A stretch of DNA of 51,037 nucleotides from Candidatus Ruminimicrobiellum bubulum (lineage in GTDB: Bacteria; Elusimicrobiota; Endomicrobiia; Endomicrobiales; Endomicrobiaceae). The stretch is from NCBI GenBank assembly GCA_017651625.1, contig JAGCCP010000003.1, positions 1-51,037 of the forward strand. The letters are read 5' to 3'. The translations under genes were made by a program, and so were the position numbers. The notes below the pieces were generated by a model. That model searched no databases. It was not told the DNA's origin and worked only from the letters and a program-made list of their open reading frames with translations. How positions within the stretch are numbered: the stretch's first letter is position 1; every line of letters begins with the position of its first letter. This document shows positions 1 to 51,037 of the stretch, piece by piece.

Positions 1-5
1 AAAAG

Positions 6-36
6 ATAGATTCCGTGTCGGAGCACGGAATGACAA
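6..36. repeat. REP-like palindrome, copy 1
   Basis: An 8-bp inverted repeat ATTCCGTG/CACGGAAT (10-17 and 24-31) has a 6-nt loop and the flanks ATAG and GACAA. The same stem with the same flanks occurs at 9289-9316, so it is a dispersed palindromic repeat rather than a local terminator; no T-run follows it. Confidence 0.6.
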
Positions 37-224
37 GAAGTTGTTTTTTTGTTGTTGTCGTATAAGACATTAAGTTTTTTTGTTAGAATGAATAAACTAA
101 AAAATATATCTTACTTGTTGTTGACTTTCAAAGGATTTACAAATTTTAAACTATAACGAAATATTTGCTGTTTTTTGTCGTTGTTGTTGGTTGCTTTCAA
201 AGAGTTTCAAAGTTTTTGCTTAGA
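37..224. other. T-rich intergenic stretch without a gene
   Basis: With the flanking repeats this fills 1-341. It holds degenerate direct repeats built from TTGTTGTTG, TTTCAAAG and TTAGAATGAA (for example near 50-110, 115-150 and 170-232). No start codon with a ribosome site and no RNA gene is seen. The dapL stop is at 342; no strong terminator hairpin follows it on the minus strand. Confidence 0.5.
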
Positions 225-294
225 ATGAAGCATTTGTCGACTGCGGTGTACATAAATGGAAGTGAAACGGATGGTACATAAGGGAGGCAAATGC
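225..294 (+). repeat. 70-nt dispersed repeat, copy 1
   Basis: It aligns without gaps to the reverse complement of 2413-2482, with 49 of 70 positions identical by hand count. The best-kept parts are GACTGC.GTGTACA and ATGGTACATAA.GGAG. In both copies one reading frame gives .K...TAVY........GT followed by TAA, so the repeat may derive from the 3' end of a gene. The two copies bracket dapL-dapF in inverted orientation. Confidence 0.6.
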
Positions 295-341
295 GAAATT
301 ATAAGTAAAAAAATAAAACTCGTTTAGCTAATATAAAATTG

Positions 342-1511
342 TTAAAACTTACATTTTTTTATTCTTTCCAAAGCCTCTTTTATCCTCGGAACAGGAACGG
401 TCAATGCAAATCTGACATATCCTTCACCGCTTTTTCCCATACCGTTACCCGGTGTACAAACTATTGCACATTCATCCAACAGTTTTGAAACCACTTCAGA
501 CGATTTATATCCTTTCGGAACTTTTGCCCAAACATAAAATGATGCTTTCGGCTTTGTTACATTCCATCCAAGCTTATTTAATCCGTCACACAAAGCATCT
601 CTTCTTTCTTTATATATTGTTCTCATATCTTCTACACATTCTTGAGAACTTGTTAATGCCGCAATTCCTGCTTCCTGTACTGCTTGAAAAACTCCGGAAT
701 CATAATTATCTTTTACTTTAGCTATTGCTGCAACAATATCCTTGTTACCGCAAACCCAACCAAGTCTCCAGCCTGTCATATTGTATGTTTTTGATAATGA
801 ATGGAATTCTACTCCTACTTCTTTTGCTCCTTCAAATTCCAAAAAACTCATAGGTTTTTCGTTGTCGTCATAATAAATTTCGGAATATGCATTATCGTAA
901 GCAACTATAATGTTATACTTTTTAGCAAACTGTATAAGTTTAACATAAAATTCTTTAGGTGCAATTGCTGCCGTAGGATTATTGGGATAATTAACAAATA
1001 TTATCTTTGCTTTTTTAGCAACATCTTCAGGAATTGCATCTAAATCGGGCAAAAAGCCGTTTTTTTCAAGTAATGGCATAAAATAGGGCTCACCATCGGT
1101 AAATATTGTTCCCGTGTTATAAACGGGATATCCGGGCTCAGGAATTAAAACTACATCACCGGGGTTAACAAATGCCAAATGCATGTGTCCTATACCTTCT
1201 TTTGAACCTATCAAAGCACAAACTTCGTTATTAGGGTCCAAATCTACGTTAAATCTTTTTTTATACCAACCTGCAACGGCTTTTCTGAAAGAAAGCATAC
1301 CTGCACCGAACGGATACTGATGGTTTTGCGGTTTTGAAAGAGCAAGTTGTCCTTCCATTACGATATGTTCGGGAGTAGGCATATCAGGATCACCGACACC
1401 TAAAGAAATTATATCTGCACCTCTATCTATTGCTTCTTTTTTCTTCCTGTCTATTTCTATAAATAAATAAGGTGGCAACTTCTTTAATTTTTCACTCGTT
1501 TCAATCTTCAT
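342..1511 (-). CDS. dapL: LL-diaminopimelate aminotransferase
   Basis: A PLP-dependent class I aminotransferase of 389 aa that converts tetrahydrodipicolinate and glutamate to LL-diaminopimelate in one step, for lysine and peptidoglycan. The Schiff-base lysine lies in SLSKTYNMTGWRLGW near residue 240; the GVGDPDMPTP start and DNAYSEIYYDD also fit the family. I chose the ATG at 1511, which has AGAGGA six bases upstream. The frame extends to 1565, but those 18 residues are translated from a GAAGATTGG intergenic repeat and are unlikely to be real. It lies 40 bp after dapF, whose product is the next enzyme, so the two form an operon. A broader alanine/aspartate aminotransferase role is possible, but the dapF neighbour favours DapL. 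Confidence 0.88.
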   Translation of the reverse strand: MKIETSEKLKKLPPYLFIEIDRKKKEAIDRGADIISLGVGDPDMPTPEHIVMEGQLALSKPQNHQYPFGAGMLSFRKAVAGWYKKRFNVDLDPNNEVCALIGSKEGIGHMHLAFVNPGDVVLIPEPGYPVYNTGTIFTDGEPYFMPLLEKNGFLPDLDAIPEDVAKKAKIIFVNYPNNPTAAIAPKEFYVKLIQFAKKYNIIVAYDNAYSEIYYDDNEKPMSFLEFEGAKEVGVEFHSLSKTYNMTGWRLGWVCGNKDIVAAIAKVKDNYDSGVFQAVQEAGIAALTSSQECVEDMRTIYKERRDALCDGLNKLGWNVTKPKASFYVWAKVPKGYKSSEVVSKLLDECAIVCTPGNGMGKSGEGYVRFALTVPVPRIKEALERIKKCKF

Positions 1512-1527
1512 TTTATCCTCTTTCCGT

Positions 1528-1560
1528 CCAATCTTCCATTCTTCCAATCTTCTAATCTTC
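1528..1560 (-). repeat. GAAGATTGG-type repeat at the dapF stop
   Basis: On the minus strand the sequence is a run of GAAGATTAG/GAAGATTGG/GAAGAATGG units of about 9-10 bp. The first unit contains the last dapF codons (Glu-Asp) and its TAG stop. Similar runs lie at 7231-7266, 9396-9420, 33725-33760, 33811-33851 and 37236-37269. Confidence 0.7.
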
Positions 1561-2370
1561 AACATTTACCGTTCCGGTAAATGCAACGACTGCCGGTCCT
1601 TCCAAAAACACTTCTGAAATATTTTGTCCTTCTGTTTTGCAACTTACATAAAGGTTATCTTTACCTCTTGTAATTACATGAACCGGTGATTTAACTTTAT
1701 TTAACAAAATAGAAATTATCGACGATGCTGTTACTCCAGTTCCGCAAGCTAAAGTTTCTCCTTCCACCCCTCTTTCATAAGTTCTTACAAGTATTGTGTT
1801 ATCTTTATCCACTTTTACAAAATTTACGTTTGTGCCTGCAGTTTCATAATGTTTATGAAACCTTATAATATTTCCGTACTTTTGAACATTTACTTTTTCT
1901 ATATCGTCAACATAAACTACCGCATGAGGAACACCGGTATTTAAAGAATGAACTGTCCAATTGTTACCTTCAACGTCTATTTCTTCGTTAAGAGCCAAAT
2001 CTTTCGGATTATATAATGCAAGTTTTACAACAGTATCGGATTTTATTTCCGCCGTAACTAAACCTGCATCTGTTTCAAATTTCATATTTTTGCCTGCAAT
2101 ACCTAATTTATAAGCAAACATTGCAATTGATCTTCCGCCGTTACCGCACATACTTGCAAAAGATCCGTCCGAATTATAGTATCTCATTCTAAAATCGGCT
2201 TTCGAAGATTTTTCCAAAAGAATAAGTCCGTCCCCGCCGATAGAATATCTTCTGTCACAAAGTTTCGCAGCAAGTTTTGAATGTGTATTTTCAGGAACAA
2301 CATTTTCTCTGTTATCTATTAAAACGAAATCATTTCCTGCTGCTGTTAGTTTGTAAAATTTTAAAATCAT
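1552..2370 (-). CDS. dapF: diaminopimelate epimerase
   Basis: A cofactor-independent epimerase of 272 aa that converts LL-DAP to meso-DAP. Both catalytic cysteines are present: in MCGNGGRS near residue 74 and in ACGTG near residue 206. The family start GNDFVLIDNRE is at residues 13-23. The ATG has AAGGAC about six bases upstream. The length is normal. The C-terminal Glu-Asp and the TAG stop are supplied by a GAAGATTAG repeat unit, so the end of the protein has probably been shaped by repeat insertion. dapL follows after 40 bp. Confidence 0.95.
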   Translation of the reverse strand: MILKFYKLTAAGNDFVLIDNRENVVPENTHSKLAAKLCDRRYSIGGDGLILLEKSSKADFRMRYYNSDGSFASMCGNGGRSIAMFAYKLGIAGKNMKFETDAGLVTAEIKSDTVVKLALYNPKDLALNEEIDVEGNNWTVHSLNTGVPHAVVYVDDIEKVNVQKYGNIIRFHKHYETAGTNVNFVKVDKDNTILVRTYERGVEGETLACGTGVTASSIISILLNKVKSPVHVITRGKDNLYVSCKTEGQNISEVFLEGPAVVAFTGTVNVED

Positions 2371-2412
2371 TTAAAGTCCTTATAGCGGCTGCACATTTTT
2401 GCCTACACCTTT

Positions 2413-2482
2413 GTATTTTGCTCCTTTATGTACCATTCGCTACCGCTTTTACTTTGTACACTGCAGTCGCAAAATACTTCAG
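2413..2482 (-). repeat. 70-nt dispersed repeat, copy 2
   Basis: An inverted partner of 225-294 (49/70 identical, no gaps). It ends 42 bp upstream of the dapF start, so it is probably in the dapF 5' leader. The frame reading ..LKYFATAVYKVKAVANGT then TAA matches the corresponding frame of copy 1 in length and in the TAVY and GT-stop residues. Confidence 0.6.
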
Positions 2483-2506
2483 TTCGTCTAAAACTTTGCA
2501 GCCTTA

Positions 2507-2525
2507 AAAATCGCTTCGCGATTTT
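2507..2525. repeat. small palindrome AAAATCGC-TTC-GCGATTTT
   Basis: A perfect 8-bp stem with a 3-nt loop in the dapF upstream region. It resembles in design the palindrome at 33770-33790 (AAAATTTGC-TTT-GCAAATTTT). There is no T-run on either side that would make it a classical terminator. Confidence 0.45.
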
Positions 2526-2561
2526 AGTTGTATTTTTTGTTTTACAAAAAATCTAATATTC

Positions 2562-2606
2562 AAATAAAAAAAGGCGCTAAAAAGATTTTCATCTCTTTAG
2601 CGCCCT
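2562..2606 (-). terminator. Rho-independent terminator of the phoH-PHP-DUF2779 operon
   Basis: The stem GGCGCTAAA (2573-2581) pairs with TTTAGCGCC (2596-2604), extended by AGAT/ATCT after one mismatch, with a loop of about 4 nt. Read on the minus strand the stem is followed by TTTTTTTATTTG. It lies about 60 bp after the DUF2779 stop codon. Confidence 0.85.
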
Positions 2607-2665
2607 TGCTAAAAGTTTGTTGCTGTATTGTTGTGCTTTAATTGTATAACAAAAAATTTTTTTTG

Positions 2666-4117
2666 TCAAATGTTTTTTACAGCGTCGTATAAAAACTTGT
2701 GCATTTCAACTAATGCAAGTGTATCTTGCTCGCAATATTTTAAAAGATTTTGTTTTGTTTCTTTAATTTTTTCGTCGTCGTATAAACCCATAGCCATATA
2801 AGCAAATGCAGATAATGCAACATCCCCTTCACCTATTTCCAATTCGTTATAATTCATTTGCGGTATCATAACAGGTAAAACTTTTTTAATTGATGTTCTG
2901 CCGTGAAATCTTTTATCGTAATAGTTTGTTCTGAGTATTTCTTCGAAATCTACAATTCTTTCTATTATTAATTCCAATTGTTCGGCAAACTCGGGATAAA
3001 GATCGGCAAGCTTATCTATTATTTGTTTTTCCGCAGAAGAATAGGTAATAATACTTCCTTGTGTTCCCAAAATTTCAATAAGTTTTTTTGCAATTTGTTT
3101 TCTGCAATCTTGTGTATGATCGGCAATATATTCAAAATGGTCAACAATATGCTCGATTTTATCACACTTATGTATTGAATATTGTGTTAAAACTTGAGTG
3201 TGCGGAGCAATATTGTTGTACAAAGGATATATCGTCATAACAGACTCAAAATCTAAATAATAACAAGGAAACACTATCTTATCAAGTTCAGTTTTTAAGT
3301 TAGGACTTATATAAATTTTATCGTTAATAACACAATCTTTTACAACTTTTTGCATCTGTGTCAGTTCAATATCTTCAGGCAAATTTTTAATATCGTATAT
3401 TTTATTTTCACATAACTTACTGAAAACAAGTTGTGAAAGTCTCGGCAAATCGAAAATATGATACTCTATTCCTTCTCCGGTACATTGTTTAAATAATGTA
3501 CAATTTTTGCACGGCATTTTAAGTTTTTTCTTTTTAGGTGCTTCGGAAAACAAAACATCTTTTACGGTATCTAATAAAATAGAATAATCTTCAGCTTTGG
3601 TAAACACATCGAAACTGCAATCCACTTTATTAAAAAGTTCTTCTATAGATTGTCCTAATCTAAAATCTTTTGACAACAAATATAAAGTTGCTTTAGATAT
3701 TGAAGGTATTGTTTTTGATGCAATTAAACTTATATACGCGGTATCAGATATGTATTTATGTTTCCATTTATTGCCCGACTTAACTTCTATTATTTCCCAC
3801 AGATTATTTCCGGTTCTATGCAAAATATCCGCTTTTGCAACAAAACCGTCGTATTCGAAAACAGGTTCAAAAATTGTTTTTACTGTTTTATCTTTGATTA
3901 AATCTTTTGTTTTTTGTAATGCTTCTTCGAATTTTCCGGAAACTTGTATCCCGTCGGGAAACAAAAGTTTTGCCATATCGTGAATTTTTTTTGCTTCCAT
4001 TATTAAAAAGTCGTCGGTCAAAGAATTATCTTTAGGAATAAGGCTTCTATACAAATGCCATGCATATACTGGACATTCCAAAGTTTTTAAAAAAAGATTT
4101 TTGTTTATTGATTTCAT
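2666..4117 (-). CDS. DUF2779 family predicted nuclease (PD-(D/E)XK + DEDD exonuclease-like)
   Basis: A protein of 483 aa. The N-terminal part looks like the Cas4/RecB nuclease fold: ADIL with Asp97, then EVKSG with Glu111 and Lys113. Cysteines at 15 (ECPVYAW) and at 203, 206 and 212 are spaced like a Cas4/AddB-type iron-sulfur cluster. The C-terminal DUF2779 part resembles a DEDD exonuclease: LDFES (Asp289, Glu291), IVDFEEIL (Asp390) and YCEQDTLALV (Asp465). The likely role is nucleic-acid cleavage, substrate unknown. The ATG at 4117 lacks a clear Shine-Dalgarno site and lies 19 bp after the PHP gene, so translation is probably coupled within the operon. There are no cas genes nearby. Confidence 0.75.
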   Translation of the reverse strand: MKSINKNLFLKTLECPVYAWHLYRSLIPKDNSLTDDFLIMEAKKIHDMAKLLFPDGIQVSGKFEEALQKTKDLIKDKTVKTIFEPVFEYDGFVAKADILHRTGNNLWEIIEVKSGNKWKHKYISDTAYISLIASKTIPSISKATLYLLSKDFRLGQSIEELFNKVDCSFDVFTKAEDYSILLDTVKDVLFSEAPKKKKLKMPCKNCTLFKQCTGEGIEYHIFDLPRLSQLVFSKLCENKIYDIKNLPEDIELTQMQKVVKDCVINDKIYISPNLKTELDKIVFPCYYLDFESVMTIYPLYNNIAPHTQVLTQYSIHKCDKIEHIVDHFEYIADHTQDCRKQIAKKLIEILGTQGSIITYSSAEKQIIDKLADLYPEFAEQLELIIERIVDFEEILRTNYYDKRFHGRTSIKKVLPVMIPQMNYNELEIGEGDVALSAFAYMAMGLYDDEKIKETKQNLLKYCEQDTLALVEMHKFLYDAVKNI

Positions 4118-4136
4118 AACTATATGGTTAATACAC

Positions 4137-5015
4137 TTACAGAAGTGTACTGTTTTTTTCTTCTATTTGTCTTTTTTTTGCTTCCAATGCTTCCAGAACG
4201 GTGTAAGGAACTTTCATTTTTCCGATTAAAGGAGTTGCATTTTTACCATAAGCTCCATGACAATCCGAACCGCCGGTTGCTATTAAATTCATTTCTTCGG
4301 CAATTGATATAAACTTCTTAACTATATGTTGCGGGTGACTGCTGTGCCAAGCTTCTATTCCCATAAGTCCGTCGTTAATAAGACCTTTAAAAATATTTTT
4401 GTTGCTGTAATGTCCGTAGTAAGGATGTGCCAATACGGGAATACCGCCTGCTCTTATAATAAGAGATATGGCATCTTTCGGAGATATATAGTGTTTCGGG
4501 ACATAAGCGGGTTTATCCAACCCTAAATATTTTTGAAAAGCTTCCGATATGGAAGAAACATAATTTTTTTCAAGCATTGCTTTGGCAAAATGTAATCTTC
4601 CTATAACTTTATCACCTACACCCGAAATTAATCCTTCGGGATCCAACTCTATATTTAATTGTTTTAATTTTTCGAATATATCTTTTGCTCTTTGAATTCT
4701 TACCTTTTTAAATACGGACAAAGCTTCATTAAAAGATTTTGACTTCCAGTTTACATAATATCCCAAAATATGCATTTCGGTTTTCGTTACATTATCCAAT
4801 TCGGCAGATAATTCTATACCGGATATAACTTCCATCCCGTATTTTTTACCGGCATCAACGGCCTCTTGTACACCGTCAACAGTATCATGATCGGTAATAC
4901 TTATCGCAGAAAGTCCAACCCTTGAAGCATACTCTACTACCTGCTCCGGTGTGAAAATTCCATCAGAATAATTGGTGTGTATATGTAAATCAACAAAAAA
5001 TTCTTTTTGAGACAT
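4137..5015 (-). CDS. PHP-domain phosphoesterase (TrpH/RNase AM-like)
   Basis: A metal-dependent phosphoesterase of 292 aa. All PHP motifs are present: DLHIHTNYSDG (His11, His13, Asp18), ITDHDTVDG (Asp42, His43, Asp44), GIELS (Glu68), LAHPYYGHY near 195 and GGSDCHG near 250. This set matches the TrpH/YciV group, which removes phosphate from nucleoside 3',5'-bisphosphates and trims short RNAs 5' to 3'; the exact substrate is inferred from the family. The ATG lies 2 nt after the phoH stop, and its GGAG ribosome site lies inside the phoH 3' end, so the genes are coupled. Confidence 0.85.
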   Translation of the reverse strand: MSQKEFFVDLHIHTNYSDGIFTPEQVVEYASRVGLSAISITDHDTVDGVQEAVDAGKKYGMEVISGIELSAELDNVTKTEMHILGYYVNWKSKSFNEALSVFKKVRIQRAKDIFEKLKQLNIELDPEGLISGVGDKVIGRLHFAKAMLEKNYVSSISEAFQKYLGLDKPAYVPKHYISPKDAISLIIRAGGIPVLAHPYYGHYSNKNIFKGLINDGLMGIEAWHSSHPQHIVKKFISIAEEMNLIATGGSDCHGAYGKNATPLIGKMKVPYTVLEALEAKKRQIEEKNSTLL

Positions 5016-5017
5016 TA

Positions 5018-6328
5018 TTATAACAACTCCGATGACAATGCAGCAAGAACACTTCTTTCACTCTTTGAGAACATCAAATGTCCGAATACAGACTGTCCTT
5101 TAAATCTGTCAACCAAATAAGTTAACCCGTTGGAAGATGCATCCAAATAAGGACTATCTATTTGATAAGGATCTCCGGTTAAAACTATTTTTGTTCCGTT
5201 ACCCGCCCTTGAAATAATTGTTTTTACTTCGTGCGGTGTTAAATTCTGAGCATCATCTATTATTATATATTGTTTAGGTAAGGATCTTCCTCTTATGTAT
5301 GTAAGAGAATCTACTTCTATTTGTCCCGACTCAAACAAATAATCGATCTTTTCATCTACTTTAGAATCTTCGTGACCTTTATCCATCAAGAATTCAAGGT
5401 TATCGTTTATTGCACCCATCCAAGAGGAAAGTTTTTCTTCTTTTGTTCCGGGCAAGAAACCGATATCTTTACCCATAGGAATTATAGGTCTTGCAATATA
5501 TAATCTTCTAAATTGTCTTTCTTCAACTGTTTTTTGAAGACCTGCAGCAAGTGCAAGTAAAGTTTTTCCCGCACCGGGTAAACCGATAAGAGTAACTAAC
5601 GAAATATCGTCACACAACAAAAGTTCAAAAGCAAATCTCTGTTCAATATTTAACGGTTTTAATCCCCAAGGCTGAGAATTTATATGGAATAAAGGCTGTA
5701 TAACTTTTTTATCAGCACAATATTTACCTAAAGCACTTTTTGATGTTCCGTTTTCATCTTTCAAATATACAAATTCATTTGCATAAAATTCCACATTTTT
5801 AGGAACATCTATTTTACCGTTTTTATAAAATTTATCTATTTTTTCAGGTGAAACTTGTAATTCTTTCCATCCTCTGTAAATTTCATCTATTTTAACTTTA
5901 GATTTTTCATAATCTTGTGTTACAATATCTAAAATTTCAGCTTTTATTCTTAAGTTTATATCTTTTGTTATAAATATAACATTTTCACCTTTTTGTTTAA
6001 GGTACAATGCTATCGACAATATTTGATGATCGGATTTGGAAACCGTAAACTCTTCCGGAAAATCTACTTTATGTATCATTTCTATAACAAGAGTTCCGCC
6101 GTTTTTTAAAGGAACACCTTTTGTTAATTTTCCTTTAGCTCTTAAATCATCCAATCTTCTGGAAATTAATCTTGCTCCTCTACCTCTTTCATCATTAAGT
6201 TTTTTGAAATTATCTAATTCTTCTATTACGGTTAACGGAATAACAACTTTATTATCTTTAAAAGCAAACATTGAGTCAGGGTCGTGCAACAAAACATTTG
6301 TATCTAATACAAAAGACTTTATGGCCAT
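5018..6328 (-). CDS. PhoH2-type PIN domain-ATPase protein
   Basis: A protein of 436 aa. The N-terminal PIN ribonuclease domain starts VLDTNVLL (Asp9) and continues with the conserved acidic EELDNFKK near residue 37. The C-terminal PhoH ATPase has Walker A GLPGAGKT near 247 and Walker B IIIDDAQN near 357, followed by LTGDPYQID. PhoH2 proteins couple RNA unwinding to PIN cleavage; this is known for the family and not shown here. The ATG has a strong AAGGGGGG site. It is the first gene of the phoH-PHP-DUF2779 operon, all three products of which look like nucleic-acid processing enzymes. Confidence 0.9.
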   Translation of the reverse strand: MAIKSFVLDTNVLLHDPDSMFAFKDNKVVIPLTVIEELDNFKKLNDERGRGARLISRRLDDLRAKGKLTKGVPLKNGGTLVIEMIHKVDFPEEFTVSKSDHQILSIALYLKQKGENVIFITKDINLRIKAEILDIVTQDYEKSKVKIDEIYRGWKELQVSPEKIDKFYKNGKIDVPKNVEFYANEFVYLKDENGTSKSALGKYCADKKVIQPLFHINSQPWGLKPLNIEQRFAFELLLCDDISLVTLIGLPGAGKTLLALAAGLQKTVEERQFRRLYIARPIIPMGKDIGFLPGTKEEKLSSWMGAINDNLEFLMDKGHEDSKVDEKIDYLFESGQIEVDSLTYIRGRSLPKQYIIIDDAQNLTPHEVKTIISRAGNGTKIVLTGDPYQIDSPYLDASSNGLTYLVDRFKGQSVFGHLMFSKSERSVLAALSSELL

Positions 6329-6376
6329 TCTGCCCCCCTTTATATAAACAACATTTTTTTAATATTCTTACTGTAT

Positions 6377-6405
6377 ATTATAATCAATTTATGTTGAAAA
6401 ATCAA
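6377..6405 (-). promoter_or_regulatory. sigma70-type promoter for the phoH operon
   Basis: On the minus strand TTGATT (6400-6405) is separated by exactly 17 bp from TATAAT (6377-6382). The predicted start is near 6370, giving a leader of about 42 nt before the phoH ATG. Confidence 0.75.
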
Positions 6406-6448
6406 ATAATAATTAAATGCACCATATATAGTAATATATTACCCTTTA

Positions 6449-6478
6449 TTATTAAAAAAATTTTTTATTTTGTATAAT
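6449..6478 (+). promoter_or_regulatory. promoter of the thioesterase gene
   Basis: A perfect TATAAT at 6473-6478 is preceded by TTTTG, with a weak -35 (TTATTA at 6449-6454, 18 bp). The ATG follows 28 bp after the -10. It diverges from the phoH promoter across an A/T-rich spacer. Confidence 0.55.
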
Positions 6479-6505
6479 ACCAAGAAAATTATTCGGAGCT
6501 TTATT

Positions 6506-7243
6506 ATGGAAAAACTTATAAAAGAACATACAATATCAAATTATGAATGTAACAGAAACGGAACCATAAAAATAATAGGGATATTTCATTTGTTGCAGGA
6601 TATGGCGGATGCTCATGCCGAAAAACTTAATGTAGGATACACTTTTTACAAACAAAATCATTTGGCTTGGGTAGGCAGAGCTTACCACTTAAAAATATAC
6701 TCTTTACCTAAAATTTTCGATAAAGTAATTCTTGAAACCTGGCCTTGTATAAGAACGGCTCTTATTGCAACAAGAGATTTTTTTATAAAAGATATCAACG
6801 GAAATATTCTAATTGCCGCTTCAAGCCAATGGGCAATGATAGATACAACAAAAATGAGACCTATAAAATTTGATGATTTCAATCTTACTTACGATGTGTT
6901 GCCGGAAAGAGCTGTGGAATCCGAATTCGCAAAAATCCAGGCACCGCAAAAAATTGATTTTGAAAAACGAATACAAATAAGAGAAGATGATATCGACAGT
7001 AACGGACATGTAAACAATTGCGTTTATCCTATGTGGGCAATGGAAACATTTGACGAACAATTTAAGAAAAATTTTATTTTAGACGAAATGGAAATAAACT
7101 TTAAAAAACCTGTTTTTAAACAAGATGATGTCGTAACGGCAAAAATTCAAAAAAATTCCGAAACGGATTTCACGATTTCTATAGGAACACCCGAAAAAGA
7201 AGCCGCACTTGTAAAAGCAAGATTCAAGCAGAAGATTGGATGA
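6506..7243 (+). CDS. acyl-ACP thioesterase (FatA/FatB family)
   Basis: A double-hotdog thioesterase of 245 aa that releases free fatty acids from acyl-carrier protein in the cytoplasm. The N-terminal hotdog has NRNG..KI..IFHLLQDMADAHAEKL and a WP.GL-like strand (TWPCIRTALIATRDF). The second hotdog carries the catalytic DIDSNGHVNN with Asn166 and His168. The ATG at 6506 has CGGAG eight bases upstream; 12 upstream in-frame codons are rejected because they overlap the -10 box. It is the only plus-strand gene in the window, alone under its own promoter. The stop TGA and the final Lys-Ile-Gly fall inside a GAAGATTGGATGA repeat. Confidence 0.9.
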   Translation: MEKLIKEHTISNYECNRNGTIKIIGIFHLLQDMADAHAEKLNVGYTFYKQNHLAWVGRAYHLKIYSLPKIFDKVILETWPCIRTALIATRDFFIKDINGNILIAASSQWAMIDTTKMRPIKFDDFNLTYDVLPERAVESEFAKIQAPQKIDFEKRIQIREDDIDSNGHVNNCVYPMWAMETFDEQFKKNFILDEMEINFKKPVFKQDDVVTAKIQKNSETDFTISIGTPEKEAALVKARFKQKIG

Positions 7244-7266
7244 TTGGAAGATTAGAAGATTGGAAG
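7231..7266 (+). repeat. GAAGATTGG-type repeat at the thioesterase stop
   Basis: Four units (GAAGATTGGAT, GATTGGAA, GATTAGAA, GATTGGAAG) run in the sense of the thioesterase gene, and the first contains its TGA stop. The repeat fills most of the 37-bp gap to the convergent GNAT gene. Confidence 0.7.
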
Positions 7267-7280
7267 TTTTTTGAAAAAAG

Positions 7281-7781
7281 TTATTTAATAACTTTTTCAA
7301 AAACATAGTCGTCCATTACAAAACCGTTACCTATATCGGCAACTTGTTTTCTTATCACAACAAAACCTCTGTGTTTATAAACTTCTATCGCATGATTATT
7401 GTTTTTGTTTACCGTCAGCCAAACGGATTTTAATTTTTTTTCCTTTGCTAAGTTTTCGATAAATTCAAAAGCTTTTGAAGAAACACTTTTTCCCCTGTAC
7501 TCTTTTAAAATATACAGTTTACTCAAAAACATTTTTCCGTCTTCTTCGTGAAGTCCTATATATCCGGCAACATTATTATCTGCCTTTATTAAATAATAAA
7601 GATAATTATTCTTATTTATGGCTTCATGCAGCGGATTAAAAGATTGAAACTTTTCTATCATATAGTCTATTTGGGCTAATGATACAATTTCTTTGTAAGC
7701 TTCGTGCCAAACAATATTTGCGACTTCCGCCAATTTTTTTATTTGATTATCCGTCTTAACCTGTTCAAATGTTATATTCAC
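7281..7781 (-). CDS. GNAT family N-acetyltransferase
   Basis: A single-domain GNAT protein of 166 aa. The acetyl-CoA loop is YRGKSVSSKAFEFI near residues 90-103, a slightly relaxed R-x-x-G-x-G/A motif. It is followed by VNKNNNHAIEVYKHRGF, the usual N...A...Y...GF helix and strand. The N-terminal WHEAYKEIVSLAQIDYMI is typical of small peptide- or amine-acetylating members; the substrate cannot be read from sequence. It uses GTG as start, two bases after the cstA stop with AAGGAA upstream, so it is translated from the cstA message. It converges with the thioesterase gene. Confidence 0.8.
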   Translation of the reverse strand: MNITFEQVKTDNQIKKLAEVANIVWHEAYKEIVSLAQIDYMIEKFQSFNPLHEAINKNNYLYYLIKADNNVAGYIGLHEEDGKMFLSKLYILKEYRGKSVSSKAFEFIENLAKEKKLKSVWLTVNKNNNHAIEVYKHRGFVVIRKQVADIGNGFVMDDYVFEKVIK

Positions 7782-7782
7782 T

Positions 7783-9219
7783 TTATTTTCCTTGGTTTAC
7801 AAATTTTTTCGAAAGCCAAAACATACTTGCTCCAACAAGAATTAATGCAATTATACTGGAAAGAGTGTAACTTAAATTAAATCCTATTTTTGCATTTAAT
7901 ATGAAAAGCATATCTATATAAACAAAAAGTAAGCCAGGCAACAATGTAATAAAATAGTTCTTTTTATTTTTATATAAATATATCGTTGCATAGAAGAATG
8001 TAGGTAAAACTATCAACTGATTAACGAACATAAAATATCTCCAAACAAGAGCAAATCCGTCCGGTTGAGATTTTACCAAATAAAGTAAAAACATAACGGC
8101 ACAAAATACCGGAATATTTATTAAAAAACGTCCGGTAACTTTTGTTTGTTTTATTTTAAATGCATCCGACAATGTTAACCTTAATGCTCTTAAAGAAGTA
8201 TCTCCTGTTGTTATCGGCAATACTACTATTGCAATTATAACGATAAACGCCAAATAAGAAGGAACAAAATGTTCGGTAATAATTTGTATTGCCGGAATTT
8301 GACCTATAAATTTTTCGGGAACAATATTTAAACTGTAAACCGTCATTGATGCTGCAGCCCAAACCATAGCAATAAAAGATTCTACACACATCATCGCATA
8401 AAAAACTTTTCTTCCCTCTTTTTCGTGCTTAACCGTTCTTGCAATTATTGTTGATTGTGTGGAATGGAATCCTGATAACAGTCCGCAAGATATCGTCATA
8501 AAAAATATAGGTACCAAATAAAGTTTTTTAGGATGCATATTAAGATGAGTAAAATCTATTTCCCGTAAATTTACATCTTTTATAAAAAAGCCGACAACGA
8601 CAAGAAGTGTTCCGATAATTAAAATAAGTCCGAGTATAGGATAGAGATTTCCTATAATTTTATCTATCGAAAACATTGTTGAAAGCATATAATAAACTAT
8701 TATCGCACCGTAAATATATAAAATGGTATTGTTACTTAAAGAAAAATTAGAAACATGAAAAAACTTTGAAGCAATTAAATCTCCGGAAGTATAAACAAAA
8801 ACCACCGCTACAAGGAGCATCATTATCGCAATTATTCCGAAAAATATGTAATACCAGCTTTTTCCTAAATATTTTTGTATTAAGCCGGTTACCTGCATTC
8901 CGTTATTTCTCATGGATATCATACCTGCGGCATAATCATGAACCGCACCCATAAGAATACAACCAAGCGGAATTAAAAGAAATGCTATAGGCCCGAACAA
9001 AATTCCCTGTATAACACCTATAATCGGCCCCATACCGGCAATACTTAACAATTGTATCATTTGGTTTCTTTTGGTACTTAACGGAACAAAATCCACACCG
9101 TCGTTTATTGTATAGGCCGGTGTTGGTCTGTCATCCGGTTCAAACTGTTTTTCAACATATTTCGAATATGTAAAATATCCTGCAAATAAAATTACAAGTC
9201 CTGCTAAGAAAGTAATCAT
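7783..9219 (-). CDS. CstA family transporter (carbon starvation protein A)
   Basis: A polytopic membrane protein of 478 aa. Family signatures are RPTPAYTINDGVDFVPLS, IAGMGPIIGVIQGILFGP and GAVHDYAAGMISMRNNG. It is shorter than E. coli CstA (about 700 aa) and resembles the short clostridial type. CstA relatives import pyruvate or peptides; which one cannot be decided here. I chose the ATG at 9219 because GGAGC lies 6 bases upstream; a TTG at 9231 would itself lie in that ribosome site. The GNAT gene follows without a gap. A 7-bp tandem repeat and a palindromic repeat lie in its leader. Confidence 0.88.
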   Translation of the reverse strand: MITFLAGLVILFAGYFTYSKYVEKQFEPDDRPTPAYTINDGVDFVPLSTKRNQMIQLLSIAGMGPIIGVIQGILFGPIAFLLIPLGCILMGAVHDYAAGMISMRNNGMQVTGLIQKYLGKSWYYIFFGIIAIMMLLVAVVFVYTSGDLIASKFFHVSNFSLSNNTILYIYGAIIVYYMLSTMFSIDKIIGNLYPILGLILIIGTLLVVVGFFIKDVNLREIDFTHLNMHPKKLYLVPIFFMTISCGLLSGFHSTQSTIIARTVKHEKEGRKVFYAMMCVESFIAMVWAAASMTVYSLNIVPEKFIGQIPAIQIITEHFVPSYLAFIVIIAIVVLPITTGDTSLRALRLTLSDAFKIKQTKVTGRFLINIPVFCAVMFLLYLVKSQPDGFALVWRYFMFVNQLIVLPTFFYATIYLYKNKKNYFITLLPGLLFVYIDMLFILNAKIGFNLSYTLSSIIALILVGASMFWLSKKFVNQGK

Positions 9220-9238
9220 TTTTTGCTCCAAATAAAAA

Positions 9239-9273
9239 AGCTTACAGCTTAGAGCTTAAAGCTTATAGTTTAA
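9239..9273. repeat. 7-bp tandem repeat, five units
   Basis: The units are AGCTTAC, AGCTTAG, AGCTTAA, AGCTTAT and AGTTTAA, exactly in register. The array starts 20 bp upstream of the cstA ATG, next to its ribosome site. The units differ only in the last base, except for the fifth. Confidence 0.75.
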
Positions 9274-9288
9274 CGACTTTTTAACTAA

Positions 9289-9316
9289 TAGATTCCGTAT
9301 TAAGTACGGAATGACA
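9289..9316. repeat. REP-like palindrome, copy 2
   Basis: ATTCCGTA (9292-9299) and TACGGAAT (9305-9312) flank a 5-nt loop, with the same outer bases ATAG and GACAA as the copy at 6-36 and in the same orientation. It sits in the cstA leader. Confidence 0.6.
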
Positions 9317-9338
9317 AACAATAAAAACCAACAACAAG

Positions 9339-9344
9339 ATTATA
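9339..9344 (-). promoter_or_regulatory. candidate -10 box for cstA
   Basis: A TATAAT on the minus strand follows a T-run (TTTTTTTTGTATAATC), much like the thioesterase -10 context. There is no good -35 at 16-18 bp, and the T-run is also the tail of the giant-gene terminator, so this is tentative. Confidence 0.35.
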
Positions 9345-9345
9345 C

Positions 9346-9384
9346 AAAAAAAACAGGTAAAAGAATCATTTTACCTGTTTTTAT
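9346..9384 (-). terminator. terminator of the giant gene
   Basis: The stem AAAAACAGGTAAAA (9349-9362) pairs fully with TTTTACCTGTTTTT (9369-9382) around a 6-nt loop. On the minus strand it is followed by TTTTTTTTG. It can also work on the plus strand. It begins about 40 bp after the stop of the giant ORF. Confidence 0.85.
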
Positions 9385-9395
9385 CATTATGCATC

Positions 9396-9420
9396 TATTC
9401 TTCTAATCCTCCAATCTTCT
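9396..9420 (-). repeat. GAAGATTGG-type repeat after the giant-gene stop
   Basis: On the minus strand this reads AGAAGATTGGAGGATTAGAAGAATA-like units beginning 4 bases after the stop codon at 9425, in the sense of the gene. Confidence 0.65.
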
Positions 9421-9424
9421 GTCG

Positions 9425-12400
9425 TTATGCGGCAGCAAGCATTGCTCTGCAACCTGTAATAAGATCATCTTTTTTCTCTAAGGTTACTTGTTTATTTTTA
9501 TAATCGTCGCCATATATCAATATTATTTCTATTATAGTATTTATTGCAACATCCCTTCTTGCACTTTTTTCAGAATCAACTATTTTCCTTTCTGCCATTA
9601 TCTTACCTACAATATCTTCTTTAGTTCCGCTCATTTCTCTTTCTTCTTTATCATCTCTGGATTTATACATAAAATTCGTCCCGTTTTTATCACTGTTATC
9701 AAGTTGTAACATCAACATATGTCCTAACAATTTCTCTAAATTCTTATCTTTTAAACCGAACTCTTTATTCTGTTTCGACAAGGCAGTTTTTGCCAAAATT
9801 CTTTCTTTGATTATTTCCGTAAGCGGACCCTCTTTTAGATTTTTGCTTCTGCGAATAGTATTTAATATTATTCCTATTTCACTGTTTTCATCTATATTCA
9901 TGAGAAGAGAGTTTAATTTTATTTGTATATCTTCTTTCCTATATTCCTGTAACGGTTCTGATAAATTTAATTCAGGAATTTTATTGTAATCTATATTGTA
10001 TATTATCCTTTCCATATCTTCCGAAGTAAGTTCTCCCAATTTAAAATTCATTTTAATTTTGCCTAAGAATAATGCTGCAAATTCTCTTTGAACGGTTTTA
10101 ATATTCCTTTGTTTAACAAAATGTTCTATTAAAACATCTACACCTATCATTAATGGTTTATCCGAAGTTATTATTTCTCTCTCTATACTATCAGGATTTG
10201 TTAATATTTCCTTTATTTCTATTTCGTCTCCAACACCATAATCTTTTATTCTTATGCCATTTTCATCTCTTATTATTTCTCCGGATATTCCCATAGCCTC
10301 ATAATCCTGCACATCTTCATTTGTTCTGTCTATTTTATCCAAATAGATTTCTATACCGTTTTGTCTTAAATCGGATATATATTCTACACTTAAATTTAAT
10401 TTTTTGAATTGTGATTCTGTTATAACTTTTCTCATTCTTCCTTTTTCCAATGCTGTTTTCAACTTATCTAACTCTGTTTCGCCCATACTTTCTAATCCGA
10501 TTATCGTCTTTTGTCCGAACATTATTCCCATTGCTCTGTTTATTTCTAAGCACGACAACATAAAATCTTTTTCCTCTTGTTCAGTTTTTCCATATAATTC
10601 CATAGCACCTATTTCCAATAAACCTTCATTCAAACCTATTCCTTCTCCGTTTCTTACTATTATTCCATCCGTTTCTATTTCTCCGGTTATAGAAAGTATG
10701 GATTTTGCTTCTTCTTTTATTTGTTCCGTTTCGTGTATTGCTTTGGCTGTCTTTAATCTGGGAATACCTTTAGCGCCATAAACTAAAGTTCTACCTACTT
10801 TTATTTTGTATATACTTACACCATCTACTTTTATTCCGGTATTTATTAATTCATACTTATCTTTCAATTGCTCTATATCTTCAATAATATAAATATCTAT
10901 TAAATTTGATTGTTCTGACGGTTCAGCAGCTCTTTCCAAAATATCTACTAATTGTTCTATATCCGTCGATTTAACATCTTTATAATTTACAGCTACACGT
11001 TGTGCAATTTTTGACTTTATTCTCATAACAGCAGTTGCTATCTTATCCAACCTCAAAACAGATACAATATTGAACAAGGAATTATCGAAGATACTGCTAA
11101 CTAATTTAACCATATCAGCCTTAGATATTTTTAATTTTTGAGGATCCGGTAAAGCATCTTCTTTAAATTCGGGATCAAGATCCGAATACAAGATTATTTT
11201 ATCAGGATTGATATTATATCTTTCCATTAAAACATTTTTATGTTTTTGACTTACGACTATAAAATAGTTCGAATCGGCATGTTTTTTGGAAAATTCTTCA
11301 GAACGAAAACTTTCTATAAGATCCGGATCGACATCAAAATATTCAAGTATTTTTTTGTAATCTTCTCCCAAAGTAAGCATTGCATCAGTACTCTTTTCGG
11401 ACATAGGTAACAATCCTGCAGAAACCACGGAAATATTATCCACACCCAACTTTGATAATCTGTCTTCAAACAACAAATGAGAAACAGCGCTTCTGTTTAT
11501 ATTCGCCGTACATATAAAACATACCTGCCTTCTGTTATTTTCTTCAATATCTGATCTTAATTTTGATACTGCATCGGTGTTTTCTGTACTATTTTGTTTT
11601 TTGGAATATTCAAGTTCTCTCAACACTTCTACCGTCTTAACCATTCCGTCAAAAGACAATGAAAAGGTATTTTTGAAAAATTTTATTAATCCTTTACTTT
11701 CTAGCTTTGTGACTAAATTATTTTTTTTCATCATAAAATGATTAGGATTCGAAAGAAGTCTTTTCATTGTAGAAAGGAATCTCGTTTCATCTTCAATAGA
11801 ACCATCATCAGTAAAATATTTATTAAAGACATCTCTGCTTTGTATATTCAAACAATCGTATGTTCCGAAAACAAATACAACATGTTCCCATAATTCAGGA
11901 TGCTGTTGTATATATTCAAGTTCTTCTCTTGTTTTAAACGAATAATCATGTGAAAGTAAATTTCTCGGCAAGAAGAAAACTATTTTTTTGTTATATTCCA
12001 AAGTTAATGCTCTTACTTCATCCATATACTCTTCTGTTCTCTTTGCGGAATATTCCTTTCCGTAAAAATATTCATATCCTCTTTCCCAAGAAACCAAATC
12101 GTTTCTTTCGCAAATACCGCGAACTAAATTTACTTTTCTTTTCGATCCGTCAAAAATAGGAACATAACTTAATCCTAAAGCAAAGCCGAAACTATTTTCA
12201 ACAAATTTCATTTCATTTTCAAAAGATTGTCTGTGCATAAAATGGATATATCCACTTGGTCCTCTATACTTTTCAATTCCTTCATTATTTCTAAAATCTT
12301 TTCTCTTTAATTTACCAAGATATTTAACAAGATCGTAAATAGAAATAAATTGTGCACCGTTAAGTCTTGCCTGTTCTACAAAATCCGACGGGATTTCACT

Positions 12401-15400
12401 ATCTTTTATTTCTTTACTTAAATTTATCGGCTTTAAAATATCAGACAATGGATTATAGAACAATTTTACTTTTTCGGAAGTATCCATCATCGAGTCTACA
12501 TTGTCCATTTGAAGCAAATAATCTTTGTTATTTGTTAATACGGCAAAGAAATTCCATAAGAAATGAATTACGGCTCCCGAAACAACTGTAGATACTATAC
12601 CTATTGTAGAAGTTATTATGGTAATAATAAGAGGCGACATAAACACAAATTTCGATATAAAAGAAATATTATCGTATAATGCAGAGGATGTGACTCCCAT
12701 AGAAATTAGTCCTATACCTAAAGCCATCATTCTCAGTGCCGTAACGGTTAACCCCATTGATACCGATAATTTACTATGCCCTGACAAGAATTTTTTCGAG
12801 AAGAAAGAGTATCTTTCAATTTTTACACCTTTCAGTAAACCTTTGAGAGTGTATCTGTAATTGCTTGCTTTTTCATCTATAATTGCCATATCTTCAAAAG
12901 TAAGTTCTTTTTCGGTTTTACCGGTCTCCTTCAAATATTCTTTTTTATATTTTTCAAATCCCAATCTATATAATTCCTTAACCGTAGAATCACTTTGTAA
13001 TGCAACATCTGTAATCGAAACATTCTTTTCGGATTTTTTATAATCTTGTTCCAAATGATATAACTCCATATCTACTTTTTCTCTTAAAGTTACATCTGCT
13101 TTTCTAAATTTACTTTCGCCCACATTGTATTCTTCATTGAAATCGTATTCTCTTATCGGATTAAGAGTCATTATTTCAGTACTCTTACTGTCACCATTGA
13201 TCATAAGATGTGCGGATATTGCTAAAGTTTCTTTATCTTTATCAAGCTCTAATTCTTCAGATTTTGGTTTGTTGTAAACAGAAAAATCTCGTATATTCTC
13301 GTTTGTATCTAATTTAAGATATAATGCTACGGGTTGTTCAACTTTTCCCAAACTTCCGCGAAGTAAAGCATTCTTCAAAATTTCCTCTAAGAAGAAATCT
13401 ATACCATAATCCGTATATTGTGAATAATCTACAGAACTCTTGAAAATATCTGATACCTGGAATCTGTTTGAAATTAAAACTGATATTTTTTTATAAATAT
13501 CTAACAACTGACTAGGTGTTAAATCCGAAGTTTTAAAACCTTCTTTAAAGAAATGAAATACTATCAATTTTTTGTTTAATGCAGCATTTTTGATAAGATG
13601 ACAAATTCTATCAACATCATCATCGAGATATACATCAACAAAACCTTCTGTTCCCGTATCAGCATTTATATCCTTTATTTCTTGATCAGAAAAATTAACA
13701 TTATTTTCTTGTGATCCTTTTGGTGTTCCGTCAAATGCCAAATTACTGATTGTCACACCATCTTTAAACACTATACCGAAGACATCTCCGTTTTCATCAT
13801 AATTAACACTTTCTATACCATATAGAGAATACTCATCTTTAGATATTTCTTTTTTACCTTCTTCATTAAGTAAAATTTGATCACCTACGACATACAAAAC
13901 ATGTGTTTGTTCTGAATTTATATTTACAACTATATCTTGATTACCAAGTATTTTGGTATTTATTCCTACTTTACTTGACTCTATTATCTGATTTACAGGA
14001 ATAACTTTAACTTTTGTCTTCGCCTTTTTGCTTTTTGCGGTTCTTTGATTTTTATCTAACAATTCCATTAAATCATCTACAGACATAGGATTTTCCGTAT
14101 CAAAACCTTTAAAATTATCAATTAAATCCGTAAGTTTTAAATTTTTTATCGATGGATCTCTTCTCTTAAAAGCAATACCATGCAAAGCGGATATAAATTC
14201 GTGAGAAAACTTTGTTACTGTTTCGGTAGTAACATCCATACCTTGAACTCTATCATCTCTCGGGAAAGAATTATTTTTTATATTTTTTGTGGTTATTACA
14301 GGTATTGCAATCATGCCATCTTCCATATCTCTTGATGATGGGAACCAATATCTTGAGAAATGATGATGGACAATTTCACTACCGCCTGTTTTTACTTGTA
14401 TTTTTACTCTGTTTATATCGTATATATCAAAACCTCTTCCCGTATTGTCGGAAGGTAATTCCGGTCTTATTATTATTGGTCCTGCTCGTTTATCCGGAAT
14501 TATTCCTGCTACCAAAGTGTTTATCAAATATATTTCACCAAAATAACCTCTCAAATCCGTACATGTTGCTTCATAAAGTCTTTTTGAATATCTTTGTTCT
14601 ATATAAGATAACAAGTCTCCTAAAGTTGCATTGGGGCCTAAAGCCTTATCATAAACTCTCATAAATGTTTCTATTGCCATAGCAAACAATATCGGATGTT
14701 CTTTTAAATTTTCCATCAAACTCTTTTTAGGATCTATTGTAGTTCCGGTAATCTGTGAATTTTTGTTCTTTAATAAAGAAACAACGTAATCCGGCAATTC
14801 TTTACTAAAATCTATTCCTTCTACTTGCTCTTTAGATAAACCGGATCTTAAAAGAACATCTTTTATCTGTTGTTGATTTATTTCTAAAGAGCTATCAAAA
14901 GAATCTTTAGACTGTGCCAACTTTGTAAAACTTTTTATTATATCATCTAACGAATATCCCTTAGGCTGACGAATATCTTTATTGTTTACATGAGTATTTG
15001 TAGAAGAACCTGATGTTGTTTTTTTCGATTTGCTTGCTTTCTTCTTTTCTTTTTTGTTTTTCTTTTTAGATTTAGATGATTTTATTTTTTTAGAACTTGT
15101 TTTTGCCTTAGGATAACCATCATCTTCTTCATCAACATCAACATCTACATCTTCGTCTGTTTCCTTAACAACATTATCACCTTCTATCACTTCAATTTGA
15201 GAAACATATTCTTCATCTGAAATACTGCCGGATGTTGTTTCTGTTTCCGATTGAGAATCATCTGTTATTTGTTCTTCTTGTATTACTTCCAATTCCGAAT
15301 TATTATCAAGAGTTGTTACAGGTCTTACTTGAACGATGTAAATGATGTCATCTTTTATTAAAAATTCTATATCTACGGGAACCCCTTCAACTCGTTCCAA

Positions 15401-18400
15401 CCATTGCATTATTTTGGTTAATTTTAAAACCATATCGGAAGTTAAAGTTTCTTTTCCGGTATAGTTGCCGTCTATTTTTTCACCGCTTTCAAGATCAATT
15501 ACAAAAGAGTACGGAGTTTTTCTTCCGGAAACAATATCTTCACCGGTTCCGTTTACAACTTGTATGATTCCGTTTCCTTCAGAATTCTCACTCATTATAA
15601 TTCCTGCTTTATCTGATTCAACCCATTCTTCAATAAGAACTGCAGGTTTTATAATATTTCCGGAATTCATCATGTAATCTATTGCCCTTTGAGAGAAGAA
15701 AGATGATAACACATCTCTTATCGCACGAGGAATATATTCTACTTCGACTTCCCCATAACTTTCCGCTATTCCGGCCGCTGAATATGATTTCCCGTCTTCC
15801 CCTACTCCGGACGATCTTACTATGGATAATTTATTTTTGAGAGATTTTAGATTCTTTTTACCGATATATTCTTTTATTCTGCTGTTACTTATACCATTTA
15901 TTAAATCTATTATTTGAGATACAATTTCATCAAGTTTTTGTAAATCCTGTTCCGTATTATTTTTATTTTTTACAATAGATTCAAATTGTGAATATAAAGT
16001 CTTATATTCTTCGCCCAATAAATCTTCTAAAATCGTGTACTCTATTGCAATGCCGTTAGGAATTCTTACATTATCTATACCTGTTTCTCGTTTTAATTGT
16101 TCTACGGCTAAATATAATTTGGATTGATTTGCGGATTTTGTGCCTACTTTTGAAATATCAAGAGATTCTTTTTCTCCGAATCTATATACGTTACTGCTAC
16201 CGGAATGAGGTAAAAACCAGTTAAATTTTAATTCTATTTGATCAATAATTCTTTGTATTTTATTCGATGAAAGAACAACATTTAGACCTTGTTCATTATA
16301 ATCGTACAGTATGTCATTAATCCATGAATTATCGGCAGACTGATAATATATGTATTCGATAATTTTATCTATTACAGTGCTATTTTTATATCTGTTAATG
16401 AATTCCTTTACTTTCTCTGCATCTTGATTATCTATATATTCCTGTAATTCAAACAAAATATTTCCAACTTTTCCTTTTTTAAACAATTTACTTTCAAACA
16501 ACATCATTTTATTGTTTTGAGTATCTATTAACACTATATCATTTGGCTGCAGCTCTATTTCGCTTTCTTGCAGCTCTCTTGATTCCAATATTCCGCCTTT
16601 ATTAGTTTCCCCTTTAGGTTGATAAATTTTTATTCTCATTTTACCGTCAACTATTCGGGAATCGTTTACTATCATAGCTGTTTTTCCGTATTCTCTCAAA
16701 ACTATTCCTGCATGACTGGAATAAGAACCGCCCGTAAATAACGACATATCATATTGAACAGCATCCGTAACATTTTCAGGACTTGCATATTTATCGATAA
16801 ACAGACCTCCGTTATCTGCTTCGGCATTTACTGTTCCTATCGCACTTTTCAATTCTTTTGAACTTGATATTATTGTTCCATATGCTGTAGGAGTTGTCGT
16901 TTTTGCTATACTTTCTTTTAATCTGTTTCTGTAAGTTAAAAGTTCACCACTTGTAAAATTTTCGACGACATTTATAACATAATCTTCATTTTCTAATATT
17001 GATTTTAATTGTTTGAAATTTAAGCCTATTCTTCCTGTTTTAGTATTTATGCTACTTGGGAACCCAACTAGTTCACTTGAGCTATATCTTATTATTCCAT
17101 TTTTATCTGTTAGTGTAGTTACCGCTAAAAATTCTCCTTTATTTTTGCTTCCAAGTCTTCCGTCGGTTAACTTCATATATCCTGTTTTTACTACATATCC
17201 GCCTATTTGTCCGATAGTTCTAAATTGTAAATCTCGTTCAGGAATTTGTGAAATTATTGCACCTTGATTTAACATATCGGTTTCTTCTATCTGACCCGGT
17301 TCTTTATCGAGTATACTTTCCAAATTTTCTTTCATCATCGATATAGGATCATATTTGTAGTTTCTTTCCAGTTCACCTTTTTCATTTAGCTTTAAATATC
17401 CGATAGCAAAAGACTGTTCTACAGGTTTATTTATGTATTCATCTATCGTATTTTGACCAAGAGTTCTTACTTTTCTTTTAAATAAAAATCCTGCTTTAAT
17501 TTTTGAAAGCATGCTTGGTTCTGATTGAGGTACCGTCGGTAACTGTAAATAATTTAAAATTTTATTAAAAAATTTTACATCATTAACTCTTGTTTGAACA
17601 ATATTATTATCCGTAGATACAAAAAAGCATTTACGATAAAGATCCATTATTCCCATACTTGCGGTTTCTATTACTTGAATCGGAATATTTTCCCTGTATA
17701 AAGATGCAGCATTACTTAAAAGAATCATGGCTTTTTGTGCCATTTCACAAATATCGGTATCACCTGTTAACCCGAAATCTTTACTTACGTTTGAAACTAA
17801 ATTATATTCACCGTTATATAAATTTGTTAAAAAGCCGAAATTACTTAATATTCGTCTTAATGTTAAAATTCTTGATCTGCTTTGAGGTGTTTTTTCCGCT
17901 TCGGTAAAATCTATAAATATATTTTCGTTTTCTCTGTTAAAATCAATTAAAACTCTTGCGGAATGATCACCCAATAACCCGTTCCACAAGAAAATATTAT
18001 CCTTAATGAATATTTGAGAATTATCATAGGTCGAAAAATCCGGATTTTCAGCCAACAAAATCAATAATTTTTTAATATTCGGATGTATTTCGTTTTCAGA
18101 TAAATTGTATGCTTTGATAGTCCTGTCATCTTTTGTAACAAAAACATTTTGAACTTTGCTCATAGATAAACTTGCAGTACTTCTTATATTCTTAACAAAG
18201 TCCATATTTGCCTGTTGATGAATTCTGTTAATAAGCCTATGTATCGTAGTAATATCACCAACATATTTGCCTCTGCCGGTAGAAAAAGATTTTTGTTCGG
18301 TTATATTTGTTCTACCTTCTCTTATATCATCCAAAATATCGTTTAACACTCTTTTGAAATAAGATGCATCAGAAGAATTAAAAGAGGATAAACAACTTAT

Positions 18401-21400
18401 CATTTGGTTTATATGAGTTACAACGTCCTCAAATTGAGAATCGAAAGCAGTTACATTTGTAAATTTATTCAACACATACATATTCTCATCGAGAAGTTTC
18501 ATGTATGAATCAAATTTTCTTAAAACATCTTTTAGCCCTTGTTTTTCTATCTCGTTTCTCGACATAAAATAGGTTGGTTCAAGACTGTTTATTTTATGTC
18601 TCAAAATTTTTGAAGGAATAAGCCGCAATATTTTACTGAAAGAATATCTGTCACTATCAAAATAAACATTCGGAGATTGTTTAGAAAGATCAAAATTATA
18701 TTTTGTTGCAAAATCTTGTATCGTTATCTCCCCGGCACGCATTTTTTTGAAATAAGATACTTGTTCTTTCAAAGCCGTAAAGTTATCAACAATCTGTTTA
18801 GATTCAAATAATATACTTTCATATTCAGATAACAAATCTATATTCTCAAGTATTGATTCAAATTCTTGAGGACTTAATAAAAGAACTATCATTTTATCTT
18901 TATTAGCCCTGATATTGTTGTTTTGTATATCTGTAAGTAATTGTTGCATATCCAATATCAATTCATTTGAAAGTAATTGAGTAATATATTTAGCTTTCTC
19001 ATATTTCTCCTTATCAGACTCATCAATAGTATTCAATTCCTTAATTTTTTCTCTTATTTTTCCGTAAAGAACAAGATGAGAATCTCTGGTATTATTTGCA
19101 AAAATATTATGACTTATTGTCTTTAATAAATCACTGTTTATATCAACATACTTTATCAATGAGTCGAGAATACCTAATCCAACATTACTCTTATTGATAA
19201 TATTTTTTACCAACTTTATATGCTGTTCGTTTTTTAAATTCAATTTATCAAATATCATACCGACAGCAACGGGATTAAGATAATCTTCTTTTTCCACAAT
19301 ATTTGCAAACATTTTAAATTCTAAAGAATCTTGTAAATTCAAATTCGGCAATAAAGCTTCCAGACTTTGTTTCTTGTGTAAAACACTAAATCTTGAAAGT
19401 TCCATCAAAAATTTTTCTAAGTGTTTTTTATCATTTTCTTTAAAATCAAACTGAGATATAAGTTTAGAAAGTTCATTGTCCATTACATCCGAAAACAATT
19501 CTAAAAGACTTAACTGCTTAAAATCATTAACATCTATTTTTTCTATAATCTTGTTGTTAAGTCTTATATCTTGAAAACTTCTATTATAAGTTTTAGCCTT
19601 TAAGAAATCCGTTAAAATCTTTATATGGTTTTCATTATGGAAATCTAATTTTTCAACCAACATAAAAGCAGTTTCTATGTTAATACCGAAAGAATGTTCA
19701 TCCAACAAAAGATTTCTTATAAAAGATAATTGGTTAGGATTGTTAAAATCTGCTTTCTGAATCAATGTATTAATTATTGTTCTTCTGTTATCCGTAGCCA
19801 GTTTCATTTGTTCAGCGAAAATATTTATTAAATATAAACTTTGATTTATATCATTCAAATCTATTTTATTCACAAAATCCGTAGCTTCTTTGGCAGATAA
19901 AATATTTTCATCCAAAATTTCTGCCAATTTTTCTTGTTCTTGATCTTCTTTTAAATCTATATTATCTCTTTCCGATAAATATTGAGCAATTGTAGGAATA
20001 TCTTTATTTTCTCGAGAAGCTAATTTAGCCCAGAAAGCATTTTCTTCTCTCTCTTCTTCAAAAATTCGGTTAAATAATGAATAGAAATCGAAGGAGGTAT
20101 GCAATAACATTCCAACAACAAAAGACAAAACAAATCCGAATATATTGGAAGAAAACAGTATTGAATACACATATGGAACAGATAACAATATCGTAGGTAA
20201 AATTCTACTGTGAGTTTCTTCATCATAATTTATTTTTTGTTCAAAATCGAAATCTCTTTTTAATTCTTCCGATGGGAATACATTAAATAATGTCGCCTTT
20301 AAAATATCCAAGGTAGTCCATTTGAAACCGTCTTGTTGCGACATATTTTGTTTTATCCATAAAGTTACATTATGTGCTTTTACAAACTGTACTTGAAGAA
20401 TAGCAAACAATATTAAAAGTACCGGAGAAACAAACATAGACATAAACGGCAACAATGTCAAACTCATCGGGAGAGCTTTAAAAAATATTTCTTCCCATAT
20501 CGGTGCGGTTTTATTTAAAAATTTAAAAAACGGATTAAAATCTTTTAATGGCTCAAAAATCGACAATTCAAAAAAGCTTATATGATTTTTCCATTCTCTG
20601 TTCGGATACAAAAGACGATTAACTTTTTCTTTAAATGTTTCTTTACCTTTTGAAATATCTTCTATATCGGCTATCTCCGATATTTGTTCTGTTCCTTCTT
20701 CAATAAGTCTTTTAATAAAATCACTATATACAAACAATGTAGGATTTGAATAACCTACTGTTGCCATCGCACTAAAGATATCGTTGATGGTTATTTTGTC
20801 CGGATTTTTGTCTGCTATTGAAGAAATTAATCCATTCCATTCATTACTCATTACCGTAAGTTGACCGTTTTCTCTATAGTACGTAGAATAACCATATAAT
20901 GTCTCATGACCTGCAGATGCCCAAATTGTAGGAAATTGTCTATTTACAACTTTACCTTGTCTTTCCAATTTATCAAATTCTTTGTTTAAATGATCATATA
21001 CATTATTTGCAAAATACCAAGAATAACATGAACTTAAATTAATTGTTATTTTATTTAAATCCATTCCGTTGTTATATGCTTGAATTAATGCTTTCGCAAG
21101 TTCCGAACTCGATATATCAGAATCAAATCCTACGGATAAAGAATCTTCAAATCCATGTCCGTCGAAAGAAATAAATACGGTTTCTTCCGATTTCAATTCG
21201 GATATTTGTCTTAAAAATTCTTTTTTTGCTTCTATTGCAGGGACAATATCGGAATTGATAAGAGAAACTTTATCTGAGTCGGACATATTTAATATTTCCA
21301 ATAATTTCTTGAGTCCGGCTTCTTCAAAAGATTGGTCATAACTCGATACTGATGCAAGAGAAATAACTCTGGTATTTCTGTCAAATACGGTTCTGTCTTT

Positions 21401-24400
21401 TTGTTCTTCCAATGCGGATATATATATTTCGGTTGCTATCCTTACAATATAATCAAAAACAGTACTATTATAATTCATCTTATTTGTATCGATAATACCG
21501 CTAATAAACCTTGATATTGATAAAGCCATGTAATATTTTTGAATTGTTGTTGTTTTTTCATTAAAGAAATCTTGCAAATGTTTGTCTATAACAATATTAA
21601 AAGTATTGTTAAAAAATATTCTTAATCCCAACATATCGTTTTCGGTTTCGATTCTACCTATTTTTAACTTTAATATTTCTCTCATTAAACTTGTCATTTG
21701 AATTAAATCTTCTTTTGTCTTTATAAATTCAACAAAATTAACATTATAATTTTCTTTATCGGCTTTTAAGGTTCTCATCTCGACGCTGACAAAATCTTTG
21801 ATTAAAGGTTCTATTTCTTTTTCATCGTAATTATATTCTTTAAAAATTTTACTTATTGTTGATATATCACTTAATATTTTATTCTTTTGTTTTAATGATA
21901 AATTAGTATCGGTTAAAACTTTTTCATCTGCATACGAACCTCTCGGTAATACTTTACCTTGCTGAATAGAAGTTTGTCTCTTTAGAGTTGTTATCGGTCT
22001 TACTTGAACAATATAGATGATATCATCTTTTATTAAAAATTCTATGTCTACAGGCATTCCTTCGACTTGTTCAAGCCATTCCATTATTTTTGTTAATTGT
22101 TCAAGTTTTTCTTTTGTTAATGTCTTTGTATTTGTATAATCTCCGTCTATTTTTGCTCCGTTTTGTATATCTATGGTAAAAGTATATGGCGTTATTCTTC
22201 CGGAAACTATATCTTCACCTTGTCCGTTTATAACCTGTATTATTCTATTTCCATCATTATCTTCGCTCATCATAATTCCTGCTTTATCGGCATCTATCCA
22301 TTCTTCTATCAATACCGCAGGTTTTATAACACTTGAAGATTTCGACATATACTCTGCTGCTCTTCTGGAGAAGAAAGATAACAACGTATCTTTTACGGCT
22401 TTATTAATATTTTCATATTGTATCGAGCCATAACTTTCAGCTATACCGGCTGCAGAATATTCTTGAGAGTCTTCACCAACACCGGACGATCTTACTATCA
22501 CCTTCTTACTTCTAAATAATTCTAAATTCTCTTTTCCTATATATTCTGCTATTTCTTCTTCAGAAAGATTTTCTACTACAATTCTCAGTTCAGACATTAT
22601 ATCTTGAACATTTATAAACTTTTCTTCTTCGGTATAGAATTCATCTTCAACAGTTGCTTTCAATTCTTCGTACAATTCCACATATTTTTCACCAAGCAAT
22701 TTTTCTAAAATATCAAAACCTATAACTACTCCATCGGGGACCGCAACATTTTTTATTCCGGTTTCTTTCTTTAATTGTTCCAACAATAAAAATAATTTCG
22801 ATTGATTTGCGGATTTTGTTCCTACAATTGAAGAATCAAGAGACTGTTTTTCTCCGAATCTGTATACTGAATTTATACCGGTATGTTTAATAAAATCGGT
22901 TATTTGTAAAACTTTTTTTACAATTATTCTAGGTGTTATTACAGAAGGTTCTTTGTTGTAAGTTTCTGTTACATCCAACAAATCTTCAAGCCAAGAATTG
23001 TCTGCAGATTGATAGTATATATATTCTATAATTCTATCTATCATACTACTTTTTTTATATCTATTAATAAATTCTTTTACTTTATCTGCATCTTGTTTAT
23101 CTATATATTTTTGTAATTCAAATAAAATATTTCCCGTTCTTCCTTTTTTAAACAATTTACCTTCAAATAATGTTATTTTGCTATTTTGAGTGTCTATTAA
23201 TACTATATCGTTAGGTTCTAATTCTATTTCCCTTTCTTCCATCTCCAATGTTTCCAAATTTCCGTCACGAATGACCTTGCCTTTCGGTTGATAAAATTTT
23301 ATTTTCATCTTTCCATCGGTCATTTGAGAATTATTTACTATCATCGCCGTCTTTTTATACTCTCTCAACACTATACCTGCATGACTGGAATATGAACCGC
23401 CGGTAAACAAAGATAAATCATATTTAGATGCTTCGGTAACATTCTCAGGACTTGCATAATTATCAACATATATACCGAATGCATTTCTCTTTTTATACAT
23501 TCTTGCAAATATTGTATTTTTTTGTTTTTCAGGCAAAGAAATTATGGTTCCATATGCAATAGGAGAAATATTTCCTGTTATTTCTTCCGATAATTTAGTT
23601 CTATAATTTAAAATTTCCAAACTTGTTAATTCTTCGGGATAAACTACTTCATAGCCTTCGGTTATAAGAATTTGTTCCAATTGCTGTAAATTTAGATTTA
23701 TTCTTCCGGATTTATTATTCATTGTTTCCGGATAACCTACAAGCTCACCGGATGTATATCTTATAATCCCATTCTTATCGGTTAATGTTGTTATCGCTAA
23801 AAATTCTCCTTTTGTATTTTCATTTAATCTACCGTTATTTAACTTCATATAGCCTGTCTTTACCACATAATCCCCTATCTGTCCGACAGTTCTAAAATTC
23901 ATATCCTGTTCAGATAGCTGAGATATTATTGCTCCCTGATTTAACATTTCGATTTCAATCTTATTTCCCGACTCACTCTCAAGTATTTTTTTTACTTTTG
24001 CCGTCATATCCGCAATAGGATTGTATTCTTTGTTCCTTTCAAGTTTGCCTTTTTCGTTTATTCTTAAATATCCCGTAGCAAAAGCTTGTTCTATAGGCTT
24101 ATTTATGTATTCGTCTATCGTGTTTTGACCATATGTCTTTATAAATCCTAATCTAAAAGATCCCACTTTTAAAAATGTCCAAAAACCTTTTTCTTTTCTC
24201 GGTATTAAAGGTAAATCTAAAGATTTTAAAATTCTGTTAAGATTTTTTCTGCTGTTAAATGTAGTTCTAACAAAATTTCCCCTTATAAAACTCAGAGCAT
24301 AGTATCTTGAATATATATCCATTATAGCTTGTTTTGCTACATTAACATTTTGTTTAATTTGAAAATCACTATGTATAAGATTATTTAAAGAAGCCGCATT

Positions 24401-27400
24401 ATTGAAAAGAATTACCGCTTGTTTTGCCAAGTTATTAAAATCCGTATCTTTGGATAATCCCGTATCCTTATCGAGTCTGGCAACTATACCTACAGGTAAT
24501 CTTCTACTTTCAAAATCTTGAAGAGATTGTGTAACTCTGAAGCCCTTACTTTCTAAAATATCCGTCAACATTTTAATTCTGATTGTACTTCCGTCATCTA
24601 TCGCACCTTCATGAAAATCTACAAGTATAGATTTAGATTCTTCATTAAAATCTATAAGAATTCTAACTGAATGTGCACCTAATTTTGCTACCCATAAGAA
24701 TATGTTATCTTTTATGAAGATAGGTGTATCGGTATTTGTCGAAAAATCAGGATTTTCGGCTAAATCTGATAACAATGCGATTATTTGAGGATTTAGTTTT
24801 TCCGAAGATAAATTATAGGCCGACATCAAATTATTATTTTTAGAAATCAAAATATTATGTCCCGCCTGTGTGTAGTTGCCTATTGAACCCATTGTTTCTG
24901 TTAAAAATGAAAAGTTTGCCTGTTGATGTATTCTATTAACAAGTGTATTTATTGTAGTTATACCATCCGCAAATTTTCCTTCGGATTCATATTCTATAAG
25001 TTTTTTTTGGTCTTCAATAGTAGTTTGACCTGTTTTTACTTTGTCCAATATATCTTTAAGTGCTGCCCTAAAATAACCGACATTATGAATATTTATCTGT
25101 TCCAAACAATCTATCATAGTATATATGTGTTGTACCACATCATCGAATTGTGATGAAAAATTATTCACTTGCGCAAACTTACTTAAAATGTATAAGTTTT
25201 CATCTAAAAGTTTCATATATTCATCAAATTTTTTAATAATACCGTCAAGATTTTCCGTATCTACGGTATCTTTTGTCATGATATACGTCGGATTATGTTG
25301 TATAGGTTTTAATCCTCTTCCGGAAAGGAAGTTGAGTACACCGGTAAAAGAATATCTTCTGCTATCGAAAAACACATTAGGTGTTTGTTTTATCACCGTC
25401 AACCCTTTTTCTTTTCCAAATTCTTCCAATGTCACATTATCTTCGGAAGAATCAACAACTTTTTTCCTTCTCGAATAAATCATTCTGGGAGTTTTTGATT
25501 CCATTTTTTCACAAAACTCAACATCTCTCGACAATTTATCGAAATTTGCTTTTAACTCGGAATCAAACAAATCTTGTTTTAAAGCCAAATCTTGTGTAAA
25601 GTTATAAATATTTTCAAAAATCGGATCAGTTCCGTTTTCATTAACTCTCAGAACAACATGACCATTAACAATTTTCAAATATTTATTTTGGTGAGCAATC
25701 AACCTGTTATGTATTAAATCTATTAATTTGGTTAAAGCATATTTACCCTGATATGTATTTGCGGGAAGTTTTAAAATGTTAGTTTCAAAATATTTTTCCG
25801 CATTTCTGTATGAATCATATTTCGACACTATTACGTCTATAAGAATTTTAAATACAATATTATATCTTGCATCGTTAAGATCAATATTTTGCTCCACCAA
25901 ATAATTAAAAATAGTATCTGTATTGCTTGAATTTTGTTTAGATAGAATTTCCAATAATTTGATATGTTCGTTATTGTTAAGATCTAAATTTTGAATTATC
26001 AACATAATATTTGTATCACTTAACATATTTGTTTTGCTCGATAGAAAATCGGAGAGAATTTTTAATGTATCTTTATCATCAAAATTCATTTCCGATACAA
26101 GTTTAGAAAATAAGCTTTGGAAAGAAAGTAAATATCCGGCTTTTAATGCGGATTGTAAGATCAAATTCAAATGTTTTATATTTTTTAAATCAGACTTAGA
26201 TACAATTTGGTTCAATATATCATCGTTTATAAGTTGCAAGTCATATAATAAATTAAATTGATCTTCGTCACTAAAATCCACTTTTTCAACCACTGTGGAA
26301 CTAAGTTTAGCATTGTATTGATGTTGAGATAGTAAAGTTTTTATATCCTGTAAAACATTCTTATCTTTAAAATCCAAGTTATTTATCTGTTCATAATTTA
26401 TACTTTCGCCAAATATGCTCATCTTATTTTTCAAAATCATATTCAAAAATTTGTGTACAAACATACCAACGATAGTAGAAGCAATAATTACAACTGAAAT
26501 TTTAGGCATTAAAACGAAATATAAAAGATATGGAACAACCAACAATATCGTGGGCAAATATCTTTGTCTTGTTTGATTTATTGTTTCTGTTTCTTCTGCA
26601 AACTCTTTGAATTTTTCTTTTTGGCCTTCAGGAAAAATATTAAATAAAGTTGCTTTTAAAATATCAATTGTAGACCAATCGAGGTTATTTTGTTCTATCC
26701 ACGAACTTATATTATGAGCCCTTACAAATTGTATTTGGAAAACAAAAAATATTAGTGCACTTATAGCTGACATTCCGGGAACAAGAGATAAACATACAGG
26801 AAGTGTTCTAAATACCAGCTCTTCCCAAATATGAGGTATTTTGGATAATGTCTTGAAAAACATATTTCTGTCGGACAAAGGAGCAAATATCGAGAAATAT
26901 TCGATAATTTTTCTATTTGATCTTAGCCAACTTGCAGCTTGTTCATCGTAAGAAGTTTTTTTATCACTTGAAACTCTATAAAATTTACCTTTAAAATTAT
27001 CATCTACTTCAAAAGTTCTGTAAGGATTTTGGTTCATTAAAACATTGCTTTTGTGACGACCGCCTAATAATGCCAACTTCATTCTTATAATTCTCATCTG
27101 ACCGGATTCATCTATAGGATTATTTCTGTTATATATTCTAAGAGTTTTTATTTCATTCTCTTCATCCTTGTCCATGTAGACAAATATGGGTTTATCTAGT
27201 CCTGTATTACCATGCATGAAAGAATTTTCCAATATTTCCAGTAAGAAGAAATGAATATCATAATCCAAATAATCGGCATTTTCGGGAAGAGAAACAAAAT
27301 TATTCTTGTTCAAAGGTTTATCGGTATATATTTTGAAGAACATATCCCTTATAACATGGTATAATTTTTGTTGTTCCTCTCTATCAAGACTGGCAATATC

Positions 27401-29629
27401 AACCGGATCTCTAAATATCTGCAACACTATAAGTTTTTTGTTTGCTATTGCGTCTTCTAACGAATCTATAAAATTTTGATAATCTTTGTTTATATCTTCG
27501 AGATATATGTATGCACTTTCGGTTGCACCGGTATCTTCATATAAATCTTGTATATCTTGTTCGACTTCCCCATACTGTGCCGAAACTTTAAACAAAGCTT
27601 TTTGTAAACTCGGCAACATTCTTGAATAAATTTCGGCAGGTACTCCTCTTAAATCTTTCCCTTTTAGATCAGGATTGTTTTCTATATCAAAAATCATACC
27701 TTCACTGAAATATATTCCTTGTTTTACCAATTGTTCAGCAAGATTTAACATTATTTCGTCGGTTTTCGGCATTAACAATCCTCTTAAGCCTTCTTGCGGA
27801 ATAACATCCGATAATTGATCTACAGATGTTTCTATTACATTCTTAGCTTCAGTTTTAGTCTTTATATCCAAGTCTGTTTCTTCTTGTAACAAACTTAAAT
27901 CTACTTTTTTACCTAAAACTTTTTCCAATGTTTCCGTATTGTCGCCAACTAAATCCTTAACTATCGACAACAATAATTTTTGTTTATCAACATCAGATAT
28001 ACAAGATGCAATTGTATATGATAATGCTTGAGATTTTACCTTGCTTTGTAATCCTATAAGTTCAATATACTTATCGTTTGCCTGTTTTATGTCTTCATAT
28101 ATTTTCGGAGTTATTACTATTGTATTCACATCGTTTTTAGCTAATATATTCTCTAACTCGGTACTATGGAAACCTCCTGTTACGGCTATTATGACTTCTT
28201 TCGAATCTTTTAATATTTCTTCATCTTGTCTTATTTGATTACTTGAAATTAAATTTATTTGTTCATCTTTTAATAAATTTTTTACGAATATATTGTTTCT
28301 TTGGTCATTTATATCGTAATATTTATTTATCTCTTCAAAATCACATTCTATTTCTTTTATTCTATCCACGGCAGCATATTTGGCATAAATCTGTCTGAAA
28401 GTATCATAATTCTTTTCAAAATATTTCCAACTTGCATCGGTTAACTTATATTCCAAATAATCTTTGAAATATTTATTAAAATCCGATATAAAAGTTATTT
28501 CATATTCATCATTGTTATAAGAAAGTGCTTTTCTTATCTCTAATATTAATTCACTTTCTTCTTGAACAAGATCTATAGGATTGAGTTTTTTTGTTATGTA
28601 GTTTGTTTTGAGAAAATTATTTAATGATTTATATTTTTCTAAATTTATACCTTCTTTATCACTCAACAATGTTACTAATTCCAAAACTTTTTGGCTGTTG
28701 CTTAAATTTTCTGTTTCTTTCAGAAATTTTGTATATACAGCATACGGCAATTTATTTTTTAATTCGTTCACTACTATTTGTAACTGTTGAGTCACTTCTT
28801 TTAAGTTAATATCTTTTGAAACTTTTCTTAATGTTACGAAATTAGAGATGTTCGGATATTTTTCTAATTTTATTGCGGTAATATTATTATATCTGCTCGG
28901 ATTAGCATTTATATCTTTAACATATTTCAACATTTGTTTATAGAATGTTTTACTGTCTATCTTGTTCGTCGAATAATCTTCTATACTTTTACTAAATCTT
29001 TTGTTCCTGTTATTTACATATATGTTTTCCAATATATCTATTTCGTTCTCTACTTTCTTTATTATATCCTCATATCTTGCTTGATTTTCTATAATCCATG
29101 ATAATCTTCTTACGTTATCTTTATGTATCTGTTCTTCATCTATACCCTTTAATTCTACATTGTTATTTTTACTTGTTAATTTATAATACTCGCTTCCAGT
29201 AAGTATACCTTCGTTTAATAATTTTTCTATAACTTGTTTTCTTATATTTTCATCTTTTACGGAATTTAACCAACTTATGTCGATATCTCCGTATCCGCCT
29301 TCAACATAAATTTTATTCAGGTTATATTTTTCTGCGATTTCCGCAATTATTTTAGATATATTTCTTTGTGTTTGAGGGTGACAATGCAAATCTTGTATAT
29401 TTATTACCGTTATATTGCTGTTATTATCTTTACTTGATGTTATTTTCCCGTATTCATTACTTATACAGTCTGTTCTGTTAAAAACATCTTCATATTTTTG
29501 GTTAGAATTTTCTACCATAGAAATTGCATACAGATTTGCACCCAATGTCGATATCATAAAACAGGCAGCCGTAAAAACAGCACAGATTTTTATTGAATTA
29601 AATCTTCCCCTCAAAAATTTTATTATCAT
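9425..29629 (-). CDS. giant multidomain protein with duplicated CPBP-dikinase modules
   Basis: One uninterrupted frame of 6734 codons. I chose the ATG at 29629, which has CGGAG seven bases upstream and gives a signal/anchor (FLRGRFNSIKI then a hydrophobic run to LGANLYA); an ATG at 29659 lies inside a terminator hairpin. Domains in order: EreA/ChaN-like (65-510), GHKL-like (720-890), CPBP membrane protease 1 (925-1065), helical repeats, unknown conserved blocks, phosphohistidine domain (His2083), ATP-grasp (2260-2550), caspase-like (His2825, Cys2868), CPBP 2 (3040-3185), helical repeats, the same conserved blocks, phosphohistidine (His4306), ATP-grasp (4480-4775), acidic/Lys-rich hinge, PD-(D/E)XK-like (5068-5080), GHKL-like 2, decayed CPBP 3, LMW phosphatase (Cys6040) and a C-terminal 570 residues I do not recognise. 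The function is unknown. Giant ORFs are reported from Omnitrophota and related phyla; this arrangement is read here from motifs only. Confidence 0.9.
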   Translation of the reverse strand: MIIKFLRGRFNSIKICAVFTAACFMISTLGANLYAISMVENSNQKYEDVFNRTDCISNEYGKITSSKDNNSNITVINIQDLHCHPQTQRNISKIIAEIAEKYNLNKIYVEGGYGDIDISWLNSVKDENIRKQVIEKLLNEGILTGSEYYKLTSKNNNVELKGIDEEQIHKDNVRRLSWIIENQARYEDIIKKVENEIDILENIYVNNRNKRFSKSIEDYSTNKIDSKTFYKQMLKYVKDINANPSRYNNITAIKLEKYPNISNFVTLRKVSKDINLKEVTQQLQIVVNELKNKLPYAVYTKFLKETENLSNSQKVLELVTLLSDKEGINLEKYKSLNNFLKTNYITKKLNPIDLVQEESELILEIRKALSYNNDEYEITFISDFNKYFKDYLEYKLTDASWKYFEKNYDTFRQIYAKYAAVDRIKEIECDFEEINKYYDINDQRNNIFVKNLLKDEQINLISSNQIRQDEEILKDSKEVIIAVTGGFHSTELENILAKNDVNTIVITPKIYEDIKQANDKYIELIGLQSKVKSQALSYTIASCISDVDKQKLLLSIVKDLVGDNTETLEKVLGKKVDLSLLQEETDLDIKTKTEAKNVIETSVDQLSDVIPQEGLRGLLMPKTDEIMLNLAEQLVKQGIYFSEGMIFDIENNPDLKGKDLRGVPAEIYSRMLPSLQKALFKVSAQYGEVEQDIQDLYEDTGATESAYIYLEDINKDYQNFIDSLEDAIANKKLIVLQIFRDPVDIASLDREEQQKLYHVIRDMFFKIYTDKPLNKNNFVSLPENADYLDYDIHFFLLEILENSFMHGNTGLDKPIFVYMDKDEENEIKTLRIYNRNNPIDESGQMRIIRMKLALLGGRHKSNVLMNQNPYRTFEVDDNFKGKFYRVSSDKKTSYDEQAASWLRSNRKIIEYFSIFAPLSDRNMFFKTLSKIPHIWEELVFRTLPVCLSLVPGMSAISALIFFVFQIQFVRAHNISSWIEQNNLDWSTIDILKATLFNIFPEGQKEKFKEFAEETETINQTRQRYLPTILLVVPYLLYFVLMPKISVVIIASTIVGMFVHKFLNMILKNKMSIFGESINYEQINNLDFKDKNVLQDIKTLLSQHQYNAKLSSTVVEKVDFSDEDQFNLLYDLQLINDDILNQIVSKSDLKNIKHLNLILQSALKAGYLLSFQSLFSKLVSEMNFDDKDTLKILSDFLSSKTNMLSDTNIMLIIQNLDLNNNEHIKLLEILSKQNSSNTDTIFNYLVEQNIDLNDARYNIVFKILIDVIVSKYDSYRNAEKYFETNILKLPANTYQGKYALTKLIDLIHNRLIAHQNKYLKIVNGHVVLRVNENGTDPIFENIYNFTQDLALKQDLFDSELKANFDKLSRDVEFCEKMESKTPRMIYSRRKKVVDSSEDNVTLEEFGKEKGLTVIKQTPNVFFDSRRYSFTGVLNFLSGRGLKPIQHNPTYIMTKDTVDTENLDGIIKKFDEYMKLLDENLYILSKFAQVNNFSSQFDDVVQHIYTMIDCLEQINIHNVGYFRAALKDILDKVKTGQTTIEDQKKLIEYESEGKFADGITTINTLVNRIHQQANFSFLTETMGSIGNYTQAGHNILISKNNNLMSAYNLSSEKLNPQIIALLSDLAENPDFSTNTDTPIFIKDNIFLWVAKLGAHSVRILIDFNEESKSILVDFHEGAIDDGSTIRIKMLTDILESKGFRVTQSLQDFESRRLPVGIVARLDKDTGLSKDTDFNNLAKQAVILFNNAASLNNLIHSDFQIKQNVNVAKQAIMDIYSRYYALSFIRGNFVRTTFNSRKNLNRILKSLDLPLIPRKEKGFWTFLKVGSFRLGFIKTYGQNTIDEYINKPIEQAFATGYLRINEKGKLERNKEYNPIADMTAKVKKILESESGNKIEIEMLNQGAIISQLSEQDMNFRTVGQIGDYVVKTGYMKLNNGRLNENTKGEFLAITTLTDKNGIIRYTSGELVGYPETMNNKSGRINLNLQQLEQILITEGYEVVYPEELTSLEILNYRTKLSEEITGNISPIAYGTIISLPEKQKNTIFARMYKKRNAFGIYVDNYASPENVTEASKYDLSLFTGGSYSSHAGIVLREYKKTAMIVNNSQMTDGKMKIKFYQPKGKVIRDGNLETLEMEEREIELEPNDIVLIDTQNSKITLFEGKLFKKGRTGNILFELQKYIDKQDADKVKEFINRYKKSSMIDRIIEYIYYQSADNSWLEDLLDVTETYNKEPSVITPRIIVKKVLQITDFIKHTGINSVYRFGEKQSLDSSIVGTKSANQSKLFLLLEQLKKETGIKNVAVPDGVVIGFDILEKLLGEKYVELYEELKATVEDEFYTEEEKFINVQDIMSELRIVVENLSEEEIAEYIGKENLELFRSKKVIVRSSGVGEDSQEYSAAGIAESYGSIQYENINKAVKDTLLSFFSRRAAEYMSKSSSVIKPAVLIEEWIDADKAGIMMSEDNDGNRIIQVINGQGEDIVSGRITPYTFTIDIQNGAKIDGDYTNTKTLTKEKLEQLTKIMEWLEQVEGMPVDIEFLIKDDIIYIVQVRPITTLKRQTSIQQGKVLPRGSYADEKVLTDTNLSLKQKNKILSDISTISKIFKEYNYDEKEIEPLIKDFVSVEMRTLKADKENYNVNFVEFIKTKEDLIQMTSLMREILKLKIGRIETENDMLGLRIFFNNTFNIVIDKHLQDFFNEKTTTIQKYYMALSISRFISGIIDTNKMNYNSTVFDYIVRIATEIYISALEEQKDRTVFDRNTRVISLASVSSYDQSFEEAGLKKLLEILNMSDSDKVSLINSDIVPAIEAKKEFLRQISELKSEETVFISFDGHGFEDSLSVGFDSDISSSELAKALIQAYNNGMDLNKITINLSSCYSWYFANNVYDHLNKEFDKLERQGKVVNRQFPTIWASAGHETLYGYSTYYRENGQLTVMSNEWNGLISSIADKNPDKITINDIFSAMATVGYSNPTLFVYSDFIKRLIEEGTEQISEIADIEDISKGKETFKEKVNRLLYPNREWKNHISFFELSIFEPLKDFNPFFKFLNKTAPIWEEIFFKALPMSLTLLPFMSMFVSPVLLILFAILQVQFVKAHNVTLWIKQNMSQQDGFKWTTLDILKATLFNVFPSEELKRDFDFEQKINYDEETHSRILPTILLSVPYVYSILFSSNIFGFVLSFVVGMLLHTSFDFYSLFNRIFEEEREENAFWAKLASRENKDIPTIAQYLSERDNIDLKEDQEQEKLAEILDENILSAKEATDFVNKIDLNDINQSLYLINIFAEQMKLATDNRRTIINTLIQKADFNNPNQLSFIRNLLLDEHSFGINIETAFMLVEKLDFHNENHIKILTDFLKAKTYNRSFQDIRLNNKIIEKIDVNDFKQLSLLELFSDVMDNELSKLISQFDFKENDKKHLEKFLMELSRFSVLHKKQSLEALLPNLNLQDSLEFKMFANIVEKEDYLNPVAVGMIFDKLNLKNEQHIKLVKNIINKSNVGLGILDSLIKYVDINSDLLKTISHNIFANNTRDSHLVLYGKIREKIKELNTIDESDKEKYEKAKYITQLLSNELILDMQQLLTDIQNNNIRANKDKMIVLLLSPQEFESILENIDLLSEYESILFESKQIVDNFTALKEQVSYFKKMRAGEITIQDFATKYNFDLSKQSPNVYFDSDRYSFSKILRLIPSKILRHKINSLEPTYFMSRNEIEKQGLKDVLRKFDSYMKLLDENMYVLNKFTNVTAFDSQFEDVVTHINQMISCLSSFNSSDASYFKRVLNDILDDIREGRTNITEQKSFSTGRGKYVGDITTIHRLINRIHQQANMDFVKNIRSTASLSMSKVQNVFVTKDDRTIKAYNLSENEIHPNIKKLLILLAENPDFSTYDNSQIFIKDNIFLWNGLLGDHSARVLIDFNRENENIFIDFTEAEKTPQSRSRILTLRRILSNFGFLTNLYNGEYNLVSNVSKDFGLTGDTDICEMAQKAMILLSNAASLYRENIPIQVIETASMGIMDLYRKCFFVSTDNNIVQTRVNDVKFFNKILNYLQLPTVPQSEPSMLSKIKAGFLFKRKVRTLGQNTIDEYINKPVEQSFAIGYLKLNEKGELERNYKYDPISMMKENLESILDKEPGQIEETDMLNQGAIISQIPERDLQFRTIGQIGGYVVKTGYMKLTDGRLGSKNKGEFLAVTTLTDKNGIIRYSSSELVGFPSSINTKTGRIGLNFKQLKSILENEDYVINVVENFTSGELLTYRNRLKESIAKTTTPTAYGTIISSSKELKSAIGTVNAEADNGGLFIDKYASPENVTDAVQYDMSLFTGGSYSSHAGIVLREYGKTAMIVNDSRIVDGKMRIKIYQPKGETNKGGILESRELQESEIELQPNDIVLIDTQNNKMMLFESKLFKKGKVGNILFELQEYIDNQDAEKVKEFINRYKNSTVIDKIIEYIYYQSADNSWINDILYDYNEQGLNVVLSSNKIQRIIDQIELKFNWFLPHSGSSNVYRFGEKESLDISKVGTKSANQSKLYLAVEQLKRETGIDNVRIPNGIAIEYTILEDLLGEEYKTLYSQFESIVKNKNNTEQDLQKLDEIVSQIIDLINGISNSRIKEYIGKKNLKSLKNKLSIVRSSGVGEDGKSYSAAGIAESYGEVEVEYIPRAIRDVLSSFFSQRAIDYMMNSGNIIKPAVLIEEWVESDKAGIIMSENSEGNGIIQVVNGTGEDIVSGRKTPYSFVIDLESGEKIDGNYTGKETLTSDMVLKLTKIMQWLERVEGVPVDIEFLIKDDIIYIVQVRPVTTLDNNSELEVIQEEQITDDSQSETETTSGSISDEEYVSQIEVIEGDNVVKETDEDVDVDVDEEDDGYPKAKTSSKKIKSSKSKKKNKKEKKKASKSKKTTSGSSTNTHVNNKDIRQPKGYSLDDIIKSFTKLAQSKDSFDSSLEINQQQIKDVLLRSGLSKEQVEGIDFSKELPDYVVSLLKNKNSQITGTTIDPKKSLMENLKEHPILFAMAIETFMRVYDKALGPNATLGDLLSYIEQRYSKRLYEATCTDLRGYFGEIYLINTLVAGIIPDKRAGPIIIRPELPSDNTGRGFDIYDINRVKIQVKTGGSEIVHHHFSRYWFPSSRDMEDGMIAIPVITTKNIKNNSFPRDDRVQGMDVTTETVTKFSHEFISALHGIAFKRRDPSIKNLKLTDLIDNFKGFDTENPMSVDDLMELLDKNQRTAKSKKAKTKVKVIPVNQIIESSKVGINTKILGNQDIVVNINSEQTHVLYVVGDQILLNEEGKKEISKDEYSLYGIESVNYDENGDVFGIVFKDGVTISNLAFDGTPKGSQENNVNFSDQEIKDINADTGTEGFVDVYLDDDVDRICHLIKNAALNKKLIVFHFFKEGFKTSDLTPSQLLDIYKKISVLISNRFQVSDIFKSSVDYSQYTDYGIDFFLEEILKNALLRGSLGKVEQPVALYLKLDTNENIRDFSVYNKPKSEELELDKDKETLAISAHLMINGDSKSTEIMTLNPIREYDFNEEYNVGESKFRKADVTLREKVDMELYHLEQDYKKSEKNVSITDVALQSDSTVKELYRLGFEKYKKEYLKETGKTEKELTFEDMAIIDEKASNYRYTLKGLLKGVKIERYSFFSKKFLSGHSKLSVSMGLTVTALRMMALGIGLISMGVTSSALYDNISFISKFVFMSPLIITIITSTIGIVSTVVSGAVIHFLWNFFAVLTNNKDYLLQMDNVDSMMDTSEKVKLFYNPLSDILKPINLSKEIKDSEIPSDFVEQARLNGAQFISIYDLVKYLGKLKRKDFRNNEGIEKYRGPSGYIHFMHRQSFENEMKFVENSFGFALGLSYVPIFDGSKRKVNLVRGICERNDLVSWERGYEYFYGKEYSAKRTEEYMDEVRALTLEYNKKIVFFLPRNLLSHDYSFKTREELEYIQQHPELWEHVVFVFGTYDCLNIQSRDVFNKYFTDDGSIEDETRFLSTMKRLLSNPNHFMMKKNNLVTKLESKGLIKFFKNTFSLSFDGMVKTVEVLRELEYSKKQNSTENTDAVSKLRSDIEENNRRQVCFICTANINRSAVSHLLFEDRLSKLGVDNISVVSAGLLPMSEKSTDAMLTLGEDYKKILEYFDVDPDLIESFRSEEFSKKHADSNYFIVVSQKHKNVLMERYNINPDKIILYSDLDPEFKEDALPDPQKLKISKADMVKLVSSIFDNSLFNIVSVLRLDKIATAVMRIKSKIAQRVAVNYKDVKSTDIEQLVDILERAAEPSEQSNLIDIYIIEDIEQLKDKYELINTGIKVDGVSIYKIKVGRTLVYGAKGIPRLKTAKAIHETEQIKEEAKSILSITGEIETDGIIVRNGEGIGLNEGLLEIGAMELYGKTEQEEKDFMLSCLEINRAMGIMFGQKTIIGLESMGETELDKLKTALEKGRMRKVITESQFKKLNLSVEYISDLRQNGIEIYLDKIDRTNEDVQDYEAMGISGEIIRDENGIRIKDYGVGDEIEIKEILTNPDSIEREIITSDKPLMIGVDVLIEHFVKQRNIKTVQREFAALFLGKIKMNFKLGELTSEDMERIIYNIDYNKIPELNLSEPLQEYRKEDIQIKLNSLLMNIDENSEIGIILNTIRRSKNLKEGPLTEIIKERILAKTALSKQNKEFGLKDKNLEKLLGHMLMLQLDNSDKNGTNFMYKSRDDKEEREMSGTKEDIVGKIMAERKIVDSEKSARRDVAINTIIEIILIYGDDYKNKQVTLEKKDDLITGCRAMLAAA
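11140..11530 (-). other. giant-protein domain: low-molecular-weight tyrosine phosphatase
   Basis: The P-loop CTANINRS matches C-x5-R-S with Cys6040 and Arg6046, followed by the usual helix. VVSAGLLP and the acid loop LPDP near residue 6162 complete the family pattern. All three catalytic groups are present, so it could be an active phosphotyrosine (or phosphoarginine) phosphatase. Confidence 0.8.
12540..12800 (-). other. giant-protein domain: degenerate third CPBP-like membrane segment
   Basis: Hydrophobic segments end in VIHFLWNFF, which matches the CPBP motif 3 (H-x3-N). The EE-x3-R and F-x3-H motifs of the two earlier copies are absent. It is preceded by a GHKL-like domain, as in copy 1, so it probably descends from the same block. 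Confidence 0.5.
13080..13440 (-). other. giant-protein domain: second GHKL-like domain, decayed
   Basis: FFLEEILKNALLRGSLGK parallels FFLLEILENSFMHGNTGL at 27200-27255. The downstream LNPIREYDF parallels QNPYRTFEV. The HG of the N-box has become RG, so ATP binding is doubtful. Confidence 0.5.
14150..14660 (-). other. giant-protein domain: PD-(D/E)XK nuclease-like
   Basis: YFGEIYLIN (Glu near 5019), GFDIYD (Asp5068) and IQVKTGG (Gln5078, Lys5080) follow the pattern of restriction-endonuclease folds that use Q-x-K in place of E-x-K. No other copy occurs in the protein. The nuclease assignment is by motif only. Confidence 0.5.
14990..15300 (-). other. giant-protein hinge: acidic then lysine-rich low-complexity
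   Basis: A Glu/Asp/Ser/Thr-rich run with alternating Asp-Val is followed by a Lys/Ser-rich run, about 100 residues in all. It separates the duplicated dikinase half from the C-terminal nuclease/phosphatase half and is likely disordered. Confidence 0.8.
15310..16190 (-). other. giant-protein domain: PPDK-type ATP-grasp, copy 2
   Basis: KVGTKSANQSKL, IVRSSGVGEDGKSYSAAG, ESYG, PAVLIEEW, GEDIVSG and PVDIEFLIKDDIIYIVQVRP follow the order of the PEP/pyruvate-binding (PPDK_N) family. They match copy 1 at 21985-22860 residue for residue over most motifs. Confidence 0.85.
16460..16805 (-). other. giant-protein domain: phosphohistidine swivel, copy 2
   Basis: YASPENVTDA then LFTGGSYSSHAGIVLREYG, where His4306 is the phosphorylated histidine by comparison with PEP-utilising enzymes (GG-x2-SH-x2-I/L-x-R). 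It lies N-terminal to the ATP-grasp domain, the order of glucan, water dikinases rather than that of PEP synthase. Confidence 0.85.
19080..20020 (-). other. giant-protein region: helical repeats, copy 2
   Basis: About 8 repeats of roughly 35-40 residues share a core like (I/L)D(L/F)N(N/D)..H(I/L)K(I/L)L..(L/F)L. They look like HEAT- or LRV-type alpha-solenoid repeats. A shorter set occurs at 25780-26400 after the first CPBP domain. Confidence 0.6.
20070..20520 (-). other. giant-protein domain: CPBP membrane protease, copy 2
   Basis: IWEEIFFKALP (EE-x3-K in place of R), FVKAHN (F-x3-H) and LLHTSFD (H-x3-D) within hydrophobic helices are the three CPBP/Rce1 motifs. The Arg to Lys change in motif 1 separates it from copy 1. 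Confidence 0.75.
20760..21380 (-). other. giant-protein domain: caspase-like (clan CD) peptidase
   Basis: VFISFDGHGF gives the catalytic His-Gly (His2825) after a hydrophobic strand. ITINLSSCYSW gives Cys2868 after the next strand, 43 residues on, the usual caspase/CHAT-type spacing. The domain is present once and lies between the two CPBP-dikinase modules. Confidence 0.65.
21985..22860 (-). other. giant-protein domain: PPDK-type ATP-grasp, copy 1
   Basis: IVGTKSANQSKLF, VIVRSSGVGEDSQEYSAAG, PAVLIEEWIDADKAGIMMSE, GEDIVSG and FLIKDDIIYIVQVRP are the PPDK_N motifs, including the arginine of VRSS and the final E/QVRP metal and phosphate contacts. Confidence 0.85.
23130..23475 (-). other. giant-protein domain: phosphohistidine swivel, copy 1
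   Basis: NYASPENVTEA then LFTGGSYSSHAGIVLREYK with the acceptor His2083 (codon 23381-23383). The following lysine-rich stretch through LFKKG and the YYQSADNSW segment are also nearly the same in copy 2. Confidence 0.85.
23640..23960 (-). other. giant-protein conserved block of unknown fold, copy 1
   Basis: LNQGAIISQ, RTVGQIGDYVVKTGYMKL, GEFLAITTLTDKNGIIRY and SGELVGYP form a beta-rich segment before the swivel domain. The same block recurs at about 16960-17290 (copy 2). I do not recognise the family. Its place fits a substrate-recognition domain. Confidence 0.6.
25780..26400 (-). other. giant-protein region: helical repeats, copy 1
   Basis: About 5 repeats of roughly 37 residues with cores such as NLDLNNNEHIKLLEIL and EMNFDDKDTLKILSDFL, directly after CPBP copy 1. 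They match the longer repeat set after CPBP copy 2. Confidence 0.6.
26430..26850 (-). other. giant-protein domain: CPBP membrane protease, copy 1
   Basis: IWEELVFRTLP (EE-x3-R, near 935), FVRAHN (F-x3-H, near 968) and FVHKFLN (H-x3-N, near 1058) lie within predicted membrane helices. All three Rce1/Abi protease motifs are intact. Confidence 0.8.
26960..27480 (-). other. giant-protein domain: GHKL-ATPase-like, copy 1
   Basis: FFLLEILENSFMHGN resembles the N-box of the histidine-kinase/RsbW ATPase fold (E-x3-N-S/A-x2-HG). A clear D-x-G-x-G box is not seen, so nucleotide binding is uncertain. Confidence 0.45.
28090..29450 (-). other. giant-protein domain: EreA/ChaN-like
   Basis: VINIQDLHCHPQTQ near residue 83, IYVEGGYGD about 30 residues later and VTGGFHSTEL near 485 follow the His/Glu/GGFH pattern of the erythromycin esterase/ChaN/TIKI-type superfamily. 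A helical insert lies between. Hydrolase activity is possible but unproven. Confidence 0.5.
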
Positions 29630-29651
29630 TTTTTTCTCCGTAGCAAATAAA

Positions 29652-29690
29652 AAAGACATACATCATTTTTACATGATGTATGCCTTTTTA
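29652..29690. terminator. bidirectional hairpin terminator before the giant gene
   Basis: CATACATCAT (29657-29666) pairs with ATGATGTATG (29673-29682) around a 6-nt loop, with a T-run on both strands. The small membrane protein gene stops inside the loop (TAA at 29669-29671). On the minus strand only 27 nt separate the stem from the giant-gene ATG, so any giant-gene promoter lies upstream, within the small gene, or the hairpin acts as an attenuator. Confidence 0.7.
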
Positions 29691-30142
29691 TATCGTTGAT
29701 AGATAACTATTTTACCAAAGGTAAATAGTAATCCCAAATATTTTAATATAAACAAGAATACAAACCCAAAGAAAAACAGCCTCAGTTTGGCATTACCCTC
29801 GACAGAAATCGATTTTAATACCGACACTGCTAATACAAGTTTAACATAATTGAAAAAATTGTCCGTATATATTCTTCTATCCGTTTTATCTATATCGAAA
29901 AACATTTTATTGTTTTGTGTCGGTGCCAATAAAATCTCTACATCTTTTGCAATATTATTGCATACCGTTTTTACTACATTTTTCGCATGATAGAACAAAT
30001 CACACTCTATTTCTATAATTTCAGAAATAGATGTCTTATTTCCCATCTCCGAACAAAATTTATCAAATAAATTTATAAAAGATAAATCTATCGTCGAGAA
30101 AAGAATAAAAAATGATAAAGCACATTTTAAAATACTTTTCAT
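29669..30142 (-). CDS. small membrane protein, unknown function
   Basis: A protein of 157 aa. An N-terminal signal-like segment (MKSILKCALSFFILFS) is followed by a soluble middle and two hydrophobic stretches (VKLVLAVSVL and LFFFGFVFLFILKYLGLLF), ending Lys-rich. I chose the ATG at 30142. It lies only 8 bp after a near-consensus -10 box, so its message is probably leaderless; a GTG six codons upstream overlaps the -10 box and cannot be used from that promoter. The gene lies directly upstream of the giant gene in the same direction, so a partner role is possible. No family is recognised. Confidence 0.65.
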   Translation of the reverse strand: MKSILKCALSFFILFSTIDLSFINLFDKFCSEMGNKTSISEIIEIECDLFYHAKNVVKTVCNNIAKDVEILLAPTQNNKMFFDIDKTDRRIYTDNFFNYVKLVLAVSVLKSISVEGNAKLRLFFFGFVFLFILKYLGLLFTFGKIVIYQRYKKAYIM

Positions 30143-30150
30143 ACATTTTA

Positions 30151-30179
30151 AGTATAGCACTTGAAAGCATTTTTATCAA
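30151..30179 (-). promoter_or_regulatory. sigma70-type promoter of the small membrane protein
   Basis: TTGATA (30174-30179), 17 bp, TATACT (30151-30156) on the minus strand. The predicted transcription start falls at or just before the ATG at 30142. It may also drive the giant gene by read-through. Confidence 0.75.
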
Positions 30180-30216
30180 TATTTTTTATTGATTTTTCAC
30201 ATATTTTTTTCAAAAT

Positions 30217-30256
30217 AAAAAAGCACCCTTTTTTTGGTAAAAAAGAGTGCTTTATT
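30217..30256 (-). terminator. terminator of pyrG
   Basis: AAAGCAC and GTGCTTT pair around an inner T/A stem. On the minus strand the hairpin is followed by TTTTTTATTTTG. It starts 20 bp after the pyrG stop. Confidence 0.85.
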
Positions 30257-30275
30257 GAGTTTTATTATAAAAATT

Positions 30276-31862
30276 CTATTTTTTGTTAATAAGAGCCGCT
30301 TTTATGAAGTTTGCAAACAAAGGATGCGGTCTTGTAGGCCTTGATTGGAACTCCGGATTAAATTGAACGGCTATAAACCAAGGATGATCTTTTATTTCAA
30401 CAATTTCAACATATTTATTTTCATCGTCCGAATAACCTGACACTTTAAGTCCTTTTTCTTCCAATACTTTAACATAATCTTTATTTACTTCATAACTGTG
30501 TCTGTGTCTTTCGCTTATAACATCTTTTTTGTATATTTCATAAGCTTTGGTATCTTTTGCTATATCACACTTCCAAGAACCGAGTCTCATAAAATGACCG
30601 TCTTTATTTTTTGCATTTGTTTGTATTATAACAGGAGTTTTTGCATTTTTATCGATATTCAAAGAATTTGCATCTTTCAGACCGCAAACATTTCTTGCAT
30701 ATTCGATAATAACGCTTTGCATACCTAAAGATATACCGAAGAACGGAATTTTATTCTCTCTTGCATATTTTATTACATTAAGTTTTCCTTCCAATGTTCC
30801 GCCGCTGTCTCCGTCGGGAGAAATAATTGCATTTACATCTTTCAAATCATGTTCCAAATGCTGAGAATCGGTATCCACATATTTTATTTTAACTTCGGTA
30901 ACATTTATTGCTCCGCCGTGTTTTAATGCTTCAAAAACACTCTTATAAGAATCTTTCAATTCTATAAATTTACCTGCAATTGCAACTGTAACCTGATGTT
31001 CCGGACATCTGCAGTTATGTATCATTTCATTCCATTGTTTTAAATCAATAGGCTTTGCATCAAGTTTCAAATATTTTACTATTAAATCATCTATTTTGTT
31101 CTCGTGTAATTGAACAGGAACTTCATAAATTGATGTTTGAACATCTCTTTCTTCTATTACGGCTTCTCTTTCCACATTACAGAACAATGATATTTTGTCT
31201 CTTATTTCATCGGTTAAATGTTGATCCATTCTGCAAAGGATTATCGACGGTTCTATTCCTATTTCTCTTAATTTTTGAACACTGTGTTGCGTAGGTTTTG
31301 TTTTAAGTTCTTCTGATGCTTTTATATATGGTATTAAGGTAACATGAACATACAAAACATTTTCTCTTCCGATATCATTTCTGAATTGTCTTATCGCTTC
31401 CAAGAAAGGTAACCCTTCTATATCACCAACCGTTCCGCCTATTTCTACCATAACAACATCACTGTCTCCTGCAACAGCTTTTAATCTTTCTTTTATTTCA
31501 TTTGTTATATGAGGAACTACTTGAACGGTTTTTCCTGCAAACTTTCCTTCAATTTCATCATTTAAAACTTTTTGATATATTCTTCCGGAAGTAACGGTAT
31601 TTACTTTTGTTGTTTCCTGATCTATAAATCTTTCATAATGTCCCAAATCCAAATCAGCTTCCATACCATCTATAGTAACAAAAACTTCTCCGTGTTGCAT
31701 AGGAGATAAAAGTCCCGGATTAATATTCAAATAAGGATCACATTTCAAAATATTTACTTTTAATCCTCTTGCTTTTAATAAACATGCAATTGATGCTGCC
31801 GTAATTCCTTTTCCAACAGAAGAAATTACTCCTCCGGTAACAAAAATATACTTCGTTTTCAT
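30276..31862 (-). CDS. pyrG: CTP synthase with a degenerate glutaminase domain
   Basis: A protein of 528 aa that makes CTP from UTP, ATP and ammonia. The synthase domain is intact (GGVISSVGKGITAAS at the start, then KCDPYLNINPG and DLDLGHYERF). In the class I glutaminase domain the nucleophile Cys of GICLGMQ is Ser378 (GISLGMQ, codon TCT). The catalytic His of FHPEF is Asn502 (FNPEF, codon AAT). The oxyanion loop PGGFG reads PDGDSGG near 346-352. Only Glu504 of the triad remains. Glutamine should not be hydrolysed, so the enzyme should depend on free ammonia. GGAG precedes the ATG. kdsB, which uses CTP, lies 37 bp upstream. Confidence 0.92.
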   Translation of the reverse strand: MKTKYIFVTGGVISSVGKGITAASIACLLKARGLKVNILKCDPYLNINPGLLSPMQHGEVFVTIDGMEADLDLGHYERFIDQETTKVNTVTSGRIYQKVLNDEIEGKFAGKTVQVVPHITNEIKERLKAVAGDSDVVMVEIGGTVGDIEGLPFLEAIRQFRNDIGRENVLYVHVTLIPYIKASEELKTKPTQHSVQKLREIGIEPSIILCRMDQHLTDEIRDKISLFCNVEREAVIEERDVQTSIYEVPVQLHENKIDDLIVKYLKLDAKPIDLKQWNEMIHNCRCPEHQVTVAIAGKFIELKDSYKSVFEALKHGGAINVTEVKIKYVDTDSQHLEHDLKDVNAIISPDGDSGGTLEGKLNVIKYARENKIPFFGISLGMQSVIIEYARNVCGLKDANSLNIDKNAKTPVIIQTNAKNKDGHFMRLGSWKCDIAKDTKAYEIYKKDVISERHRHSYEVNKDYVKVLEEKGLKVSGYSDDENKYVEIVEIKDHPWFIAVQFNPEFQSRPTRPHPLFANFIKAALINKK

Positions 31863-31899
31863 TTTACAAACTCCTTTGTTTGATCTTTTATATTTTTAA

Positions 31900-32634
31900 T
31901 TATTTAAGCGCTTTTTTAACTTTTGCAACATCTTCTACTACATTAACATCCTGAAGATCTTTACTCGATATAATAACTTTTATTTTTTTGCCTTGTTCCA
32001 ATGCTCTTAACTGTTCCAAACTTTCGGTAATTTCAAGTTTTGTTTGTTTTGATTTTGTAAAATCACAAACAAATTTTTTTGTATAACCATATACACCTAT
32101 ATGCTTATAATATTCAGCTTTATTCTTGTTTTTTTCATCTCTTAAAAAAGGAATAGGATATCTTGAAAAATAAAGAGCATAATGGTTTTTATCGAATATA
32201 ACTTTTACGGTATTAGGATTTGCAATATCGTCGGTAGGTTTCATCTTATAAGCAACAGTCAAATACTCGAGTTTCCTATCTTTTTTAAACTCTTCCACCA
32301 TTTTTTCTACAAGTTTTTTATCTATTAAAGGTTCGTCACCTTGAACATTAACAAAAACATTGTAATTTTTCAAATATTTATTTGCAACATAAGCAACTCT
32401 ATCTGTTCCGCTTTTTAAATTTACAGGGGTCATAAAGACATTGTATCCTGCTGATTTTACTACATCAAAAATTCTTTTGTCATCGGTAGCAACAGCAACA
32501 CAATCTATTCCTCTACATTTTGATACTTTACTTACAACATGAAGTATAAGAGGTTTATTATTTATTAAATACAAAGGTTTACCCGGAAATCTGCTTGATG
32601 CATATCTTGCGGGAATGACTACAGCTGTTTTCAT
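31900..32634 (-). CDS. kdsB: 3-deoxy-manno-octulosonate cytidylyltransferase
   Basis: A protein of 244 aa that activates KDO with CTP to CMP-KDO for lipid A-core synthesis. The N-terminal VVIPARYASSRFPGKPL nucleotide-binding loop, DDKRI, VNVQGDEPLI and YKHIGVYGY fit the family. I chose the ATG at 32634 because the protein then begins like other KdsB enzymes (MKTAVVIPARY); the frame extends upstream through a hairpin, which is unlikely to be translated. Only a weak AGAG ribosome site is present. A terminator-like hairpin lies 22 bp upstream. Confidence 0.93.
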   Translation of the reverse strand: MKTAVVIPARYASSRFPGKPLYLINNKPLILHVVSKVSKCRGIDCVAVATDDKRIFDVVKSAGYNVFMTPVNLKSGTDRVAYVANKYLKNYNVFVNVQGDEPLIDKKLVEKMVEEFKKDRKLEYLTVAYKMKPTDDIANPNTVKVIFDKNHYALYFSRYPIPFLRDEKNKNKAEYYKHIGVYGYTKKFVCDFTKSKQTKLEITESLEQLRALEQGKKIKVIISSKDLQDVNVVEDVAKVKKALK

Positions 32635-32641
32635 TTCTTTA

Positions 32642-32690
32642 TCTCTCTTTAAAAAGCAATGTATACCTCTATCAATATACATTGCATTTT
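32642..32690 (-). terminator. hairpin with U-tract between rfaE and kdsB
   Basis: GCAATGTATA (32656-32665) pairs with TATACATTGC (32676-32685) around 10 nt. On the minus strand it is followed by TTTTTAAAG. It lies 22 bp before the kdsB ATG, so it is either a terminator with a cryptic kdsB promoter or an attenuator. Confidence 0.65.
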
Positions 32691-32718
32691 CATGAACCAA
32701 ATTTATAAAACAAATTTT

Positions 32719-33705
32719 TTATTTTCTGTTAAAATTCTTTATTGTTCTTATAATTTCTTCTATCGTAACGGTTGCGGTACCTACTTTACCCACAACAACA
32801 CCTGCAGCAAAGTTTGCTATTTCTGCAGCTTCTACAAGTTTCCACTTTGCAGCCAAAGCAAGCGTCATTGTTGCAATAACCGTATCTCCTGCACCGGTAA
32901 CATCATAAACTTCTTTTGCTCTTGTAGGAATATGTGTAATTTTATTTTTTTCTATTACCGTCATACCCTTTTCACCTCTGGTAATAAGAACGGAGTCAGA
33001 TTGTAATAATTTCAATATTTTCTTACCGAGGTTTGCAATGTCGGCATCCGTTTTTATTCCTTGATGTTGAGCATTCATACCTTCTATTGCTTCTTTTGTA
33101 TTAGGAGTCATACAAGTTATATGTTTATATTTCTTAAAATTTTCTACTTTCGGATCAACCGTTACAGGAATTTTTTTCTTTTTTGCGATTGATATAATCT
33201 TTTTCAATACTTTATCAGTTACTATTCCTTTTGCATAGTCGGAAATTATCACTCCGTCAACTTGTTTCATAACATAGTCGATACTTTTTAAAATATTCTC
33301 TTCGGTCTTACCGGAAAAAGCACCTTTAATTTCTTTATCAACTCTAACAACTTGCTGATTGGATGCTATTATTCTGGTTTTTAATGTTGTAGGTCTCTGT
33401 TTATCTACAACGATATAGTTTGTATTAATCTTTTTATCTTCAAGCATTTCTTTCATGTGCAAACCGTTAAGATCATCTCCTATAACGGTAATAATATATG
33501 CTTTTGCACCGAGTGATGTTATGTTACTTGCAACGTTTCCCGCACCACCCAAAGTTTCCGTTTCGCTTTTTACTTCTACAACAGGAACAGGAGCTTCAGG
33601 AGAAATTCTTGAAACTTTTCCCCAAATAAACCTGTCGACCATAGTATCGCCGACTACCAAAATCGACTTATTTTTTAAACTTAATACTTTCTTTAATAAA
33701 TCCAT
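32719..33705 (-). CDS. rfaE: D-glycero-beta-D-manno-heptose-7-phosphate kinase
   Basis: A PfkB-family sugar kinase of 328 aa, equal to the first domain of HldE (also called HldA/RfaE1). It phosphorylates heptose-7-phosphate at C1 in the ADP-heptose pathway. Visible motifs are SILVVGDTMVDRFIWGKVSRISPEAPVPVV-like opening residues, LGGAGNVASN near 52-61 and the catalytic VTGAGDTV near 267-274. The cytidylyl/adenylyltransferase half of HldE is absent and must be encoded elsewhere. AAGGAG precedes the ATG. hldD lies upstream in the same direction. Confidence 0.92.
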   Translation of the reverse strand: MDLLKKVLSLKNKSILVVGDTMVDRFIWGKVSRISPEAPVPVVEVKSETETLGGAGNVASNITSLGAKAYIITVIGDDLNGLHMKEMLEDKKINTNYIVVDKQRPTTLKTRIIASNQQVVRVDKEIKGAFSGKTEENILKSIDYVMKQVDGVIISDYAKGIVTDKVLKKIISIAKKKKIPVTVDPKVENFKKYKHITCMTPNTKEAIEGMNAQHQGIKTDADIANLGKKILKLLQSDSVLITRGEKGMTVIEKNKITHIPTRAKEVYDVTGAGDTVIATMTLALAAKWKLVEAAEIANFAAGVVVGKVGTATVTIEEIIRTIKNFNRK

Positions 33706-33724
33706 ACATACTCCTTAAAAACTC

Positions 33725-33760
33725 GAAGATTGGAGGATTGGAAGATTGGAGGATTGGAAG
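33725..33760 (+). repeat. GAAGATTGG-type repeat before rfaE
   Basis: Four nearly exact units GAAGATTGGAG/GATTGGAA read on the plus strand, antisense to rfaE. Together with the opposite-strand copy at 33811-33851 it forms a large imperfect inverted repeat. Confidence 0.7.
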
Positions 33761-33769
33761 TCAAACTGT

Positions 33770-33790
33770 AAAATTTGCTTTGCAAATTTT
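33770..33790. repeat. palindrome between two inverted repeat runs
   Basis: A 9-bp stem AAAATTTGC/GCAAATTTT with a TTT loop. It sits midway between the inverted GAAGATTGG runs in the hldD-rfaE gap. The T-run after it is too short for a clear terminator. Confidence 0.5.
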
Positions 33791-33810
33791 GTCATTATTT
33801 AGTTTTCCTC

Positions 33811-33851
33811 TTTTCTTCCACTCTTCTATTCTTCTAATCTTCTATTCTTCC
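33811..33851 (-). repeat. GAAGATTGG-type repeat after the hldD stop
   Basis: On the minus strand GAAGAATAGAAGATTAGAAG-like units start 5 bp after the hldD stop codon (33857), in the sense of the gene. Confidence 0.65.
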
Positions 33852-33856
33852 GCTGT

Positions 33857-34816
33857 TTACAAGTAGCTTTTATTTTTTAAATAACTGCAATAATCTTTTA
33901 TGGAATCTTCAAGTTCCATAAATTTATGAGTACAGCCGGCTTTTCTTATTTTATCCATTTTTGCTTCAGTAAAATATTGATATTTTCCTCTCAAAATTTC
34001 GGGCATATCGAAATATTCTATATTTGTCTTTTTACCTACTGCGGCAAACATTGATCTTGCAATATCGTTCCAACTTCTTGCTTTGCCTGTACCGATATTA
34101 AACAATCCCGTATTTTTAGGGTTTTTCAACAAAAACATCATCACTTCAACAACATCTTTTATATAAACGAAATCCCTCAAAGAATCACCATCACCATATT
34201 TACTGTTATAAGATTTAAATAATCTTATTATTCCTTTTTGTGCAACATCATCATAAGTTTTACATATAACACTTTTCATCGTACCCTTATGATACTCGTT
34301 AGGGCCGAAGACATTAAAAAATTTTATTCCGGTAACTTTATCGTCATATTTATTTCTCAAAAGCCATAAATCGAAAAGTTGCTTTGAATATCCGTACATG
34401 TTTAGCGGAGCAAGCTTATCTATATCACATTGATCGTCGTATCCGTTTTCTCCGTTACCGTAAGTTGCCGCAGATGATGCATAAACAAAAGGAATTCCCA
34501 GTTCCATTGCCCATAATGCAAGAGTTTTGGAATATTCGAAATTATTATGAATGTAATAATTTGCGTCAGTTTGTGTTGTGGAACTACATGCTCCGAGATG
34601 AACTATAGCTTGCGGTTTTTGAATTTTTTTATCTTTTACGGCTTGTATGAAATCTTCTTTTTGCATATAATCGTAAAATTTTTTACCTACAAGATTTTTC
34701 CATTTTTCGCCGTTATCAAGATGGTCAACGACTAAAATATCGTCTATTTTTTCTTGATTAAGTTTCCACAAGAAACAACTTCCTATAAAACCTGCACCAC
34801 CGGTAAGAATTATCAT
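33857..34816 (-). CDS. hldD: ADP-L-glycero-D-manno-heptose 6-epimerase
   Basis: An extended short-chain dehydrogenase of 319 aa that makes ADP-L-glycero-D-manno-heptose for the LPS inner core. It starts with the NADP-binding ILTGGAGFIGS. It has the catalytic YSKQ (Tyr and Lys near 140-144, in MYGYSKQLF), FFNVFGPNEYHKG and DFVYIKDVV, all typical of HldD (RfaD). GAGG lies seven bases before the ATG. It lies 56 bp after the M42 peptidase gene and upstream of rfaE. Confidence 0.94.
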   Translation of the reverse strand: MIILTGGAGFIGSCFLWKLNQEKIDDILVVDHLDNGEKWKNLVGKKFYDYMQKEDFIQAVKDKKIQKPQAIVHLGACSSTTQTDANYYIHNNFEYSKTLALWAMELGIPFVYASSAATYGNGENGYDDQCDIDKLAPLNMYGYSKQLFDLWLLRNKYDDKVTGIKFFNVFGPNEYHKGTMKSVICKTYDDVAQKGIIRLFKSYNSKYGDGDSLRDFVYIKDVVEVMMFLLKNPKNTGLFNIGTGKARSWNDIARSMFAAVGKKTNIEYFDMPEILRGKYQYFTEAKMDKIRKAGCTHKFMELEDSIKDYCSYLKNKSYL

Positions 34817-34872
34817 AACAAAACCTCGTTTATTATTTTATAAAGAATATTTATATAAAAAACTTAAAAATT

Positions 34873-35916
34873 TTACAATGCTTTTCCTTGTGCAATTTTT
34901 TCTATAACTTTTTGTGTAAGTTTTACGCCTTCATTTAAATCTTTTATATCAAACACGGATGTTGCCGCATGTAAGTATCTTGTTGCAAGACTTAATATTG
35001 CGGTAAGTATTCCGGAACGATTCATATAAATAACGGCCCCGTCGGTCATACCTCCGCTTACAATATCCACTTGATGTTTTATATTATTTTCTTTTGCAGT
35101 ATCTATCATAAGTCTTCTGACTTTATTATTAACAATTGTTCCTCTTCCGCTTGCTTCTATCATTGTTATAGCAACACCTTCTCCGAGTTTTAAAGCAGAA
35201 ACTTTATCTTCTATCCCGGGGACATCACCGGCTATGGTTGTATCGAGAATTATTGCGAAATCGGGATCTATCGCAAATGAAGATGTTCTTGCACCTTTTA
35301 ATCCTACTTCTTCTTGTGCCGTTGCAACGGCATAAACTTCCGCATCCACAGGAGCAAGAGTTTCCATAACTTTTAACATTTCATAGCAACAAGCTCTGTT
35401 ATCTACGGCTTTTCCGTAATATACGTCTTTATTCAATTTTCCAGAATTCGGTTCAAATATTATTTGATCGCCAATTTCAACTTTTTCCAAAACTTCTTCT
35501 CTTGTTTTACAACCTATATCAATAAACATATTTGTGTACGGAACCAACTTCTTACTTTCTTCCGGAGTCATTAAATGCGGAGGCTTTGTACCTATTATTC
35601 CGACAACATCACCTTTTTTAGCTTTTATTATAACTCTCTGTGCAGGAATAACCATATCGGCAATACCACCAACTTTTATAAAATAAATAAAACCTTCTTT
35701 CGTTACATGCTTTACAGCAAAACCTATTTCATCCATATGAGCGGCAATCATTATTTTTTTACCGCCTTTGCCCTTTCTTGCAATAACGTTACCGAAATTA
35801 TCGATTTTTACTTCGTCGCAATATTTTGATAACTCTCTTTTCATTATTTCCGCAACAGCTTCTTCACAACCGGAAATTCCGGGAGCTTCTAAAAGTTCTT
35901 TTAGTACTTTATCCAT
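34873..35916 (-). CDS. M42 family metallo-aminopeptidase
   Basis: A cytoplasmic aminopeptidase of 347 aa (glutamyl aminopeptidase/FrvX/TET type). The dinuclear metal ligands are visible: AAHMDEIG (His near 60), KAVDNRACC (Asp near 172), TAQEEVG (catalytic Glu pair near 203), ILDTT (Asp near 224) and RYLHAA (His near 313). TET proteins form large hollow dodecamers. The ATG lies one base after the M48 stop, and its AGAGGA site is in the last M48 codons, so the two peptidases are co-translated. Confidence 0.92.
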   Translation of the reverse strand: MDKVLKELLEAPGISGCEEAVAEIMKRELSKYCDEVKIDNFGNVIARKGKGGKKIMIAAHMDEIGFAVKHVTKEGFIYFIKVGGIADMVIPAQRVIIKAKKGDVVGIIGTKPPHLMTPEESKKLVPYTNMFIDIGCKTREEVLEKVEIGDQIIFEPNSGKLNKDVYYGKAVDNRACCYEMLKVMETLAPVDAEVYAVATAQEEVGLKGARTSSFAIDPDFAIILDTTIAGDVPGIEDKVSALKLGEGVAITMIEASGRGTIVNNKVRRLMIDTAKENNIKHQVDIVSGGMTDGAVIYMNRSGILTAILSLATRYLHAATSVFDIKDLNEGVKLTQKVIEKIAQGKAL

Positions 35917-35917
35917 T

Positions 35918-37156
35918 TTAGTCCTCTATTTTTATATTTCTAATTGCTTTTATTCTATCTAAAACCGGCGGATGGCTATACTCCATAAAAACTTTCATTT
36001 TGTGCGGTGTAAGATTAGAAAGATTATCAACAGAAAGTTTTTTTAAAGCTTCAACCATTGCTTTAGGATTTTTATATGTCGTTACGGAATATCTGTCGGC
36101 TTCATACTCATATTTTCTGGATATAACATTTTGTACTACCGATAAAAACATCGATATCGGCGTATATAAAAAACCGAAAAATATTAATGCTCCGTAAACA
36201 GAAATATATTCCATTTTAAAAGCTGCAAAAAGGCCTTCATTTCCTATAAACAAAGATAATAAGAAAAATATTATTATTGTATTTATGAAAGACATTATCA
36301 TAAATTTATGAATATGTCCTTTTTTATAATGTCCCATCTCATGTGCTAAAACTGAAACCAATTCTTGTGTCGTATGCTTTGCTATTAATGTATCAAATAA
36401 AACTATTCTTCTGAATTTTCCGAAGCCTGTAAAAAAAGCATTAGTTTTTGTCGATCTTTTAGAACCATCCATTTTATAAAGACCTTTCATTTTAAAATTT
36501 TGTTCTTTAGCATATTTTTCAAGTTCTGTTTTTAATTCTCCGTCTTCTAGCGGAACATATTTATTAAACAACGGCATTATAAATACAGGTGCTATAAACG
36601 TAATTAAAAGTTCAAATAAAATAACGGTTATTGAAGCATATATCCAAGCGACTGAACCATATCTGATAAAAAACATTATAATGAGCGCAAAGATAGGCAA
36701 TCCTATAACGAATGTTAAAATTAAGCCTTTTATTATATCGGATATAAATGTTTTTATAGTTGTTTTATTAAAACCGTATTTTTCTTCTATAACAAATGTA
36801 CTGTATGCCGAAAACGGAATTCCTATTATTTGAAGTAACAAATATAATACAGTAACAAATATAAGTCCTGTAACTATTTCTCCGTAGCCAAAACTTCTTG
36901 CAAACAAATCGATATAGTTAAATCCGCCGATCAAAATAAATATTATTGATATTATTAAAGAGACTGTTGAAGAAACAAAAGAAAATCTTGTTCTGTCTTT
37001 TAAATAATTTTGAGATTTTTTATATTTTTCTTCGTCATAATATCCAACAAATTCTTCCGGCAAAACATCTGTTAAATTTTTTGCATTAAGATAATCGGAT
37101 GTTGAACTCACAAAAAAAGACAACAACAAAAAAACAATTATTATAATTAAATACAC
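35918..37156 (-). CDS. M48 family integral membrane metallopeptidase (Ste24-like)
   Basis: A protein of 412 aa with about six or seven hydrophobic segments. The zinc site HEMGH is in VLAHEMGHYKKGHI near residue 268, and the third ligand is in YEYEADRYS near 350. The length and the N-terminal LTDVLPEEFVGYYDEEKY fit CAAX-protease-1/Ste24 relatives, which in bacteria act on membrane proteins; the target is unknown. It starts with GTG at 37156, with GGAG eight bases upstream. The M42 gene follows after one base. Confidence 0.9.
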   Translation of the reverse strand: MYLIIIIVFLLLSFFVSSTSDYLNAKNLTDVLPEEFVGYYDEEKYKKSQNYLKDRTRFSFVSSTVSLIISIIFILIGGFNYIDLFARSFGYGEIVTGLIFVTVLYLLLQIIGIPFSAYSTFVIEEKYGFNKTTIKTFISDIIKGLILTFVIGLPIFALIIMFFIRYGSVAWIYASITVILFELLITFIAPVFIMPLFNKYVPLEDGELKTELEKYAKEQNFKMKGLYKMDGSKRSTKTNAFFTGFGKFRRIVLFDTLIAKHTTQELVSVLAHEMGHYKKGHIHKFMIMSFINTIIIFFLLSLFIGNEGLFAAFKMEYISVYGALIFFGFLYTPISMFLSVVQNVISRKYEYEADRYSVTTYKNPKAMVEALKKLSVDNLSNLTPHKMKVFMEYSHPPVLDRIKAIRNIKIED

Positions 37157-37179
37157 CTTATTTTCTCCAAAAAATTCTT

Positions 37180-37215
37180 AGTTGAAAGGTTGAAGTGTTG
37201 AAAAGTTAAAAGGTT
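37180..37215. repeat. degenerate GTTGAAAG-type tandem repeat
   Basis: Four to five units of about 8-9 bp (GTTGAAAG, GTTGAAGT, GTTGAAAA, GTTAAAAG) lie between glgB and the M48 gene. They adjoin the GAAGATTGG run at 37236-37269. Confidence 0.45.
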
Positions 37216-37235
37216 TGCTGTTTATGTGCCGTTGC

Positions 37236-37269
37236 CAATCTTCTATTCTTCCAATCTTCTATTCTTCCA
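37236..37269 (-). repeat. GAAGATTGG-type repeat after the glgB stop
   Basis: On the minus strand GGAAGAATAGAAGATTGGAAG-like units begin two bases after the glgB stop (37272), in the sense of the gene. Confidence 0.7.
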
Positions 37270-37271
37270 AA

Positions 37272-39188
37272 TTAGCCTTCATACTTAAAAAATACTGCTG
37301 CCAAAGGCGGTAAAGCAACTTCTATTGTATACGGTCTTGCATGTGTAGAATAATCTTTTGTATTTACTCCACCTAAATTACCAATATTACTACCGAAATA
37401 AGCTTCGGAATCACTATTTAAAATTTCTTTCCAATATCCTGCTTTAGGAACACCGACTTTATATCCGTACTTTGGAACAGGATTAAAATTACATACACAA
37501 ACTATCATATCTCCTGTCGAAGGAGATTTTCTTAAAAAGCTTAAAACAGTATTTTCAGAATCGTTACAATCTATCCATTCAAATCCGTTCCAACTATTAT
37601 CATCTTCAAACAAAGCCAACTCACTCTTGTAAACTGCATTTACATCCTTAACCCATCTTTGCATTCCGGAATGTTGCCAGAAACATAAAACATGCCATTC
37701 CAAACTCATATCATGAGACCATTCTCTTTTCTGACCGAATTCAGCTCCCATAAACAAAAGTTTTTTACCGGGATGTCCGAACATATAACCGATTAACAAT
37801 CTTAAATTTGCAAATTGTTGCCACTCATCTCCGGGCATTTTGCCGATAAGAGAACCTTTACCTTGTGTAACTTCGTCATGAGAAAAAGGCAAAATAAACT
37901 GTTCGGTAAATGCATATAATAAACTAAACGTTAGATTTGTATGCCTATATTTTCTAAAAATAGGATCTGTTTTAAAATATCTTAAAGTGTCATTCATCCA
38001 TCCCATATTCCATTTAAAACCAAAACCTAAGCCACCCAAATACGTAGGTTTTGAAACCATCGGCCATGCGGTAGATTCTTCGGCTATCATTTGAACATCG
38101 TTATGATTTTCGTATACGACATGATTTAATCTCTTCAAAAATTCTATTGCATCAATATTTTCTTTTCCGCCATACTTATTTGCTACCCATTCCCCATCTT
38201 TTCTCGAATAATCAAGATACAACATTGATGCTACGGCATCTACTCTTATTCCATCTACATGATATTTATCTAACCAAAATAATGCCGAAGATATTAAGAA
38301 ATCTTTTACTTCATTTCTTCCGTAATTAAAAATTGCGCTCTTCCAATCGGGATGAAAACCTAATCTTCTATCGGAATGTTCGTACAAGTATGTTCCATCA
38401 AAAAAAGATAACCCATGTTGATCCATCGGAAAATGAGACGGAACCCAATCCAATATTACACCTATACCGGCTTGATGTAACAAATCTATTAAATACATTA
38501 AATCTTGCGGAGTTCCATATCTGCTGGTAGGCGCAAAGTAACCGGTTGTTTGATATCCCCAGGAAGCATAAAAAGGATGTTCCATTACAGGTAGAAATTC
38601 AACATGTGTAAAATTCATTTCAACACAATAATCTCTAAGTAACGGAGCAATTTCTCTGTAAGATAACATTCTGTTATTTTCTTCGGGTTTTCTTCTCCAA
38701 GAACCTAGATGGACTTCGTATATCGACATAGGAGACTTCATACTATTCTTTTTATATCTGGAACTCATCCAATCTTTATCGTTCCACGTATAAGCAAGAT
38801 CCCAAACCTTTGAACCTGTCTTCTGAGGCGTTTCACAATGAAAAGCATACGGATCTGCTTTTTCAACGGAATAATTATTAAAATTTGAAACTATAAAATA
38901 TTTGTACGTATCACCCTGTTTTAAATAAGGAATAAAACCTTCCCAAATACCGGAGGAATCACCTCTTGGATTTAAAGGATGAGAATATTTGTCCCAATAG
39001 TTAAAGTCACCGATTACAGAAACATGTTTTGCATTCGGAGCCCAAACAGCAAAATAAACACCATCTTTTCCTTCATAATTTACCGGATGAGCGCCTAACA
39101 AATTATAAAGTTGAAAATGACTGCCTTCTTTAAAAAGATAAATATCCTGCTCTGAAAACAATGAAAAAGGTCTTACATAATTTTCCAT
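37272..39188 (-). CDS. glgB: 1,4-alpha-glucan branching enzyme
   Basis: A GH13 enzyme of 638 aa that introduces alpha-1,6 branches into glycogen. The N-terminal CBM48 (about 25-115) contains GVYFAVWAPNAKHVSVIGDFN. The catalytic core has GIRVDAVASM (nucleophile Asp near 315), AEESTAWP (acid Glu near 367) and FSHDEV (Asp near 434). The ATG has AAAGGA seven bases upstream. No other glg gene is in the window. Whether the dikinase-like giant protein acts on the same glucan is open. Confidence 0.95.
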   Translation of the reverse strand: MENYVRPFSLFSEQDIYLFKEGSHFQLYNLLGAHPVNYEGKDGVYFAVWAPNAKHVSVIGDFNYWDKYSHPLNPRGDSSGIWEGFIPYLKQGDTYKYFIVSNFNNYSVEKADPYAFHCETPQKTGSKVWDLAYTWNDKDWMSSRYKKNSMKSPMSIYEVHLGSWRRKPEENNRMLSYREIAPLLRDYCVEMNFTHVEFLPVMEHPFYASWGYQTTGYFAPTSRYGTPQDLMYLIDLLHQAGIGVILDWVPSHFPMDQHGLSFFDGTYLYEHSDRRLGFHPDWKSAIFNYGRNEVKDFLISSALFWLDKYHVDGIRVDAVASMLYLDYSRKDGEWVANKYGGKENIDAIEFLKRLNHVVYENHNDVQMIAEESTAWPMVSKPTYLGGLGFGFKWNMGWMNDTLRYFKTDPIFRKYRHTNLTFSLLYAFTEQFILPFSHDEVTQGKGSLIGKMPGDEWQQFANLRLLIGYMFGHPGKKLLFMGAEFGQKREWSHDMSLEWHVLCFWQHSGMQRWVKDVNAVYKSELALFEDDNSWNGFEWIDCNDSENTVLSFLRKSPSTGDMIVCVCNFNPVPKYGYKVGVPKAGYWKEILNSDSEAYFGSNIGNLGGVNTKDYSTHARPYTIEVALPPLAAVFFKYEG

Positions 39189-39243
39189 AATTTTATCCTT
39201 TATTAATAAATTTATTTATTTTTATTAGAGAAACAAAATTTAA

Positions 39244-40551
39244 TTATTTTCTTCTGCTTTTCAAAAGCTCTATCATACTATAATCTTTGTTCTTTCTCGC
39301 ATAATCCATCGCAGAAAAGTCATCATTATCACTTGAATGCAGTCTGGCTCCATTATCCAAAAGTATCTTAGCTATATTAAAATAACCTTTTGATGCTGCC
39401 AGTATTAAAGGTGTCTTACCGCTTGCATCTTTACCGTTAACTCTTGCGCCGTTGTCTAGTAAAAAAGAAACCATATCCAAATTATTCGTATCCACAGCAA
39501 TATTTAACAATCTCGTATTATTGTCATCCTTATAATTAATAACAGCACCGTTTTTAACCAGCAAATTTGCAATTTTCAAGCTCCCCATTCTTACTGCTAT
39601 GCCTAATGGAGTTACTCCGTTATTATCGGAAGCATTAACATCTGCTTTATGTTTTACTAACATTTTTGCTATATCATAATTCGATTTATATACCGCATAC
39701 ATTAAAGGTGTGATACCATTTACATCGGCAACATTTATCTCTGCTCCGGTCGTAAAAGCAAGTTGAACCAAATCAACATTATTTGTCGCACAAGCAGATA
39801 TTAGCGGTGTTATTCCGCTATCATCTTTAGCATTAATATCGGCACCTTTCGATATTAAAAAAGCAGCCATATCGTAATCATTACTATCAAAAGCTATTAT
39901 TAACGGAGTTTTACCTTGAATACCTCTCTCATCTATTTCGGAACCGTAAGCAATAAATCTTTCCGCCAAGCGAATATTGGAAGTAAGAATAGATTCCCCT
40001 AATGTTCCGGGAACTGTTCCGACTTTATTAAAATATTTTACTATATCATTATGACCGTTTTTCATTGCAAAAACCGAAGCCGTAATGCCATCCTTTGTTT
40101 TTGCATTTATATCGGCATTATGTTTCACCATATATTTAACCAGATCAAACATACCTTTTTCCGATGCCATCATTAAGGCCGTCGTTCCGTTAGGTAACTT
40201 TGTATTCAAATCAACATCATAATCTATTAACAATTTTGCAATATCTTCCATTCCTTTGTTTATTGCCAACATCAAAGAATTCATACCCATATTGTATGCG
40301 GCATTAACATTTGCTTTGTTTTTTATAAGTAATGATGATATGTTTGAATATCCCATACCTATAGCAGTTAACAAGACAGGATTACCCATAGAATCTTGAG
40401 AATTCGGGCTTACACCTCTTCTTAAGCATTGTCTAACCACATCAAAATTATTCTGCTTTACGGCATTTACAATCGTATCGGAATTGTACGTAACCGCATA
40501 ACAAAAATTAGAAAACAAAATTAAAATAAGTATTATTATTTTTTTTAACAT
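39244..40551 (-). CDS. secreted ankyrin-repeat protein
   Basis: A protein of 435 aa. A signal peptide (MLKKIIILILILFSNFCYA) is followed by about 12 ankyrin repeats of 33 residues covering the rest, many with the G.TPL..A......(I/V)..LL..GA..N consensus. One repeat near residue 185 is irregular. The protein likely acts in the periplasm or outside the cell in protein binding. Its ATG lies one base after the stop of the TPR gene, so it is translated from the same message. Confidence 0.88.
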   Translation of the reverse strand: MLKKIIILILILFSNFCYAVTYNSDTIVNAVKQNNFDVVRQCLRRGVSPNSQDSMGNPVLLTAIGMGYSNISSLLIKNKANVNAAYNMGMNSLMLAINKGMEDIAKLLIDYDVDLNTKLPNGTTALMMASEKGMFDLVKYMVKHNADINAKTKDGITASVFAMKNGHNDIVKYFNKVGTVPGTLGESILTSNIRLAERFIAYGSEIDERGIQGKTPLIIAFDSNDYDMAAFLISKGADINAKDDSGITPLISACATNNVDLVQLAFTTGAEINVADVNGITPLMYAVYKSNYDIAKMLVKHKADVNASDNNGVTPLGIAVRMGSLKIANLLVKNGAVINYKDDNNTRLLNIAVDTNNLDMVSFLLDNGARVNGKDASGKTPLILAASKGYFNIAKILLDNGARLHSSDNDDFSAMDYARKNKDYSMIELLKSRRK

Positions 40552-40552
40552 A

Positions 40553-43500
40553 TTATGAATTTAACTCGGCTATTTTCATATGACATTCTTTTGCCAATTT
40601 TACATCGAGATTTGCAGCTTCTTTATATTTTTCAATAGCCAAATCTATTTGTTTGTTTTTTTCATAAATTTCCGCTAAGCCGAAATATGCTGTGGCAAAC
40701 TTCGGATTTATATCTATAGCTTTTGTATAAAATGACTTTGCCTGTTCGAAATTATTGTTCATCTTATAAATATCCGCTATTTTCGAATAAGCAAAAGTAG
40801 CTTTCGGTGATAATTCTATTACCATAAGTAAATCTTTTATTGCATAATCAAAATTTTTCATCTCAATATAAACTTCCGCTCTTAGAAGATAACATTGAGG
40901 ATCTTTGTAATTGAAAGAAATTGCCTTATTCAAATCTGAAATAGCATCTTCATATTTCTGCTTTCTAAAATTTATATTACCTCTATTTAAATGTATCATA
41001 CTCGCCGATGCGTTTATTTTTCCGGTATTGGCTTTCATCTCATTCTCGTTCATCTGTTTAAGCTCTTGAATCTTATTACTATCGATTATTTTTTGTTCTG
41101 CCACTTTCTGTTCATTTTGAACTACTTGTTCTTCCGCTACCTGATTCATCGCTACTACGTCTTCTTTTTTAACGTTAACAATCGGGGCAGCAACATTTTC
41201 CTCTTCCGATTTTATTCCCAACGCTTTTGCCTGAGCGAAATCTCTTTCGGCTTCTTTCTTTTTACCTATCTGTTTATATAATAAACCCCTCTTATAAAAC
41301 AATAACCCATCTTTTCCATCAAGCTGTATTAGTTTTGAATAATCCGATATGGCATCTTCTTTTTTGTTATTCTTTTCCGAAATATCTATTTTTTCCAACA
41401 ATAAATTTTTATCTTTAGAATTAAGTTTTACCGCTTTAGTGAAGTCCTGTAAAGATAACTTAATATTGTTCAATTCATAATATATTTTAGCTCTAAGCCA
41501 ATAAGATTCGTAATTCGAAGAGTCCATTTTTATAGCATTATTTATAAAATCTAAAGCAACTTTAAAATTTTGTTTATTAAAACCTGATTTTGCTAAGAAA
41601 TAAAATAATTTCTTATCTTTAACCCCTCTATCCATTGCCTTGGTTAAATATTTGACGGAATTATCATAGTCTCCCATTTCGGCAAAACTGATTCCCAAAA
41701 AGTAATCTGTCTCTTTTTCTTGTTTTTTTGCTTCATATATCGACGTTAAAAGATTTATTACTTCCGAATATTTTTTCAACTCAAAACATATCTTTGCTAA
41801 CAAATACTTATTGTCGACTTTTAATTCAAAATCTTCCACTTGCTTTGCATCATTATAAGCTTCAAGAAATTCAGATTTACTTACATAGTAATTTATTCTC
41901 GACATATATGCTTTGTCATAAGTAGGATCAAAATCCAAAGCTAAATTGATATTTTTGAGATAATTCGACGAATCTTTGAGAGACTGATATAGCAATGCTT
42001 TTTCATAATATAAATCAGCACTTCCTTCGCCCATATCTATAATTTTATTAAGACACTCTATCGCATCTTTATATTTCTTTAACTCAGTAAAAGCTTTGGA
42101 TTTCTTTTCATACAATTCCGGATTTTTTTCTTTAGAATACTTAATTGCCATGTCATAATCTTTAATTGCATCTTTATACTTTGATTGTACGAAATAAAAA
42201 TCGGCTCTCTTTTGATAATACAACGGATTTGTTTTATCTTCTTTTATCAATTTATCCAACTGTTTAATGTCATAAAAAACTTCTTCTTCTTTTTTCGGTT
42301 CTATCTGTTGTTCGGTAGTAACTACCGGGTCAGAATTAATATTATTCCCTTCCGATATATTCGTAGCTAAATTATCATTGACAATTTCCTTAGTTTCTTC
42401 GGGTATTTCAAATTTATCTTGAGGTTGTACTTCAACAGATGCAACCGGCGGTTGTGTTTCAACAACTTCTTCAATAGGTTGATTTTGTTGTTCTACTGAA
42501 GATACATCGTTTATATTTTCTCTTGTTTCAGAGACAAAAGTATTCTGTTGTTCAACCTTTTCCGTAAACTCTCTTCCTTCCGACAAAGCTGAAAGAGCGT
42601 TATCTGAAATCACTTCATTATTCACTTCTGGCTTTTCTATATTTTCTTCAACGACTTCCTCTTTAATCTTACTCTTTCGCTCTGTAACACGTTCCGTTTT
42701 TGCACTGCTTTTTGTATGCTTTCTGGAAAGAACACTTAGAATTTTGGAAGTACTTTTTTTCTCTTTTGTTTTTTTCTTTTCAGAATAAAAATATCTCTTC
42801 GTTTCCAATATTTCACTATCCAAATCCAAAATTTTATTCGTACTTAAAATTTTTAATGCAATATCATAATTTTTTAGAGCATCAATAACTTCCCCTCTGT
42901 TTCTGTTTATTATTCCTTTATAAAAATATATGCATGCATTATTATCATCGATATTTAATAAGAAATCAATATCCGCCAAAGCTTCGGAATAAGCTTTCAT
43001 TTTTATATATATATTTATTCTTCTCAAATAATATTCCTCTTTTTCGGGTTCCAAAGTTATTATCTTTGTGTAATCCATAAGAGCTTTCTGTAATTCGTTA
43101 ACTTTAACGTAAGAATCTGCCCTTAACTTTAAGCATTCAACATTTTGCAAATTTTCTTCCAAGAAAACAGTCGCAAATTTAATACAAGACTCATAATCTT
43201 CTTTTAAAAATTTAATTTTTATATTCAACAATATAGCTTCCTGATTTGTTCCATCCATTTCCAAAACTTTAACTATATCGTTTTCGGCTTCATCGTACAA
43301 CTTCATAATGACAAGTATCTTTGCTCTGCCGAGATAAGATTCTGCATCATCTCCCTTCTGTTCCAAAACTTTATTTAAATCGTCCAAGGCTTTATCGTTA
43401 TATCCCAATTTTGCCAACACTAAGGCTCTTTTTTTGTATACAGCAATATCTTCATATCCCAAATCAACAGCTTTATCGAAATATTCCAAAGCATTGGTAT

Positions 43501-44956
43501 TTTCAGAGGTATTTAAGTAACAAAGTCCTAAATAAAAATTACTTTCTTTCGGCAAATATTGTGCACTTATTGTTTTTCTGAAATCGTCCAGTGCAAGATT
43601 ATAATTTCTGATATTTGCATAAGAAACACCTCTCCAATAGTATGTTTCTATTATGGATGGATCTTTTTCTATTATTTCCGTAAAATATTTTATGGCATCG
43701 CCGTATCTGTTTAATTTAATCAAACATGTTGCATAAGCAAATAATACTTCGGGGGTTTCGCAAGAAAGTTTTATTGCTTTTGAGAAATAACTTTCGGCCG
43801 CAGTAATATCATCGGTAAAGAAATAACTTAAGCCACAACAATAAAACAATTCGGGATTTTTATATTCGTCAAGTTCTATCGATTTTTTCAGGTTTATAAT
43901 GGAATTTTTATAATCTTCGTTTAATATATTTATATAACCCAAAAATGCGAAACAAATAAAACTGTTGTCCATAAATTCTATGGCTTGAAGAAGCTCTTCA
44001 ACCGCTTTTTGAATTTCTTTTTTTGATATAAGAATACTTGCTTTCGCTATATATGCAGGTCCAAAAGAATAATCTAAATCTATCGCTTCGCTATAAAGTT
44101 TAAAAGCTTTATCATCCAATCCTTGTTCTTTGTGCAAGTTACCCAGATTATAATAAGCATAACTGTCTTCTGGCATTATTTCCATAGCGGATTTAAAACA
44201 TTCCTCCGCCAAATCTTCTTCCAATTTTTTTCTATGGGCAAGACCTTTGTTGTTAAGAGCGTAAACATCTTCCGGTCTTAACTTTAAAGCCTCTTCAAAA
44301 TCTTTTATTGCTTCGTCCAAACATTCCATATTTGCATAAGTTATTCCCCTGTTACAAAAGGCATAACTATCTTTTTTATTCAATTCTATAGCTTTCGTGA
44401 AATCCTTTATGGCTTGTTGATACTGCAACAATCCTCTATAAGCCATGGCTCTGCCATAAAAAGCCGATTCTATACCGGAGTTCAATTCTATTGCTTTATT
44501 AAAATACTCTATGGCTTCGTTAAATAGATTTTGAATTATTCTTATGTTTCCCAGTGTTGTATATACACTGGGATTTTGAGGGTTAAGCTCTATTGCTTTG
44601 TTGAAATCCTGCTCGGATGAAGCAAAGTCTTTCAAAAACACATATGTTTTTCCTCTTGCGATAAAAGCAAACGTAAAATTCTTATCTAATTCTATTGCCT
44701 TTGAAAAATCGTCGAGAGCGTTTTTGTAATCCGCTTTTTTATTATAAACCATACCTCTGCTATAATATGCGGATGCATCGGTAGGATTGTAGGCTATACT
44801 TGCCGTATATAAATCTATCAATTTATCTAAATCTTTTTTCTGTTGCGTGGTTAAAATTTTGTTAATTTTGATTTTATATTTTTCCGGATAGAACTCAATT
44901 TCTTCCACTGTTTTTTTTATAAAAGAATCTATATTCTTCTTGTAATCGACGGTCAT
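40553..44956 (-). CDS. large TPR-repeat protein
   Basis: A protein of 1467 aa with roughly thirty TPR units of 34 residues in two blocks (about 35-730 and 900-1460). Examples are A.AYYSRGMVYNKKADYKNALDDF-type units. The blocks are separated by a Lys-rich (KKKTKEKKST) then Glu/Gln/Val-rich linker of about 150 residues. A second small linker lies near 1270. There is no signal peptide or membrane segment, so it is a cytoplasmic scaffold unless it is tethered by the small membrane protein upstream. GGAG lies ten bases before the ATG. It is the middle gene of a three-gene operon. Confidence 0.9.
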   Translation of the reverse strand: MTVDYKKNIDSFIKKTVEEIEFYPEKYKIKINKILTTQQKKDLDKLIDLYTASIAYNPTDASAYYSRGMVYNKKADYKNALDDFSKAIELDKNFTFAFIARGKTYVFLKDFASSEQDFNKAIELNPQNPSVYTTLGNIRIIQNLFNEAIEYFNKAIELNSGIESAFYGRAMAYRGLLQYQQAIKDFTKAIELNKKDSYAFCNRGITYANMECLDEAIKDFEEALKLRPEDVYALNNKGLAHRKKLEEDLAEECFKSAMEIMPEDSYAYYNLGNLHKEQGLDDKAFKLYSEAIDLDYSFGPAYIAKASILISKKEIQKAVEELLQAIEFMDNSFICFAFLGYINILNEDYKNSIINLKKSIELDEYKNPELFYCCGLSYFFTDDITAAESYFSKAIKLSCETPEVLFAYATCLIKLNRYGDAIKYFTEIIEKDPSIIETYYWRGVSYANIRNYNLALDDFRKTISAQYLPKESNFYLGLCYLNTSENTNALEYFDKAVDLGYEDIAVYKKRALVLAKLGYNDKALDDLNKVLEQKGDDAESYLGRAKILVIMKLYDEAENDIVKVLEMDGTNQEAILLNIKIKFLKEDYESCIKFATVFLEENLQNVECLKLRADSYVKVNELQKALMDYTKIITLEPEKEEYYLRRINIYIKMKAYSEALADIDFLLNIDDNNACIYFYKGIINRNRGEVIDALKNYDIALKILSTNKILDLDSEILETKRYFYSEKKKTKEKKSTSKILSVLSRKHTKSSAKTERVTERKSKIKEEVVEENIEKPEVNNEVISDNALSALSEGREFTEKVEQQNTFVSETRENINDVSSVEQQNQPIEEVVETQPPVASVEVQPQDKFEIPEETKEIVNDNLATNISEGNNINSDPVVTTEQQIEPKKEEEVFYDIKQLDKLIKEDKTNPLYYQKRADFYFVQSKYKDAIKDYDMAIKYSKEKNPELYEKKSKAFTELKKYKDAIECLNKIIDMGEGSADLYYEKALLYQSLKDSSNYLKNINLALDFDPTYDKAYMSRINYYVSKSEFLEAYNDAKQVEDFELKVDNKYLLAKICFELKKYSEVINLLTSIYEAKKQEKETDYFLGISFAEMGDYDNSVKYLTKAMDRGVKDKKLFYFLAKSGFNKQNFKVALDFINNAIKMDSSNYESYWLRAKIYYELNNIKLSLQDFTKAVKLNSKDKNLLLEKIDISEKNNKKEDAISDYSKLIQLDGKDGLLFYKRGLLYKQIGKKKEAERDFAQAKALGIKSEEENVAAPIVNVKKEDVVAMNQVAEEQVVQNEQKVAEQKIIDSNKIQELKQMNENEMKANTGKINASASMIHLNRGNINFRKQKYEDAISDLNKAISFNYKDPQCYLLRAEVYIEMKNFDYAIKDLLMVIELSPKATFAYSKIADIYKMNNNFEQAKSFYTKAIDINPKFATAYFGLAEIYEKNKQIDLAIEKYKEAANLDVKLAKECHMKIAELNS

Positions 44957-44976
44957 AATACATTTTCTCCAATAAA

Positions 44977-45195
44977 TTATTTCTTTTTAATAAATGTACC
45001 TATAACTAACCCGAAAAACATACCTACAATAATACCCATCAGGACATTCGTTACACCTATAACTGCAAGAAAAACTCCGAATACGGCACCGGCAAGCAAA
45101 CCGACAACATCATAAGTTTTCGGTTTGGATGATACTGTCTCTTCCAGAATTTCTTCTTGTATCTCTTCCTGATTTATCTCTTCACCATTTTCCAT
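44977..45195 (-). CDS. small glycine-zipper membrane protein
   Basis: A protein of 72 aa. An acidic N-terminus (eleven Glu in the first twenty residues) is followed by two membrane helices rich in GxxxG-type spacing (LLAGAVFGVFLAVIG and MGIIVGMFFGLVIG) and a Lys tail. It looks like a helical-hairpin protein that could oligomerise; no family is assigned. It is the first gene of the operon with the TPR and ankyrin genes, right after a good promoter. Confidence 0.75.
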   Translation of the reverse strand: MENGEEINQEEIQEEILEETVSSKPKTYDVVGLLAGAVFGVFLAVIGVTNVLMGIIVGMFFGLVIGTFIKKK

Positions 45196-45222
45196 GCTTT
45201 ATACTCTCAAACGTTTCTTATA

Positions 45223-45252
45223 ATTATACCATTATATCTATTGTATTTTCAA
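45223..45252 (-). promoter_or_regulatory. promoter of the glycine-zipper/TPR/ankyrin operon
   Basis: TTGAAA (45247-45252), 18 bp, TATAAT (45223-45228) on the minus strand. The -35 lies in the 3' end of the cca gene. The leader is about 20 nt. Confidence 0.65.
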
Positions 45253-46590
45253 CAAGTTTTTTAATTTTTCCAAAACTTCTTCTCTTGTTATTTTAGGATT
45301 TTCAAATTGTAAGTTTCTTATATACTCTTTTACATCGTTTATCCATTTCCCAGCAGGCTTGTTAAATATACTAATTAGTTCATTTCCGTCAAACAATTCA
45401 TTTTTTGGTATCAACATATTCGCATTTTCCAACGATTTAACTCTATCGAAAAGGTCACTATCAAAATCTTTAGTATCAGCGATATTTAATAGCTTTATAT
45501 CTTCTATGTTTCCTCCCATTTTATTTGCAAATTTTCTTACGGAAGAATCTTTCCATTCTTTAACATACATTTTAGGGTACATATGATTTTGTATAAGGAA
45601 ACAAACTTTTTTTATAAAGTCTGTAGGATACTTTAACCTTATCAAAATTTGCCTGGCCAACAGAGAACTTACCGTTTCATGATTTATAAAAGAAATCTTA
45701 TCACCATTTATAGTTTGAGTTTGAGGTTTTCCTATATCATGAAATAAAGCCGCCATCCTTAATAACAAATTAGGTTTTATGTTGTCCAAAACATCCATTG
45801 TATGTCCGTAAACATCTTTATCATGATACTGCGTTGGTTGTAAAACTTTTTGTGTTTGTTTTAACTCAGGAAATAAAATATTAAGTAAATCTATATCATC
45901 GAGCATATAGAATGCTTTTGAAGGAGTATCCAACAATAACATTTTGTTTATCTCTTCTGCTATTCTTTCTCCGGAAACAATCGTTATTCTGCCGACTTTA
46001 TTTTTCATACTTTGATATGTTTTCGGTTCTATTGTAAAATTTAATTGGAAAGATTGTCTGACAGCTCTCAATATTCTTAGAGGATCTTGTTCAAAAATTA
46101 TATCAGAGGCAGATTCGTCGGTAACTCTAATTGTTTTATTCTGAATATCATTTAAGCCGTTTTTTGTTAAATCTAACAGTTCAAAATCATTTAATCTTAA
46201 GAAAAGAGCATTAACGGTAAAATCTCGTCTCAATGCATCTTGCTCCAATGTTCCGATTTCCGTTTGCGGATTTCTGGAATTTTTATCATAATACTCTTTT
46301 CTTGGCATTATAAATTCTATTTCTTTGTTTTCAATTAATAATTTTGATGTTGCAAATTTCTCGAATGTGACCGGAGGATGAATATTTAGTTTATAGGCAA
46401 CGAGTTTGGAAAATTCTATACCTGCATTTTCACCTTCAACCATAATATCCAAATCGTTCGGTTCTCTGTTTAAAATAATATCTCTTACGAAACCGCCGAC
46501 AGCATAAATAATAAAATTGTTATCTTTTGCTATTTTGATAAGTTTTTCAACTACAGATTGATAAGTTTGAGGTATTTTCAGAGATTCCAT
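45238..46590 (-). CDS. cca: CCA tRNA nucleotidyltransferase (HD-domain type)
   Basis: A class II nucleotidyltransferase of 450 aa. It has GGFVRD at 32-37, the metal site DLD (Asp46, Asp48), RRDFTVNAL near 143 and EQDPLRILRAVRQ. A C-terminal HD domain contains LFHDIGKPQT near 283. It adds or repairs the 3' CCA of tRNAs. The neighbouring tRNA-Ser gene has no encoded CCA, which agrees. Poly(A) polymerase is an alternative but less likely. The ATG at 46590 has no clear Shine-Dalgarno site, and the gene may be co-transcribed with the tRNA. Confidence 0.88.
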   Translation of the reverse strand: MESLKIPQTYQSVVEKLIKIAKDNNFIIYAVGGFVRDIILNREPNDLDIMVEGENAGIEFSKLVAYKLNIHPPVTFEKFATSKLLIENKEIEFIMPRKEYYDKNSRNPQTEIGTLEQDALRRDFTVNALFLRLNDFELLDLTKNGLNDIQNKTIRVTDESASDIIFEQDPLRILRAVRQSFQLNFTIEPKTYQSMKNKVGRITIVSGERIAEEINKMLLLDTPSKAFYMLDDIDLLNILFPELKQTQKVLQPTQYHDKDVYGHTMDVLDNIKPNLLLRMAALFHDIGKPQTQTINGDKISFINHETVSSLLARQILIRLKYPTDFIKKVCFLIQNHMYPKMYVKEWKDSSVRKFANKMGGNIEDIKLLNIADTKDFDSDLFDRVKSLENANMLIPKNELFDGNELISIFNKPAGKWINDVKEYIRNLQFENPKITREEVLEKLKNLLKIQ

Positions 46591-46672
46591 TTTTTATATT
46601 TCAACGATAAAAAACATTTTGTTAAATAACACAACTATTTAAATTCTTCGATTTTAAAAATCTGAAAGGATA

Positions 46673-46759
46673 CGGAGAGAGAGGGATTCGAACCCTCGAT
46701 AGAGTTCCCCCTATAGCAGTTTTCGAGACTACCGCCTTCAACCACTCGGCCATCTCTCC
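46673..46759 (-). tRNA. tRNA-Ser (anticodon CGA)
   Basis: An 87-nt class II tRNA. The acceptor GGAGAGA pairs with TCTCTCC. The anticodon arm GTAGT-CTCGAAA-ACTGC has CGA at 34-36 (reads UCG). There is a long variable arm and a T-loop GGTTCGAATCC. The discriminator base is G; the next bases are TAT, so CCA is not encoded. Confidence 0.95.
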
Positions 46760-46791
46760 ATAAGAGATATAATAAAAATTTCAAATAACTT

Positions 46792-47202
46792 TTAGCCTTC
46801 CGTAGAAAACTCGTCTGTTATAACAGGTTCATTATTGAGAGAACCTTTTAATGTTATTGTTTTACCGCCATGTTCCGTCGTAGCAGTAAAAAACCAATCA
46901 TCCCCGTCTCTTTTTACATCTTTAACGGTATACGAAGTAAAATATTTATTTTTCTCCGCATTCACACCAAGAATCAGTTTATCGTCACCTGCACCGTTTG
47001 CCGTCGTAGGATAAAAACTACCGTTTCTGGCAAAATAAATTTGCTCCGCCGCATTAACTTCGGCAAGCAAAGACTTACCTTCAACGGAAATACTTTTTCT
47101 TACATATCCTTTATAAACAGGAACTGCTGCCATAGATAAAATACCAACTATAGCTATGGTTATTATCACTTCAGGGAAAGTAAATCCTTTTATTTTTAAC
47201 AT
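46792..47202 (-). CDS. type IV pilin-like protein
   Basis: A protein of 136 aa. A short leader ends in Gly6, followed by Phe7 and the class III signal FTFPEVIITIAIVGILSMAA with Glu11 at position +5. This is the prepilin peptidase site and N-terminal helix of type IVa pilins and pseudopilins. The C-terminal domain contains YFARNGSFYPTTANG and a beta-rich end, as in PilE/PilA-like minor pilins. It lacks a disulfide pair. A strong promoter lies upstream. It stands alone, with no assembly genes nearby. Confidence 0.88.
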   Translation of the reverse strand: MLKIKGFTFPEVIITIAIVGILSMAAVPVYKGYVRKSISVEGKSLLAEVNAAEQIYFARNGSFYPTTANGAGDDKLILGVNAEKNKYFTSYTVKDVKRDGDDWFFTATTEHGGKTITLKGSLNNEPVITDEFSTEG

Positions 47203-47245
47203 ACATTACCCCTATATGAACAATCATATATTAACATCACGATAT

Positions 47246-47274
47246 ATTATAATACAAACAACTATTTTTTTCAA
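47246..47274 (-). promoter_or_regulatory. strong sigma70-type promoter of the pilin gene
   Basis: TTGAAA (47269-47274), 17 bp, TATAAT (47246-47251) on the minus strand, near consensus. The leader is about 37 nt with GGGG before the ATG. Confidence 0.8.
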
Positions 47275-47291
47275 TATCTTAGTTTGCAAAT

Positions 47292-48908
47292 TTAATCGTT
47301 TATTTTCATAAAAATTTTTGATATTTTTTTGTTATATGGATATTTCTTTATATATTCATACACCGACGAATATAAATATTCGTTTTTTTCTTCTTTTCCC
47401 AGGGAATCATTGTAAAGAGTTATTATATAATTTTCAACATATCTCGGATTATTTGATAATTTAGCGGCCTTATCTAAATATTCTATCTCCAGTTGTTTCG
47501 GCATATTTTTAGAAAAAGTATAATATCTCCAAGCCATAACGTTTTTTAATGAAAAAAATATTAAGATAAATATTACTAAACAAAGAATTAAATTAAACAA
47601 TAAGTTGTTACTAAAATTTATTGTTTTTTTATCTTTATAAAAAGAAACAGATGTTAATAATGCCAAATAAATAAGAAACATCATTGCATTTGCCGGAATA
47701 TTAAAATGAAAATCAACAAAACTCCCCACACAAATCGAACAACAAGAGGCAAACAACCCTATGGATAAAATCTTTTTTTTGTACGATAAAAATTTAATTC
47801 TTCTCAAAAAAATAAACATTATCATAAAAACAACCAACAAAAATATTGCATAGGCAGGATATCCCACATCTAACAATAATTCCAACCAATCGTTATGTAA
47901 ATATTCCGGATATGCTCTTAAATCTTCTTTTAAATACTTATCTATCAATATAGGAAAAGATGCAAAACCTATTCCCGTAACAGGATAATCTTGTAAAACA
48001 TCAAAAGACATATCATAAAGTTTTAATCTCGTCGCTTCAGACATTCCCGTAGTTCTTTGGCTGTAAGCATTAATTGCATCTATATTCTTGTATATGACAA
48101 AAGAAGATACACCTAAGATTAAAAGCACAGCTGCAATTCTATAAAGTTTTTGTTTGAAAGTATCAGAAAAATGATAAACATATAAGAACAAAAATATAAA
48201 TATGGCAGAAAATGTTGCCAACATTGCTCCTCTGGAGCGAGTCAAAATAACACTTATTAACGACATCAATGATATTATTATAAGCACCGTTTGTTTGACC
48301 ATAAACTCATTTTTTTTATTTTCGATTAAATATTTTTGATATCTTAAAAAATTATAAATTAACAAAGCCAAAGATATAAAAAACGACATCGATAAAAATA
48401 CTCCGGCATTGTTTCTGTTTGTAAATGGTCCGAAATTACCGAGACTATTAGTCCCTAAAAAGAATTTAATGTATTCACCTTTGGGGAAACAAAGCCCTAT
48501 CATCATAACAATAGCTGAAACCGTTAATGTTAAATATAGAAGTTTTTTTATTCTTTTCAAATCATAAAATAATTGGTTAATGATTATAAAAAACATCATA
48601 TATGTAAATATGGAATTAAATTCTCTAAATGTGTGAAAAGGCGAAATCGTAAATGGTATAAAATCTTTTTGTTGTAATATTGTATGATGATTTAATATTT
48701 GTACAACAGCAAACAAAATAAACATTGTAAAAATAATGTTTACAAATAATGCCGGCAAAGTAAATTTAAATTTTTTATTGGTAAACAACAGGTATATAAA
48801 AACAAATGCCGTTAAAATTTGAAAAATAAAAAATGCCCAAGGTTCCGTTCCTGCAAAACTCAAAGGCACAAAAAAAACTAGTATTGAAAGAAGCAAATTA
48901 ACAAACAT
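47292..48908 (-). CDS. O-antigen ligase/polymerase-like membrane protein
   Basis: A polytopic protein of 538 aa with about twelve hydrophobic segments. LTRSRGAMLAT and the periplasmic loop motif HNDWLELLLDVG near residue 336 are typical of the Wzy/WaaL O-antigen ligase family. The C-terminal 100 residues are soluble. It may join or polymerise surface glycans. It fits the LPS core genes in the window, although other substrates (such as pilin glycans) are possible in this family. Its ATG overlaps the pyrK stop (TAATG), so it is translationally coupled to a pyrimidine operon. Confidence 0.82.
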   Translation of the reverse strand: MFVNLLLSILVFFVPLSFAGTEPWAFFIFQILTAFVFIYLLFTNKKFKFTLPALFVNIIFTMFILFAVVQILNHHTILQQKDFIPFTISPFHTFREFNSIFTYMMFFIIINQLFYDLKRIKKLLYLTLTVSAIVMMIGLCFPKGEYIKFFLGTNSLGNFGPFTNRNNAGVFLSMSFFISLALLIYNFLRYQKYLIENKKNEFMVKQTVLIIISLMSLISVILTRSRGAMLATFSAIFIFLFLYVYHFSDTFKQKLYRIAAVLLILGVSSFVIYKNIDAINAYSQRTTGMSEATRLKLYDMSFDVLQDYPVTGIGFASFPILIDKYLKEDLRAYPEYLHNDWLELLLDVGYPAYAIFLLVVFMIMFIFLRRIKFLSYKKKILSIGLFASCCSICVGSFVDFHFNIPANAMMFLIYLALLTSVSFYKDKKTINFSNNLLFNLILCLVIFILIFFSLKNVMAWRYYTFSKNMPKQLEIEYLDKAAKLSNNPRYVENYIITLYNDSLGKEEKNEYLYSSVYEYIKKYPYNKKISKIFMKIND

Positions 48909-49672
48909 TATTCAAATAAAATATCCGATATTGAAAATACCGGGCCGTCTTTGCAAGCCATTTTATAAGCATTTTTTATTTTAACGGCACATCCCTGACA
49001 GTTTCCTACGCCACATGCCATTTTCTGCTCTAAAGATGCATAACCGGGAATATTTTTTTCTTTTGCGATTTCTGAAACTTTTTTCATCATAGGTGTAGGT
49101 CCGCAAACATAAATAACACTATTGTGTTGAATTTGTTTTGCTAGCAAATCCGTAACAAAACCTTTATATCCGAAAGAACCGTCCTCGGTAGAAATATTTA
49201 GATTCCAACCCTTTTTTTCAAATTCGGTTAAGCACATCAATTCTTCTTTTTTTCTTACACCGTAATATAAACGTCCCGGCTTACTTAAACTGCTTGCTAA
49301 AAAGTGAATTGATGCTACACCGGTTCCGCCGGCAACAAGTACAGGTTCAACATTGTTCTTTACATCTAACGGGTAACCTTGTCCCAACGGTCCTAAAACT
49401 TTTACCTTACTACCAACGGGCAAGTTTGCCAAAATATCGGTTCCTTTACCTACAATTTTATACAGGAAAGAAACTGTTCCGTTTTTTTTATCAACGGAAT
49501 ATATACTTAACGGTCTTCTCAAAAAAACTTTTTCTAATCCTATCATACAAAACTGTCCCGCACAAGCAGCAGAAGCAATTTCTTTTGATACTATAGAAAA
49601 CTTATAAAAATTCAAACAAATATTTTTATTTTCTGTTATTTCTAATTGATAATCCCATCTTTTAATGTCCAA
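48908..49672 (-). CDS. pyrK: dihydroorotate dehydrogenase electron-transfer subunit
   Basis: A protein of 254 aa. The FAD-binding barrel has RRPLSIYSVD. The NAD-binding part has VAGGTGVASIHF (Gly-rich) and YVCGPTPMM. The C-terminal [2Fe-2S] ligands are CGVGNCQGC plus a distal Cys in CKDGPVF. It passes electrons from PyrD to NAD. I chose the TTG at 49672 because AGGGGG lies nine bases upstream; a TTG 12 codons earlier has no ribosome site. Its start overlaps the pyrC 3' end by 31 nt. PyrD itself is not in the window. An NADPH-sulfide reductase subunit is the main alternative. Confidence 0.85.
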   Translation of the reverse strand: MDIKRWDYQLEITENKNICLNFYKFSIVSKEIASAACAGQFCMIGLEKVFLRRPLSIYSVDKKNGTVSFLYKIVGKGTDILANLPVGSKVKVLGPLGQGYPLDVKNNVEPVLVAGGTGVASIHFLASSLSKPGRLYYGVRKKEELMCLTEFEKKGWNLNISTEDGSFGYKGFVTDLLAKQIQHNSVIYVCGPTPMMKKVSEIAKEKNIPGYASLEQKMACGVGNCQGCAVKIKNAYKMACKDGPVFSISDILFE

Positions 49673-50928
49673 ACTATTTTTCCCCCTACTATAGTCATTA
49701 CTGCACAACCTTTAAATTTTCTTCCGATAAAAGGAGAATTTTTACTCTTAGATAAAATATCTTCCTTTTTAAATTCGTATTTCTGTTCCAAATCTATAAT
49801 CGTTATATCTGCAATTGAACCTACTTTTAAAGAGCCTCTCCCCGTTAATGAAAATATTTTTGCGGGATTTGTTGTCATTTTTGCGATTGCCTGTTCGAGT
49901 GTCAAAACTTTTTTATCTACGAGTTCACTCAAAACCAAACATAATGCGGTTTCAAAACCGATAATTCCGAACGGTGCATTATCAAATTCTTTACTTTTTT
50001 CTTCCTGTGTATGCGGTGCATGATCGGTTGCAATACAATCGATTGTTCCGTCTTTCAATCCTTCTTTAATTGCTTCAACATCTTTATGTGTTCTTAAAGG
50101 AGGATTCATTTTAAAATTTGTATCGTAATTTTGAACATAATCGTCGGTTAACGAAAAATAATGAGGACAAGTTTCACAAGTGACATTTAAACCTTTTTTC
50201 TTAGCTTGTCTTACAAGTTCAACGGAACCAGCAGTTGAAACATGCGCTATATGAAGTTTACCACCGGTAAGTTCACAAAGCATAATATCTCTTGAAACCA
50301 TTATTTCTTCACTTTGGTTAGGTATTCCTCTAAGTCCGAATATCATGGAATTTTTACCTGCATTCATAACACCATTTTTAGCTAATTGTTTATCTTCGCA
50401 ATGAGATATTACTGCTAAATTAAACATTTTGGTATAATCCAAAGCTCTTCTCATAACTTGAGAATTGGCAACAGGTACTCCGTCGTCACTTACTGCCACA
50501 ATTCCGGCTTTTTTTAATATTCCTATTTCGGCTAACTCTTCACCCAATGAACCTTTCGTAATACAACCTATAGGAAACACATTTACTTTACCTTCTTTTT
50601 GAGCTTTCATAAGAATATATTCTACGGAAGGAGCATTATCTGTTACAGGTTTTGTATTAGGCATACAAAAAACTGTTGTTATTCCGCCTTTTGCAGCCGC
50701 CATCGTTCCTGTTTTAATTGTTTCTTTTTCTTCTTGTCCCGGTTCTCTTAAATGGGAATGAACATCTATCAATCCCGGAACAGCAACTTTATTTTTACCG
50801 TCGATTATCTTTTCCGGTTTAGCGGAAAGCTTATCGACTATTTTACCGTTTTCAATAAATATATCACCGATTTTATCAATTTTACATGCAGGATCAACAA
50901 TTCTTATATTTTTAATTTGAATTAACAT
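49642..50928 (-). CDS. pyrC: dihydroorotase (type I)
   Basis: An amidohydrolase of 428 aa that closes carbamoyl-aspartate to dihydroorotate. The metal and catalytic residues are in place: DVHSHLREPG (His57, His59), CMPNTKP, VSDDGVP, ISHCEDK, IAHVSTAGS and IATDHAPHT (catalytic Asp near 302). The length fits the long type I (PyrC/class I) enzyme. GGGAG precedes the ATG by nine bases. It overlaps the pyrB 3' end by 7 nt and pyrK by 31 nt, so pyrB-pyrC-pyrK is a tight operon. Confidence 0.95.
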   Translation of the reverse strand: MLIQIKNIRIVDPACKIDKIGDIFIENGKIVDKLSAKPEKIIDGKNKVAVPGLIDVHSHLREPGQEEKETIKTGTMAAAKGGITTVFCMPNTKPVTDNAPSVEYILMKAQKEGKVNVFPIGCITKGSLGEELAEIGILKKAGIVAVSDDGVPVANSQVMRRALDYTKMFNLAVISHCEDKQLAKNGVMNAGKNSMIFGLRGIPNQSEEIMVSRDIMLCELTGGKLHIAHVSTAGSVELVRQAKKKGLNVTCETCPHYFSLTDDYVQNYDTNFKMNPPLRTHKDVEAIKEGLKDGTIDCIATDHAPHTQEEKSKEFDNAPFGIIGFETALCLVLSELVDKKVLTLEQAIAKMTTNPAKIFSLTGRGSLKVGSIADITIIDLEQKYEFKKEDILSKSKNSPFIGRKFKGCAVMTIVGGKIVWTLKDGIIN

Positions 50929-51037
50929 ATATGTTTTCTCCCCTGTTTATTTCTTGCAAGTGCCAATAAGTGCAATACCGCCATTCTAACGGCAATACCG
51001 TTTGTTACCTGCTCGTTAATAACCGAAGCGGGACTAT
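50922..51037 (-). CDS. pyrB: aspartate carbamoyltransferase, C-terminal end (partial)
   Basis: The gene continues past the right edge of the window. The last 37 codons read INEQVTNGIAVRMAVLHLL and end Lys-His-Ile-Cys, which matches the C-terminal helix of PyrB (QVTNGIAVRMA is highly characteristic). The stop TAA at 50922-50924 lies inside the first codons of pyrC. Confidence 0.88.
   Translation of the reverse strand, partial: SPASVINEQVTNGIAVRMAVLHLLALARNKQGRKHIC

Follow-up and report, generated by a model that had tools for sequence, protein, structure and literature searches.

Giant Elusimicrobiota proteins with a TIKI/Ere-like front module, exchangeable enzyme cargo and a short conserved C-terminal tail

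What a bacterium might do with a single frame of 20.2 kb is the question raised by the window, the whole stretch of 51,037 nucleotides analysed here, which corresponds to contig C9 in the 1.88-Mb genome (G000) of an uncultured gut bacterium. Its minus strand carries an open reading frame (9425-29659) of 6744 residues counted from the first in-frame ATG, and of 6734 residues from the ATG at 29629, the start adopted in the preliminary description and the one preceded by GGAG six bases upstream; residue numbers below refer to the 6744-residue frame. The preliminary description knew of no described protein with its domain set and suggested that it joins proteolysis, phosphorylation and dephosphorylation in a self-processing or signalling machine at the envelope. 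We find it to be no unique machine but one of about 17 paralogues with exchangeable cargo.

Integrity and domains of the giant frame

Full-length orthologues are encoded in two other assemblies, G003 (6758 residues, 76.6% identity) and G010 (6615 residues, 64-76% identity), and the recurrence of the same chain rules out an assembly artefact as the origin of the frame. Between G000 and G003, dN is 0.135 and dS 0.70 (dN/dS 0.19-0.24), and dN lies well below dS in every 500-residue segment. We conclude that the giant is under purifying selection along its whole length and is not decaying, so that the claim of one intact, selected frame of 6734 codons stands. An orthologue in a further genome, G007, lacks about residues 3188-6205, comprising the second dikinase, nuclease-like, second GHKL-like and LMW-phosphatase parts; because it nevertheless keeps both ends, the domain set does not form one obligate machine.

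Table 1. Coordinates of features of the giant gene in the window, with large proteins encoded near giants
Feature	Position	Strand	Basis
Giant CDS, 6734 aa from ATG 29629	9425..29629	-	orthologues, dN/dS 0.19-0.24
GGAG ribosome-binding site, 6 bases before ATG 29629	29636..29639	-	sequence
Basic and hydrophobic N-terminal segment ending NLYA, Sec signal-peptide-like (aa 11-48)	29516..29629	-	hydropathy
N-module, TIKI/Ere-like, large helical insertion (aa 49-700)	27560..29515	-	alignments A2/A9, AF2, fold search, motif spacing
IQDLHCH, Asp90-x-His92 of putative active site	29378..29398	-	invariant in 55 sequences
YVEGG, Glu120, 28 residues after His92	29294..29308	-	invariant
TGGFH, distal His498 of putative active site	28166..28180	-	invariant
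Module labelled GHKL-like in the preliminary description (aa 700-890)	26990..27562	-	recurrence only, no Pfam/PDB support
Dikinase unit 1 (aa 898-2566): CPBP-like, helical region, unassigned domain, PHis, ATP-grasp	21962..26968	-	46% identical to unit 2
CPBP-like membrane domain 1: EELVFR, FVRAH, HKFLN	26390..26872	-	alignment A6 motifs
Phosphohistidine swivel domain 1, GGSYSSHAG, His2093, approximate edges	23120..23692	-	motif, profile
ATP-grasp (PPDK_N) domain 1	21980..22831	-	Pfam 4.7e-33; AF2 region matches rifampin phosphotransferase
C13/caspase-like domain, His2835 (DGHG), Cys2878 (SSC)	20570..21682	-	Pfam 2.8e-4, GPI transamidase 1.6e-4
Dikinase unit 2 (aa 3003-4791)	15287..20653	-	comparison with unit 1
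CPBP-like membrane domain 2: EEIFFK, FVKAH, HTSFD	20060..20542	-	alignment A6 motifs
Phosphohistidine swivel domain 2, His4316, approximate edges	16451..17023	-	motif
ATP-grasp (PPDK_N) domain 2	15305..16150	-	Pfam 2.5e-29
Module labelled PD-(D/E)XK-like in the preliminary description, GFDIYD...IQVK motif	14174..14869	-	alignment A4 motif
Second GHKL-like module (aa 5325-5511)	13127..13687	-	repeat of aa 700-890 module
Degenerate third CPBP-like membrane segment, HxxxN sole motif left	12530..12772	-	hydropathy, motifs
LMW phosphatase domain, CTANINRS P-loop and DP motif	11120..11524	-	PF01451 (LMWPc) above cut-off; alignment A7
C-terminal module, in paralogue subset too, no known family	9461..11044	-	alignment A8
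C-terminal tail ITGCRAMLAAA-COOH; [IM]-L-x-[AS]-A ending common to whole family	9428..9460	-	alignment, genome-wide pattern
Large proteins with autotransporter-like C-termini	G003:C15 129207-133958; G010:C43 70956-75086; G000:C37 44313-48056		near giants

The signal or anchor proposed for the N-terminus is present as a hydrophobic segment, which recurs by hydropathy in all 15 paralogues examined, and the paralogue N-termini resemble cleavable signal peptides with AYA, LHA and SQA sites. The region behind it, which we call the N-module, has no Pfam match. Its motif D-x-H...28...E...GG[FY]H is kept phylum-wide, with a spacing of exactly 28 residues in 46 of the 55 sequences of alignment A9 and in 13 of 20 distant proteins. 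Bcr135, HopBA1 and ChaN have been named as relatives within the TIKI superfamily, with His/Glu pairs at H85/E113 in Bcr135 and H3902/E3930 in VvRRSP (PMC6254334), the same spacing of 28. An AF2 model of the N-module (pLDDT 83, pTM 0.75) places strands at 31-37, 43-50 and 74-79, then a long all-helical insertion, then strands at 448-455 and 472-478 (model numbering; add 40 for the 6744-residue frame). A Foldseek search with it gave a best E of 0.27 and nothing at E<0.001, EreC, Bcr135, HopBA1 and ChaN ranking 2, 3, 11 and 32. Like the TIKI/Ere superfamily (Bcr135, EreC, ChaN, HopBA1, VvRRSP), the N-module has a His and a Glu 28 residues apart after parallel strands and a distal His after the third strand. 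It differs in that, of the full TIKI set of two His and two Glu, both His and one Glu are invariant and the other acidic position is Asp, in a helical insertion of about 350 residues, in being the constant first module of giant chains and in a fold score that is non-significant. We take the N-module to be TIKI/Ere-like and a putative hydrolase, so that the EreA/ChaN-like start of the preliminary description is upheld by motif spacing and weakly by the fold search, and finds no counterpart in Pfam.

Domains of the window protein were called with Pfam and NCBIfam models, PDB profile matches and motif checks on alignments. The two phosphohistidine plus ATP-grasp pairs that had been described are there, in two dikinase units that are 46% identical over residues 1092-2566 and 3335-4791 and extend back to the CPBP-like segments. 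The phosphohistidine motif GGSYSSHAG, of the TGGxxSHA type, lies at residues 2087 and 4310, once ahead of each ATP-grasp domain, and the swivel region matches the mobile domains of PEP synthase and PPDK by profile (1.6e-9). The same order, phosphohistidine then ATP-grasp, is found by curated models in the paralogue on contig C2; Pfam gave no PEP/pyruvate barrel in the window protein or this paralogue, and no carbohydrate-binding module in the window protein. An AF2 model of the dikinase core from six sequences was poor (pLDDT 52, pTM 0.35), its top fold matches being ATP-grasp enzymes with rifampin phosphotransferase first.

The LMW phosphatase was called correctly, the domain having a C-x5-R-S P-loop, a DP motif and a sufficient profile score. 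The call of a caspase-like domain also holds: the Peptidase_C13 score falls just below the Pfam cut-off, the same region used as a profile matches a GPI transamidase, and the His-Gly and subsequent Cys of the clan CD catalytic pair occur in that order, the DGHG and the Cys being kept in 13 relatives (H216, G217 and C259 invariant in alignment A3). The two proposed CPBP domains fared less evenly. EExxxR/K, FxxxH and HxxxN/D occur in order in both copies, copy 1 exactly and copy 2 with EExxxK, but 15 members of the giant family gave no Pfam or PDB match to CPBP; the segments are CPBP-like by their three motifs, and we do not assign them to the CPBP family. The GHKL-like module recurs within the protein and in paralogues, and has no Pfam or PDB profile match to a GHKL ATPase; the PD-(D/E)XK-like module likewise shows its resemblance at the motif level, with no Pfam or PDB profile match to such a nuclease, and we retain these two labels as names only. 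Pfam searches with alignments of the CPBP, GHKL and PD-(D/E)XK regions returned matches at chance level, and the C-terminal module had no PDB match. A role as an anti-phage defence protein found no support, PADLOC giving only weak matches (E 0.002 or worse).

Matching ends and exchangeable cargo

The window protein belongs to a family whose members have a signal-like segment, the TIKI/Ere-like module, exchangeable and often duplicated cargo and a conserved tail. G000 holds 17 N-modules (18 matched stretches, one gene being matched as two pieces), in ORFs that span 1020 to 6744 residues or run off their contigs, and the members whose frames were read add up to roughly 54,000 residues, or about 160 kb and 8-9% of the assembly, with two cross-contig joins inferred. 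The N-module was found in 47 of the 84 genomes of the order, many with 15-19 matches each, whereas few or no copies occur in the majority of genus g8 genomes and none in the single-contig genome G019. Eight more distant genomes contain 13-64 N-module stretches each, in frames of up to 13,472 codons. The relatives found through the N-module are Endomicrobia and Elusimicrobia MAGs, the nearest coming from sheep rumen and Candidatus Ruminimicrobiellum, so that G000 probably belongs with the rumen-type Endomicrobiaceae. One paralogue, G003:C11 (L154-L155), is at least 10,546 residues long, and a C-terminal fragment on contig C58 of G000 matches it in two places (60% and 84% identity), a result that points to long internal repeats and to a break in the assembly at contigs C7/C58.

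All complete G000 members end in [IM]-L-x-[AS]-A-COOH or a close variant, such as MMAAA in the C37 paralogue, behind last 200 residues that are mostly unrelated; a typical tail reads [IVY][KRN]x[IM]L[AS][AS]A-COOH. In the 15 tails compared, Leu at -4 and Ile or Met at -5 are universal, Ala stands at -1 in 13, and hydrophobic residues are favoured at -8 and -11. The information content at positions -5 to -1 is 2.5-3.7 bits, the highest null value being 1.83. The strict pattern terminates 15 of the 127 ORFs in the sampled G000 DNA, and all 15 of these ORFs belong to the family. A genome-wide count, made in G000 with a DNA pattern and a frame check at every place, gave 32 places versus 13 for the reversed control. 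Ten are the ends of giants, including a previously unseen fragment of 3868 codons; at the other 22 the frame that would use the tail has at most 153 codons (at most 78 for strict [IM]L) and usually overlaps a longer frame.

In other genomes the tail is present on 16 of the 20 N-module ORFs that stop inside their locus; of the four without it by the loose pattern, one ends in TLRAG and two are fragmentary or frameshifted. Eight tailed ORFs elsewhere have no N-module, being left-truncated or, in one case, a piece downstream of a broken giant. Several members from distant classes carry a different tail, for example IDRIARIVASSA or IRHIAEVIAQQA, which may be the same signal.

Between these ends the cargo is mostly unrelated from member to member. 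Pfam identified phosphoglucose isomerase (PGI) with all four phosphoglucomutase (PGM) domains, adenosine deaminase with a methyltransferase-like stretch, an amylase domain with CBM48, calcineurin-like phosphoesterase, HD domains, a dCMP deaminase motif, two dikinase units and, in one member, an MFS transporter; hydropathy indicates multi-pass membrane segments in several members. The giant with PGI and PGM (G000:C54 257518-265432) adjoins an intact ordinary PGI gene, which rules out, for PGI, the idea that glycolysis in the cell relies on the giants alone. Ordinary PPDK-type genes also exist elsewhere.

Possible roles of the giants

Matching ends with different enzymes between them look like an undescribed way to export or sort very large proteins. 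Constant front and last residues, with cargo swapped freely between them, would meet the needs of a trafficking or assembly system, and on this ground we infer, with a confidence that leans only modestly in its favour, that the giants are Sec-exported enzyme carriers whose C-terminal tail acts as a recognition or sorting tag. The chain would be exported through Sec and its signal then removed, the N-module would hydrolyse or bind something in the envelope, and the tail would be recognised by a single shared partner that determines the destination of the cargo, candidates being a PDZ-type processing protease, an outer-membrane sorter or an assembly platform. For the window member this cargo would comprise two dikinase units, a caspase-type protease, CPBP-type membrane parts and an LMW phosphatase; in the dikinase units, ATP would phosphorylate the swivel histidine, from which the phosphate would pass to an acceptor. 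The site of action may be the cell surface or the interior of a neighbouring cell in which ATP is available. The topology is uncertain because ATP, which dikinases require, is presumably absent from the periplasm, because PGI and PGM are normally cytosolic and because one member includes an MFS transporter. It is mainly because a protein of exported type contains cargo that depends on ATP that we retain two rivals, delivery and cytosolic anchoring.

ATP-requiring cargo would make sense where ATP is present, as it would be if the giants were MARTX-like multi-effector proteins that bring their enzymes into adjacent cells, whether gut protists or bacteria, to be released by the protease domains and to work there. 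Conserved ends around variable enzyme cargo suit such delivery, as do the caspase-like autoprotease that MARTX toxins carry and the scarcity or absence of copies in most g8 genomes. A TIKI-family protease is, in addition, a MARTX effector (PMC6254334). We nonetheless think delivery rather unlikely, since family scans, which covered the window and most of the G000 paralogues, showed no RTX-repeat or toxin-delivery family, the signal is of Sec type and not that of type I export, and housekeeping-type cargo such as PGI, PGM and amylase is unlike known effectors. Giant metabolic complexes in the cytosol or on the inner membrane, with an uncleaved N-terminal anchor and a tail acting as a turnover (ssrA/Tsp-like) or assembly signal, would accommodate the ATP-dependent and sugar-phosphate enzymes and the multi-pass segments, and tails ending in LAA or SAA resemble nonpolar degrons; but the N-termini look cleavable, intact ordinary PGI and PPDK-type genes are present too, and it would be strange for every member, and no other protein, to bear a degron, so that this arrangement also strikes us as fairly improbable.

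The self-processing or signalling machine of the preliminary description draws on the fact that one chain brings protease, dikinase and phosphatase domains together. It explains neither the paralogues, whose cargo sets vary, nor the shorter G007 form, which is without much of the set, and the dikinases match small-molecule kinases. Signalling by phosphorylation and dephosphorylation does not follow from the domains, because those dikinases of the group that have been characterised use small molecules or glucans as substrates; we regard such a machine as very improbable indeed. RPH is one such characterised dikinase (PMC4844700). A bolder extension of the carrier reading, in which the N-module would recognise or cut the tail in cis or in trans, so that dozens of giants per cell would be processed, joined or displayed by one phylum-wide export-and-assembly system, is a distinctly long shot. 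If true, this would make the N-module/tail system a sorting mechanism of a new class, one that accounts for many Elusimicrobiota giants.

Known systems and genomic surroundings

The dikinase units share ATP-grasp and phosphohistidine domains with intact motifs with PEP synthase, PPDK, rifampin phosphotransferase and glucan water dikinase. Glucan water dikinase also has the phosphohistidine domain before the ATP-grasp domain, and PEP synthase and PPDK have the opposite order, with the ATP-grasp first and the PEP/pyruvate barrel last. The units of the giant differ from PEP synthase and PPDK in this order and in that no PEP barrel was found, and from the known dikinases in the domain that precedes them and in being two within one exported-type giant.

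A Sec signal, varied cargo and a shared C-terminal signal are already known in combination from type IX and PEP-CTERM proteins. Type IX CTD, PEP-CTERM/exosortase and type I C-terminal signals resemble the giants in having one C-terminal signal on varied cargo and many substrates per genome, and type IX and PEP-CTERM proteins also in their Sec signals. Unlike these sorting signals, the tail of the giants is about 8-11 residues long, has a fixed end and no membrane helix; conceivably it is a type I signal of the HasA kind. Unlike the substrates of all these systems, the giants have a conserved hydrolase-like front module, with no NCBIfam or Pfam match to a type IX CTD domain in the C-terminal slice of the window protein and no family of GG-rich calcium (RTX) repeats in the window or the scanned paralogues. 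MARTX and polymorphic toxins similarly combine conserved delivery parts with exchangeable enzyme domains; the giants differ from them in their metabolic-type cargo and in the outcome of the scans for RTX-repeat and toxin-delivery families.

Elusimicrobiota are rich in proteins of over 5000 residues with no assigned function, and giant genes occur in Omnitrophota as well, according to the available portions of two accounts, which describe no shared ends (PMC11573180, PMC12057145). The present family may account for many of the Elusimicrobiota proteins in this size class. No description of it was found in the journal papers searched; going by these, neither the tail nor the TIKI-like front module nor the giant metabolic cargo has been described before. 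Many of the huge proteins reported in PMC11573180 would gain a shared anatomy, namely a predicted hydrolase front, a short tail and swappable enzymes, in up to 64 places per genome. A single odd giant gene becomes the entry to a putative sorting system open to experiment, since the tail could be removed or transplanted and the predicted active site altered by mutation. Genus g8 and G019, from which the N-module is mostly or wholly absent, offer a useful contrast with their relatives in the search for partner genes.

Just upstream of the ribosome-binding site of the giant, a 10-bp hairpin (CATACATCAT/ATGATGTATG) is followed by a T-rich run (window 29649-29682, minus strand) and looks like a terminator or attenuator. 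The upstream in-frame translations of this region read RHTS.KNDVCLFYLLRRKNM in G003 and G010, which suggests that the DNA is conserved there. Elsewhere in the window, a TPR-repeat protein of 1467 residues is directly followed by an ankyrin-repeat protein (39244-44956, minus strand), and a similar large ORF lies near the giant in G003 and G010 too. The large proteins encoded near some giants (Table 1) have autotransporter-like C-termini that end in Phe.

Follow-up and report, generated by a model that had tools for sequence, protein, structure and literature searches.

Organization of the locus

The window analyzed here is a 51,037-nucleotide stretch from Candidatus Ruminimicrobiellum bubulum, a gut bacterium of the Endomicrobiaceae (Elusimicrobiota) with kinship to known rumen species. 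All of the parts that we mapped belong to one giant ORF (Table 1). An earlier note described two phosphohistidine/ATP-grasp pairs at positions 15310-24000; both are present, but they are parts of a single 6,744-residue ORF, which the note could not see, and the range omits most of the block of module 1, which reaches ~25276. The two modules are 54% identical across ~1,110 residues each, the block counted in, and according to the domain maps both run from a block of ~575 residues through the His swivel to the ATP-grasp domain. A second giant of the same genome, on contig C2, carries two further modules. The short ORFs upstream of the two giants show no similarity (best E 1.1). The EELVFR and EEIFFK segments are presumably of the CPBP/Rce1 type, judging by motif, and an Rce1-like Pfam match (0.0015, below cut-off) is found solely in the relative L048.

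Table 1. Mapped features of the giant ORF, with residue numbers and positions in the window
Feature	Residues (aa)	Position	Strand	Basis
Giant ORF, 6,744 aa	1-6744	9425..29659	-	ORF list
N-terminal domain, family unnamed; also present in the second giant and in further giants of the Endomicrobiaceae	1-545	28025..29659	-	Sequence comparison
Hydrophobic segment after Lys/Arg-rich stretch (export signal or anchor)	23-41	29537..29593	-	Hydrophobicity
CPBP/Rce1-like segment 1, EELVFR (presumed)	925-1110	26330..26887	-	Hydrophobic segments, sequence, motif
Module 1 block, predicted helical bundle and two alpha/beta domains	1462-2032	23564..25276	-	Model, comparison of modules
Module 1 swivel; presumed catalytic His 2093 at 23381-23383	2036-2164	23168..23554	-	Motif, model, domain map
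Module 1 ATP-grasp	2266-2563	21971..22864	-	PPDK_N 4.1e-27; model; ligand columns
Legumain/caspase-like stretch	2823-2887	20999..21193	-	PF01650 3e-4, 20.9 bits, below cut-off 22.8
CPBP/Rce1-like segment 2, EEIFFK (presumed)	3040-3215	20015..20542	-	Hydrophobic segments, sequence, motif
Module 2 block	3700-4257	16889..18562	-	Comparison of modules, domain map
Module 2 swivel; presumed catalytic His 4316 at 16712-16714	4260-4387	16499..16882	-	Motif, domain map
Module 2 ATP-grasp	4492-4788	15296..16186	-	PPDK_N 9.7e-23; ligand columns; domain map
LMW protein-tyrosine-phosphatase-like domain, C-x5-R-S loop; presumed active Cys 6050	6046-6179	11123..11524	-	PF01451 1.2e-5, 25.9 bits, cut-off 23.2
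GGSYSSHAG motif, modules 1 and 2		23401-23375; 16732-16706	-	Motif scan
VRSSGVGED motif, modules 1 and 2		22495-22469; 15820-15794	-	Motif scan
IVQVRPI/V motif, modules 1 and 2		22012-21992; 15337-15317	-	Motif scan

Catalytic domains

Coordinates and domain maps confirm that in both copies a GGSYSSHAG swivel lies N-terminal to a PPDK-type ATP-grasp domain, as first noted. Pfam PPDK_N matches both ATP-grasp domains, and a PDB profile search returns rifampin phosphotransferase (RPH) and PEP synthases as its top matches, down to 3.9e-63. The swivel and ATP-grasp domains of module 1 were modeled, as the earlier note had proposed. The ATP-grasp model superimposes onto RPH (5hv1) with a Z of 28.2 (rmsd 2.9, 281 aligned) and onto HpeI (9goj) with a Z of 21.1 (rmsd 5.5, 275 aligned); as modeled, the domain is of the RPH/PEP-synthase type. 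Neither swivel of the giant reaches PF00391 in Pfam, and the two were identified via paralogues, the GGSYSSHAG motif, and the model. The latter aligns the module 1 swivel with the PPDK carrier domain 2fm4 (Z 11.3, rmsd 2.7, 113 aligned), so that by its predicted fold it is of the PPDK type.

The alignment of 26 modules (A6) agrees with these assignments, with PPDK_N found at E<=1 in all 26 and PF00391 in 24. The His, Lys, Arg, and Glu-Asp columns are invariant throughout, and the Asp-Glu/Gln-Arg set is kept in 24 modules, the exceptions being L058, which ends early, and L056, in which Glu replaces Asp. Loss of the ATP ligands, which would have spoken against the original reading, is not seen in these columns, and the ATP-site residues of the giant match those of RPH.

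The giant also lacks a PEP/pyruvate TIM barrel, as had been claimed: PEP-utilizers_C (PF02896) has no match there, which likewise disposes of a barrel hidden in the block, a possibility raised beforehand. The family is matched by just two ORFs of the genome, a 910-residue PPDK and a 589-residue ORF that is probably enzyme I, on contigs C29 and C54, and the control is positive in 14 of 14 genomes. PPDK and PEP synthase have both catalytic domains in common with the giant, but the barrel is missing from the latter and the order of the domains is reversed.

Family distribution and selection

The block is present in 47 of 340 Elusimicrobiota genomes. The modules constitute a separate family, observed here in Elusimicrobiota; beyond that phylum, the scans used just two narrow patterns and covered named genomes, plasmids, and viral contigs. 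A compact relative, in L082, has 1,758 residues. Plasmids gave no match when searched with the block of one relative, and none of 159 pattern matches in viral contigs was confirmed. The listed genomes of the close genus g8 (18 and 15, in overlapping lists) have no match either, indicating that some close relatives can do without the family. A role in anti-phage defense was considered and rejected, the single PADLOC match being weak (0.005).

The swivel His occurs in 50 of 51 rows with a downstream ATP-grasp (45 of 46 once identical rows are removed) and in none of the five complete proteins that lack an ATP-grasp (L085, L086, L087, L092, and L093). In the domain maps, the sole first swivel preceded by an ATP-grasp is that of L052, a sequence cut at its start. 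Nor is the order of block, His, and ATP-grasp an artefact of tandem duplication, since it is also seen in L048, L050, L058, L061, and L097, each of which yielded just one module.

Selection on the giant is purifying. The orthologue in the congener G003 (6,758 residues, 78% identical) gives a dN/dS of 0.17 over the whole length, with 0.08 and 0.11 for the ATP-grasp domains and 0.11 and 0.12 for the swivels. Values are lower still for residues 45-545 of the N-terminal domain (0.068) and for residues 6036-6200, which contain the LMW domain (0.037, lowest among 14 segments). The modules are probably working dikinases, given their conserved catalytic residues, the purifying selection, and a His that is kept or lost together with the ATP-grasp.

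Export-like start and phosphatase domain

A hydrophobic, export-like start is found in 20 of 20 family members with a complete N-terminus, as judged from hydrophobicity and by eye, and in four of them with intact catalytic residues it is the sole such segment. Among Endomicrobiaceae, an N-terminal hydrophobic segment occurs in all eight family ORFs with complete N-termini versus 25 of 108 other ORFs. These features suggest that the giant is probably exported. The window giant contains further hydrophobic segments, which leave the membrane side of each of its modules unsettled.

ATP is scarce outside the cytoplasm, and export thus fits an ATP-dependent enzyme badly. An export-like start with no obvious source of ATP would suit modules that no longer catalyze and serve a surface giant as repeats for binding or structure, and the five proteins that lost both His and ATP-grasp point the same way. 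Such repeats would not be expected to keep their catalytic columns unchanged in 24-26 of the 26 modules, to retain or lose His and ATP-grasp jointly, or to show low dN/dS in the ATP-grasp, and we judge this explanation distinctly unlikely.

LMW phosphatase domains lie in the same chain in 6 of the 14 complete proteins that have a swivel His and an ATP-grasp, one of which has five in tandem. A two-sequence profile does not find the domain in the other eight, the second giant included.

The block and its possible acceptors

The same block precedes both swivels, as reported, but the description "beta-rich" was inexact: the prediction is alpha+beta, a helical bundle with two alpha/beta domains. 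The low pTM (0.58) leaves the relative placing of the modeled domains unreliable. There is no convincing fold match in the PDB among the compared rows, which cover model residues 16-209; the best Foldseek E is 0.028, and the best Z, with VIA, is 6.5 (rmsd 3.8, 118 aligned), a level expected of unrelated folds. Lower rows include Spa15 (5.8), DR_1245 (5.1), 3cxj (4.8), 2plg (4.8), and YbjN (4.0), which we take to represent a type III secretion chaperone/YbjN-like fold and treat as a lead. Bacterial "PEP/pyruvate-binding domain" proteins may have a C-terminal domain similar to the first half of the block. The block is presumed to bind the acceptor.

By sequence and model, RPH is closest to the ATP-grasp of the giant, with the swivel His and ATP-site residues in common. 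This would accord with a small-molecule dikinase that, like RPH or HpeHI, inactivates or activates a low-molecular-weight compound. Comparison with the rifampin-binding domain, suggested at the outset, yields no confident match for model residues 16-209, and a detoxifying kinase would not normally be expected to be an export-like giant fused to an LMW phosphatase; a small-molecule acceptor is unlikely. PMC4844700 gives the order in RPH as ATP-grasp, rifampin-binding domain, and His at the C-terminal end. The module differs in running from block to His to ATP-grasp, and from this order it looks like a circular permutation of RPH. HpeHI, CreHI, and PpsAB are two-component dikinases in the catabolism of phenolics (PMC12167813); the HpeI ATP-grasp is alignable, yet these enzymes consist of two subunits, unlike the giant.

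In glucan, water dikinase (GWD), the swivel His precedes the ATP-grasp. GWD and phosphoglucan, water dikinase of plants and algae thus resemble the giant in having a swivel His followed by a PPDK-type ATP-grasp with no PEP/pyruvate barrel. PMC12892837 describes GWD His992 as essential and high-resolution GWD structures as lacking. The giant differs from GWD in its N-terminal block, its bacterial export-like character, and the LMW phosphatase in the chain. A true GWD analogue would use the module to phosphorylate glucose units of glycogen or host amylopectin bound by the block. Rumen ciliates store amylopectin, which makes such a substrate conceivable. PMC11257099 reports that Ruminimicrobiellum includes sequences obtained from suspensions of Isotricha. 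A branching enzyme (37272-39188) is also real, as the earlier note stated, but its link to the giant is unsupported: seven ORFs intervene, and two congeners preserve the entire neighborhood, so that the closeness reflects general synteny. The genome's sole match to this enzyme is on the window contig, and the second giant therefore has none beside it.

Searches for starch-binding families detected none. CBM20 has no match in the genome (control positive in just 1 of 14), and no carbohydrate-binding family is among the Pfam matches to the whole giant at E<=0.1. The GWD phosphohistidine family PF22973 is unmatched, though likewise silent in the control genomes (0 positive), and does not figure among the 25 families listed at E<=1 across the alignment of 26 modules. 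With no convincing fold for the block (model residues 16-209) and an export-like start ill-suited to cytoplasmic glycogen, a glucan-phosphorylating module appears very unlikely. The original proposal of a dikinase with a third substrate in GWD order is probable given the order, the His, the ATP ligands, the missing barrel, and the shared block; glucan as that substrate, suggested by the domain order, is not supported.

Proposed function and implications

On balance, we consider it reasonably probable that these are complete dikinase modules, probably exported, that phosphorylate an acceptor, perhaps a protein or surface polymer, and are often paired with a phosphatase; the activity, localization, and role of the block are our inferences. 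ATP would bind to the C-terminal ATP-grasp domain, and, following the beta-phosphate chemistry known for the family, the swivel His would take the beta-phosphate while gamma leaves as Pi and AMP remains. The swivel would then swing over and pass the phosphate to whatever acceptor the preceding block holds. The export-like start and the LMW phosphatases that recur in the chains of relatives make phosphorylation outside the producer's cytoplasm or in a partner cell the likeliest role, and in many members this may be reversible. It is a tentative and rather doubtful proposition that the giants are exported kinase-phosphatases, with PEP-synthase-type chemistry in GWD order, that draw ATP from a partner, host, or prey cell and reverse the mark with the LMW domain.

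To our knowledge, dikinases of the PPDK-PEPS-RPH superfamily are regarded as cytoplasmic or plastid enzymes. Within the open-access literature reached by keyword, we are aware of no published description of an exported dikinase, nor of one fused to an LMW domain. Giant ORFs of Omnitrophota and Elusimicrobiota are described as common and poorly characterized in PMC10066038, PMC12057145, and PMC11573180, and the window giant is a very long ORF from the same region of the tree. The words "dikinase" and "phosphoenolpyruvate" are absent from the main text of the first of these, and "phosphoenolpyruvate" and "ppdk" from the last. New here are the spread of the block in Elusimicrobiota, the export-like starts, and the occurrence of LMW phosphatase domains alongside the modules in one chain. 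The order of glucan dikinases, His and then ATP-grasp, occurs here with a different, presumed acceptor block. Together, the export-like start, the selected catalytic residues, and the recurrent phosphatase fusion allow a concrete enzyme activity to be proposed for the poorly characterized giants of Elusimicrobiota.

Organization of the giant protein

The complete 51 kb contig, from a genome of 1.88 Mb, carries both sets of swivel and ATP-grasp motifs at the positions first noted, and both fall inside a single giant ORF. According to the domain map, each module consists of a block of ~575 residues, a His swivel of ~130, a linker of ~100 and an ATP-grasp domain of ~300, so the order proposed in the earlier note, with the block ahead of a swivel that precedes the ATP-grasp, is the same in both. 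The modules are 54% identical, and Pfam PPDK_N matches both ATP-grasps (4.1e-27 and 9.7e-23). The proposed lack of a PEP/pyruvate TIM barrel also stands: the genome search with PEP-utilizers_C (PF02896) matches two other ORFs and none in the giant. A further PPDK_N match lies on another contig, in an ORF where the genome searches give no PF00391 or PF02896 match. One relative has a weak Pfam Rce1-like match.

Coordinates of the features discussed (nucleotides of the window unless a locus or contig is named)
Feature	Nucleotides	Strand	Residues of giant	Remark
Giant ORF	9425-29659	minus		6,744 aa; both motif sets
Module 1			~1460-2565	
Module 2			~3700-4790	
Legumain/caspase-like stretch	21193-20999	minus	2823-2887	between modules; DGHG and SSC; Pfam C13 3e-4, below cut-off
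Two hydrophobic segments	26887-26330; 20542-20015	minus		in giant; putatively CPBP/Rce1-like, with EExxF motifs
Two N-box-like regions			~770-870; ~5400-5480	by eye, GHKL/histidine-kinase-type ATPase; no such Pfam match at E<=0.1
Short ORF upstream of giant	29669-30160	minus		hydrophobic stretches
Short ORF upstream of second giant	L011:38-595	plus		hydrophobic stretches
Variable ORF	40553-44956	minus		1,467 aa
Dikinase with tandem LMW domains	L089:1744-11085			3,114 aa
RHS-repeat protein with Tlde1 domain	L083:1-1830			~3 kb from compact dikinase gene
Additional PPDK_N	G000:C25:11059-12186			884-aa ORF

The giant was compared by the Nei-Gojobori method with its 6,758-residue orthologue in the congener G003 (78% identity, overall dS 0.77). 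It is under purifying selection (dN/dS = 0.17), which is strongest in the enzyme-like parts and at both ends, as the values by segment show: ATP-grasps (0.08 and 0.11), swivels (0.11 and 0.12), blocks (0.12 and 0.13), low-molecular-weight protein-tyrosine-phosphatase (LMW) domain (0.04), N-terminal domain (0.07) and C-terminus (0.09). Residues 2564-3699 reach 0.27 and a Lys-rich linker 0.40.

Catalytic domains

Across an alignment of 26 modules, PPDK_N matches all and PF00391 matches 24 (E<=1), though in the genome search PF00391 misses both window swivels. The profile of this alignment identifies rifampin phosphotransferase (RPH) and PEP synthases as its top matches in the PDB. Module 1 was modelled with AlphaFold2 (mean pLDDT 75, pTM 0.58); residues 802-1103 of the model resemble RPH 5hv1 (Z 28.2, rmsd 2.9 over 281 residues) and residues 569-706 the PPDK carrier domain 2fm4 (Z 11.3, rmsd 2.7 over 113 residues). 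Four columns or pairs, His, Lys, Arg and Glu-Asp, do not vary across the 26 modules, and 24 keep the Asp-Glu/Gln-Arg set. In the sequence alignment with RPH, VRSS pairs with VRSS, and DIE...VQVRP of the modules with DIE...VQSRP. In RPH, mutating Lys22 or Arg117 abolishes resistance, and the catalytic His is His825 (PMC4844700); the module Lys is equated with Lys22 by profile alignment. Dikinase chemistry is likely.

Swivel His and ATP-grasp are kept or lost jointly, a pattern that charging of the His by the ATP-grasp would predict. An ATP-grasp follows within 600 residues in 51 of 60 swivel rows, and 50 of these 51 keep the His (45/46 once rows with identical stretches are removed); the sole exception, L088, is split between two ORFs, and its ATP-grasp match is weak. 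Four of the other nine rows are genes running off their contigs (L032 twice, L055 and L059); three of them include the His position, and all three have the His. The remaining five are complete proteins that lack an ATP-grasp, and none retains the His. L085, L086, L087, L092 and L093 have export-like starts and have lost both elements, a natural series of dead dikinases.

The block and the glucan question

Most of the module 1 block (residues 100-572 of the module), predicted alone (mean pLDDT 78, pTM 0.49), gives no credible match in fold searches (Foldseek best E 0.028, VIA best Z 6.5), its second half being barely covered. Its position suggests that it may hold the acceptor, and N116, H119, Q120, H204 and R235 (module 1 numbering), among the residues invariant in 26 modules, are candidate acceptor-site residues.

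The glucan branching enzyme reported in the window is real, yet we find no evidence that ties its function to the giant: the congeners G003 and G010 conserve the gene surroundings of the giant to either side, which makes proximity to GlgB weak evidence. In another genome, G007, one contig carries GlgB and others the module ORFs, a layout compatible with linkage or with none. The resemblance to glucan, water dikinases (GWDs), and with it any putative membership, lies in the His-then-ATP-grasp order; the limited searches made detected no other GWD feature. Within the well-kept neighbourhood, the variable ORF shows 83% and 62% identity between congeners.

Distribution of the family

A second giant of 4,923 residues, on contig C2 of the same genome, also carries two modules, built in this order. 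So are the proteins that yielded a single module (L048, L050, L058, L061 and L097), and the order is therefore not a product of duplication. The block profile matches 47 of 340 Elusimicrobiota genomes; Endomicrobiaceae matches lie in ORFs of 598 to 8,068 residues, many on short contigs, and another family (f21) has compact members of 1,744 and 1,758 residues. A scan of named genomes gave 18 loci, every one from Elusimicrobia/Endomicrobia, the best match being Ca. Ruminimicrobiellum ovillum (84% identity to a second-giant module). The genus has a rumen habitat, and 16S genes from Isotricha suspensions group within it (PMC11257099). The window probably comes from this genus or a close neighbour.

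Phosphatase domains and export-like start

Swivel His and ATP-grasp occur together in 14 complete ORFs, L058 being included though it ends inside its ATP-grasp. A two-sequence profile detects an LMW domain in six of them (window, G003, L048, L082, L083 and L089) and in the partial L054, L084, L098 and L099; this profile finds none in seven degenerate ORFs or in the second giant. Pfam confirms the domain in the window (1.2e-5), L048 (1.5e-13), L082 (1.6e-25), L084 (1e-24) and L089 (five stretches, 5.1e-101); in other members the assignment is that of the profile. The placing of the domain varies: it can precede the block, separate two modules, sit between swivel and ATP-grasp, follow the ATP-grasp directly or lie ~1,260 residues beyond it. 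Among the matches listed in a phylum-wide PF01451 search, all seven in ORFs >1,000 residues share the ORF with a block. The C-x5-R-S loop is present in all 11 copies examined, from seven proteins. The L089 protein ends in five tandem LMW domains, and a second dikinase ORF follows directly.

A hydrophobic 17-mer (mean >=1.5) within the first 60 residues was taken as an export-like start. It occurs in all eight N-complete Endomicrobiaceae family ORFs, which are homologous and hence not independent cases, and in 25 of 108 other ORFs of the same loci (17/91 among those without other such segments). All 12 N-complete ORFs of other families have such a 17-mer (>=1.56) within 110 residues, a count with no control set alongside. 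L082, L083 and both L089 ORFs keep His and ATP-grasp and have no second hydrophobic segment, and thus look like exported soluble proteins; the window giant has further segments beyond the N-terminal one. The short ORFs that lie directly upstream of the two giants show no similarity to each other.

The explanation we favour, with moderate confidence, is an exported dikinase of GWD order, often accompanied by a phosphatase, that would act perhaps on a protein or surface polymer. Our confidence is slightly lowered because a majority of complete members have no phosphatase domain and because a restriction to Elusimicrobiota, where the family is seen, claims more than the searches cover. A bold reading of the sequences would make it an exported kinase-phosphatase. 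The most surprising point is the export-like start of a family that would depend on ATP.

Follow-up and report, generated by a model that had tools for sequence, protein, structure and literature searches.

A CTP synthase without its glutaminase site in Candidatus Ruminimicrobiellum bubulum that probably uses ammonia alone, and an apparently recurrent loss of the glutaminase in other bacteria

The window analysed here, a stretch of 51,037 nucleotides from Candidatus Ruminimicrobiellum bubulum (assembly GCA_017651625.1, contig JAGCCP010000003.1), encodes at 30276..31862 on the minus strand a glutaminase-dead CTP synthase paralogue of 528 aa (PyrG type A). From its residues we infer, with considerable confidence, a working CTP synthase that cannot use glutamine and takes ammonia as its sole nitrogen donor. 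CTP synthase is the standard example of a glutamine amidotransferase activated by GTP, and we lean, with less assurance, toward a wider reading in which glutaminase loss is a recurrent switch: a dozen or more lineages, apparently including the whole Sporosarcina group, would make CTP from ammonia alone, and the window enzyme would show a stepwise path to that state. The first-pass annotation had placed the gene exactly, leaving the strand unstated.

The ORF starts with ATG behind an AAAGGAG ribosome-binding site, and its product (P0001) scores 724 bits against TIGR00337 (cut-off 463) and 755 bits against NF003792 in NCBIfam, with 401 bits for PF06418 and 112 bits for PF00117. Both marks of the PyrG family are present, an N-terminal amidoligase with ATP/UTP/Mg residues and a class I GATase fold. 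The synthase (amidoligase) domain (residues 1-267; 31062..31862, minus strand, as all positions within this gene) keeps its ATP/UTP/Mg site by PF06418 and residue comparison, and the GAT (glutaminase) domain (residues about 290-528; 30279..30995) keeps its predicted fold with the active site lost. The AlphaFold2 model built from a 24-sequence alignment had a mean pLDDT of 88.6, falling below 50 at residues 49-57 (the gate/tunnel segment) and 352-354, and matched E. coli CTP synthase with a Foldseek TM of 0.95.

Residue names such as Cys379 and His515 follow E. coli CTP synthase. At the nucleophile Cys379 the window enzyme has Ser378 (codon TCT, 30729..30731) and at the catalytic His515 it has Asn502 (codon AAT, 30357..30359), so that of the triad of a glutamine-hydrolysing CTP synthase only Glu504 (equivalent to Glu517; 30351..30353) is kept; the first-pass annotation had read both codons and the loss of two triad residues correctly. 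It was also right that the oxyanion loop is altered: the oxyanion/L11 lid (residues 348-357; 30792..30821) reads SPDGDSGGTLEG, with PDGDSGGT at the position of PGGFGxRG in normal enzymes (G351D, F353D, R356G and G357T, G352 being retained). The loss is wider than had been noticed. Asn402 stands at Glu403 (E403N; 30657..30659) and Ser456 at Arg470 of the GTP cleft (R470S; 30495..30497), two positions that we take to bind glutamine, and the lid and the E403/R470 pair expected of a glutamine-hydrolysing enzyme are thus both missing. Among the residues for GTP activation, Leu51-Leu52 replace Thr51-Met52 of the GTP cleft (31707..31712), Ile104 replaces Arg104 (31551..31553; Arg in 49/49 comparison sequences), Arg356 is lost with the lid, and Phe424 replaces Thr438 (T438F/L in the dead copies; 30591..30593) next to a partly deleted wing loop. 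K297, R440 and R468 are retained, and the set formed by T51, the R104 loop, T438, R440 and R468 is broken overall. The GTP cleft has been described as residues 50-55, 297-301, 353-356, 438-441, 468 and 470 (PMC9138612; contacts also in PMC8325340), and Thr51, Met52, the 104-110 loop, Arg356, Thr438 and Arg470 are implicated in GTP activation (PMC9138612).

The seven dead and two half-way copies discussed below were aligned with 49 comparison sequences (48 from the same phylum and E. coli; one sequence counted as normal, L058, is itself degenerate). The dead clade departs from the comparison set at 21 positions that are at least 95% conserved among the 49: V13, L16, D48, T51, M52, R104, I138, Y298, G351, F353, G354, R356, G357, C379, E403, Q429, T438, Y444, R470, L497 and H515. 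The changes V13I, L16V, D48N, I138M, Y444W and L497Y/F have no Gln/GTP-site explanation. In L003, 11 of the 21 conserved Gln/GTP sites were lost vs 4 of the 127 other conserved sites (Fisher p 3e-8; reference of 216 Cys-bearing sequences, half-way forms excluded), for a site list compiled from the literature and background knowledge with the outcome of the first comparison already known. The statement that the synthase half is normal holds for the most part: 27 of 30 ATP/UTP/Mg/gate positions are the same, as are all 21 residues of a shorter key list (21/21 as in E. coli; it omits L16, K239 and V241). Of these three, K239 and V241 also differ between normal enzymes, and L16V is conservative and falls on a position that contacts ATP (assigned by offset from the Drosophila numbering, PMC8325340). 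The statement does not extend to seven near-invariant positions of this half (V13I, L16V, D48N, T51L, M52L, R104I and I138M), and the unexplained L16V and D48N count against an ammonia-only enzyme.

The dead CTP synthase is under strong purifying selection. Pairwise dN/dS among dead copies was 0.006-0.021 for the synthase domain and 0.04-0.11 for the GAT domain (5 pairs), and among normal copies of the same genomes 0.012-0.024 and 0.026-0.052, respectively (4 pairs), all of them rough ratios because some dS exceed 1. The GAT half thus evolves faster in dead than in normal copies (0.04-0.11 vs 0.026-0.052). These are not the marks of a pseudogene, the frame being intact in 7/7 genomes and dN/dS lying at 0.006-0.11 by domain. 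A sequencing or assembly error is ruled out, because seven genomes out of 61 searched, counting that of the window, share the dead state.

Comparison with PyrG of related genomes, as the first-pass annotation had advised, placed the loss within the family: of 76 family genomes searched, 63 gave a match, seven with a dead and two with a half-way copy, and in the other 54 the only copy was 49-59% identical to the dead one. Within the genus of the window, the dead copy was seen in 6/11 genomes. The half-way copies (genus g13: G034 and G098) keep the Cys and have His515Asn and a lost lid. A second, normal pyrG in the genome, which the first-pass annotation had listed as evidence against its reading, does exist: it lies at C54:271573-273132 (type B) of the same genome (G000; 1.88 Mb, 100% complete). 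The organism therefore need not depend on the window enzyme, and the ammonia-only prediction, which the missing Gln-site and GTP residues, the kept synthase site and the strong selection support, is not disproved by it. Two side observations concern other members of the family. L058 (G018; 78% complete, single match) has Gly at 379 and has lost 12/21 Gln/GTP sites with the synthase site kept; it lies outside the 50-sequence tree and is possibly a second, separate loss within the family. In G028, G033 and G036 (each 99% complete), no CTP synthase was found by protein or by PF06418 (E up to 1): either the genes are absent from the data or these organisms depend on cytidine that they import or salvage.

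By origin the dead copy is the kdsB-linked pyrG native to this lineage. In all nine family genomes carrying a dead or half-way copy, it adjoins kdsB, and in other families of the order a single normal PyrG stands in an hldK-kdsB-pyrG arrangement in 5/7 genomes (L067-L071); the arrangement was not found in the two f3 genomes of the order. In a tree of 50 sequences (IQ-TREE, quick search, SH-aLRT support only), dead and half-way copies formed one clade (100) within the group of L067-L071 (100), i.e., the single-copy PyrG of four other families of the order, with f3 elsewhere. The type B copies grouped together (99), with the distant family f13 of the same phylum as their sister (100). This suggests a transfer, and the normal copy seems to have come into the family from a distant lineage within the phylum. 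The congeners G004 and G009 have hldK-kdsB with no dead pyrG alongside, and the dead copy is therefore dispensable.

With two copies in one cell, the dead one might be a regulatory pseudo-subunit that makes little CTP itself and co-assembles with normal PyrG, altering its activity, feedback or filaments. Both copies are present in six of the seven dead-copy genomes, and the L4 loop, which a neighbouring subunit contributes to the GTP site (PMC9138612), is changed here. We regard this as unlikely, however: the key synthase residues are under very strong selection, which would be superfluous in a mere regulator, the two copies of G000 are only 51% identical and come from different lineages, and no normal copy was seen in the half-way genome G098 or the dead-copy genome G001 (88% complete).

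The gene neighbourhood suggests where an ammonia-only enzyme might deliver its product. Upstream of the CTP synthase by 37 bases lies kdsB (31900..32700, minus strand), encoding CMP-Kdo synthetase, a CTP user, followed by rfaE1/hldK for heptose-7-phosphate kinase (32719..33705, minus strand) and hldD for ADP-heptose epimerase (33857..34816, minus strand). Supplying CTP for CMP-Kdo and LPS synthesis next door is perhaps the chief job of the dead copy, a weaker suggestion than that of ammonia use, as it is taken from gene order alone and the kdsB linkage is older than the glutaminase loss. On the other side, orf163 (29669-30160, minus strand; 163 aa, hydrophobic-looking) lies between the CTP synthase and a giant ORF; it had no NCBIfam match and evolves quickly (37-91% identity between congeners with CTP synthases 97-100% identical). 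The giant ORF (9425-29659, minus strand; 6744 aa) seems by eye to have repeated sections and perhaps encodes a multi-domain protein.

Ammonia might instead be supplied in trans from a different glutaminase or amidotransferase subunit and not come from solvent, in keeping with the predicted retention of the GAT fold and with the intact state of most other GATases of G000. We doubt this to a similar degree as the pseudo-subunit, since among eight window proteins NCBIfam revealed no free-standing glutaminase and the neighbouring orf163 matched nothing. Six of the seven other class I GATase genes of G000 have the Cys motif (L172, L173, L174, L175, L178 and L179; the seventh, L177, gave no motif match), by which a general glutaminase loss in this genome is rejected. 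An ammonium transporter is present in G000 and its congener G003, i.e., in two of the three focal-clade genomes tested, and with most GATases bearing the Cys motif this speaks against a genome-wide move away from glutamine. Selection for escape from glutamine-analogue antibiotics of the DON/acivicin type is a decidedly remote explanation. DON covalently modifies the active-site Cys, and an enzyme so modified can still make CTP with NH3 (PMC9138612), but no such biosynthetic cluster was recognised by eye among the window ORFs and most other GATases of G000 keep their Cys. That the gene is a decaying, functionless relic is a shade less credible still: it is missing beside kdsB in two congeners, and the other 54 matched family genomes have only the 49-59% identical copy, but the intact frame in 7/7 genomes, a dN/dS far below 1 in both halves and the ribosome-binding site all argue against decay.

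In the ammonia-only enzyme that we prefer, the GAT domain would be retained as a folded scaffold in which the nucleophile, the His, the lid, the presumed glutamine-binding residues and most of those for GTP activation have been replaced, UTP would still be phosphorylated with ATP at the synthase site, and the amine would come from free NH3 that enters out of solution. Losing the GTP site may itself help the use of ammonia, because bound GTP covers the entry point of outside NH3: the GTP site is reported to cover the NH3 entry hole (PMC8325340, PMC9138612), and GTP inhibits NH3-dependent CTP formation by the E. coli enzyme (PMC9138612). The advantage would not be general, as the L. lactis enzyme shows no such inhibition unless it is DON-modified (PMC9138612). 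Historically, a normal pyrG would have been acquired, after which the resident copy lost its glutaminase stepwise, or vanished; the lid, the His and the GTP site would have gone first and the Cys later. Its likely role would be to provide extra CTP independently of glutamine and GTP.

The first-pass annotation had called such a CTP synthase unusual, which is true for CTP synthases overall, although the same loss recurs in other bacteria. A pattern scan (P..G[IL](Ser/Ala/Thr)LGMQ) of an 84,980-species collection, which detects Ser (TCN), Ala and Thr and is blind to Gly and AGY-Ser forms, gave 55 stretches. Of these, 49 belong to CTP synthases (42 with Ser, 7 with Ala), and 43 of the 49 lie outside the window's family. 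The six remaining stretches were discarded as not CTP synthase (L118, L119, L123, L143, L158 and L171). One of these, L118 of an Alistipes sp. from goat caecum (around 6827-6856; 369 aa, GISLGMQ with Ser at the Cys position), is perhaps a carbamoyl phosphate synthase small subunit by size and motif, possibly in an ammonia-only form. Among the Cys-less matches outside the family are Tissierella creatinophila DSM 6911, Atopostipes suicloacalis DSM 15692, Erysipelothrix urinaevulpis, four records of Sporosarcina, Bacteroidales of the gut and 19 MAGs whose names are of the biogas-digester type. A Cys-bearing copy was not seen in 34 of the 43 genomes (three of the 34 being cultured strains by title): 32 showed a single, Cys-less CTP synthase gene (that of G108 split over two contigs), and G109 and G134 have two copies each, both Cys-less. 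The other nine have one Cys-less and one Cys-bearing copy (the latter cut just after the Cys in G128). Cys-less enzymes that are apparently the sole copy in cultured bacteria suggest that they make CTP in vivo, unless cytidine is salvaged.

Relatives of selected matches extended the picture. Around one Sporosarcina genome, 31 of 51 had Ser, Gly or Ala in place of the Cys. Each of the 51 gave one PF06418 match, and G134 among them has a second, partial copy; the Sporosarcina group of our reading is this sample of 51, i.e., members of the genus, as presumed from four record titles, and near relatives. In this set (L324-L418) the Cys is absent in 31 genomes, yet His515, Glu517, Glu403 and Arg470 are kept in the listed sequences. 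At least eight Cys-less forms occurred among 52 genomes with a match around Tissierella (60 searched), six among 51 added full-length sequences around digester genome G116 (59/60 with a match), and two (G102 and G142) among 43 genomes with a match around the Bacteroidales (49 searched). In the last set L391 of G199 keeps its Cys with H515L and E517D, and scoring by Cys state misses dead forms such as this one. L391 is about 90-93% identical to L121 and L170 (also Bacteroidales); the His is lost and the Glu changed in all three, and the Cys is kept in one of them, another stepwise glutaminase loss.

Changes of Cys state (INDEPENDENCE) were counted on 307 full-length sequences (218 Cys, 89 not), left from 324 distinct ones after dropping those below 480 aa. 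At the fewest, 28 changes were needed on the synthase-domain tree and 25 on the full-length tree without trait columns; collapsing the branches with SH below 95, and reading polytomies so as to minimise the count, left 13 and 17, and collapse at SH 99 left 11 and 12. These counts hold for this set and give no rate, because the trees came from FastTree and sampling started from known hits. One or more of 13 Gln/GTP sites were changed in 79/89 Cys-less vs 19/218 Cys-bearing sequences, and one or more of 13 synthase sites in 3/89 vs 1/218 (two of the three being gaps in cut sequences). In 13 independent pairs on supported branches, a Gln/GTP change accompanied Cys loss in 7.2 and ran counter to it in 0.7 (means), with a median p of 0.039 (range 0.008-0.22) for the composite test of coupled loss; the per-residue tests have low power, e.g., Thr51 with 4.3 pairs with and 0.0 against of 13 (median p 0.125). 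Cys-less enzymes outside the focal clade mostly keep His515 (71/82), Glu403 (80/82) and Arg470 (77/82), and less often Thr51 (36/82) and Thr438 (34/82); many of them have therefore lost the nucleophile and some GTP residues and not the rest of the Gln site. Under the recurrent-switch reading, the window enzyme would be one of the most dismantled cases, in which a normal copy was gained, the lid, His and GTP site were lost, and then the Cys. Ser is the commonest replacement at 379 (57 S, 20 G and 12 A of 89), yet that Ser378 serves as a new nucleophile with glutaminase activity retained is the least probable of the alternatives, since in the focal clade His, lid, Glu403 and Arg470 are gone too and elsewhere the position varies between S, G and A, which means that a hydroxyl is not needed.

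The ecological reason for such losses may lie in ammonia-rich habitats, a link for which the data are suggestive only. Biogas-MAG-style names were found for 19 of the 43 confirmed non-focal matches vs at most 1635 of 84,980 in the collection, a pointer and not a test because the matches are phylogenetically clustered; nine of the 19 names bear prefixes of PMC7038595 (AS05jafATM, AS08sgBPME, AS20ysBPTH and AS21ysBPME), and ten were judged by style. The ammonium transporter, taken as a habitat proxy in 80 genomes hand-picked from 343, gave no significant difference (2/48 non-focal Cys-less genomes vs 4/29 Cys-only relatives; Fisher p 0.19) and was present in 14/14 control genomes. For the window itself, the suggestion of an ammonia-rich habitat agrees with the origin of Ruminimicrobiellum from the rumen, perhaps in association with ciliates (PMC11257099), and sits less well with the ammonium transporter in two of the three focal genomes tested. 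Most free-living genera of the Endomicrobiaceae encode AmtB, GOGAT and glutamine synthetase (PMC11257099), and CTP goes unmentioned in the main text of that paper. Sporosarcina pasteurii is reported to require ammonia and to have no glutamine synthetase activity; some strains required glutamine, and strain DSM33 grew without it (PMC7775470).

If natural ammonia-only forms exist and have arisen many times, the annotation "glutamine hydrolysing" is wrong for them, inhibitors of the glutamine site should miss them (CTP synthase has been discussed as a drug target, PMC8325340), and they are a candidate cause of the ammonia need of some bacteria. If the switch is indeed recurrent, Cys-less lineages would depend on ammonia for nucleotide synthesis. 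The family offers natural variants that separate the synthase, glutaminase and GTP-activation functions. Among open-licence papers, our searches brought up no naturally occurring CTP synthase described as lacking its glutaminase residues.

The window enzyme shares with E. coli PyrG (TIGR00337) the two domains, about 50% identity over the full length, the key synthase residues and the predicted fold (TM 0.95), and differs from it in having no nucleophile, His or lid and in lacking the presumed Gln-binding and most GTP-activation residues. The family NF004836 (CTP synthase C-terminal region-related (seleno)protein) has a related GAT-like domain, against which P0001 scores 142 bits (below the 260-bit cut-off), but this is a 228-position model of the GAT part only, without a synthase domain. 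In carbamoyl phosphate synthetase I of ureotelic vertebrates, a GAT domain with a Cys-to-Ser change is kept as a scaffold and ammonia is the sole donor; the window enzyme may work in the same way, in a different enzyme and pathway. Ammonia-dependent NAD synthetases lack the glutaminase domain, whereas the window CTP synthase keeps it in a dead form. NAD synthetases as a whole are one amidation family with glutamine- and ammonia-using branches (PMC3376133). An experimental precedent is the E. coli mutant G352P, which has no Gln-dependent activity and is almost fully active with NH4Cl (PMC9138612); that is an artificial point mutant, whereas the window enzyme is natural and conserved, keeps G352 and has largely lost its Gln/GTP site.
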